Below, piece after piece: positions 1 through 29,062 of a stretch of 29,062 nt of DNA; positions within the stretch are counted from its first letter, which is position 1; each line of letters begins with the position of its first letter. A program made the position numbers and the translations under genes. A model generated the notes under the pieces. It saw only the letters and a list, made by a program, of their open reading frames with translations, ran no database searches and was not told where the DNA came from. The DNA lies in the IMG/VR virus record IMGVR_UViG_3300030109_003851, positions 1-29,062 of that record. One strand, 5' to 3'. The DNA is from a virus.

Positions 1-174
1 CAGAGGCACTTCCCCATCATTATGTATCCAATCTGCGTCCTGCCATGCCACACGGGATTCCTTGCGTGGCACACCAAACTTGGGATTCTCTCTGTGTGGT
101 CTGATGCGTTTGCCTGTCTGTTTATGGAGTGCATACGCTTCACCCCTCCACATCAAATCGTCACCCAGTCCCAT
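1..174 (-). CDS. GT9/heptosyltransferase-like protein, N-terminal fragment
   Basis: The ATG at 174 opens a frame with no stop to the window edge, so only the first 58 residues are visible. The start is supported by GGGAG about 9 bases upstream. The first residues read MGLGDDLMWRGEA. This fits the Gly-x-Gly-Asp-x-(L/I)-Met opening of ADP-heptose/GT9-type glycosyltransferases and of phage relatives that begin GxGDE(I/L)MATG. A basic stretch (residues about 18-42) and an acidic Trp-containing stretch (44-56) follow. This stretch is about 53% GC by hand count. The gene is on the same strand as the small gene to its right and probably belongs to the same operon. A role in modifying host or virion sugars is inferred only. 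The catalytic C-terminal half is outside the window. Confidence 0.55.
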   Translation of the reverse strand, partial: MGLGDDLMWRGEAYALHKQTGKRIRPHRENPKFGVPRKESRVAWQDADWIHNDGEVPL

Positions 175-249
175 TAGATTAAACTCCCTGTTAATGGTGT
201 GTGGCGACCCAAATGGCAATAGATAGAATGACGCCACACACTGTGGTAT

Positions 250-504
250 TTAAGACAGATTGACATCTGTCTGTTCGCGATTGATATCGCTCACTGCACT
301 TGAATCTGATTGATTGAATAGACGGAACCTGTTGCTGGGGTTCCATCTATTGTTCTTGAATCGTGTTGAACGAATGAGAACTGGAAGCAGGTGTTTGTGT
401 ATGGTGTATTGCTGTGGGACTCTGTGCTTTTCCCTACCTGCCACGACCCTCCTTGCGGAGTCTATCACTGCGTTACCGTGTATGTGATAGTGTTTACAGC
501 ACAC
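250..504 (-). CDS. Small unknown protein (84 aa, GTG start)
   Basis: An open frame of 84 codons starts at GTG 504, directly after an in-frame stop, and ends TAA at 250. No family is recognised. The protein is rich in Arg, His and Asn, has Cys-Cys at residues 2-3, and ends in a polar Ser/Asp tail. It lies 29 bases downstream of the DUF3820-like gene on the same strand and 75 bases upstream of the GT9-like gene, so co-transcription is likely. No clear Shine-Dalgarno precedes the GTG and base composition is about 50-58% GC. It may be a chance frame in GC-richer DNA. It is kept because it fills the gap in phase with its neighbours. Confidence 0.4.
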   Translation of the reverse strand: MCCKHYHIHGNAVIDSARRVVAGREKHRVPQQYTIHKHLLPVLIRSTRFKNNRWNPSNRFRLFNQSDSSAVSDINREQTDVNLS

Positions 505-533
505 TCACCAACATCATGCCTAAGGGCACTCAG

Positions 534-863
534 TCAGTGTTTGTTTGCAACTGGAACTGATGTTTGAGGATTTGCAACCTTTGTTCCTGTTTGTGGAGTT
601 GCTATGCTTTGCCTTCTGGAGATTTCGTGCCTTGCGTTTTCAATTGTTGCCCTTGCCATTTTGCTTGTGGGTTGCCATGTGTTTTTTATCCATCTTAGAT
701 ACATCATGGGTACCTCTTGCAGGGTCTTGCCTTTGTGTTTGCCAAACTTGAGTTTGCCCCTTTCAACATCACGCAGATATGCTTCACTGTCACGATCTAA
801 TTGTGTTTGTGTTTGCGTGTCTCTGTGATAATTGTGTTTGGACCAGTCTATCTTGTTTGCCAT
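534..863 (-). CDS. DUF3820-like protein (exonuclease-tail domain), 109 aa
   Basis: The chosen start is ATG 863 (MANKIDWSKHNY). A longer in-frame version to 980 would run through the promoter described at 870-898. Residues about 34-55 carry the segment KLKFGKHKGKTLQEVP followed by MMYLRWIKN. This is the signature of the DUF3820 domain, which is often seen as a C-terminal accessory domain of 3'-5' exonucleases (exodeoxyribonuclease X-like) and as a stand-alone phage protein. An Arg-rich stretch and a Thr/Pro/Val-rich low-complexity tail (about 85-109) follow. Function as a free domain is not known; nucleic-acid binding is plausible. It is the first gene of the left-hand operon, and the transcript is predicted to begin at or next to its ATG, making it leaderless. 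Confidence 0.7.
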   Translation of the reverse strand: MANKIDWSKHNYHRDTQTQTQLDRDSEAYLRDVERGKLKFGKHKGKTLQEVPMMYLRWIKNTWQPTSKMARATIENARHEISRRQSIATPQTGTKVANPQTSVPVANKH

Positions 864-869
864 GTCACA

Positions 870-898
870 AGTATATAGCACTTGGTGTGAAAAGTCAA
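870..898 (-). promoter_or_regulatory. Sigma70-type promoter of the left operon
   Basis: On the minus strand TTGACT (plus 893-898) is followed by exactly 17 bases and TATACT (plus 870-875). That is 5/6 and 5/6 matches to the bacterial consensus with ideal spacing. Only six bases separate the -10 box from the ATG at 863, so the usual start point (about 7 bases beyond the -10) falls on the ATG. The mRNA would then be leaderless, consistent with the lack of a Shine-Dalgarno. Confidence 0.7.
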
Positions 899-916
899 TG
901 GATAAGCGGGTAAAAC

Positions 917-1014
917 GGGCAGTTTGATATACCAAATGTAGATAGGTATAAACTATGTTTGATGACAAGTGGCACATCAAAACTGCCCTATAAAAGGAGT
1001 ATACCGTAGTATAC
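917..1014. promoter_or_regulatory. Nested dyads, candidate operator cluster
   Basis: Outer arms are 917-928 and 976-988, inner arms 928-933 and 945-950, and paired GTATAC sites are at 999-1004 and 1009-1014. All lie 20-150 bp upstream of the -35 box of the left operon promoter. This is the usual place for dimeric regulator binding. No regulator gene is recognised in the window. Confidence 0.4.
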
Positions 1015-1158
1015 AGGTCAATGTGTCTTTGGGAAGATACCGTTGACAGAAGTATTTAGTGGGAAAACGGAAGTGGCAATCTTATATATGAGCATAGTTG
1101 GACTGCCACCTCCTAACAGACTTAACAGTAAACGATAATGGTCTAATGTCAGTGCAGT

Positions 1159-1166
1159 TATTTATT
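1159..1166 (-). promoter_or_regulatory. ATAAATA late-promoter-like motif
   Basis: AATAAATA on the minus strand overlaps the stop codon of the zinc-ribbon gene. It matches the core shared by the other late gaps (see 2064, 12846, 14571, 20375, 21414, 23965). No gene starts close downstream, so it could be incidental or drive an RNA into the 864-1158 region. Confidence 0.25.
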
Positions 1167-1440
1167 AGATTGCGGAGTCCCAGTACTCTGGTTTGAGAAT
1201 GACTCCAATGGGAGTCTGGCATTTCTTGTTGCCACATCTGATGCGCCACATGATCCTCTTGCACAGATAACCATACACACGATAGTATCCGTGTCTAATG
1301 GTCAACTGCTTGGAGCATTCAAAATGTTTGCCACCACAGTGTGGACATTCATGCACTTCGTTGAAACTGTCAGGTGTGTAGTGTGGCGTCTTGCGTTTGT
1401 AGTTCTTGACACCCCACCTTGCTTTATAAGGTCTTGGCAT
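1165..1440 (-). CDS. Small zinc-ribbon protein (91 aa)
   Basis: Cys32-x2-Cys35 (ECPHCGG) and Cys69-x4-Cys74 (RCGNKKCQTP) form a probable zinc ribbon. Cys42 and Cys60 lie between them and are spare candidates for the metal. The first 25 residues are basic with several aromatics (RPYKARWGVKNYKRKT). A DNA- or RNA-binding or transcription-modulating role is possible but no specific family is recognised. The ATG at 1440 shares its A with the TAA of the holin-like gene (TAATG), so translation should be coupled. It is the last gene of the long late block. Confidence 0.65.
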   Translation of the reverse strand: MPRPYKARWGVKNYKRKTPHYTPDSFNEVHECPHCGGKHFECSKQLTIRHGYYRVYGYLCKRIMWRIRCGNKKCQTPIGVILKPEYWDSAI

Positions 1441-1613
1441 TAGAAGAATGTTCTAAAAAATATAGCGAACAGCATGGTCACAATCAATCCAGTCAACGCC
1501 AATATGTACATCTGATAGTGTTGTATGTGATTGAGATGATTGTTCATGATCTTGTCCAATGTTCTCTCTATCTTGTATATGCGTTTCTCTAGACTGTTTA
1601 TGATCTGTTTCAT
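1440..1613 (-). CDS. Holin-like / XhlA-type small membrane protein (57 aa)
   Basis: The start is ATG 1613, which forms TAATG with the stop of the fibre gene upstream. A longer frame to 1661 would overlap it and lacks support. Residues about 3-30 form a heptad-like amphipathic helix (SLEKRIYKIERTLDKIMNNH). Residues about 34-54 form one strongly hydrophobic transmembrane helix (MYILALTGLIVTMLFAIFF). This arrangement, helix plus a single C-terminal membrane span, is that of XhlA-like membrane anchors and several class III holins. A lysis role is inferred from this and from its place after the tail genes. No endolysin is visible next to it. It could instead be a membrane-anchored superinfection or fibre-linked protein. 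Confidence 0.55.
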   Translation of the reverse strand: MKQIINSLEKRIYKIERTLDKIMNNHLNHIQHYQMYILALTGLIVTMLFAIFFRTFF

Positions 1614-2044
1614 TAGATTGTTGCACCCAATTGTACCACACGCCAGCCTGTGCCATCGCACACTGCCAAAGCACCCACGCCAGCACTGTCATCTCCTGCG
1701 TCAGAACAGAAAGCAACATCTCCTGCCGCCTTGTCTGATCTTGCATTCAATTGTGCTGTGGTTTGTGGTTTAAGATTTAGTATTTCTTCCAACTTGACCT
1801 TGCCTGTTGCAGGATCAATGGTCAAATCAGTTGATGTACTTGAATTGATTTCGTCTGGTATCACGGATGCAGTCAGTTTTGAACTGCCGTTCAATCCTGG
1901 CACGCCGTTGGCTGTGTCCTTGCCGTCTATAACATTTTTTAATTCGTCAAATGCCGCTTTAATATCCGCTCTTGCTGATGCGGGTGAATCACTGGCATCG
2001 TCCAAATTTGTTGTGACTACATTTGATGATGTTGCCCATCCCAT
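1613..2044 (-). CDS. Tail fibre/virion protein with shared W-module (143 aa)
   Basis: The N-terminus (MGWATSSNVVTTNLDDASDS, then ARADI) is the same module that opens the 492-aa and 165-aa proteins: a Trp at position 3, a Thr-Asn-x-Asp-x-Ala-x-Asp-Ser stretch, and a helix ending in Asp. It is followed by a Gly/Ser linker (45-60), a segment LTIDPATGKVKLEEILNL (about 73-90), and a C-terminal small beta domain with Cys107 and Cys119. The tetrapeptide DSAG lies at about residues 112-115. Marine phage relatives are annotated as tail fibre proteins. AGGAG precedes the ATG, and a TATAAATA motif lies 19 bases upstream. It is probably a small accessory spike subunit. Confidence 0.65.
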   Translation of the reverse strand: MGWATSSNVVTTNLDDASDSPASARADIKAAFDELKNVIDGKDTANGVPGLNGSSKLTASVIPDEINSSTSTDLTIDPATGKVKLEEILNLKPQTTAQLNARSDKAAGDVAFCSDAGDDSAGVGALAVCDGTGWRVVQLGATI

Positions 2045-2063
2045 TGTTGTTCTCCTATGTTTT

Positions 2064-2071
2064 TATTTATA
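2064..2071 (-). promoter_or_regulatory. TATAAATA late-promoter-like motif
   Basis: A perfect TATAAATA (minus strand) lies in the 106-bp gap before the 143-aa fibre gene. If it works like the T4 late promoter (motif at about -13 to -6), RNA would start near 2058. The 5' leader would then be about 14 bases, just enough to hold AGGAG before the ATG at 2044. Confidence 0.45.
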
Positions 2072-2150
2072 AAATTGGTTGTGGTATACAACTAATCGTA
2101 TAAAATGTTTTTGCCCGTATATTGACGTCTATGCAACAGCAAGACACCAT

Positions 2151-3629
2151 TTAACTAAAGTTCTTGCTCAGGCTTGCAAGGTAATTTGTGCCATCGTAAA
2201 ATATGGTCATGACATCTATTGAATTGGCGGCTGTGCTCAAAGTTTTTTCACCTCCCGCAAATTTCATTGTGCTACTGAGTGTTCTATTACCAGTTCCGTC
2301 CTGTGTGATGATCAGTGTTAATGAATCACCGTTTGCAACATTTGATAGTGCGTTCAATGTAAGGTTATTGTTCAATGTCATCTTTTGCACACTGCCGTTG
2401 TTGGGATCTGGTGTAAGTGTACCACTTGTTGTGCCAAGATCATTTATAATCTCTCCATAATTTTTTATTGCCATGTTGGTCAACTGCTGATCGTTCATGT
2501 TGAGAGTTGCACTCAATTGTGTTTGACTAATTGTGAATTCACCTGCAGAATCTGGTTGTGTGACTGTGATATTGTCACCGCCTGTGATATTTGAACTGCC
2601 ACCTGTGACATCATTTGTGATAGTCAGCACATCACCACTCATAGAAGTGGTAATACCTGTACCACCCCTTATCTCCAATGTGTCATTGGTTGCGTTTGCA
2701 GTTGTGCTACCTGAATCTCCTTGGAAGGTCACAAAAACATTTGGTGCACTTCCTTCGTTGCTCCAACTTAACACACCTGAACCATTTGTTTTTAAAACTT
2801 GTCCATTGCTACCATCCGCATTGGGCCATTTCTGACTGTTAAGGTAAATGTGTCCATCGTCACCTGAATTACCCGCTGAATCTGTATTGGTTACCGTGTT
2901 GATATAAATGCTTCTTAAACCTGCATCAAAATAGATACATTCAGCATTTAAATTTTCTTGATTAGGTTCACCTGCTGAATCGCTTAATAATTGTGCAGGA
3001 TCGCCTCCATTTAGATTGCCTCCTATGTTTGAACCTATGTAAAAATCTTCTCCACCAGTTCCTATAGACGCAACAGGAAAACTTGCATTATCAGTTGCCT
3101 TGGTTGCGGTTATGCGGTTTAGTCTTACCTCTATCCCGTTATTACCAATACCTGTACCAGACAACGTCACTTGCGATGTTGCAAATGAATATGTTTCTTT
3201 ATTATTACCACTGGATCTACCTGCGGCAATAATTTGTACTGGATTGTCTGTGTCTGCCCTTGAAAAAACTTTTATTTCTGATCTGTTGAATTCATCTGCT
3301 TCATTGGTTGACATTCTTACAACATCTACACCCTCAGAATCTTCACTTTGGAATTCAATTAAGCCTTGCACTTGTCCAGCACTGTCATCTGTAATTGTAT
3401 CACCAAATAATATTGGATTTGTTACCCTGTCGTCAGTTCCAACTTCTAATCTGCCGTTGGATGCGTTGTATTTCAACACACTGTCATTGGCAATGCCTGT
3501 GGTATCCACAAAGTCAACTATATCGTTGACTGCTTGACTCATTGTGTGCAGTTCTGCTCTAGATTCCGCTATGCTGTCTGCCGCGTTGTCAAATTTTGTT
3601 GATTCTGGTTTGTTAGTTGGCCATGCCAT
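2151..3629 (-). CDS. Tail fibre protein with W-module and shared C-terminal beta module (492 aa)
   Basis: This is the largest fibre in the left cluster. The N-terminus MAWPTNKPESTKFDNAADSI matches the attachment-type module of the 143- and 165-aa proteins. The middle (about 60-380) is Gly/Asn/Ser/Thr-rich with many short beta-strand repeats such as GGTGITTS and NITGGDNITVTQ. The last ~100 residues (QDGTGNRTLSSTMKFAGGEK, then LSTAANSID, ending SLSKNFS) repeat almost exactly at the end of the 377-aa fibre and more distantly in the 165-aa one. Four DSAG tetrapeptides lie at plus positions 2541, 2871, 2970 and 3375. Host recognition is inferred. The ATG is one base after the stop of the 252-aa gene (TAATATG), and GGAGG is too far upstream to be a good site, so coupling is likely. 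Confidence 0.7.
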   Translation of the reverse strand: MAWPTNKPESTKFDNAADSIAESRAELHTMSQAVNDIVDFVDTTGIANDSVLKYNASNGRLEVGTDDRVTNPILFGDTITDDSAGQVQGLIEFQSEDSEGVDVVRMSTNEADEFNRSEIKVFSRADTDNPVQIIAAGRSSGNNKETYSFATSQVTLSGTGIGNNGIEVRLNRITATKATDNASFPVASIGTGGEDFYIGSNIGGNLNGGDPAQLLSDSAGEPNQENLNAECIYFDAGLRSIYINTVTNTDSAGNSGDDGHIYLNSQKWPNADGSNGQVLKTNGSGVLSWSNEGSAPNVFVTFQGDSGSTTANATNDTLEIRGGTGITTSMSGDVLTITNDVTGGSSNITGGDNITVTQPDSAGEFTISQTQLSATLNMNDQQLTNMAIKNYGEIINDLGTTSGTLTPDPNNGSVQKMTLNNNLTLNALSNVANGDSLTLIITQDGTGNRTLSSTMKFAGGEKTLSTAANSIDVMTIFYDGTNYLASLSKNFS

Positions 3630-3630
3630 A

Positions 3631-4389
3631 TTAATCTACTTGAACCTCCGTTCTTCCTGCCTCATCTGATGAACATAGAGGCAAATATTGTACTTGAATA
3701 TCCACAGTGCAGTCTATCCTACGATTTTTTCCATAACTGTCTGCGTCAAAAATATTTAACACAATTGGATCAGATGTCTTGTCAATGTAGACAAGTGGTC
3801 TGACAGGATCTCCCGCAGAATCATCAAATCCTTTGATGTGTGGTTGCACAATGCAGTTGGTTATGGTGCCCGTTGTTATGCCCAAACTTAATTGCCTTGC
3901 ACCTGTGCTACCTGCAAGGTCACTGGTGTCTATGTTGCTCTCAGCAAACGATAATGATCTGTTTGCAAAACTTATTTGTAAATTTTCTAAAAATAAAAGA
4001 GGCGATCCTGCTGAATCTTCAGCACTGGCTGAATCACCTGTGCCCTGTGTCAATGTGAACTTGAAAAATCTTGCATTGATGGCACTCACAGTGGATCCTG
4101 GTGTGATTGTTGCAGTGGTTGGAGAATCAATCTCGCCTCCTGCTGAATCCACAGTGTCTCCACTCTGCACCGTTATGGTGACAGGTGCACCAGATTCAAA
4201 ATTTATTACAGGCAAGTGATCTGCCTTAAATCCTGCATCCACAATGTCGCTGGTGAAAAACAATTGACTGCCAGGTGTGCCTTGCCAAGTTGTCATGCTG
4301 GACCATGCAGTAAAATCCTGCCATTGTTCAACAGAACCACCTATCAATCTGTTTTGTGTTGTGTCAAAATATCCGTTATTACTACTCAT
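3631..4389 (-). CDS. Tail-associated structural protein (252 aa)
   Basis: No named family is recognised. The N-terminus (MSSNNGYFDTTQNRLIGG) leads into a Trp-rich stretch (WQDFTAWSSMTTWQG, about 23-37) that resembles the LTWAEMGTWAEPKQATWGG stretch of the 340-aa protein. The rest is predicted beta-rich, with a C-terminal strand-rich domain (about 150-250). Three DSAG motifs occur (plus 3811, 4006, 4138), in loops such as VDSAGGEID and FDDSAGDPV. TAGGAG precedes the ATG by 7 bases. Its position between the J-like protein and the fibres suggests a tip-to-fibre adaptor or fibre subunit. Confidence 0.6.
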   Translation of the reverse strand: MSSNNGYFDTTQNRLIGGSVEQWQDFTAWSSMTTWQGTPGSQLFFTSDIVDAGFKADHLPVINFESGAPVTITVQSGDTVDSAGGEIDSPTTATITPGSTVSAINARFFKFTLTQGTGDSASAEDSAGSPLLFLENLQISFANRSLSFAESNIDTSDLAGSTGARQLSLGITTGTITNCIVQPHIKGFDDSAGDPVRPLVYIDKTSDPIVLNIFDADSYGKNRRIDCTVDIQVQYLPLCSSDEAGRTEVQVD

Positions 4390-4398
4390 CTATCGCTC

Positions 4399-6783
4399 CT
4401 ATGGAAATCCTGTGCTGGATCCTGATAAACCGTGTGTGTGTTGCACATAATTTAAGAATCCTTCCAAGCCATCGTCTTTTAATTTTTTGCCTTGCAATAC
4501 ATATTCAAAACCTCCTGTTGGCATATTTGTACCAGACAAATCGCCCCCAATTCTAAATTCTTCTTCAGGACCAGCACCTGTTCTTATGCCTCTTGCAAAC
4601 ACAGTCAATCCCTTAACCAAAGGCAATCTCACAAACCCTCCAGTGCTTTGGAAAGTTCTTGTGAACACTGTGCCTTGATCTGTTCCCTGTGTTTCAAAAG
4701 ATGGATTCATACGACTAAAAAATAAATTTACTGCCTCAAAGAATAATCCATTTAATCCGCCATGTCTACCACCAAATTCAATACGCATTGCATTCACTGA
4801 AGATTCCGCTGGTAAGTTTAAAAGTATTTCTAAAACATTGCATCTAATGTTTGTACTGCCATTTCTTAACAATGCAATTTTGTCTGAACCTCCTTGTTGT
4901 ATTTTCCAACAATATCCGTTTTCTAATTGACCAGATCCAGTATCACCCGCTGACCTCTTAACAAGTGGACTGGTTGGTGGAAAAGTTATTTTGTCTTGTA
5001 CATAAATTTTGCCTGAAAAACGAAAGTTAGATGCTGGATTTGCCGCCAATGGCAAAAATGGTGCATGAAAAGCCGTCAATGAAGGTTTCTTGATTGGTTC
5101 ATAAGCAGGTGGTGGTGTTGGTGTTGGTGTTGGTCCCGCTGAATCTTCTGGTGTAGGCCCTGGTGGCAAAATACCTTTTGGTGGATCGCTCACAGGTCTC
5201 TGCAAAGGTCTACCTGCATAGTAATCTGGTAAGAACACTGTGGGTGGTATCTCCACTTGTGGCTGTGTCACATAAGGATAATGTGTGGCTGTGTGTTCAA
5301 CACCTTCTATCTGTATCAATCCTGTGTTGGTCAGTTTCATATCAACCACTCTAAATGTCTTGTTGGATAGATCCAAAATATCTTCTGTTATTCTTATGAT
5401 GTCACCTGGTTCAACATCAAATAATTCTTGTGTGCCTGTAAAACTTATGGTTCTTTGTGCCCTTGATTTGTCATAAATCATTCTTGCCAAATCTTGAGCC
5501 ATGTATTTGCAAGTCAGTGTTGGAAAAGTAAATTCTCCTGTTAATTCTTCATCGTCATCAATTGCTTGATCGCCCGCCGTGCTATGTACTGCCTGTTGGC
5601 TGGTAAATTCAAGATCAGGATCCACATAATTCACAAACACTTGGTTAAATTTAGTTTGTTTGGTTTCACCACCTAATGAAATTTCTCCTGTTATAAAGAA
5701 ATTGCTTACATCAAATGCTATATCAATCGTACTTGATGTGATGTCTGTGGCATTGCCGCCATCTTCAACTTTTAATTTGTATCTGCCATCTATGAAAGGC
5801 ATGATGCTTCTACATCCGCCCACCAATGTTTTTACATTATCAATTAATTTTGATTCTGGAGTTAATACAGCATTGCAAGTGAATGCAAAACTGCTGTGTG
5901 CAGAATTAGAATCATATGTCACGATTTGATTAAATTTTGTTGCCGCTATTCTAAAACTTTCTGTGTGTATCTGTTCTTTTTTCAATCCTAATCCATATCT
6001 TGGATTCATCATATAATCCAATAAACAATTTGCAGGATTAGTAGCAGGTCTATTGGTAGACAGTTGATGATATGATTTAGTTAAATCTGCGTAGTCGTTT
6101 GGCAAGTCCACAGTGTTTGCATCAACACTTGAAACATCAAAAACTTCTTTGCCAAACACATCAAATTGTATCTGAGGCACACCACCCTGGAATGGTTGTG
6201 AATCAATCTCTGCCTGTGTTGCATTTTTCCATTCAAATCTAAATGCCGCATAGGCAACACCAGGCATCTTTCTTATTTTGCCTGTGGCGTTCCATGATGG
6301 AGATTCATTTGCTAAATCACTTTCAACTTGATCTTCCTTACCATTAAATATCTGGAACTTTATTCTGTTGGCATATCTACCTGTCGTGGTTGTGATTTCA
6401 GCGCCATGTGTATAAGTTTGTGAAGTGCCTGGATGTGGTAATAATTCGTTGTCGTCTAATTTAATTCTATGTACACCTGCAATCTCACCTTCACATATGG
6501 CATAAACCACATGGAGAAACTGATTGCTTTTCCCATCTGTCTCAACATGGACAATCGTACCACCAACCCTTCTGAAACCATACACAATAGGTATGCCTAT
6601 GTTTGTGCCTGATTTGGTAATTTTTACGCCTTGTGCAATGCTGTCTGCAGAAACGTCAGGTGTTTCAATGTTGAAAGGTTTTATTACAAAACTAAAAGCA
6701 TCACCCACAAAACCAATGATACCTTTTATTACTTTTTTAAATGCTCTTTTTATTTTGTCTATAGGTTTTCTAAAAAATGACAT
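4399..6783 (-). CDS. Tail tip attachment / central fibre protein, lambda J-like (794 aa)
   Basis: The long protein closes the tail-tip module, the place of lambda J and of host-specificity proteins. Residues 1-35 form a basic amphipathic helix (KIKRAFKKVIKGIIGFVGDA). Residues 50-90 hold the motif IPIVYGFRRVGGTIVHVE typical of the J N-terminal domain, and the next ~400 residues have the usual beta-rich hub pattern. These include the late segment DVEPGDIIRIT that marks the phage tail protein domain common to J proteins. A Pro-rich linker (about 520-570, GPTPEDSAGPTPTPTPPP) separates a C-terminal domain of ~220 residues that probably carries specificity. It has one DSAG, inside the linker. Its ATG overlaps the GNAT stop (TAATG). 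Confidence 0.85.
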   Translation of the reverse strand: MSFFRKPIDKIKRAFKKVIKGIIGFVGDAFSFVIKPFNIETPDVSADSIAQGVKITKSGTNIGIPIVYGFRRVGGTIVHVETDGKSNQFLHVVYAICEGEIAGVHRIKLDDNELLPHPGTSQTYTHGAEITTTTGRYANRIKFQIFNGKEDQVESDLANESPSWNATGKIRKMPGVAYAAFRFEWKNATQAEIDSQPFQGGVPQIQFDVFGKEVFDVSSVDANTVDLPNDYADLTKSYHQLSTNRPATNPANCLLDYMMNPRYGLGLKKEQIHTESFRIAATKFNQIVTYDSNSAHSSFAFTCNAVLTPESKLIDNVKTLVGGCRSIMPFIDGRYKLKVEDGGNATDITSSTIDIAFDVSNFFITGEISLGGETKQTKFNQVFVNYVDPDLEFTSQQAVHSTAGDQAIDDDEELTGEFTFPTLTCKYMAQDLARMIYDKSRAQRTISFTGTQELFDVEPGDIIRITEDILDLSNKTFRVVDMKLTNTGLIQIEGVEHTATHYPYVTQPQVEIPPTVFLPDYYAGRPLQRPVSDPPKGILPPGPTPEDSAGPTPTPTPPPAYEPIKKPSLTAFHAPFLPLAANPASNFRFSGKIYVQDKITFPPTSPLVKRSAGDTGSGQLENGYCWKIQQGGSDKIALLRNGSTNIRCNVLEILLNLPAESSVNAMRIEFGGRHGGLNGLFFEAVNLFFSRMNPSFETQGTDQGTVFTRTFQSTGGFVRLPLVKGLTVFARGIRTGAGPEEEFRIGGDLSGTNMPTGGFEYVLQGKKLKDDGLEGFLNYVQHTHGLSGSSTGFP

Positions 6784-7256
6784 TATAACTCCTTAACATA
6801 CATATTGCCGCACCATTTCATGCCTTTCATTTCAAAATATTTACTTGCACGATTAACATAATCTTCATCAACATTATAATCTGTGTCAAACATGAACACA
6901 CCACCAAACATAAGTTCAATGTCGTGATCACGAAGATAATCTTCTATCTGATCTAAAAATTTATGACTGCTTCTTTTGTGTCTATATTCTGGATGTATGT
7001 AAAATACTTCTATGATGCCAACACCAATCTCGTTCCACGTCATTTCACTTAAACTGATCACGGCATATCCAACTGCATTACCATCTTTGCGATATATCAG
7101 TATGTTGCTGGTGTTTTCAATCAATTTTTTCCTTGTGACCTGCATTGCCGTTTCAACATCAAAGTCCAACTTGCCTTTCAGTTTGGCTTCTTCCGCATGG
7201 TTACGATATAAATTTTGTAATGATCTAAAATCTTCTATTGTGGCTTGTTTCATCAT
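6783..7256 (-). CDS. GNAT-family N-acetyltransferase (157 aa)
   Basis: The start is ATG 7256, sharing its A with the TAA of the 192-aa gene. An extension to 7271 is unlikely. The sequence follows the GNAT fold: MKQATIEDFRSL at the start, a central acceptor region, VGYAVISLSE (strand 4, about 67-76), then IGVGIIEVFYIHPEYRHKRS (about 82-101). Here the IHPEYRHKRSS stretch is the pyrophosphate-binding motif A, with the usual Q/R-x-x-G-x-G/A degenerated to YRHKRSS. A C-terminal FEMKGMKWCGNMYVKEL strand follows. Substrate unknown. It sits between tail-tip genes, where related phages often place an NlpC/P60 cell-wall peptidase. It may be a virion-modifying or host-modifying enzyme carried with the tail operon. 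Confidence 0.75.
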   Translation of the reverse strand: MMKQATIEDFRSLQNLYRNHAEEAKLKGKLDFDVETAMQVTRKKLIENTSNILIYRKDGNAVGYAVISLSEMTWNEIGVGIIEVFYIHPEYRHKRSSHKFLDQIEDYLRDHDIELMFGGVFMFDTDYNVDEDYVNRASKYFEMKGMKWCGNMYVKEL

Positions 7257-7834
7257 TATTTGAGTCCCCATTTTATTTCAGATAGTGTTTCATGTGCAAA
7301 TTCCATGCTGTCATCTGTTGGATGTTCTCTATGAAAATTTGTCTGGTTTGTTCGTCTACCATTCTTCCTGTTAAAATTTACAAATTGACTGCTGACCTGC
7401 AGTGTGACATCTGCTGTGGTTTGTTTGTTGTTTACTTGATAACCTGCCACTTTTCCTTTGAATAATAGGAAAGCATTTTCACCTGCTGAATCTCCAAACA
7501 ACAGATTGGTTGCAGGATCAATAAATCCACGATGTATTGAGACAGGTTTGTTTATAATACTTGATGCGGCAAAATTTTGTACATTTGCCAATGTTAAAGC
7601 ACTGATTGAAATGCTGACAGAACTAATCTGTACAGCACTGTTTAATTGTGTTTCACTCACAGCAATAAATTCACCTTGTGCTGAATAAGTGTTGCCCTCA
7701 TAGGTCAAATTGAATGGATTGTCTGTGTATCTCACAGTGGTGCCGTCTGCCTGTTGCAGTTCCAACAATAGCACACTGATAAAAGTGTTGCCTGATAGAT
7801 AGGTGTTTAGTGCATCACTAAATTCACGAGGCAT
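7256..7834 (-). CDS. Tail-tip protein, DUF2163/DUF1833-like (192 aa)
   Basis: The protein opens with REFSDALNTYLSG, then ISVLLLELQQADGTTVRYTD, typical of the small baseplate/tip proteins that precede the J protein in long-tailed phages. The middle contains paired beta strands (SAVQISSVSISISALTLANV). The C-terminus ends with RRTNQTNFHREHPTDDSMEF and IKWG, resembling the end of the DUF2163/DUF1833-type tip proteins where 'I-x-W-G' closes the chain. It has one DSAG in the loop LFGDSAGENAF (plus 7481). TAATG junctions link it on both sides. The order TMP, 213 aa, 192 aa, GNAT, J is the standard tail-tip order. Exact family assignment is by pattern only. Confidence 0.65.
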   Translation of the reverse strand: MPREFSDALNTYLSGNTFISVLLLELQQADGTTVRYTDNPFNLTYEGNTYSAQGEFIAVSETQLNSAVQISSVSISISALTLANVQNFAASSIINKPVSIHRGFIDPATNLLFGDSAGENAFLLFKGKVAGYQVNNKQTTADVTLQVSSQFVNFNRKNGRRTNQTNFHREHPTDDSMEFAHETLSEIKWGLK

Positions 7835-8475
7835 TAGATTACCTCCTCAACATCCATCCTATAATTCACAGTGCCATCAACATTGTATTGATAGGCTTGT
7901 ATATCGCTGGACAAAATTACTTGAAAAGGAACAGCATTGTAAGTGACTGCTGTTGAATTTGGCACATTAGATGTCAATGCAGGTTCAAAGTCAATATTAA
8001 AGCCTGCAGAGTCCAGTGTTGAATCTGCTGTTGCCATATAAACTTTGCTGTGGTTGGCAAATTTAAAAACATCACCCATTTGCAAAGCAGTGCCAGTCGT
8101 TGTGCCTGCATCATTGCTTAATGACACTCTTGATTCGCCTTGTGTGTGTTCTCTGTCTGCCACTGTGACTGTGCCAATACTTGCTGTGGCTGTCCTAAAA
8201 CTTATTTCTGGTATTTCAATTGTAAAATCGTTGACACTTGTTTTTGCTTTTGCAATAAATCCTTGTATCTGTTTGAAATCCGCGACAGTGATGTTCCTTA
8301 ATTCAAGTGTGCCTTTCCATAAGGTTGTTGCCGCAGTGCTTCTGATAATTCTACCTGATGCAGTTTTTGTGATTGCAACTTCATTCTGTTGTGAAAATCT
8401 TACTGCTCTGAATCCAATATTACTAACATTGGACAAAATGCTTGAACTGCCGTTGAATGCTCCTATACTAGCCAT
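7834..8475 (-). CDS. Tail-tip protein, distal tail-like/DUF2460-type position (213 aa)
   Basis: It lies directly after the tape measure, where siphoviruses encode the distal tail protein. The sequence is beta-rich with few charges. It has segments GRIIRSTAATTLWKGTLELR (about 42-61) and FKQIQGFIAKAKTSVNDFTI (about 67-86). A turn-rich region with DSAG (LDSAGFNID, plus 8002) follows, and a C-terminal segment NYRMDVEEVI that closes as in distal-tail or DUF2460 families. Function as the tail-tube-to-tip adaptor is inferred from order. Start TAATG-coupled to the tape measure stop. Confidence 0.6.
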   Translation of the reverse strand: MASIGAFNGSSSILSNVSNIGFRAVRFSQQNEVAITKTASGRIIRSTAATTLWKGTLELRNITVADFKQIQGFIAKAKTSVNDFTIEIPEISFRTATASIGTVTVADREHTQGESRVSLSNDAGTTTGTALQMGDVFKFANHSKVYMATADSTLDSAGFNIDFEPALTSNVPNSTAVTYNAVPFQVILSSDIQAYQYNVDGTVNYRMDVEEVI

Positions 8476-10367
8476 TATGATGTTATCCCTTCTCTTCCTT
8501 GTCTATTCATTGCTTCGTTAATCACACCAACAATGGTTGATCTTCTTTCAATCAATAGTTCATCAAAACCTGTTGCGTCTATGGTTTCAATGTTAAAATT
8601 AACACTGACTGGACCACCCATTGCTGATCCACCGCCACCTGATTGCAGTGCTTGATTACTAATTATTTCTCCTGAACTTGGTGGCACAAATAGTTCTGGT
8701 CCTCTTTCACCTACAAGTATAGGTGCACCACCTCTAACTGGTCCACCTGCCGCAAAGCCTGGTATACCGCCACCTCCAAACAATGCAAGTACGGCTCTTA
8801 AACCAATTTCTTTTTTCAATTCGCTGTTAATTTCTTTTTGTCTTTTGAAAACTTTTCTTAAAAATTCTTCTAATGGTTCCAACACAAATATTGTTATACC
8901 TAAATTAATAAATCCTTGTATCAATGATTTTATTGTTGCATTTACAATTTCACCCAATGCATCATTCAAACTTTTTGCACCCATTAACACATCAGTCAAT
9001 GCCGTTGATGCTGTGTTTCTAAATGCTTCAAATCCCCCAGCCACTGCATCTATTGATCCTTTAACAAGATCCGCACCTTCTGTGACTTTCTCCAATGCAC
9101 CAATCAATAAATCGTTGGACATTGCTTTGTTCATTGCGAACATTTTCTTTGTGTTCTCTTCTAGTAATTTTTTTAGATCTTCTTTTTCTTTTGTTGCGGC
9201 TTTATCTGCTTCTGCTTGTTCATATGCTTTTCTATTTGCTTCTGCCACTGCACTATTGTTGTCATCATATGCCGCTGTTGAATTTTTTACTGCGTCTGTG
9301 TTTTTTTGACTGCTTTCTGTCGCACCATCCACAGCATGACTGAAGTCGTCATACATAGGTGCGTTTGCATCAACTTTGTTAAATTCTGTGTCTAATAATC
9401 CTAGTCTTTCTTTTAATTCTCTAATTTTTCTGTTGACTGAATCAACAATCAATACCAATCCTGTTATGCCTTTGATAACTTTTCTTGAAGCAAGGAAAAC
9501 CAATCCTAACACTGCTTCTACTTCAGCAAGATTCTCTCTTAAAAATTTAAAGGCATCAACTGCTTTTCTAATACCCTCTGCAAGACTTTCACCAATTGTT
9601 TTTGAAAATTCTTCTATGGTTTCTTCGTTCTCATTCAATACATCATTCAAGTCACCAAATTGTATTTTAAGTTCTTCAAAGAATCCATCTGATATGGCTT
9701 TCTGTACCTTGAACAATTTATCTTGAAGCATTGATATTGTACCAGTAAGTGTGTTGGCAAATTCATCTGTGGCATTTCCAAATTGTCCACCCTTACCAAA
9801 CACTCTTTGGAATGCTTGTCGTGTTTCTTCAACACTTACCTTGGCACCTTCCTTGAATCCTAATAGTGCCCTAACACCTCTTTCTCTAAAGATGTCCGCA
9901 GAAGCAATACCACCTGCAAATGCTCTCTGTATCTGTTCTGAAGTTGTTCTGAAGTCAAGTCCTGTCACCGCCGCAACATTACCCACAAGTTCTAAGTTTT
10001 TGGATAAGTCGTCTGCGTTTTCTGAAATAACAGCAAGGTTACCTGCACCCTGTTGTATCTCTTCAAGTGTGAAAGGAACTTTAGCGGCAAAGTTAACCAA
10101 GTTGTCAAATGCTTTTGCACCTTCCTCAGCCGTTCCAAATAAGAACTTGAATCTTAATCCTAGTTCCTCTACTTGTCTACCAACATTGACAACACTTTTA
10201 ACAATCCTAGCCGCTCCAAAGGCACCAAGAGCCGCAACAGCACCTTTTGCCAATGTGCTAGTCTTCATTAGACTAGTGTTGACATTGACAACTCCTGCTT
10301 TTGTTCTCTTTAGTGCCGCGGATGTTTTATCTACGACGACTAGTTCTATGTTTATTCGCTCCGCCAC
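8475..10367 (-). CDS. Tail tape measure protein (630 aa, GTG start)
   Basis: The N-terminus (RINIELVVVDKTSAALKRTK) is typical of phage tape measures. An Ala/Gly-rich hydrophobic segment (about 40-60), a long helical body, further hydrophobic stretches near 285-310 and 495-520, and Ala/Glu/Lys coiled-coil regions (about 375-410) follow. The C-terminal GIPGFAAGGPVRGGAPILVG and ERGPELFVPP are the usual tape-measure tail motif. The GTG at 10367 overlaps the frameshift extension of the chaperone by 41 bases, and AAGG lies about 10 bases upstream. Using the known ratio of about 0.15 nm per residue, the tail would be about 95 nm (inference). No lytic transglycosylase domain is evident. Confidence 0.93.
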   Translation of the reverse strand: MAERINIELVVVDKTSAALKRTKAGVVNVNTSLMKTSTLAKGAVAALGAFGAARIVKSVVNVGRQVEELGLRFKFLFGTAEEGAKAFDNLVNFAAKVPFTLEEIQQGAGNLAVISENADDLSKNLELVGNVAAVTGLDFRTTSEQIQRAFAGGIASADIFRERGVRALLGFKEGAKVSVEETRQAFQRVFGKGGQFGNATDEFANTLTGTISMLQDKLFKVQKAISDGFFEELKIQFGDLNDVLNENEETIEEFSKTIGESLAEGIRKAVDAFKFLRENLAEVEAVLGLVFLASRKVIKGITGLVLIVDSVNRKIRELKERLGLLDTEFNKVDANAPMYDDFSHAVDGATESSQKNTDAVKNSTAAYDDNNSAVAEANRKAYEQAEADKAATKEKEDLKKLLEENTKKMFAMNKAMSNDLLIGALEKVTEGADLVKGSIDAVAGGFEAFRNTASTALTDVLMGAKSLNDALGEIVNATIKSLIQGFINLGITIFVLEPLEEFLRKVFKRQKEINSELKKEIGLRAVLALFGGGGIPGFAAGGPVRGGAPILVGERGPELFVPPSSGEIISNQALQSGGGGSAMGGPVSVNFNIETIDATGFDELLIERRSTIVGVINEAMNRQGREGITS

Positions 10368-10521
10368 TCTTCATCACCTTCTGTTGTTCGTCATGCTCTA
10401 ATTTGAAGTATGCACTCCATAATTGTATTTCCAGGATGCTAAACTGCATGACTTCTTGTATTGATTTACCAAGTTCCTTGGCAATACGCATCAATACAAA
10501 TAGCTCAACATCCTCTTTTAG
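10327..10521 (-). CDS. Frameshift extension of the tail assembly chaperone (gpT-like part of gpGT)
   Basis: In the -1 frame relative to the 116-aa chaperone, an open frame of 64 codons begins at CTA 10521, inside the slippery site, and ends at TAA 10327. It reads LKEDVELFVLMRIAKELGKS, then IQEVMQFSILEIQLWSAYFK, then a charged tail. The 'E-V-x-x-x-S-x-x-E-x-x-x-W-x-A-Y-F' pattern is that of gpT-like chaperone extensions. It has no good start of its own, so it should be made only by -1 slippage from the chaperone, giving a fusion of 180 residues. It overlaps the tape measure start. Confidence 0.85.
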   Translation of the reverse strand, partial: LKEDVELFVLMRIAKELGKSIQEVMQFSILEIQLWSAYFKLEHDEQQKVMKSGGANKHRTSRRR

Positions 10522-10868
10522 TTTTTTGCGACTTCATCCACAGTTCTGTATTCAGTAGTCGCCTTGTTGATTGCACTTGCTATCTTTATCAACACACTGG
10601 GGTCAACATCATGCATCAGTGTCTGTTTGTCAAACTCTGTGAACATTTTCTTGCCTTCTGGTGTTAATGCTTTTTGCAAAATACTTTCAACTAATGCTTC
10701 TGCCACTTTGCCTTCTTGTTGCAGTTGCATTATTTTTGATTCTGTTGCAAAGGAATAAGTGCCTTTATAAAAGACATCTTGTTTCCATTCTTCAACCGCG
10801 ACCTTGTGAAGTTCCCCGTTGAGTTTGTTTTTGAAATGCTCTTTGGCATTCTTTAGTATATTACTCAT
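10518..10868 (-). CDS. Tail assembly chaperone (gpG-like, 116 aa)
   Basis: A small helical acidic/basic protein placed between neck-like protein and tape measure, the standard chaperone position. It coats the tape measure during tail tube assembly. Sequence landmarks: ILKNAKEHFKNKL (about 4-16), VAVEEWKQDVFYKGTYSFAT (about 23-42), LTPEGKKMF, and a C-terminal helix ending EVAKN. The ATG overlaps the preceding stop as ATGA. The end of the gene carries A-AAA-AAC immediately before TAA, so a minor product is the frameshifted gpGT described at 10327-10521. Confidence comes from the frameshift architecture and gene order rather than from identity. Confidence 0.85.
   Translation of the reverse strand: MSNILKNAKEHFKNKLNGELHKVAVEEWKQDVFYKGTYSFATESKIMQLQQEGKVAEALVESILQKALTPEGKKMFTEFDKQTLMHDVDPSVLIKIASAINKATTEYRTVDEVAKN
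10521..10527 (-). promoter_or_regulatory. -1 ribosomal frameshift site (A AAA AAC)
   Basis: On the minus strand the end of the chaperone gene reads GCA AAA AAC TAA. The heptamer A-AAA-AAC fits the canonical X-XXY-YYZ slippery pattern exactly and sits one codon before the stop. Slipping back one base gives CTA AAA GAG and the 64-codon extension. No strong downstream stem or pseudoknot is apparent by eye. Confidence 0.88.
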
Positions 10869-11161
10869 TTTAGTTTTCTCCTATTTTTAACACTAGTCAC
10901 CGTAGGTCGTAATATTCCCCTAGGTGCCTGTGTTGATCGCCCTCGTTCTAATGTGCCAATGTAAGGAACACGATTGATAACGGAAATGCTTTTGCCTTTC
11001 CTTTCAACACGCCATCCTTTCCTAGCACGACCTTGTCTGACAGGCGTAATTCTTTTTGCCTCTTCAAACAAGTTTTGTGCAAGTTGGGTGCTTGCCTTTT
11101 TGATAGATTGCTCTATGTTAGCAAACACCTTTCCTGCGTTTGTTGTTTTGACTCTAAACAT
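10865..11161 (-). CDS. Neck / tail completion protein, HK97 gp10-like (98 aa)
   Basis: The basic protein has ITPVRQGRARKGWRVERKGK (about 38-57), then NRVPYIGTLERGRSTQAPRG (about 63-82) and a short basic C-terminus. The pattern 'TP-x-x-T/Q-G-x-x-x-x-x-W' followed by 'N-x-x-P-Y-x-x-x-L-E-x-G' is that of the HK97 gp10-like neck/tail-completion family. In HK97 this family joins the head connector to the tail. Here it follows the tail tube gene instead of preceding it. The start is TAATG-coupled to the tail tube stop. Confidence 0.7.
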   Translation of the reverse strand: MFRVKTTNAGKVFANIEQSIKKASTQLAQNLFEEAKRITPVRQGRARKGWRVERKGKSISVINRVPYIGTLERGRSTQAPRGILRPTVTSVKNRRKLK

Positions 11162-11571
11162 TATGATGTTGTAGATTCAATTAATGGTCCGCTACCTTGG
11201 AAATCCACGGTTGCCGTCACTAGATCATCAAATGATGCTGTTCTCGCCACTGATGTGACAATTACATCACCTTCGTATTGTGGTTTAGACGCTGTTGTTG
11301 TCGTTCTAAATATAACACGAAGAGTTGCATCTGCTGATGGATCAAAAATGCCCAGACCTGTTGCTGTGTCGTCGTAGACTACTTCCATAGATCCACTAAA
11401 TTGGTGTAAGCCAGAAATATATGTTCTTGCCGCATCACCCATCTTAGTTGATTCTATAGCCGCTTTCTCGTGAGTCACTGTCCAACTTCTGACGTTCGCA
11501 ACTGCCGTTTCCGTTCCGCCTGAATCAGCCGCTGTCACGACTTGTCCAGAACTACCTTCTAAAACCGCCAT
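11161..11571 (-). CDS. Major tail (tube) protein (136 aa)
   Basis: Residues about 25-75 carry the tube-protein pattern VRSWTVTHEKAAIESTKMGD, then ARTYISGLHQFSGSMEVVYD and DTATGLGIFD. The 'W-x-x-x-x-x-x-x-x-I-E-S-T' beta strand, the 'R-T-Y-I-x-G-L' loop and 'G-S-M-E-V-x-Y-D-D' are features of siphovirus tail tube subunits. A C-terminal strand VARTASFDDLVTATVDFQGS and a Ser/Thr end follow. The length is on the short side, as in other small marine siphoviruses. GAGGAG lies 8 bases before the ATG, the strongest ribosome site around, fitting a highly made subunit. Confidence 0.82.
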   Translation of the reverse strand: MAVLEGSSGQVVTAADSGGTETAVANVRSWTVTHEKAAIESTKMGDAARTYISGLHQFSGSMEVVYDDTATGLGIFDPSADATLRVIFRTTTTASKPQYEGDVIVTSVARTASFDDLVTATVDFQGSGPLIESTTS

Positions 11572-11572
11572 C

Positions 11573-11890
11573 TTATTTCTCCTCTAAGTTGTTGAGAAAA
11601 TCGTCCTCATCAAAAGTCCAATTGTCTTCTCCAGTTGGCGGTGCTTCCTTGTACTTGGTCACATCGTTCTCTGAAGTTTCAATTGTTTTCAATAATTCAC
11701 GATTTGTCATGTTTGTTTGTTTACTTTTTACAACTTTGCCTGTTGCCTTGATTTTATTCTTGGTTTCAGGTTTGGTTGTTTCGTTGCAGACGACATAGCC
11801 TTCCGCAAGAAATCTGTTCACTCTGTCTGGTTCAATCCAGTAAGTTTTGCCTTGTGAATCTCTCATTTTAGTCATTTTACTTTTTAACAT
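11573..11890 (-). CDS. Small unknown protein in tail module (105 aa)
   Basis: No family recognised. The N-terminal ~35 residues (MRDSQGKTYWIEPDRVNRFL, AEGYVVC) look like a small 'substrate-anchored' beta domain found in phage head-tail genes. The centre is Lys/Thr-rich and probably disordered, and the C-terminus is acidic (DNWTFDEDDFLNNLEEK). The start forms TAATG with the tail terminator gene. It sits between tail terminator and tail tube. It may be a tail or connector accessory protein. Candidate internal starts at codons 6 and 9 lack their own Shine-Dalgarno. Confidence 0.6.
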   Translation of the reverse strand: MLKSKMTKMRDSQGKTYWIEPDRVNRFLAEGYVVCNETTKPETKNKIKATGKVVKSKQTNMTNRELLKTIETSENDVTKYKEAPPTGEDNWTFDEDDFLNNLEEK

Positions 11891-12336
11891 TATAAGGCTC
11901 CTTTAGTAAATGTGTAAGACACCTGTGCTATCATGTTGAACTCTCCCAATGGTGGAGTTCTTTCAATCACTTCAATTGAACTTACTTTTGTTATAGCCGC
12001 GGCGCCTGTTAATTCTCTTGTTCTGTCTGTGTTTAATGTTTCTTCAATTCTTTCAATCATCTCATTGCGTTTTTGATCCACAGTGGTGATTGATCCTTCT
12101 CTACCATCTGCTCTAACATATCCTCTGACTGAAACATCCACAGTTCCTCTTCTAATGCCACCCATGGCATCATCTTCTCTTGATTCATTTCCCATCTGTA
12201 CAACCACAGCAGGAAATTGTGTAATTGCTAATTTTAACACATCCAATGGCTCTCTCGTTACCAAGATAGGCTTTGGTGGTGTCATGTCAGTTAAGACATC
12301 TACGATATTTTTTGCTATATCTTCTCTTTTGGACAT
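11890..12336 (-). CDS. Tail terminator-like protein (148 aa)
   Basis: An alpha/beta protein with an N-terminal helix (DIAKNIVDVLTDM), a strand AITQFPAVVVQMGNESRED (about 37-55), RRGTVDVSVRGYVRADGREG (about 62-81), a long charged helix (about 86-105) and a C-terminal strand MIAQVSYTFTKG. The order helix, beta hairpin, helix, strand fits gpU-like tail terminators (PF-type 'minor tail protein'). These cap the tail tube and join it to the neck. The position after the head-tail connector agrees. Confidence is limited by reliance on pattern. It overlaps the next gene by TAATG. Confidence 0.65.
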   Translation of the reverse strand: MSKREDIAKNIVDVLTDMTPPKPILVTREPLDVLKLAITQFPAVVVQMGNESREDDAMGGIRRGTVDVSVRGYVRADGREGSITTVDQKRNEMIERIEETLNTDRTRELTGAAAITKVSSIEVIERTPPLGEFNMIAQVSYTFTKGAL

Positions 12337-12340
12337 TCAA

Positions 12341-12793
12341 TTACCTTATTAGGCGATTGAAATATTGTGCTTGTTTTTCTGTGTTTGTGACTGTGCCAGA
12401 ACTGTCAGCATCATATTCAATACCATCTTTTAAAATTTTTTCAAACTCTCTGTCGTACTCTTTACGATAATATTCCATCTTTCTTTCAAAGATATCTACC
12501 TGTTCATCAAATTTTGCAAGTTTTGGATATATGTGATAACCTAATGTCTGATACACAGCCGCTCTTGTGAGTTGACTTGCTGTGAACAGATCTTCGTCTG
12601 GATCTTCTTCACCTGAATTTAAAACTGATATATCGTATCTACCAAATGTAAAAGTGGGCCACCATTCTATACGCAAATCACGGAACACATCGTTCTGTCC
12701 TTTTGTGATTTCGTCTGTGAATGAAGGTACGCCGTAGTTTAGTATATCTGGTTCGTAATCCTGGATGTCTGCAATCGTTAATAGTGTTGCCAT
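12341..12793 (-). CDS. Head-tail connector / adaptor protein (150 aa)
   Basis: The first gene after the capsid terminator. It starts MATLLTIADIQDYEPDILNY and is helical and charged. It has the segments FTDEITKGQNDVFRDLRIEW (about 25-44), SQLTRAAVYQTLGYHIYPKL (about 73-92) and a C-terminal Tyr/Glu/Arg-rich helix (FERKMEYYRKEYDREFEKIL). The pattern of a mostly alpha-helical protein of about 150 residues directly after the capsid gene fits head-tail adaptor 1 (gp6/gp15-like). These adaptors dock onto the portal. It is transcribed from its own region with an ATAAATA motif and a hairpin leader, and has GGAG about 11 bases before the ATG. Confidence 0.65.
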   Translation of the reverse strand: MATLLTIADIQDYEPDILNYGVPSFTDEITKGQNDVFRDLRIEWWPTFTFGRYDISVLNSGEEDPDEDLFTASQLTRAAVYQTLGYHIYPKLAKFDEQVDIFERKMEYYRKEYDREFEKILKDGIEYDADSSGTVTNTEKQAQYFNRLIR

Positions 12794-12824
12794 AGAGTTT
12801 CTGCTCCCGTAATTTATAATAATA

Positions 12825-12839
12825 TCAAGTGCTACTTGA
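12825..12839. promoter_or_regulatory. Dyad TCAAGT-GCT-ACTTGA in the connector leader
   Basis: Six-base perfect arms flank a three-base centre. On the minus strand the dyad begins one base after the predicted RNA start from the 12846-12853 motif. The RNA would then open with a small hairpin. It could equally be a protein-binding palindrome. Confidence 0.4.
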
Positions 12840-12845
12840 CTTGTT

Positions 12846-12853
12846 TATTTATC
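12846..12853 (-). promoter_or_regulatory. GATAAATA late-promoter-like motif
   Basis: It lies between the terminator after the capsid gene and the connector gene, 52 bases before the ATG at 12793. A promoter is needed here to restart transcription after the terminator, which strengthens the reading. Confidence 0.45.
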
Positions 12854-12863
12854 CTATAGTCAT

Positions 12864-12893
12864 AAAAAAAGGGCGACATAGAGCCGCCCTTTT
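12864..12893 (-). terminator. Intrinsic terminator after the capsid gene
   Basis: Minus-strand AAAAGGGCG (12893-12885) pairs over nine bases with CGCCCTTTT (12875-12867) around a nine-base loop, followed by three more T residues. This is a textbook Rho-independent terminator. The plus-strand reading also ends in TTTTAGTTTTT, so it may act both ways. It ends about 30 bases after the capsid stop codon and would make capsid mRNA a separate, stable unit. Confidence 0.88.
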
Positions 12894-12923
12894 AGTTTTT
12901 GTATTATGCCTAACACAAAGTTA

Positions 12924-13772
12924 TTATACTTGGTTGTCCCCAATTATACCAACGCCATATGCGTCAACAAGTTCTGAAACTCCAAATGCGTGTGTTCCAA
13001 TCAACTCAGTTGATCTTGCAGATGCATTTCTTTCAGTTTCAAGTCTGAATGGTCTTTTGTTTACATATGCAAGTGCATCTCTTGAGAAAGCCGCACCAAT
13101 AACGCCACCTGCTGATGGATCGTTAGAGATGTTTGAACTTTCAAAGATTTGCATTCCTGCAAGTGTTCCAATGAAACCGTCTCTTAATGCTTGGTTACCA
13201 ATGTCAGATAAAGAACCCATGTTAGTGTTCCCTGTACCTGCTAATTGTTGTTTAAGCGCCATTGCTTGGAATGGTGCCAACACACAATAGTATGGTCCTG
13301 GTGCATTGTTGTTTCTTAATGTTGCCGCCGCTTGGAAGATCACAGATGCAGTAATTTCTGCCGCGCCTGAACCCACAGTGCCTGAAAAGCCTGCGAATAA
13401 ATTCGCTAAGTCTTGATCAACTTTTGCCGCGATGCCGTCTCCAATTTGTCTACCTACAGCCGCTTGTACGTCTAAAGAAGCAGATTCTTTTGTGAAATCT
13501 GTTAATTCAACGCCAACACCAATTTCAGCACACGTCACATCTTTACCTGTTGGGTTAAATGTTGTCATTGTGCTTATGTCAGTGCCTTCTACAAGTGCGC
13601 CTGCTGATACAACTGGAATTACAGGAATAGAGGCTGTTAAACCTGGTGTTCCTGATAGGTCGTAGTTTGCCACAAGTGGTCTGATTACTGTTTGTTCACT
13701 TAAAGTAAAGACAGCCGCTTGCGATATATTTTCAAACAGTTCTACTGTTTCTGAAGTAGTTGTTATAGCCAT
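12924..13772 (-). CDS. Major capsid protein (HK97 fold, 282 aa)
   Basis: The protein is 282 residues and lacks an obvious long delta or scaffolding domain; a separate scaffold gene precedes it. Landmarks: MAITTTSETVELF opening, then TVIRPLVANYDLSGTPGLTA (about 29-48) and VPVVSAGALVEGTDISTMTT. It also has VELTDFTKESASLDVQAAVG (about 88-107), an Ala/Gly-rich central helix region, the A-domain-type stretch NAPGPYYCVLAPFQAMALKQ (about 155-174) and a C-terminal SELVDAYGVGIIG. This composition and length fit HK97-fold capsids of small marine siphoviruses. AAGGAG precedes the ATG by 8 bases. A strong terminator follows. Confidence 0.9.
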   Translation of the reverse strand: MAITTTSETVELFENISQAAVFTLSEQTVIRPLVANYDLSGTPGLTASIPVIPVVSAGALVEGTDISTMTTFNPTGKDVTCAEIGVGVELTDFTKESASLDVQAAVGRQIGDGIAAKVDQDLANLFAGFSGTVGSGAAEITASVIFQAAATLRNNNAPGPYYCVLAPFQAMALKQQLAGTGNTNMGSLSDIGNQALRDGFIGTLAGMQIFESSNISNDPSAGGVIGAAFSRDALAYVNKRPFRLETERNASARSTELIGTHAFGVSELVDAYGVGIIGDNQV

Positions 13773-13793
13773 TGTTTATCTCCTTAATGGTTG

Positions 13794-14510
13794 TTAGATC
13801 CTGTTCACGCCTTTTTCACGCATTAACTTTTTGTAAAGTTCGCGATCTGCAGGCTTGGTCAGATCTAACTTGTTTATATCAGTTTGTATTGTTGTCCCTT
13901 GCTTGCCTTCACCTGCTCCAGTGCCAGAACCTGTTGGTCCTGCTGAAACGAAGTGTGGGTTCGCTTGTAGAAACTCTGTCACCAAGTCTTTCACTTGTAT
14001 AGGCTCGCCTTTGTCGTTGTATCTGACTTGCCCTGTTTTTGTGTCTATCACATCAACTGATCCTGCTTCGTTCAATTTTAGTTGACCCTTTAGCAATTGG
14101 CTCACTTGTTGTGGGTTGACTGCTTTTGCATTTGATGCCTCTCCTAACAATGCTCCGTCAATCTTGATTGTAGTCAATTCTGCTTGATATTGAGTGATTG
14201 TTGAGTTGAATTTTTCTGCTTGTTCTTTAAGCACCTTTTCAAACTCGCCTCTCTTCTCTAGATCAGCCTGTCTTGACTTCTCCTCTTTCTTGACTAGATT
14301 TTGATAGTGATCAACATCTACTCCAGCATACTTTTTTTCAAAGTTTGCTCTTTGCCTCGCCAATCTATCTTCAACAATTTTGTCTATATCTTGTTGATCA
14401 AATTTGCGTGGTTCAGTCGTTTCTACAGAGACTGGTTTTGTCTCTACCTGCGTTTCTATTCTTTCAGGTGCAGTTTCCTGAGATTGTACCGCTTGTGTTT
14501 CTGCGTTCAT
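13794..14510 (-). CDS. Capsid scaffolding protein (238 aa)
   Basis: The start is ATG 14510 (MNAETQAVQSQE), with GAGGA 8 bases before it. A longer frame to 14567 runs through the palindrome and lacks support. The sequence is highly charged and helical: an acidic, Glu/Thr/Gln-rich N-terminus, a coiled coil from about 40 to 130 (KFDQQDIDKIVEDRLARQRA and ADLEKRGEFEKVLKEQAEKF), and a C-terminal Gly/Thr stretch leading to a basic end (YKKLMREKGVNRI). Acidic coiled coil plus basic C-terminus is the form of phage scaffolds, where the C-terminus binds capsid protein. It is immediately upstream of the capsid gene. No protease domain is seen. Confidence 0.85.
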   Translation of the reverse strand: MNAETQAVQSQETAPERIETQVETKPVSVETTEPRKFDQQDIDKIVEDRLARQRANFEKKYAGVDVDHYQNLVKKEEKSRQADLEKRGEFEKVLKEQAEKFNSTITQYQAELTTIKIDGALLGEASNAKAVNPQQVSQLLKGQLKLNEAGSVDVIDTKTGQVRYNDKGEPIQVKDLVTEFLQANPHFVSAGPTGSGTGAGEGKQGTTIQTDINKLDLTKPADRELYKKLMREKGVNRI

Positions 14511-14547
14511 ATAATTGTCCTCTTTGTTTATGAGTTGAGTGCCCTCC

Positions 14548-14561
14548 CTGTCATTTGACAG
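14548..14561. promoter_or_regulatory. Palindrome CTGTCA-TT-TGACAG in the scaffold leader
   Basis: A perfect 14-base palindrome (5-bp stem with a four-base loop if formed in RNA). It starts about 4 bases after the predicted RNA start from the 14571-14578 motif and about 38 bases before the scaffold ATG. It is either a 5' hairpin of the leader or an operator. Confidence 0.4.
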
Positions 14562-14570
14562 TCTCATGTT

Positions 14571-14578
14571 TATTTATT
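14571..14578 (-). promoter_or_regulatory. AATAAATA late-promoter-like motif before scaffold
   Basis: The motif overlaps the stop codon of the basic 53-aa gene and lies 61 bases before the scaffold ATG at 14510. The gap between these genes contains no other gene. Predicted RNA start near 14565. Confidence 0.4.
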
Positions 14579-14738
14579 ATCTTCTTTTCTTTTTGCCTTT
14601 AGACATTCCGCCTCTTTTGCCTCTTCTGGACATTCCAGATCTTTTTTTTCCTCTTGTAGCCATTCTAGTTCTCCTTCTGCGTGGACTAATCTGTTTAGTG
14701 AATAGTTCCGCTGTTTGTACACTGGTTGTTATCGCCAT
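14577..14738 (-). CDS. Basic head-region mini-protein with capsid-like N-terminus (53 aa)
   Basis: An open frame of 53 codons starts at ATG 14738, ten bases inside the end of the 85-aa gene, with GGAG 9 bases before. The first 13 residues, MAITTSVQTAELF, match the capsid opening MAITTTSETVELF at 9 of 13 positions, though the DNA has diverged. An Arg-rich joint (PRRRRTR) follows. A 28-residue tail with 14 Lys/Arg is then built from three imperfect repeats (RGKKRSGMS, RRGKRGGMS, KGKKKRR). A second ATG at 14663 also has GGAG 7 bases before it and would make the tail alone. The tail resembles small protamine-like peptides. A head-interior or DNA-compacting role is inferred only. Confidence 0.6.
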   Translation of the reverse strand: MAITTSVQTAELFTKQISPRRRRTRMATRGKKRSGMSRRGKRGGMSKGKKKRR

Positions 14739-14986
14739 GCTTTCATGCTCCAATACGCAGGTGACAATGTTTTTTGTCCTTTAACTTTGTCCAACACTGC
14801 TCCCATTCGTGCAAGGAACGATCGCTGTCTAACAGGATTGTTCTTTTTGATAGTCATACCTTTTTGTCCATAGTTTATTTTTTTGACATTTCCAGTTTTC
14901 TTATCACGCACAAATACTTTAAACTTTTTTACATCACCTCTTGATGGTGTGTTTAATTTTACAGTTCTACCTTGATACTTTGCCAT
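14729..14986 (-). CDS. Small basic head-region protein (85 aa)
   Basis: Starts MAKYQGRTVKLNTPSRGDVK, continues KKFKVFVRDKKTGNVKKINY and ends KTLSPAYWSMKAWR. This is a conserved small-protein family seen in marine phages near the capsid genes, with 'R-G-D-V-K-K-F-K-V' and a C-terminal 'YW-x-x-K-x-W'. Function unknown. It is strongly basic. The ATG has no Shine-Dalgarno; the 21-codon frame at 14967-15032 overlaps its start and may carry ribosomes into it. It is part of a run of five small basic genes between portal and scaffold. Confidence 0.72.
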   Translation of the reverse strand: MAKYQGRTVKLNTPSRGDVKKFKVFVRDKKTGNVKKINYGQKGMTIKKNNPVRQRSFLARMGAVLDKVKGQKTLSPAYWSMKAWR

Positions 14987-15032
14987 GAATCCAAGTCCAA
15001 ACTTTTTTAAAAAAATGTTTTATCTTTTTCAT
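14967..15032 (-). CDS. 21-aa cationic micro-protein / coupling ORF
   Basis: ATG 15032 has a strong GAGGAG 6 bases upstream and begins two bases after the stop of the 78-aa gene. It encodes MKKIKHFFKKVWTWIHGKVS plus Arg. The stop at 14967 lies 20 bases inside the next gene, whose ATG lacks a ribosome site. The peptide would be an amphipathic cationic helix with Trp, like membrane-active or DNA-binding peptides. It may be a real micro-protein or a leader that couples translation of the 85-aa gene. Confidence 0.5.
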   Translation of the reverse strand: MKKIKHFFKKVWTWIHGKVSR

Positions 15033-15034
15033 TG

Positions 15035-15271
15035 TTATCTCCTCTTTCTTAAGTCAGTGTCATGTCTTCTACTGCCTCTTAAAAATGAATTTACTCTTGC
15101 CATTGCCCATTGTTGCATTCCTATACCAGGTCTTGATCCCGCTGTTAGAAAAGCGCCTTGACCTCTTCTGAAAACTTTTGCCAGTGTGCCGTATGTGTAT
15201 CTACTTTTTTCTGCTTTTGTACGCAAAGACTTTTGCACACCTGCATTCAATTGTTTACGATGCTTTGCCAA
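15035..15271 (-). CDS. Small basic head-region protein (78 aa, TTG start)
   Basis: The start is TTG 15271, with AGGAG 8 bases upstream and inside the end of the 63-aa gene (17-base overlap). No in-frame ATG exists nearby. The centre reads KVFRRGQGAFLTAGSRPGIG, then MQQWAMARVNSFLRGSRRHD, with a basic end (LRKRR). This 'R-G-x-G-A-x-x-x-x-x-R-P-G-x-x-x-x-x-W-A' pattern recurs in small marine phage proteins near the portal, function unknown. It may act in the head interior or bind DNA. Confidence 0.68.
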   Translation of the reverse strand: MAKHRKQLNAGVQKSLRTKAEKSRYTYGTLAKVFRRGQGAFLTAGSRPGIGMQQWAMARVNSFLRGSRRHDTDLRKRR

Positions 15272-15446
15272 GTTTTATTCTCCTATTGATTAAACTTTGT
15301 GGTATCCTCTGTCCTGATCTTGCCATCTTGCCAATCCTTTTTATTAGATTAGCCAATTGCACTCTTTTACTGCCTTTCACACCACTAAGGTATTTTTTAG
15401 GTACTGTTGATTTTTTATCCTTAGGAACTCTGCGTCTCTTCACCAT
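15255..15446 (-). CDS. Small basic head-region protein (63 aa)
   Basis: The start is ATG 15446 with GGAG 7 bases before. The TTG at 15458 would add four residues without support. It has 21 Lys/Arg and only one Asp in 63 residues (predicted very high pI). The motif VPKKYLSGVKGSKR (about 15-28) is shared with small phage proteins of unknown function that sit after the portal gene. The start lies 26 bases inside the portal gene. It could be a DNA-binding head-interior protein or a small connector subunit. Confidence 0.68.
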   Translation of the reverse strand: MVKRRRVPKDKKSTVPKKYLSGVKGSKRVQLANLIKRIGKMARSGQRIPQSLINRRIKLGKAS

Positions 15447-16956
15447 TGTTATCTCCAAAGTAATTTTTGATTTCAGGATGTAGTTCCATTATCTGTTCAT
15501 TGGAATAACCTTCCTGTATCATCTCTCTCATGTGTTTAATCATGTCTTCTGGATTGTCCATTGGTGGATGTTGCATTTCAGTTTGTAAAGGTTGCGTATC
15601 GCTCTCCAATGTCTCCATAGTCTCTTCAGTAATTGTTTCGTAAATTCTTCTGTCTATTTCGTCATTTATTCTCGTGTCAGCGATGTTGGATTCTTTTGCA
15701 AGTTTAAGCATTGCTATATCGTTTGCTTTGTCTTGTATTGAAAATGATCTTGGATATTTTACAACACCATCATAAGTCATTCCTTGGAATAGTGCATACA
15801 ATCTCCATATTTGTTCTTCACAATGTTCTAGACACATTGCAAAGTCTGCCAGTTTGGCATTAAGCATTTGGAATTCAGTTTGTAATCCTATGCCTGATAA
15901 TCTTCTTGATTCAACAGATCTTATACCACCAACGCAAGCCATTCTGTCTATGGCATCAACTTTTTTCTGTATGCTACCCAATACAGCATCAATTGATGAT
16001 CCGTTTGGTTGTAGTAAGAATGGTTTAAGTCCTGGTTCCAAATTGTCTTCCATTGTGACTATGGCACCTGCACCCGCTGATGCATCTGTGCCTCTTGTTT
16101 TCACAAGTGTTGGATGATTTGTTAATTTTATGATGTCGTGTATTTCTGCTGTTTCTTCGTAGATGTTTTTCTGCATATCAGCAATGTCGCCAATTGCACT
16201 TACACCCACACCTCTTAAATTTGATCTTTGTGAATAACAAACCACAGCAGGTATCCTACCCAGTGTGTTTGGTATTGAATACATATATTCACCCTGTCTA
16301 TCTTTGGTTGTGTATCTGTACACATTTGTTTCTTCAGGTGTGTATTCTCTAATATATTGTTCGCCTTCTTGTATTTCTTCTTTTACTTTAAGATATGTAA
16401 GTTTGTAATAACCATTAGTTTCTCTTTCATATTGCCAGTCTAAAACATTTTCAGGTGTGAATAAACTTACATAAGGTCTTACTTCTTGATCAAGTTCGTC
16501 TGCCCTTGTGCTTACATTTGTGTTTGGTTTGTCTACGACTACCCAACAATTTCCATACACTTGGCTATGACGACTAACATCTTTCATAAAGGCATCAAAT
16601 GTTCTGCCATCCAAATCTGCATCATTGAAGAAAGCATCTAGTTGCGGATCCGCTTCTATTGATCCAAGATCTCTTTTCACTTCACGTCTAAACATGAATG
16701 AATTATAGATGCCAACTATTGCTTTAACATGATTGTCCAAAGCATTTGTTCTTAATCTCTTTTCGTAGTCTTCTCTTGACTCATACACAAAAGGTTCTAA
16801 ATATTTTCCGTAGAAATAATCAAATCCACCATTATAACTGTCTGCTAAAAATGTCCATCTGTTGTAATACAATTTGTATGCTTCATGTGTTGAAACAATG
16901 TATTCACTTGCAGAATACGGATCACCTTTTGTTAATCTATTTCTTATAACTGCCAT
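15421..16956 (-). CDS. Portal protein (511 aa)
   Basis: The gene follows terL and begins MAVIRNRLTKGDPYSASEYI, then YYNRWTFLADSYNGGFDYFY. Residues about 70-100 (RLRTNALDNHVKAIVGIYNS) and 120-150 match the portal pattern of the DUF4055-like family. The middle (about 215-330) carries the crown/wing beta-strand and helix region with VRPYVSLFTPENVLDW and IPAVVCYSQRSNLRGVGVSA. The C-terminal helices (about 400-500) are charged and end acidic. It forms the dodecameric ring that docks the terminase and the tail. Translational coupling through TAATG with terL. Confidence 0.88.
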   Translation of the reverse strand: MAVIRNRLTKGDPYSASEYIVSTHEAYKLYYNRWTFLADSYNGGFDYFYGKYLEPFVYESREDYEKRLRTNALDNHVKAIVGIYNSFMFRREVKRDLGSIEADPQLDAFFNDADLDGRTFDAFMKDVSRHSQVYGNCWVVVDKPNTNVSTRADELDQEVRPYVSLFTPENVLDWQYERETNGYYKLTYLKVKEEIQEGEQYIREYTPEETNVYRYTTKDRQGEYMYSIPNTLGRIPAVVCYSQRSNLRGVGVSAIGDIADMQKNIYEETAEIHDIIKLTNHPTLVKTRGTDASAGAGAIVTMEDNLEPGLKPFLLQPNGSSIDAVLGSIQKKVDAIDRMACVGGIRSVESRRLSGIGLQTEFQMLNAKLADFAMCLEHCEEQIWRLYALFQGMTYDGVVKYPRSFSIQDKANDIAMLKLAKESNIADTRINDEIDRRIYETITEETMETLESDTQPLQTEMQHPPMDNPEDMIKHMREMIQEGYSNEQIMELHPEIKNYFGDNNGEETQSS

Positions 16957-18197
16957 TATCTAACTCCTATTGTTGGCTTACTAACATTCCATCTCGTTGG
17001 ATTGGTTTGTTGTGCAACATCTCTTTTGATTGGCCATAAAAAGTCAACAAGGTAACCTACTGCGTCCGCCATGTGTTCTTGTCCATTTTTATCAATTATG
17101 GATGTGTTTGTTTTGTATTGTAAAGTTTCTAAACTCTTAATTGTTTGTTTGCATTTTGGATCTATAAACATCTGTCTTATACCTTTTGCGTTCTTTAACT
17201 TGCTATTTACTGCATTTACTCTGTCTCTAACTAAGGTATGACTTTGTCTTGCGAACACTTTGAATCCTGCGTTCTGCAAAATACTAATATCTGTCTTACC
17301 CCCAGCAGATGTTTTTCTTTGACGACCCGCAGGATCTGGAAAAATGGTAATTTTTGAATTTGGATATCTTCTGTTAAGTTCATCGCATACTTCTGCTGTG
17401 TTTGATCCCATTACATTTAATTCATCCACAAAAAACAAATTATTATTTTGTATAACACCAATTGCAACAGACATAGGATCAATGTTGAAGTCTATGCCCA
17501 CATACAATTCCTGTGTGTTAAAATTTTTACAATTTTTTATTACTTCTTCTCTGTCAAAATTATAATACACCATTCCTGAATATGTGTTGAATGTTGCTTC
17601 GTATTCTTGTGCAAATGTTCTTTCGTCAAGATCTCTTTTTGCATCTTCCAATTCCGCTTCATCCACTTGTCCACCATCTATTGTTTTGAAACTGAATGCT
17701 TCCCAGCCTTCTGTTGCTTTTGCCATTGTGTACATTTCATGACTGAATGATCCAACACCTTTGGGTGTGCCTATGAACAATGCTTTGCCTTTTCTATCTG
17801 ACAGTGTTGGGCGAAGACATGAAGTCCATAATTCTTTATCTAAATCTTGATATTCATCCATAACTAAAAAATCCAATCCTACACCTCTGAGTGCATCTTT
17901 GTTTTCTGCACCTTTCAAATGTATATGTGATCCTGACTTCAATCTTATTTTTAATTCTGCTTCATTGGTTTGATCAATCCATCTTAATTTTTTAAGCATA
18001 TCTTTCAAAGGATTCCACATTATGGTTTTGGCCATTCTGTAGGAAGGTGCAACATAGTACACTTCCTTATCTATATCTGCGGCGTGTCGCACCAACTCCA
18101 TCATGCTAACATAAGTCTTACCAAACCGTCTACCACAACTTGCTGTACGCATTCTTGCTGGTGAATTGAAAATAGATTGTTGTGCTGGAGTCAACAT
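16956..18197 (-). CDS. terL: Terminase large subunit
   Basis: The ATPase domain has Walker A GRRFGKT at residues 22-28, Walker B around 109-115 (LDFLVMDE, Asp114/Glu115) and the coupling motif FIGTPKG at about 141-147. The nuclease domain begins with VGIDFN, Asp236 being the first RNase H-like acidic residue. Later acidic residues are in IFPDPAG (about 300) and in the C-terminal ADAVGYLVDF (about 388). The 413 residues are within the usual range. This motor cuts and pumps DNA into the head. The start overlaps the terS stop by one base (TAATG). Confidence 0.96.
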   Translation of the reverse strand: MLTPAQQSIFNSPARMRTASCGRRFGKTYVSMMELVRHAADIDKEVYYVAPSYRMAKTIMWNPLKDMLKKLRWIDQTNEAELKIRLKSGSHIHLKGAENKDALRGVGLDFLVMDEYQDLDKELWTSCLRPTLSDRKGKALFIGTPKGVGSFSHEMYTMAKATEGWEAFSFKTIDGGQVDEAELEDAKRDLDERTFAQEYEATFNTYSGMVYYNFDREEVIKNCKNFNTQELYVGIDFNIDPMSVAIGVIQNNNLFFVDELNVMGSNTAEVCDELNRRYPNSKITIFPDPAGRQRKTSAGGKTDISILQNAGFKVFARQSHTLVRDRVNAVNSKLKNAKGIRQMFIDPKCKQTIKSLETLQYKTNTSIIDKNGQEHMADAVGYLVDFLWPIKRDVAQQTNPTRWNVSKPTIGVR

Positions 18198-18523
18198 TAT
18201 TTGTTCTCCTCTGGTTTTGTAAGTGCTGATAAAAATTCTCCCAATGGTAAAGGTTTCTTGTCATCCAAGTATTGTGGCTGATCTTTTTGTCCAAGATAGT
18301 TTTTACCCATGAACTGCAACATCTTTGGATCACCTTTCTCTGCCTTCTCCATCTGTAATTTTTTTATGTGTGCTTGACCTTGAAGTCTGCCCTCGTCTAT
18401 TACTTTCTTAAATTGTTTTCTAATAACTTTTATCGTGGTATTCATAACAGCCGCAATCTCCTTGTCATTGCATTGGTCAAATGCAAGTTGTCTTATCTGT
18501 TCTCTGTTAAGTTTTCTAGCCAT
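18197..18523 (-). CDS. terS: Terminase small subunit
   Basis: A 108-residue helical protein. Residues about 6-40 form a helix-turn-helix (REQIRQLAFDQCNDKEIAAV, then a recognition helix KVIRKQFKKVI). The segment KAEKGDPKMLQFMGKNYLGQ (about 60-79) is the hallmark of small terminases that read 'A-x-x-G-x-x-x-M-x-x-x-L/M-G-x-x-x-L-G-Q'. A charged end binds TerL. It recognises the packaging site, though none is identified here. Coupled to terL through TAATG and to the 109-aa gene upstream in the same way. Confidence 0.9.
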   Translation of the reverse strand: MARKLNREQIRQLAFDQCNDKEIAAVMNTTIKVIRKQFKKVIDEGRLQGQAHIKKLQMEKAEKGDPKMLQFMGKNYLGQKDQPQYLDDKKPLPLGEFLSALTKPEENK

Positions 18524-18852
18524 TATACCTGTCTCTCTACCACCTTAATTCTAAAGTTCCTGCTGTCCTTTAGACTGTTTGTTGTTATAATTCTAAATTC
18601 TACATTGTAGATGTTGCCTGCTGTGCCACCTGATATGAAAGCCTTGGCAACGAAATCTGTTTTTGAAGATGAATCCACAGCCAATGGTGCGGCATCTCCG
18701 TCTATGGTTTGGACTGTGACAGTGATTGAATTAATCGTGTCACCACTTGCCATTGCATTGGTAAAGTCCATCGCGTAATCTAATACAGCAAATGGATCCT
18801 TTTCAATGAATTGTCCTACTCTGTCTGATTTGTATCCTGTTAATGTTGCCAT
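18523..18852 (-). CDS. Fibre-tail adaptor-like protein (109 aa)
   Basis: It begins MATLTGYKSDRVGQFIEKDP, then FAVLDYAMDFTNAMASGDTI and NSITVTVQT. The pattern 'K-D-P-x-A-V-L-D-Y-x-x-D-(W/F)-x-x-x-x-x-x-G-D-x-I' belongs to phage fibre-tail adaptor-type proteins, with an Ig-like beta domain (residues about 45-105). It is directly upstream of terS and downstream of the fibre genes, as in related genomes. It would link tail tip and fibres. Function is inferred from family pattern. Confidence 0.68.
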   Translation of the reverse strand: MATLTGYKSDRVGQFIEKDPFAVLDYAMDFTNAMASGDTINSITVTVQTIDGDAAPLAVDSSSKTDFVAKAFISGGTAGNIYNVEFRIITTNSLKDSRNFRIKVVERQV

Positions 18853-18855
18853 GTG

Positions 18856-19878
18856 TTATCCTGTTCTCCTGTCTATTGGTCCAACCTCATCTACTAATAC
18901 CGTGTGCTGAACAGTAAGTTTTCTTGACTCAGAAGGTACAACTAAAAGTCTTGTTTCTTGGTCAACAATATTTATGCGTGACTCTGGACGAACTGTCACT
19001 CTTCTAAAAGGATCAAACGCAACTTTACTGCCTACAACTAATGTTGAACCACTTGTTATGATACTTGCTTCACCATCTGCAAGGAATCCACCTGGAACAT
19101 TTGGTATAATCACTTCAGCCGTAAATGCACCTGAGGCAAATCTTACTCTAAATGCGTTTGCGTCAACAGTGAAAATGCCTGACTTCAATGCAATACCGCT
19201 GGCATTGAAAGTTGGTTCAGCAACAAGGTTTGAACTCACAGTGATGTCTGATTGTCCTAATCTTATTCTCTGACCTAATGCCTGTACACTGGCAACACCA
19301 TCTAGATTGAAGTTAGCAACTCTGTTAATTTTTTTACCTACAGCATTGATAGAAAAACTTGAACTTTTTCCAACTGAAGCACTTCTAACAAAAAATCCGC
19401 CGTTGGTTGTTTGAGTGAAAGTGGATGTTAATTCGCTTCCTCCCAGTATGCCTGCTATGGCTGATGCTGTTAGTGTAAATGTGCTTGGAGGTGATGTTAA
19501 TAAACCAGCAAGTATGCCGTCTCCATTTATGCTGGTATTGAATGCACCTGTGATATCAACAGTGCCTCCAAAAGTTTTACTACCTGTTGCTGATACTGTG
19601 AATGAAGATGTCTCAACTATTCTACCACCTTTTAATCTGTCAGCAGTGACAGAAAAGTTTTGTCCTCCCCATGTGGCTTGCTTAGGCTCTGCCCATGTGC
19701 CCATCTCTGCCCATGTGAGTCCACTTAGGTTTGAAAATATATTGGCACTTGATCCTCTTATTCTAATGCCAGTCGCGGATATGGTTGCAGATGAAGATAC
19801 GCTTGCCGCACCTACAAAAGTTGCCTGTACATAACCAGAGGCTACATACCCAGTATTTGTATATAGGATATCTGCCAC
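18856..19878 (-). CDS. Repetitive beta-rich tail/fibre protein (340 aa, GTG start)
   Basis: GTG 19878 has AGGAG 8 bases before it; no closer ATG is available. Residues about 50-75 carry LTWAEMGTWAEPKQATWGGQ, related to the Trp-rich stretch of the 252-aa protein. About nine imperfect repeats of roughly 22-25 residues follow, each with an alternating strand such as SSFTVSATGSKTF, STFTLTASAI, SSFSINAVGKKI or GIFTVDANAF. The C-terminus has three 'E-(S/T)-R-x-x-x-V' repeats (PESRINIV, QETRLLVV, SESRKLTV). This is a fibre-like shaft structure. No enzyme motif is seen and no named family is recognised. Confidence 0.62.
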   Translation of the reverse strand: MADILYTNTGYVASGYVQATFVGAASVSSSATISATGIRIRGSSANIFSNLSGLTWAEMGTWAEPKQATWGGQNFSVTADRLKGGRIVETSSFTVSATGSKTFGGTVDITGAFNTSINGDGILAGLLTSPPSTFTLTASAIAGILGGSELTSTFTQTTNGGFFVRSASVGKSSSFSINAVGKKINRVANFNLDGVASVQALGQRIRLGQSDITVSSNLVAEPTFNASGIALKSGIFTVDANAFRVRFASGAFTAEVIIPNVPGGFLADGEASIITSGSTLVVGSKVAFDPFRRVTVRPESRINIVDQETRLLVVPSESRKLTVQHTVLVDEVGPIDRRTG

Positions 19879-19896
19879 AGTAGGGACTCCTAACTA

Positions 19897-20331
19897 TTAA
19901 GCCAATGTTATGCTTAAATTTGTGTCCGCTATTTGGAAAGAGTCTCCGTCTTCAATTGTCTTGCTGGCTGTTAATGCTCCGTAAAATAAAACATTTCCCG
20001 CGCCTGCAGAATCACTTGTTGAGTTTGTGTCCATCACTGCTACATGGGTGATTGTTCCAAAATTACCACCTGATGCTGTAAATGTGACTGCTCCGTTGTT
20101 TGTTGCCGTACCTGCCGCATTCGCCGCATTGAACGATATGGTTTGTCTTGCATATCCGTTGCCAGTGACTTCATTTGTAAGATCACCTGTTTCTAGTTCT
20201 TCCGCTGTGTTGCCTGCAGAATCATCTGTCGTGAACAAAGCCAAGAAAACTGTTCCTGGTGTTGTGAAAGATGCTGTTCCTAGAGCGTGGTCTAACAATT
20301 TCTTTTCTAAATAATCGCTTGATGCACTCAT
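19897..20331 (-). CDS. Conserved tail fibre-associated protein (144 aa)
   Basis: Starts MSASSDYLEKKLLDHALGTA, continues TTPGTVFLALFTTDD, and has NGYARQTISFNAANAAG (about 57-73), NFGTITHVAVMD (about 90-101), VLFYGALTASKTIEDGDSFQ and ADTNLSITL at the end. This is a widespread phage family commonly annotated as tail fibre protein. It is a small beta sandwich that packs against the fibre or tip. Two DSAG tetrapeptides lie in loops (plus 20002, 20212), one of them just before the conserved NVLFYG strand. AAGGAG precedes the ATG, and AATAAATA lies 43 bases upstream. Confidence 0.8.
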   Translation of the reverse strand: MSASSDYLEKKLLDHALGTASFTTPGTVFLALFTTDDSAGNTAEELETGDLTNEVTGNGYARQTISFNAANAAGTATNNGAVTFTASGGNFGTITHVAVMDTNSTSDSAGAGNVLFYGALTASKTIEDGDSFQIADTNLSITLA

Positions 20332-20374
20332 TGTTATTTCTCCTTAAGGTTTCGTTATTGTTATATAACTCTTT

Positions 20375-20382
20375 TATTTATT
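20375..20382 (-). promoter_or_regulatory. AATAAATA late-promoter-like motif
   Basis: It overlaps the end of the 172-aa gene, 43 bases before the ATG at 20331. The predicted RNA start near 20369 begins the perfect 10-base palindrome GTTATATAAC (20360-20369). Confidence 0.4.
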
Positions 20383-20899
20383 ATGTTTTGTTGATTCCAA
20401 TCAGCAAACGACCGCTGATGTTGAATGCACTAGATCCCAATGCCCTCTTCAATCCAAAGTACAATGCTGGTTTAGAACCATCATTATCTATTGTGACAGA
20501 CTCAATTGTTTGATTACTGCCGCTGTTGAAACTTGCATTTTGAAATGTGTTTAGAGCCTGGTTTGGACCTGATGAGGTTGATGTTGAATCCAATTGTGCG
20601 ACAACAAAACCTGCTTGGTCTGAACTGTTTGAACTGCTGTATGTGGGATGAGAGATCACTGTTAATTTTAATGTGCCTGATGTGGTCAGTGCGATCCCGT
20701 CACCGTTGGGATGATTTGTAACCCTCTGCACAATACTTTTTGGATCAGATCCAATTACATTCCAAGTGCCTGAACCATTGTTGCTCCATCTGTATTGATT
20801 GGAACTACCTCCTGCTGGATTTGGTCTTCCATTTGTGTCTTCAATTAAAACATCAAATTGGTTACCTACTATTGATAATAAAGGTGCTGTGAATGGCAT
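20381..20899 (-). CDS. Fibre-module protein (172 aa)
   Basis: No family recognised. The start overlaps the 165-aa stop (TAATG). The sequence opens MPFTAPLLSIVGNQFDVLIE and is rich in Ser, Asn, Gly and Thr. It has alternating strands (LTTSGTLKLTVISHP, about 72-86; FVVAQLDSTSTSSG, about 98-111) and a final YFGLKRALGSSAFNISGRLL stretch. DQAG in place of DSAG occurs near residue 94. It sits in the fibre cluster and is probably a structural fibre partner or chaperone-like subunit. Confidence 0.5.
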   Translation of the reverse strand: MPFTAPLLSIVGNQFDVLIEDTNGRPNPAGGSSNQYRWSNNGSGTWNVIGSDPKSIVQRVTNHPNGDGIALTTSGTLKLTVISHPTYSSSNSSDQAGFVVAQLDSTSTSSGPNQALNTFQNASFNSGSNQTIESVTIDNDGSKPALYFGLKRALGSSAFNISGRLLIGINKT

Positions 20900-21396
20900 T
20901 ATGACATATCCAACATGGCATTACCGTATAGGTTTGTGCCGTCAGATACGAAACATAAAACATCAACATCATTTGCACCTGTGGATAGTGTTGGTGCGTT
21001 GCCGTTTGGAAATTTATATTTTGAATCGTAAGCCAAAGTCCTGTTGCCCGTGCCGTCCTGTTTAACAATCAAGACGTATGTTGCTCCCGCTTCAATGTTG
21101 GTTGGGTTTGCTAATGTTGAACTTGCCGCCAATGTTAATTGTGCCACTTGATTGGCACCTAGGTCCCATGCAATACCACCTGAACTGTCATCTGTTGCAG
21201 TTAAGGTAGTCATGTTGAAATATTGTTGTTTGGAGTATTCGCCTTTGGTTGCGTAAGGTCCTGTGGCATCATAGAAGTCTATGATTGTGTTCACATTTGT
21301 AATATTTTGTAATATATCTGATCTTGCGTCTGATATTGAATCATTTGCGTTATCGCAATTGGTTGTTCCTGCTTTTGATCCTGATGGCCATGACAT
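20899..21396 (-). CDS. Fibre protein with both shared modules (165 aa)
   Basis: The N-terminus MSWPSGSKAGTTNCDNANDS continues ISDARSDI and matches the 143- and 492-aa proteins. The C-terminus YVLIVKQDGTGNRTLAYDSK and LSTGANDVDVLCFVSDGTNL matches the end modules of the 492- and 377-aa proteins. It is therefore a minimal fibre: attachment-type module plus end module with only a short middle. AGAGGAG precedes the ATG by 8 bases and AATAAATA lies 17 bases upstream. A DSSG variant replaces DSAG near residue 73. Confidence 0.65.
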   Translation of the reverse strand: MSWPSGSKAGTTNCDNANDSISDARSDILQNITNVNTIIDFYDATGPYATKGEYSKQQYFNMTTLTATDDSSGGIAWDLGANQVAQLTLAASSTLANPTNIEAGATYVLIVKQDGTGNRTLAYDSKYKFPNGNAPTLSTGANDVDVLCFVSDGTNLYGNAMLDMS

Positions 21397-21413
21397 AATT
21401 TTTCTCCTCTAGT

Positions 21414-21421
21414 TATTTATT
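21414..21421 (-). promoter_or_regulatory. AATAAATA late-promoter-like motif
   Basis: The minus-strand motif begins at the stop of the LamG gene and lies 17 bases before the ATG at 21396. Predicted RNA would start near 21408, leaving a leader of about 12 bases that still contains AGAGGAG. Confidence 0.4.
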
Positions 21422-22791
21422 TACGAATTGTCATCTGTTTGAGTGGTTGACTCCATATGGAACAATGCAATCGTGTCATCATCATTTGTGAATGCAGAAC
21501 TTGGCACTGTGATGTTGCTTGAACTGTGTGTGTACCTGTTCACTGAAGATACCCTTATCTCATCTATGGTATTGGTTCCTGAATTTGTTCCTTCTCCTGA
21601 TTGTCTGTTTCCAAAGAACAAGTTGGTGGTAGCACTTATGCTGTGTGAAGCGGATATCTTGTGTGTGCCGTCCAACCATAAGTGGAAGGATCCTGATCCG
21701 TTGTATTGCATCGCAATATGATGGAAACTTGTGTCTGCACTGCCAAGATTTGTTTCACTGCCGTCGTGTGTAAAATAAAGATTTCCGTTTGAATATGTGT
21801 GCAGTGTCAGTTGGTTTGAACTGGTTGGAAAACCGTCACTGCCAAGTGATGATGTTGAAAATAGTTTTGTGGTTTTGTTTGATGTGCCACCATCACTGAT
21901 TTTAAATCTAAATTCTAATGTTATTGTTTGATCATCATCAAATTCAAAACCGCCTGGTAAAATATTCACGTAAGCGTGTGATCCGCCAGCATTCAATTGT
22001 AGTGCATTGTTGAATACGCCACTTGATGTTTGTGTGAATCCACCATTGCTCCATTCTGATTGAGCTCTTGGTCCATCATCTGTTGTTGTGGTGTCACCGT
22101 TTGAACCATCAAAGTGTAGCAGTAGTTCCGTATCTTCATCACCTACAAAAGCAGATGTTGGCACGGTGAATGATGATCCTGAATATCTTGCCGTAGATGA
22201 ATGTCTAAACTCATCTATATAACCTACAGTGCCAAATCCTCCACCTCCAAGATATACACCTATCCTGTAATCGCTGGCAATAAAATTCGTGCTGTTGGAA
22301 ACACTTGCTAATGATGTGCCATCTCTATAAAATCTAAGTGTGCCTGATGATCTATTAATCGCCAAATGATACCATTGTCCTGTGCTCATGCCATGACTGG
22401 CCTTAAGGAGTTCTGTGTTACCACTTCTTATTACAAATTGACTTGACGAGTTAAAGTATCCATTCAGTCTGCCTGATGATCCACTTCCTGTGTCAAAAAA
22501 GTATCTGCCATGCACAGTGGATAAATCTGTTGGATAGTAGAAAAATTCTATAGTGAAATCACCTGAACCTATGTTAAGATCTGCGTGAGGAACATCCACC
22601 GCATCATTTGTGCCATCCAACTCAACACTTGTTGCACCAAATTTTGCTTGGTCTGTGGAGATATGAGCATTATCAGTCAGTGTGACTGGCTTTGCACCTG
22701 ATGTTCTTGTACTTTGCGCCACCGCACCTGCTATTGCTACGTGACTTGTTTCCAATGATAGTGTGTTTAATCTTGCTATACCTAATGGCAT
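21421..22791 (-). CDS. Tail fibre protein with two LamG/concanavalin-like domains (456 aa)
   Basis: Two tandem laminin-G-like sandwich domains can be read. The first (about 45-225) has TSVELDGTNDAVDVPHADLN and SGDFTIEFFYYPTDL, then TGQWYHLAINRSSGTLRFYR and YIDEFRHSSTARYSG. The second (about 255-445) has LQLNAGGSHAYVNI, QTITLEFRFKISD, FHHIAMQYNGSGSFHLWLDG and TIDEIRVSSVNRYTHSS. The shared blocks WYHLA/FHHIA and (Y/T)IDE(F/I)R mark an internal duplication. Such domains bind sugars or polysaccharide, so this is a candidate receptor-binding protein. AGGAG precedes the ATG. Confidence 0.82.
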   Translation of the reverse strand: MPLGIARLNTLSLETSHVAIAGAVAQSTRTSGAKPVTLTDNAHISTDQAKFGATSVELDGTNDAVDVPHADLNIGSGDFTIEFFYYPTDLSTVHGRYFFDTGSGSSGRLNGYFNSSSQFVIRSGNTELLKASHGMSTGQWYHLAINRSSGTLRFYRDGTSLASVSNSTNFIASDYRIGVYLGGGGFGTVGYIDEFRHSSTARYSGSSFTVPTSAFVGDEDTELLLHFDGSNGDTTTTDDGPRAQSEWSNGGFTQTSSGVFNNALQLNAGGSHAYVNILPGGFEFDDDQTITLEFRFKISDGGTSNKTTKLFSTSSLGSDGFPTSSNQLTLHTYSNGNLYFTHDGSETNLGSADTSFHHIAMQYNGSGSFHLWLDGTHKISASHSISATTNLFFGNRQSGEGTNSGTNTIDEIRVSSVNRYTHSSSNITVPSSAFTNDDDTIALFHMESTTQTDDNS

Positions 22792-22802
22792 TATGTTATC
22801 TC

Positions 22803-23936
22803 CTATGCACTAAAGTTTTTTGAAAGGGACGCAAAATATGTGCCACTTGCAAATGTAATCGTCATTATGTCAATGCTGTTTGCCGCAGTTGATAAAGTTT
22901 TTTCTCCACCAGCGAACAACATCCTGTTGGCACTGTCTACATTGTCAGTAAATGTATGATTGCCTGATCCATCTTGTTCAAAAATTATTGAAATGGTTGC
23001 CCCTTCTGTTTCTGTTGCAAAGCCATTAAAATTAACATTACCAGTCAAAATCATTCTCTGTATAGGTCCATCTGTTGGCTCTGGTGTAAAGTTTGAATTA
23101 TAACTTGCTTCATTAATTTTTTCGTTGTATGTAATATTTTTTAAATTTGTTTTTCCAGAACCATTTGGTTGAATGTCTATGTTGCCGTTTGATACAGAAA
23201 CAATGTCATTGCCATTAACATCCAAGTTGCCACCCAGTTGTGGTGAACTGTCATTTGCAACACTGGCTATACCTGCTGATACTGTGTTTGTGATTACGAA
23301 ATCACCAGCACTGTCTGGATTGGAAATTGTTATACCTGTGCCTGCAGATAGTTTTACAAAACTTAAATCACCGTCTGCGTTTGTGACTATGAAATCATTA
23401 GCATTTGGTGATGTGCTTGGAAAAGTAAGTGTGTAAGATTGTCCTGCTGAATGGGGTGGTGATGCTAATTTAATACCATGTGAATTTGCTGAACAGTTTA
23501 ATTGTATTGTGCCATCTTCTGATGCACCATCTCCCTCAATTTCTACAACACCTGATCCATGAGGTGATAATTTTAGATTGGCATTTCCACTAGCAGTAAT
23601 AATTTTACTGCCATTGACATCAAGATTGCCACCCAGTTGTGGTGATGTGTCTGAAACTATATCTGCTAAAAATGTTGTGCCTGTGATAGTTAATATGGCT
23701 GTGCCTGTACTGTCAGCCGCGATTGCTGTGGTAATGTTTGTACCACCTTTTATTTCTAAAACTCCTGTTCCTTGTGCAACTCCTACAGTTGCATTGGTTG
23801 AATCTGCATCAACCTGTATGGCTTGAATTTTGCTTGTTAAGAGATCAACAAAGTTTCCATCCAACTCTGCGTGTGTAAGGGTTGAACCTTTGTTGGTTGC
23901 TCCTGTTTGATCTGTTGTTCTTAATGTTATTGTCAT
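22803..23936 (-). CDS. Tail fibre protein with GGNLDVNG repeats and shared end module (377 aa)
   Basis: The N-terminus MTITLRTTDQTGATNKGSTL, then ELDGNFVDL, is a common phage fibre opening. Two copies of SPQLGGNLDVNG (about 90-102 and 230-242) mark an internal repeat, each followed by a Gly/Ser shaft segment ending SPHGSG or QPNGSG. The last ~100 residues (FEQDGSGNHTFTD, MLFAGGEKTLSTAANSIDIM, SLSKNFSA) match the end of the 492-aa protein. One DSAG lies at plus 23304, at the same point (PDSAGDF) as PDSAGEF in the 492-aa paralogue. AAGGAG precedes the ATG. Confidence 0.75.
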   Translation of the reverse strand: MTITLRTTDQTGATNKGSTLTHAELDGNFVDLLTSKIQAIQVDADSTNATVGVAQGTGVLEIKGGTNITTAIAADSTGTAILTITGTTFLADIVSDTSPQLGGNLDVNGSKIITASGNANLKLSPHGSGVVEIEGDGASEDGTIQLNCSANSHGIKLASPPHSAGQSYTLTFPSTSPNANDFIVTNADGDLSFVKLSAGTGITISNPDSAGDFVITNTVSAGIASVANDSSPQLGGNLDVNGNDIVSVSNGNIDIQPNGSGKTNLKNITYNEKINEASYNSNFTPEPTDGPIQRMILTGNVNFNGFATETEGATISIIFEQDGSGNHTFTDNVDSANRMLFAGGEKTLSTAANSIDIMTITFASGTYFASLSKNFSA

Positions 23937-23963
23937 TGCAATGCTCCTTGATTGGATCCATTA

Positions 23964-24416
23964 CTATTTATAATGTTTGTAGTAATTTGTGTTCTCTCGT
24001 AATTTTTTCTTTGCTCGTTCTAGTGTACTTATGCGTTGCAATATCAACAATGGCAAATCCATGTCGTATTGTATGGGCAATGTGTCCTCATCTCCATCTG
24101 GATGCATCATGAAACATATTACATCTTGCTTTTTTAATTTTTTATTCAATCTATCCACCATGCGTTCCATTTTGTCCCAACCCATCCAGAATCCAAATAC
24201 CACCATTGCCTGCAATTTAAAAATATCTTTCTGTAGGGCAAAGTTGTTGGCAATCTTTTCAGGATCTGTGTTGCGTACCACCATAACATTGTCTTTGTAT
24301 TTGGCAAGGAAAGGACATATTGGCAAACCATCTAATTTTTTCTGTGGCTTGGTCAATGTGTCAAACCATTTGATGATCTTTGCTTTAGTACAATTTGTAT
24401 TCCGTGTTCGCGCCAT
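23964..24416 (-). CDS. Unknown protein with GLPICPF motif, DUF1415-like pattern (150 aa)
   Basis: The start is ATG 24416 (MARTRNTNCTKAK); a TTG start at 24431 is weaker. The sequence has a Trp-Phe helix (IIKWFDTLTKPQ), then GLPICPFLAKYKDN (about 31-44) with the conserved Cys-Pro-Phe. FMMHPDGDEDTLP (about 103-115) and a C-terminal LLILQRISTLERAKKKLREN follow. The order 'W ... C-P-F ... HP ... L-x-R' resembles the DUF1415 family and unnamed marine phage proteins ending in 'Q-R-x-S-x-L-x-x-A'. Function unknown. The start overlaps the upstream gene by 32 bases. The last codons form the TATAAATA motif of the next gene. Confidence 0.6.
   Translation of the reverse strand: MARTRNTNCTKAKIIKWFDTLTKPQKKLDGLPICPFLAKYKDNVMVVRNTDPEKIANNFALQKDIFKLQAMVVFGFWMGWDKMERMVDRLNKKLKKQDVICFMMHPDGDEDTLPIQYDMDLPLLILQRISTLERAKKKLRENTNYYKHYK
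23965..23972 (-). promoter_or_regulatory. TATAAATA late-promoter-like motif
   Basis: The motif is built into the last codons (Tyr-Lys-stop) of the 150-aa gene, 28 bases before the ATG of the 377-aa fibre gene. Predicted RNA start near 23959 leaves a 22-base leader with AAGGAG. Confidence 0.45.
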
Positions 24417-24939
24417 AATCAATTGTTTCAACTCCTTTGGGTGCGTGGATTGTGTATTTAATATTAGGATGTCTTAATAATATTGTTTGCCAATGCGGCA
24501 CCCATTGTTTTTGTAATGGTGGTCTGGACGGTCTCAACACCCTGTCATCCATTTCACTGGTGAGATCGTGTTCGCCTTTGATTTGCCACATACTGTCCAT
24601 ACCCCACAGTTCAATAAATTTAATATTTTTATTTTTTGAAATGTGTTCTATTGCATGATGTCCAGAATTATATCTGTACACGGATTTGTATAGTGCTTCA
24701 AACTTGCCAGGTATCTTTTTTTGGATACTCATGTCTTTGATCTGTTGTGTGCACCATATCAATTGATTAGGTTTAAAATAATTTTTTTCTTTTTGTTGAT
24801 GCAATAACACTTTGATGTCTATCACACTCAACACGTCATACACTATATCATCTTTTGGAATGTTGCAACCAATCCTATAACCATATGGTGATTTGAATAA
24901 TGTTTTGGATTTGCCGTTGCCAATAAAATGTACTCGCAT
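24385..24939 (-). CDS. Sialyltransferase/Maf-like Rossmann protein (184 aa)
   Basis: The start is taken as ATG 24939 (MRVHFIGNGKS), since the first strand begins there. ATG 24945 or TTG 24960 would add 2 or 7 residues. The pattern IGNGKS then RIGCN (strand, Gly-Asn-Gly loop), a later NSGHHAIEHISKN and FIELWGMDSMW is that of the CstII-like sialyltransferase and Maf/DUF115 superfamily: 'GNG-x-S', 'SG-x-x-A', 'I-x-L-x-G-x-D'. Specific activity cannot be told. It is the first gene of the minus block, next to the divergent promoter region, and overlaps the 150-aa gene. A surface-glycan modification role is inferred. Confidence 0.5.
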   Translation of the reverse strand: MRVHFIGNGKSKTLFKSPYGYRIGCNIPKDDIVYDVLSVIDIKVLLHQQKEKNYFKPNQLIWCTQQIKDMSIQKKIPGKFEALYKSVYRYNSGHHAIEHISKNKNIKFIELWGMDSMWQIKGEHDLTSEMDDRVLRPSRPPLQKQWVPHWQTILLRHPNIKYTIHAPKGVETIDYGANTEYKLY

Positions 24940-24969
24940 GAACATATTTAAATTTGGCAAAATTCAGTC

Positions 24970-24998
24970 TTGTTATAAGTGGTATTTTCTGTTATACT
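24970..24998 (+). promoter_or_regulatory. Promoter of the plus-strand operon
   Basis: TTGTTA (24970-24975), 17 bases, TATACT (24993-24998): 4/6 and 5/6 consensus matches with ideal spacing. Transcription would start near 25005, only about 4 bases before the first ATG. TATAAATA overlaps at 24998-25005, so a late-type promoter is also possible. The minus-strand start of the block lies only 24-31 bases away, so this is a compact divergent control region. Confidence 0.55.
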
Positions 24999-25008
24999 AT
25001 AAATACAA

Positions 25009-25134
25009 ATGATGAAAAAGGCAAACAAGAAAAGCAAGTATCCAGACAGACCCATTACACACAAAGAATGGTTGCAGGGTTATTGGCGTTGGAGAAAGCA
25101 AAAGGAGAAACATGGTAAACAAAGAATACATTAA
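25009..25134 (+). CDS. Basic micro-protein, first gene of plus operon (41 aa)
   Basis: ATG 25009 (or the next codon, ATG 25012) opens 41 codons: MMKKANKKSKYPDRPITHKE, then WLQGYWRWRKQKEK and a basic end. It has many Lys/Arg and three Trp. It overlaps the next gene by 23 bases and carries that gene's AAGGAG. Its own start has almost no leader in the predicted mRNA. No family recognised. It could be a small DNA- or RNA-binding protein, a coupling leader, or a peptide substrate of the downstream enzymes (see findings). Confidence 0.5.
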   Translation: MMKKANKKSKYPDRPITHKEWLQGYWRWRKQKEKHGKQRIH

Positions 25135-25615
25135 AGGCATAACAAATTGGGAACAGGTATACAACATACAAAATTGGTATATGACTACCAAAGGACAAAA
25201 ATTAAAAAGAGACATTACAGAATTCTGGAGTGGTCACGAAGATTGGCCTGGACTACATCATCTCAATGATGATTACTGGAAGAGCATATTCAAAGTAGTC
25301 AAGCCATTAATACATGAAGGATATATCAAAGCAAGTGTGTTCCAACAGGACGCAATTATCAAAGCGGAATACATTATCAATCATTATGATAATCCTTCAA
25401 ACCCAAGCAACACATTGGACATTCATGAAAAAACAAAAATAACATTTGAAGACAAGAGCATCAAGTCTTGGGAATGGAGATTGTTCATGACACTGCGTGA
25501 ACTGTGGGAGAAGGCAACATGGGCGGCAAAAACAAACTTGCCTCCTAAAAACATTTTGTTCGCAGAATGGAACAATTATGAAAAAAGTTTTGTTGCGGAG
25601 TATCCTACAAAATGA
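25112..25615 (+). CDS. Unknown protein (167 aa)
   Basis: No family recognised. ATG 25112 has GGAG 6 bases upstream. The sequence is Trp/Tyr/Lys-rich and alpha-helical. It has ITEFWSGHEDWPGLHHLND (about 35-53), a helical centre, IKSWEWRLFMTLRELWEK (about 117-134) and a Trp-containing end. AT-rich (about 35% GC in places). It overlaps the glycosyltransferase gene by four bases (ATGA), so the two are probably translated together. Confidence 0.65.
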   Translation: MVNKEYIKGITNWEQVYNIQNWYMTTKGQKLKRDITEFWSGHEDWPGLHHLNDDYWKSIFKVVKPLIHEGYIKASVFQQDAIIKAEYIINHYDNPSNPSNTLDIHEKTKITFEDKSIKSWEWRLFMTLRELWEKATWAAKTNLPPKNILFAEWNNYEKSFVAEYPTK

Positions 25616-26568
25616 TTATTCCAGGTGTAAGTGCATATAACAACTACGGTAAAAAAGAATTACACGGTTTGCGTTGGGGCATAAATGAATTTGTTCAACC
25701 AGGTTATAAAATTAAAGACATCAGCATTGGTGGTAGTTGCAAAAGATTAGATAATCAAGACTTGGACAAGTTGAAAGGTCCAATGTTTGTGTTTGGCAAT
25801 ATATGGGTGCATAAAAATTATGAAGAACAGAAATTATTTCACAAACCAATTGAATATGAAAAAAGAAATATTGAATGGTACTACTGGGACAATCCTGAAT
25901 TGCCACACTTACTTTATTGTGGCCCACATAATACAGGTGATGGTGAGATAGGATTCAAGAACTGGGCTCGTATGGTTCCCAACAGCACAGCAACACAATT
26001 CAGAGGCAAATGGGCAAACCAATATGGTGCAGAGAGGATAGATGAAATACTGCACAGAAGCACACGAGGACAGATACGCAACTGGCATGAAGTGGTTGGT
26101 CCAAGGCGAGATGTGAAACAAAGAAGCAACAAAGTATTATTGTGTCCATCAGGTGGAGAAGTGTTCAAGATGTATTACAAAGACAACAAAGAAAATTGGA
26201 TTGAAAGAATAACAAATTTATTAAAACAAAGAGGATATGAAGTGCATATAAGAATGAAAAGAGGAAGACGCCACAGAGAGAGTGAATTTGGTCACGATAG
26301 ATTATACAGAGAATTGCACAACAATGATTTTGCATTCACAGTTTGCAATCACAGTGTGATACCTGTTGAAAGTATGTTGATAGGAACTCCGTGTGTGTAC
26401 ACAGGTGTCAGTGCTGGTGGTAATTTAGCAACACCATGGCAAGAATTTGTTGACACAAATAGAATAAGACCTGTTGAGAAAGAACAGGTTGATGGTTGGG
26501 TAAATTATATTTTACACAACACATTTCATAAGCAAGAATTATACAATGGGAGTTGGAAAAATGCCTAG
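25612..26568 (+). CDS. GT-B-like phage glycosyltransferase (318 aa)
   Basis: The C-terminal half follows a family common in marine and T4-like phages and annotated as glycosyltransferase. It has KVLLCPSGGEVFKMYYKDN (about 178-196), WIERITNLLKQRGYEVHIRM (helix and strand), RHRESEFGHDRLYRELHNND, then VCNHSVIPVESMLIGTPCVY (about 246-265). The 'S-x-x-(P/A)-x-E-x-x-x-x-G-x-P' segment is the nucleotide-sugar-side helix. The N-terminus (SAYNNYGKKELHGLRWGIN) is a separate domain. Donor and acceptor are unknown; DNA base, virion or host envelope sugars are all possible. It sits between the 167-aa gene and the HNH-like gene on the plus strand. Confidence 0.65.
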   Translation: MIIPGVSAYNNYGKKELHGLRWGINEFVQPGYKIKDISIGGSCKRLDNQDLDKLKGPMFVFGNIWVHKNYEEQKLFHKPIEYEKRNIEWYYWDNPELPHLLYCGPHNTGDGEIGFKNWARMVPNSTATQFRGKWANQYGAERIDEILHRSTRGQIRNWHEVVGPRRDVKQRSNKVLLCPSGGEVFKMYYKDNKENWIERITNLLKQRGYEVHIRMKRGRRHRESEFGHDRLYRELHNNDFAFTVCNHSVIPVESMLIGTPCVYTGVSAGGNLATPWQEFVDTNRIRPVEKEQVDGWVNYILHNTFHKQELYNGSWKNA

Positions 26569-26902
26569 AGGAAGATGGCCCAAGACCACACACCTGCCAC
26601 AACTATGGAACAGGAGATATGTGTTGCAAAGGAATCAAGCAAAATTTAGAAAAGAAGAATGGGCATACACACCTGACACTTGGTACAAAAAATGGTTTGA
26701 TTCAGGAGTTATGGAACATCATGGAAGGAAAGGTTGGCAATACTGCATGGTGCGTAAGGATCCATTGGAAGCATGGAGTCCTAATAATTGTGTGATCATC
26801 ACAAGAAGAAAACATCTTGCAAGATGTCTTGGTATCATGCACGGCATCTTTGGTGAACACTATTGGACAGACGAAGACGATGTTACAAAAAAAATTAAAT
26901 AA
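26561..26902 (+). CDS. HNH-like small phage protein (113 aa)
   Basis: The start is ATG 26561 with GGGAG 9 bases upstream, overlapping the glycosyltransferase stop by 8 bases. An extension to 26546 would add five residues. The sequence carries WYKKWFDSGVMEHHGRKGW (about 42-60), then YCMVRKDPLEAWSPNNCVI and ITRRKHL (about 61-86). 'C-x-x-R-x-D-x-x-x-x-W-x-x-x-N-x-x-I-x-x-R' is the pattern of small cyanophage and pelagiphage proteins that resemble HNH-type nuclease domains. Nuclease activity is not shown. It may be a mobile endonuclease remnant or a sequence-specific nuclease. Confidence 0.6.
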   Translation: MPRGRWPKTTHLPQLWNRRYVLQRNQAKFRKEEWAYTPDTWYKKWFDSGVMEHHGRKGWQYCMVRKDPLEAWSPNNCVIITRRKHLARCLGIMHGIFGEHYWTDEDDVTKKIK

Positions 26903-26907
26903 AGTTT

Positions 26908-27900
26908 ATGATCAAGTGGGCACTTCCTTTACACATATCCTTTGAACCAATTCAATTGTGTAATGCAAAATGTTTTTGTTGTCCTTACACATTCTTAAGT
27001 GAGGATCCATCATACAAAGGAGTTCAGATGACCACTGAACAGATCACTGACCTCATCACACAATACGGAGCACTGGTAAAGAAATACAAAGTGCCCAAAT
27101 ACCATTGCACCATATCACCTTGGAGATACAGCGATCCATTGGTGCAACCCAACTTGCCTTTAATAATGCAATTGGCAGATGAAAACAACATAGGTGTAAA
27201 GATAACAACCAATGCAGTCAGTTTCACAAAGAAGATGTGTGAAACATTGCAGAGTCGTTTGCATATTCTTGGCAAAATACATATCTCTGTTATAGGACAC
27301 ACTGAACAGGAAGTATGGGATCAAATGAAAGTAAAGAAAAATAAAACATTGGAAAGATTGTTGTTTGTTAAAAACAATTATCCAGACATAAGCAAAAAAA
27401 TTCAAATAGGAATAAAACACAAAGACAACATCCGTGCATCTGATGAAACCATGCAACAATACCGTGAAGTCACATTGGGACGGGTAATGTCCAAGCAGGA
27501 ATGGATGCACAACAGATTGGGAGATGGAGATGGTGTGTGGCACAAACCCAAACACTTTGACATCACACCTGAACAATACATCAAAGGATGTTCAATGTCC
27601 AAGGGCAGGATCACAAGAGAGATGGAGATCATGGTGAACGGCGATGTGGTTCTGTGTTGCGATGACGCAGATGGCAAGACACACTATGGCAATGTGTTCA
27701 AGGATGGTCTACAAAATTGTTGGAGACAACTACAGAAAGAACATGAATTAATCTATGACAAAGAATACAGTGATGCAAAAAAACAATTGATATGCAACAC
27801 CTGTTCCAGAGGCAAGTTCCATTGGGACGGAAGATTAGAATACGACATCAAGCAGAAGACTTATCATCTATTGCAAAGGGTTCCAAGATGTGCGGTATAG
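26908..27900 (+). CDS. Radical SAM enzyme with SPASM-like C-terminus (330 aa)
   Basis: Cys18-x3-Cys22-x2-Cys25 (QLCNAKCFCC) binds the 4Fe-4S cluster that cleaves S-adenosylmethionine. The middle has the TIM-barrel elements (YHCTISPWRYSDPL; VKITTNAVSF; HISVIGHT). The C-terminal domain holds Cys228, Cys250, Cys251, Cys296 and Cys299 in the spacing of SPASM/twitch auxiliary clusters (GCSMSKG; VNGDVVLCCDD; ICNTCSRG). Such enzymes modify peptides, sugars or nucleotides; the substrate is unknown. The asparagine synthetase gene starts 13 bases before its end. No good Shine-Dalgarno is seen. Base composition changes within the gene from about 25% to 50% GC. Confidence 0.85.
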   Translation: MIKWALPLHISFEPIQLCNAKCFCCPYTFLSEDPSYKGVQMTTEQITDLITQYGALVKKYKVPKYHCTISPWRYSDPLVQPNLPLIMQLADENNIGVKITTNAVSFTKKMCETLQSRLHILGKIHISVIGHTEQEVWDQMKVKKNKTLERLLFVKNNYPDISKKIQIGIKHKDNIRASDETMQQYREVTLGRVMSKQEWMHNRLGDGDGVWHKPKHFDITPEQYIKGCSMSKGRITREMEIMVNGDVVLCCDDADGKTHYGNVFKDGLQNCWRQLQKEHELIYDKEYSDAKKQLICNTCSRGKFHWDGRLEYDIKQKTYHLLQRVPRCAV

Positions 27901-29062
27901 TTGGTTGTGCCACAAATGATTTGGCATATGTTAAACGCAATCTACAGAAGATAAAACACAGGGGACCTGATGCGGATGATGTGTGGCATGATGATCACGT
28001 CACACTGGGACACTGCTTGTTGGCTATCACTGACGATGCCAAGTCTGGATTGCAACCCTACACCACACCCATTGGCAACAAATTGGTTTACAACGGAGAG
28101 ATATTCAACTACGACTTCCTTAAATTAAAATTTGACATGAAATTGAAGACACAGTGTGACACAGAGATGTTGGCATGGGGATTGGATGCTGTGGGTTGGC
28201 AATTCGTGAACAGTCTTGATTCCATGCACGGCTTTGTGTACTACGATGTGAGAGAACAGAAACTATATCTCAGCAGGGATCATGCAGGCATCAAACCTTT
28301 GTATTACACTGAACACAACAACGATCTGTACTTCGCCAGTGAGATAAGGGCACTGCGTGAAGCACAACCCAACAGCAATCAATTGGACGAATGGGCCATC
28401 AGCAGTTGGAGTCACATGGGTATAAATTTTACCAACAGGACATTCTTCAAGGACATCCGCAGTGTGGCACCAGGAGAAACACTGGTTTATGATCTGCACA
28501 CACGCAGATTGAGCCGTTGTCAGAGATGGTTCCCAAGATGTTCTGAGGAGATCAACTTCAATGCGGAAGAATTTAGGGCATATCTACACAGCAGTTGCAA
28601 GATGGTGAGCAGGGGACAGCGAAAATTGGGTATGTTCCTGTCAGGCGGATTGGATTCATCATCAATCGCATATGAAATGACCAAGATTGTGCCCAAGATT
28701 GATGCATACACCAACTGCATCACACCCATGCCACCCAACAGCAAGGAGGATTTCAATTCAGATCATCGTTGTGCCCAGGAGATGGCTGAGAGATTGGACA
28801 TTCAACACCACACTGTCACAAATTATCCCACAATGTGGTTGACGGATCTAAGAGACAGCATTATCGCACTGGAACAACCAGTGTACAACACTTCATTGCC
28901 AATGTATCTGCAGTGCAACAGGCACATGGCACAGGATGGAGTGATTGTGACCATAGCGGGAGACATGGGAGATGAACTGCTCACAGGATATGACAAATAT
29001 CACAAGGTGATGCGATATTTCAATGGTCGCCGCCCCACATGGAGAGAGGTGGTCACACATTG
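27888..29062 (+). CDS. asnB: Glutamine-dependent asparagine synthetase, partial
   Basis: ATG 27888 opens a frame that runs off the right edge (391 codons seen). The mature N-terminus is Cys2 (MCGIVGC), the glutaminase nucleophile. HRGPDADD (about 24-31), YNGEIFNY (about 65-72) and a CDTEM segment complete the class II amidotransferase domain. The synthetase domain has the PP-loop SGGLDSSS at 252-259 and GDMGDELLTGYDKY (about 364-377). The family makes Asn or amidates a related acid. In phages it is sometimes linked with surface-sugar or cell-wall changes. GC is close to 48%. The C-terminus is beyond the window. Confidence 0.93.
   Translation, partial: MCGIVGCATNDLAYVKRNLQKIKHRGPDADDVWHDDHVTLGHCLLAITDDAKSGLQPYTTPIGNKLVYNGEIFNYDFLKLKFDMKLKTQCDTEMLAWGLDAVGWQFVNSLDSMHGFVYYDVREQKLYLSRDHAGIKPLYYTEHNNDLYFASEIRALREAQPNSNQLDEWAISSWSHMGINFTNRTFFKDIRSVAPGETLVYDLHTRRLSRCQRWFPRCSEEINFNAEEFRAYLHSSCKMVSRGQRKLGMFLSGGLDSSSIAYEMTKIVPKIDAYTNCITPMPPNSKEDFNSDHRCAQEMAERLDIQHHTVTNYPTMWLTDLRDSIIALEQPVYNTSLPMYLQCNRHMAQDGVIVTIAGDMGDELLTGYDKYHKVMRYFNGRRPTWREVVTH

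Follow-up and report, generated by a model that had tools for sequence, protein, structure and literature searches.

The question raised by this locus is why one short peptide, Asp-Ser-Ala-Gly (DSAG), recurs in so many structural proteins of one virus. Six-frame translation of the window (the whole 29,062-base virus record analysed here) showed 14 copies of DSAG on the minus strand, located in eight structural genes, and all 14 copies listed in the first-pass annotation of this DNA were recovered in the same proteins and at the same positions. The window contained siphovirus-type genes, with PHROG matches for a J-like hub, a distal tail protein, a minor tail protein and fibres. One copy was found in the 143-aa fibre-tip-like protein (gene 1613-2044, DSAG at 1679..1690), four in the 492-aa fibre protein (gene 2151-3629, DSAG at 2541..2552, 2871..2882, 2970..2981, and 3375..3386), and three in the 252-aa protein (gene 3631-4389, DSAG at 3811..3822, 4006..4017, and 4138..4149), whose family members have 6 distinct DSAG sites in all. 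The Pro-rich linker of the 794-aa J-like hub (gene 4399-6783, PHROG central tail fiber J), the 192-aa minor tail protein (gene 7256-7834), and the 213-aa distal tail protein (gene 7834-8475, PHROG distal tail protein) each contained one copy, at 5134..5145, 7481..7492, and 8002..8013, respectively. The 144-aa protein (gene 19897-20331) contained two, at 20212..20223 in its first loop and 20002..20013 in its second, and the 377-aa fibre protein (gene 22803-23936) contained one at 23304..23315. An extra 15th in-frame DSAG, at +4802, lay in a frame of 83 codons that runs antisense to J and is unlikely to be a gene.

DSAG ranked first among the tetrapeptides of the window with 14 copies, while the runner-up had 4 (39 gene models, 9,209 aa). 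Per-protein composition gave an expectation of 0.29 copies, and 300 dipeptide-preserving shuffles averaged 1.08 copies of DSAG and peaked at 5, never 14; the highest count of any tetrapeptide in them was 7. The excess over chance that had been claimed at first pass thus held against both null models. Comparison of the flanks of the 14 sites showed one clearly homologous pair, residue 360 of the 492-aa protein (2541..2552) and residue 208 of the 377-aa protein, both in fibre modules, and the median identity was 2 of 24 flank residues. A single duplicated module or a simple fibre repeat was rejected because the flanks were unrelated except in this pair.

No near match of the window was found in the phage collection. 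The window terminase resembled those of phage DSL-LC06 from Dishui Lake and of pelagiphages; DSL-LC06 was the nearest complete genome (TerL 58% identical), and the pelagiphages HTVC026P, 202P, 112P, and 111P were farther off (TerL 46-49%). The predicted host of DSL-LC06 is Pseudomonadota (PMC10611076). The lineage is a group of small aquatic phages, and DSAG is a trait of this lineage, not a quirk of a single genome. A total of 130 DSAG were counted where 3.9 were expected (602 non-redundant ORFs from 68 sequences, including the complete genome of DSL-LC06), and many related contigs had DSAG as their top or near-top tetrapeptide, as did DSL-LC06, which contained 8 copies in 6 ORFs. The four pelagiphages contained no DSAG, and it was also absent from most other distant relatives checked. 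Gene-content comparison of DSAG-free and DSAG-rich members showed no gene that separated them. A pair-pattern scan of viral contigs for dispersed DSAG, covering part of codon space, produced 29 hits; those outside the lineage were rejected as frames open by chance, as tandem repeats, or as copies lying for the most part within one protein. A literature search for a DSAG motif returned only the archaeal group of the same name.

Since the lineage ORFs were picked mechanically and the family lists were partly shaped by the queries used for fetching contigs, the counts per family are approximate: 41 DSAG in the fibre-377 family, 19 in the adaptor, 14 in the 252-aa family, 12 in the 165-aa family, 9 in the 492-aa fibre, 5 in J, 4 each in the distal tail protein and the fibre tip, and 2 in the minor tail protein. 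The tail tube contained 6 DSAG (in 6 of 7 ORFs) and the capsid 4 (in 4 of 8 ORFs). The reported absence of DSAG from the capsid and tail tube therefore holds for this genome, but relatives carry it in both proteins at an aligned loop. The window tail tube (gene 11161-11571, minus strand), which has a profile match to the solved major tail protein 8gtb, has the variant DSGG at 11515..11526, aligned with the DSAG loop of its relatives. The window major capsid protein (12924..13772, minus strand), which has a profile match to the solved major capsid protein 4bml, has the loop NDPSAGG where relatives have GDSAGA. No DSAG was found in about 41,500 aa that included the lineage TerS, TerL, portal, scaffold, tape measure, chaperone, and terminator, as well as the GNAT protein and both glycosyltransferase candidates described below. 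DSAG is thus nearly restricted to virion proteins, and what had been taken for a tag of tail proteins instead marks outer virion proteins, with the capsid included in relatives. The 144-aa protein, also called a tail protein at first pass, instead resembled the fibre/fibre-tail-adaptor chain of GP4 (8jou_a) by fold, with Z 15.4 and 1.8 A over 125 residues for its AF2 model. Some proteins that are probably exposed were poor in DSAG, namely the LamG protein (1 in 10,934 aa) and the 340-aa family (1 in 10,721 aa). The probably exposed gp77-like adaptor, represented in the window by a 109-aa protein that matches the GP4 gp77 adaptor family (PF23148), had none in the lineage ORFs.

The outer virion families (165 ORFs, 53,727 aa) showed 122 DSAG with 2.9 expected. 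Variants at the third position were also enriched, with DSTG at 18 (4.0 expected), DSGG at 16 (3.3), DSSG at 13 (3.6), and DSYG at 5 (1.1), while DSLG and DSVG were not (2 each, 2.2 expected for each). Changes at position 2 (DTAG, 3 with 3.4 expected; DAAG, 1 with 2.6; DGAG, likewise not enriched) or position 1 (NSAG, 0 with 2.7; ESAG, 0 with 1.5) removed the enrichment, and at position 4 neither DSAA (2 with 3.0 expected) nor DSA lacking the glycine was enriched. The motif is D-S-[A>>T,G,S]-G, with D, S, and G almost invariant and a small residue favoured at the third position. Counts from a smaller earlier set agreed with this specificity. At the DNA level, the codon tallies given at first pass (GATTCWGCRGG ten times, GACAGTGCTGG three times, and GACTCTGCAGG once) were reproduced exactly in the window. 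Across 28 lineage sequences, DSAG was encoded by 45 different 12-mers with codon frequencies close to background, and 151 of the 157 DNA stretches able to encode it were in the coding frame. Because the codons are ordinary and nearly all stretches are in frame, selection acts at the level of the peptide, as the first-pass annotation had supposed.

Alignments placed DSAG in loops, in agreement with the first-pass annotation. Most outgroup tail tubes were without several residues at the lineage DSAG position, and within the lineage the motif shifted register in this loop (DNDSAGTGTNT, DAAGDSAGGSN, and TAEDSAGTTT). The DSAG site of the minor tail protein was gapped in 14 of 14 outgroup sequences. 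The second loop of the adaptor varied in length (TNSTSDSAGAG, DVAGFGDSAGSG, and SLQDDSAGQG, with DAST-SGN in outgroups), and in the 143-aa fibre-tip domain two relatives (L007 and L064) carried DSAG in a different loop from that of the window. About 33 distinct aligned sites were counted in 11 virion families, and many, not all, were gapped in members without DSAG. At many sites DSAG thus lies in a short loop insertion missing from homologues, with its four residues intact despite the register shift. The suggestion that DSAG is an insertion was therefore borne out at several sites, but some sites are substitutions in an existing loop; many are not ancestral strings of their families. The same pattern shows that DSAG was gained repeatedly in the lineage. 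The AF2 model of the adaptor had a mean pLDDT of 85.8 and put its two DSAG in coil within the lowest-confidence segments, the first-loop copy adjoining the lowest one (residues 37-40). Judged from this model and by homology, the DSAG loops are probably exposed on the assembled particle.

Two genes of the window are candidates for a glycosyltransferase. The gene at 24385..24960 (minus strand), which adjoins the fibre operon, encodes a 191-aa protein whose AF2 model (pLDDT 91.9) aligned with the fold of Campylobacter CstII, a GT42 sialyltransferase (Z 9.2, rmsd 3.8, 159 of 182 residues), but at about 14% identity. CstII matches ranged from Z 8.0 to 9.2 over 150-163 residues, SteA and thiamine pyrophosphokinase scored similarly, the profile match to CstII was weak (E 0.1), and a Foldseek search by itself found nothing significant in the PDB. 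The 191-aa family shows conservation of an N-terminal GNGxS motif, which is also present in CstII, and of an invariant Asn. The GT42 assignment is tentative, as the fold match is middling and common to other Rossmann-like proteins. The second candidate, nearby on the opposite strand (25612..26568, plus strand), encodes a 318-aa KpsC-like protein named after the annotation of its DSL-LC06 relative; it had no Pfam family match, and a PDB profile search with its family returned nothing credible. Other possible modifiers were a GNAT acetyltransferase (6783..7271, minus strand, PF00583) between the minor tail protein and J, and an AsnB-like amidotransferase (27792..29060, plus strand, cut by the window end), which may amidate a sugar.

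Among 50,697 named phage records, each glycosyltransferase candidate matched only DSL-LC06, and the KpsC-like protein was nearly confined to the lineage. Relatives of both were found in DSL-LC06 and in the adaptor-fetched contigs that reached the region (L034, L035, L038, L042, and L044), with no relative of either found in the four pelagiphages that lack DSAG. Glycosyltransferase-like genes are thus present alongside DSAG; contigs fetched by glycosyltransferase queries are not independent support for this co-occurrence, which may reflect common descent, as the glycosyltransferases and DSAG occur together within one lineage. Two pairs of lineage members (L079/L080 and L106/L107) lacked DSAG in the sequence covered while having relatives of the glycosyltransferases, and distant GT42-like genes were present in some unrelated DSAG-free viruses. 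A genome scan with the KpsC-like family returned one contig, a lineage phage that had been placed in a Porticoccaceae MAG and whose covered part contained one DSAG. A clear GT9 (PF01075) was found in two relatives (L010 and L064), and DSL-LC06 and its relatives showed variable GT9, methyltransferase, FkbM, and amidotransferase genes, the pattern expected of a diversifying glycan.

The counts and alignments show the enrichment, its sharp residue specificity, selection on the peptide, placement in loops, repeated gain, and near-restriction to virion proteins, and glycosyltransferase-like genes are present. The simplest reading of a tag that occurs amid unrelated flanks on the capsid, tube, hub, neck, and fibres is that it serves one modifying enzyme as its substrate motif. 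We infer that an enzyme recognises the tag, that the phage encodes this enzyme, and that the serine receives a sugar. DSAG would then be a lineage-specific tag set into loops of most types of outer virion protein, from the capsid and tail tube through the distal tail protein, hub, and neck/fibre adaptor to the fibres. A cytoplasmic enzyme would recognise D-S-[A/T/G/S]-G and modify the serine, most likely by O-glycosylation, the glycan being built and attached by the KpsC-like and GT42/CstII-like enzymes with variable acetyl-, methyl-, and amidotransferases as accessories, and the virion would be coated in glycan. That DSAG is a recognition tag whose serine is glycosylated by phage enzymes is given about an even chance. 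The fuller proposal of a phage-run, sequon-directed system, with a repeatedly inserted tag, cytoplasmic O-glycosylation of serine, and a variable glycan over the whole virion, is put forward tentatively, at rather less than even. So strict a choice of Ser over Thr would be uncommon for an O-glycosyltransferase and counts against glycosylation. The DSAG-poor, probably exposed proteins, the two DSAG-free pairs with glycosyltransferase relatives, the GT42-like genes of DSAG-free viruses, the shared single lineage, and the middling fold match behind the GT42 assignment were counted on the same side. Among the three roles proposed at first pass, modification is the best supported, as a candidate, while docking and processing drew no specific support.

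Loops, four strict residues, and repeated gain would suit a protein-binding linear motif equally well, and DSAG may be an unmodified motif by which one host, environmental, or virion partner docks on each exposed loop. A decoration protein or a host-surface lectin would be examples of such a partner. This is considered unlikely: the flanks are unrelated across sites on the capsid, tube, hub, neck, and fibres, and no gene stood out as a candidate partner, although the conserved gp77-like protein may be one. A non-sugar mark on Ser (or Asp), whether GNAT acylation, phosphorylation, phosphopantetheinylation, or the work of a host enzyme, has two points in its favour: the strict choice of Ser over Thr suits Ser-specific chemistry, and a GNAT gene separates J from the minor tail protein gene. 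The usual acceptors of GNAT enzymes are amines instead of Ser, and three DSAG-free pelagiphages have a different acyltransferase at the GNAT place; with no kinase or phosphopantetheinyl transferase identified in the window, such a mark is regarded as quite unlikely.

The position of DSAG in turns and the one site pair in a homologous fibre module would fit a favoured turn of beta-rich phage proteins, inherited and spread via fibre-module recombination. Turn-like DAAG, DGAG, DTAG, and NSAG were unenriched, homologous proteins of related phages were without DSAG, and the flanks were otherwise unrelated, which makes this explanation improbable. A DNA-level element under selection (a modification site, an uptake signal, or a mobile 12-mer) could be suspected from GATTCWGCRGG, which accounts for 10 of the 14 copies in the window, but it was refuted by the codon and frame data, given the many DNA words, near-background codons, and consistent frame, and its probability is close to nil.

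If DSAG is a glycosylation sequon, it would be a compact, portable tag by which a 30-kb phage marks its whole outer surface, with a logic comparable to that of N-glycosylation sequons. It would also provide a short tag, a candidate enzyme pair, and a means of predicting virion modification from sequence alone. Virion glycosylation by phage-encoded glycosyltransferases is found in the mycobacteriophages Che8, Corndog, and Myrna, where the targets are the capsid and tail tube (PMC12363180, PMC12619734) and glycans are reported at the C-termini of these proteins (PMC12619734). The present lineage encodes candidate glycosyltransferases and may resemble these phages in this respect; in contrast to the C-terminal sites of the mycobacteriophages, its DSAG are internal, in loops of about a dozen virion proteins. 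The general O-glycosylation motif of Bacteroidota, D(S/T)(A/I/L/V/M/T) (PMC8550257), is fitted by DSA. However, the Bacteroidota motif accepts Thr at position 2 and the lineage does not, as shown by the DTAG counts; in the lineage DSL and DSV are unenriched, DSG and DSS are enriched, and a following Gly is required, and the predicted host of DSL-LC06 belongs to Pseudomonadota (PMC10611076).

The family of the 150-aa adaptor-like protein (window 12341-12793) contained six DS[GST]G strings and the window's own copy carried DSSG, which suggests that a variant form of the DSAG tetrapeptide (Asp-Ser-Ala-Gly) is maintained in this family. The small Cys-rich protein (window 1165-1440) has relatives in two related lineage sequences (L008:16491 and L010:14137), and its C-terminal end read ...ECTDSAGE in these relatives versus ...WDSAI in the window. 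The DSAG in L008 and L010 is a rare instance of the tetrapeptide in a protein with no evident role in the virion.

At its left end (1-237), the window appears to contain the beginning of a GT9-like gene that resembles a gene of L010 (L010:487-1275; PF01075) located between portal and scaffold. Two genes followed the KpsC-like glycosyltransferase candidate at the other end, a radical SAM/SPASM protein (window 26908-27900), with a relative of 70% identity in L010, and an AsnB-like amidotransferase (window 27792-29060) truncated by the window end. The relative of the latter in L038, a further lineage sequence, was located between portal and scaffold.

A GNAT acetyltransferase gene (window 6783-7271) was flanked by the genes for the minor tail protein and J, the J-like hub protein. 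At the matching place in the distant, DSAG-free pelagiphages HTVC026P, HTVC112P and HTVC111P, a toxin-activating (HlyC/RTX-type) lysine acyltransferase was annotated, so that an acyltransferase gene recurs at this position in the window and all three pelagiphages. The commonest tetrapeptide in HTVC112P (9 copies) and HTVC111P (8 copies) was NTTG; this string may reflect a repeat in a fibre or represent a different tag.

Follow-up and report, generated by a model that had tools for sequence, protein, structure and literature searches.

A probable dual-start gene for a small basic peptide between the portal and scaffold genes of a tailed phage

Why does a marine tailed phage carry, just ahead of its scaffold gene, a 53-codon open reading frame (ORF) that begins like its major capsid protein (MCP) and ends as a chain of basic residues? 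The window analysed here is a virus record of 29,062 bases (G000), whose relatives are phage DSL-LC06 and the pelagiphages HTVC111P, 112P, 026P and 202P. Its host is uncertain, since a scan of genome contigs gave a single locus only (L209), in a Porticoccaceae MAG. On the minus strand the genes run from a small-terminase candidate through the large terminase, the portal, three basic proteins of 63, 78 and 85 residues and the 53-codon ORF to the scaffold and the MCP (Table 1); the counterpart of the scaffold gene is annotated as scaffolding in both DSL-LC06 and HTVC111P. Small phage proteins of the DUF5824 and DUF5754 types resemble the 53-aa protein in size, basic character and placement in the portal-scaffold interval, but have no sequence similarity to it.

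Table 1. Features of the head-gene region of the window, in gene order.
Feature	Coordinates	Strand	Remarks
Small-terminase candidate	18197-18523	-	placement by position only
Portal protein	15421..16956	-	PHROG 145, E 2e-63
63-aa basic protein	15255..15446	-	PHROG 38321
78-aa basic protein	15035..15271	-	DUF5824
85-aa basic protein	14729..14986	-	weak DUF5754 match, PHROG 7595
Overlap between the long start and the stop codon of the 85-aa gene upstream	14729..14738	-	10 nt, ATGGCGATAA
53-aa long product	14577..14738	-	N-extension (residues 1-25) + basic tail (residues 26-53)
N-extension, 25 codons	14664..14738	-	Thr/Ser-rich start like the MCP N-terminus; divergent, purifying selection in relatives
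Internal Shine-Dalgarno (SD) AAGGAG	14671..14676	-	7 nt ahead of the internal ATG (14663); in frame, part of Arg-Arg-Arg-Arg
Proposed nested short gene, 28-aa basic peptide MATRGKKRSGMSRRGKRGGMSKGKKKRR	14577..14663	-	conserved SD + ATG; stand-alone in relatives
Scaffolding protein	13794..14510	-	PHROG 206, E 2.5e-15
MCP	12924..13772	-	HK97 fold predicted; residues 1-8 low confidence (disordered), helix 6-27

The ORF translates as MAITTSVQTAELFTKQISPRRRRTRMATRGKKRSGMSRRGKRGGMSKGKKKRR followed by a stop, and the MCP begins MAITTTSETVELF. As the initial annotation reported, the two agree at 9 of their first 13 residues (M, A, I, T, T, T9, E, L and F). Shuffling residues 2-13 reached this identity in only 13 of 200,000 trials and, of the 709 possible starts that the window contains, the MCP scored highest (39, with 26 for the runner-up), so the match is more than chance. 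The codons of matching residues differ at third positions (GCG/GCT, ACC/ACT, CTA/CTG, TTC/TTT), so the front is not a recent copy of the MCP, also as first proposed. M-A-I is partly dictated by the upstream gene, because the first 10 bases of the ORF coincide with the conserved ...AWR-stop end of the 85-aa gene. A sister phage (L002/L004) retains the gene (MAITTSTQTAALF...), 92% identical to that of the window, and it too shares 9 of 13 residues with its own MCP (MAITTTTETVELF). The other half of the protein is likewise as described: Lys and Arg make up 14 of the last 28 residues (50%), an Arg/Lys-rich low-complexity chain of the protamine-like kind. A Pfam search with the 53-aa protein gave no match, a PHROG search gave a single weak one (phrog_20322, E 0.57, unknown function), and tblastn gave no hit in annotated phages, an outcome probably due to masking of the tail by the low-complexity filter; literature searches turned up no description of this gene.

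The main new result lies at the joint between the two halves. What had been taken for an Arg-rich joint is, at the level of sequence, an SD read as protein; an in-frame ATG follows it after 7 nt, a point that the initial annotation overlooked. Every one of the 23 fused sequences carries, 6-10 nt ahead of the tail Met, an SD match of 4 nt or longer, and matches of at least 5 nt occur in 83% of them compared with 5.8% of 3,153 control internal ATGs in long ORFs, in a scan that keeps the longest motif and among purine-rich Arg/Gly/Lys codons that themselves favour SD-like strings. The SD core is read in varied codon phases (GGA GGG, GAG GAG, GGG AGA, AGG AGA), where it encodes GG, EE, GR or RR. 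The amino acids of the joint thus differ across relatives (LGGQI, EETRI, GRDI, EGII, RRRRTR) while the SD stays. As a rule this internal SD is stronger than the one that serves the long start.

We then compared about 200 loci, obtained by MCP-based retrieval and tail-pattern searches; these are metagenomic contigs, some appearing under two locus ids, and the clusters drawn from them are not fully independent. Many loci encode a Lys/Arg/Gly peptide (for example, MAMRGGKKKKKKTRGGRRRK) about 900 bases ahead of the MCP start, and the portal-scaffold position of the gene is maintained, bearing out the expectation that the frame would be kept beside the scaffold gene in relatives. The tail itself has three settings. 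In some relatives it is a gene of its own, of 19-28 codons, preceded by an SD and, a short way upstream, by an in-frame stop (L020, L032, L033/L043, L046, L104, L116 and others). In 14 clusters, including that of the window, about 15-31 further codons precede it in the same frame as an upstream extension. In L036, L095, L131, L166 and L218, again with an SD, it is joined to another small protein, of GGYRWG type, which ends ...QAE[RK]QGRA. The initial annotation, which had tied the tail to capsid mimicry, missed the free-standing gene; with the tail free-standing elsewhere and an SD at the joint, the tail need not depend on such mimicry. Many marine phages conserve a tail gene next to the scaffold; it has acquired two different partners while retaining its own start, and at 19-28 codons it is short enough for gene callers to miss. 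In DSL-LC06 an unannotated 15-codon basic ORF, MKYKKKKPGRGGKKY (L008:5992-6039, plus strand), lies at the tail-gene position behind a TAAGGAG SD and is at most a weak candidate for a stand-alone tail. L117 has a degraded fused gene (MAVTGSSAIGGVVGR...MAMRGGKKKKND...) as well as a stand-alone tail near the scaffold, and so seems to carry two copies.

We next asked whether the extension tracks the capsid protein of its own phage. Across the 14 clusters, extensions aligned better with the MCP start of their own phage than with those of others (18.6 compared with 15.3; p=0.0014). Among the MCP segments tested the effect was confined to residues 2-18. It was absent for residues 19-35, for four further segments of the MCP, for the N-terminus of the scaffold and for the gene that follows the MCP, and the C-terminus of the scaffold was borderline (p=0.03 before correction for nine tests). 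The likeness might instead reflect a composition bias in the start regions of highly expressed phage structural genes, with Ala, Thr and Ser following Met. The gene after the MCP often begins MAIT too. On an extension profile built without the window cluster, MCP starts averaged 1.2 compared with -8.1 for other long proteins, a difference to which composition contributes, with likely tail proteins among the top non-MCP matches. Yet shuffled extensions scored 13.9 (sd 0.6), well below the own-pair 18.6, and the gene after the MCP showed no own-pair effect for all its similar beginning. We consider composition bias a possible explanation of the likeness, short of a probable one.

A second reading takes the likeness at face value: the front would copy the N-terminal arm of the MCP, bind scaffold or MCP and bring the basic tail into the procapsid, with the internal start incidental. 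The rank of the MCP among the window's starts, the restriction of the own-pair effect to MCP residues 2-18 and the higher profile scores of MCP starts all agree with it. So do two details in relatives: in L030 the extension and its own MCP have TGVSG in common, and in L111 the matching Ser residues use unrelated codons (AGT and TCA), which fits constraint rather than copying. In L038, however, the codons of the shared TGVSG are identical at 14 of 15 nt, which fits a short copying event as well. Because synonymous codons differ in the window and in most clusters, we reject recent copying of the MCP start there; in L030 and L038 copying is possible. Against the second reading, the own-pair signal is carried by 3 of the 14 clusters (the window, L030 and L052): p rises to 0.06 without the window and L030, and to 0.33 when L052 is removed as well. 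The expected co-variation of the front with the local capsid start thus appears across the full set and fades without these three clusters, and because the signal depends on them we regard mimicry of the MCP start by the extension as suggestive rather than demonstrated.

Structure adds to both sides. In phage SPP1 the scaffold binds the N-terminal helix of the MCP, through helix residues 15-26, and contact between scaffold and this helix is described as common to P22, T7 and 80-alpha procapsids (PMC6813328), so imitation of a scaffold-binding site is plausible. Foldseek assigns our MCP model (pLDDT 76) to the HK97 fold, and pLDDT is below 50 at residues 1-8; the residues shared with the 53-aa protein correspond to the disordered tip and the first helical turns, not to the helix body that would include the SPP1 contact. 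A model of the 53-aa protein itself gave no fold, at low confidence (pLDDT 59.5, pTM 0.15), the only helix being at residues 6-14. Since a purely capsid-mimicking protein would in addition leave the conserved SD and the stand-alone tails unexplained, we think this second reading rather unlikely as an account of the whole gene.

Is the extension, then, a protein segment at all? In all 14 clusters it runs in frame with the tail without an intervening stop, and in most its length is nearly constant at about 29-31 codons; its consensus is M-x-V-T-T-S-x-S-x-x-x-x-I-G-E-R followed by a basic stretch, with a short extension lacking that stretch in L145, L147, L152 and L154. Over 14 sequence pairs pN/pS was 0.41 for the extension (95% 0.33-0.51) and 0.31 for the tail, indicating coding selection on both. 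The front is strongly divergent while the tail stays recognisable, which comes close to a front diverging freely beside a conserved 28-residue part, the pattern that the initial annotation itself named as speaking against its proposal. A further reading confines function to the short tail gene and makes the 25 codons before it a translated leader that couples translation and stays open by chance. It would suit the free-standing tails and the usual advantage of the internal SD over that of the long start, but is improbable given the selection on the extension and its steady length and frame.

Taken together, an SD at the joint, a tail that is free-standing elsewhere and an extension under selection indicate that this is probably a dual-start gene, a layout conserved across dozens of related phages. 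The two-part architecture, the conserved SD and the selected frame can be read from the sequences themselves, and from them it is very likely that both starts are in use: ribosomes starting at 14738 would make the 53-aa protein, and those starting at the internal SD and ATG (14663) the 28-aa basic tail alone. The tail is probably the older unit, a free-standing Lys/Arg/Gly peptide encoded beside portal and scaffold, and in one branch an upstream extension would have been fused to it in frame without loss of its ribosome-binding site. On balance, we favour a gene within a gene of the head region with 53-aa and 28-aa products and a role in the head of the following kind. The basic tail may bind nucleic acid inside the head or near it during assembly; its charge and position make a nucleic-acid role at this stage plausible, and we put the chances of binding itself at about even. 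Capsid addressing is a weaker proposal than the dual start: the extension of the long form may, tentatively, keep some copies at the capsid-scaffold interface, perhaps through its likeness to the MCP start.

In the lambda-type holin dual-start motif, a small phage gene has two starts in one frame, both near its 5' end. The 53-aa gene resembles it in having two in-frame starts but has no membrane segment and stands in a head-gene context. Another parallel in layout is RpnL and RpnS, a gene within a gene with an internal translation start (PMC10327210), where, as proposed here, one frame gives two products, the shorter being the C-terminal portion, which has an SD and start codon of its own; function and proteins are other than here, and the phage short form is also a free-standing gene in relatives. 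T4 internal proteins have an N-terminal capsid targeting sequence (CTS), proposed to direct them into the prohead (PMC3012670), and share with the 53-aa protein an N-terminal segment proposed for prohead entry together with Lys available for DNA contact. They are larger than the 53-aa protein, and the Pfam and PHROG searches showed no sequence relation; nor is the CTS described in that paper as resembling the capsid start, unlike the front of the 53-aa protein. A broader conjecture, which we consider unlikely in full, is a family of head peptides in which one gene gives its basic peptide both free and in a form addressed to the capsid, the tag imitating the local MCP N-terminus and changing with it, so that the scaffold would draw a DNA-binding peptide into the procapsid in an amount governed by the two starts. 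If the long form is capsid-addressed, it would offer a simple route for peptide loading into the phage head and a way to test how scaffold distinguishes capsid from cargo.

Several features elsewhere in the genome deserve mention. Three tail-fibre-like minus-strand genes (2151-3629, 20899-21396 and 22803-23936), at two places in the genome, have a similar C-terminal segment, which is NGDSLTLIITQDGTGNRTL...FAGGEKTLSTAANSIDVMTI in the first and occurs in related versions in the other two; two of the three also have a start similar to that of the ORF at 1613-2044. The tail module contains an acetyltransferase-like gene (PHROG 1249; 6783-7271, minus strand), which DSL-LC06 also has, after the hub gene, and acyltransferase-like genes lie at a similar place in HTVC111P, 112P and 026P. 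Among the plus-strand genes at the far end, that at 26908-27900 encodes a radical SAM/SPASM protein, with PF13186 above the cut-off and PF04055 below it.
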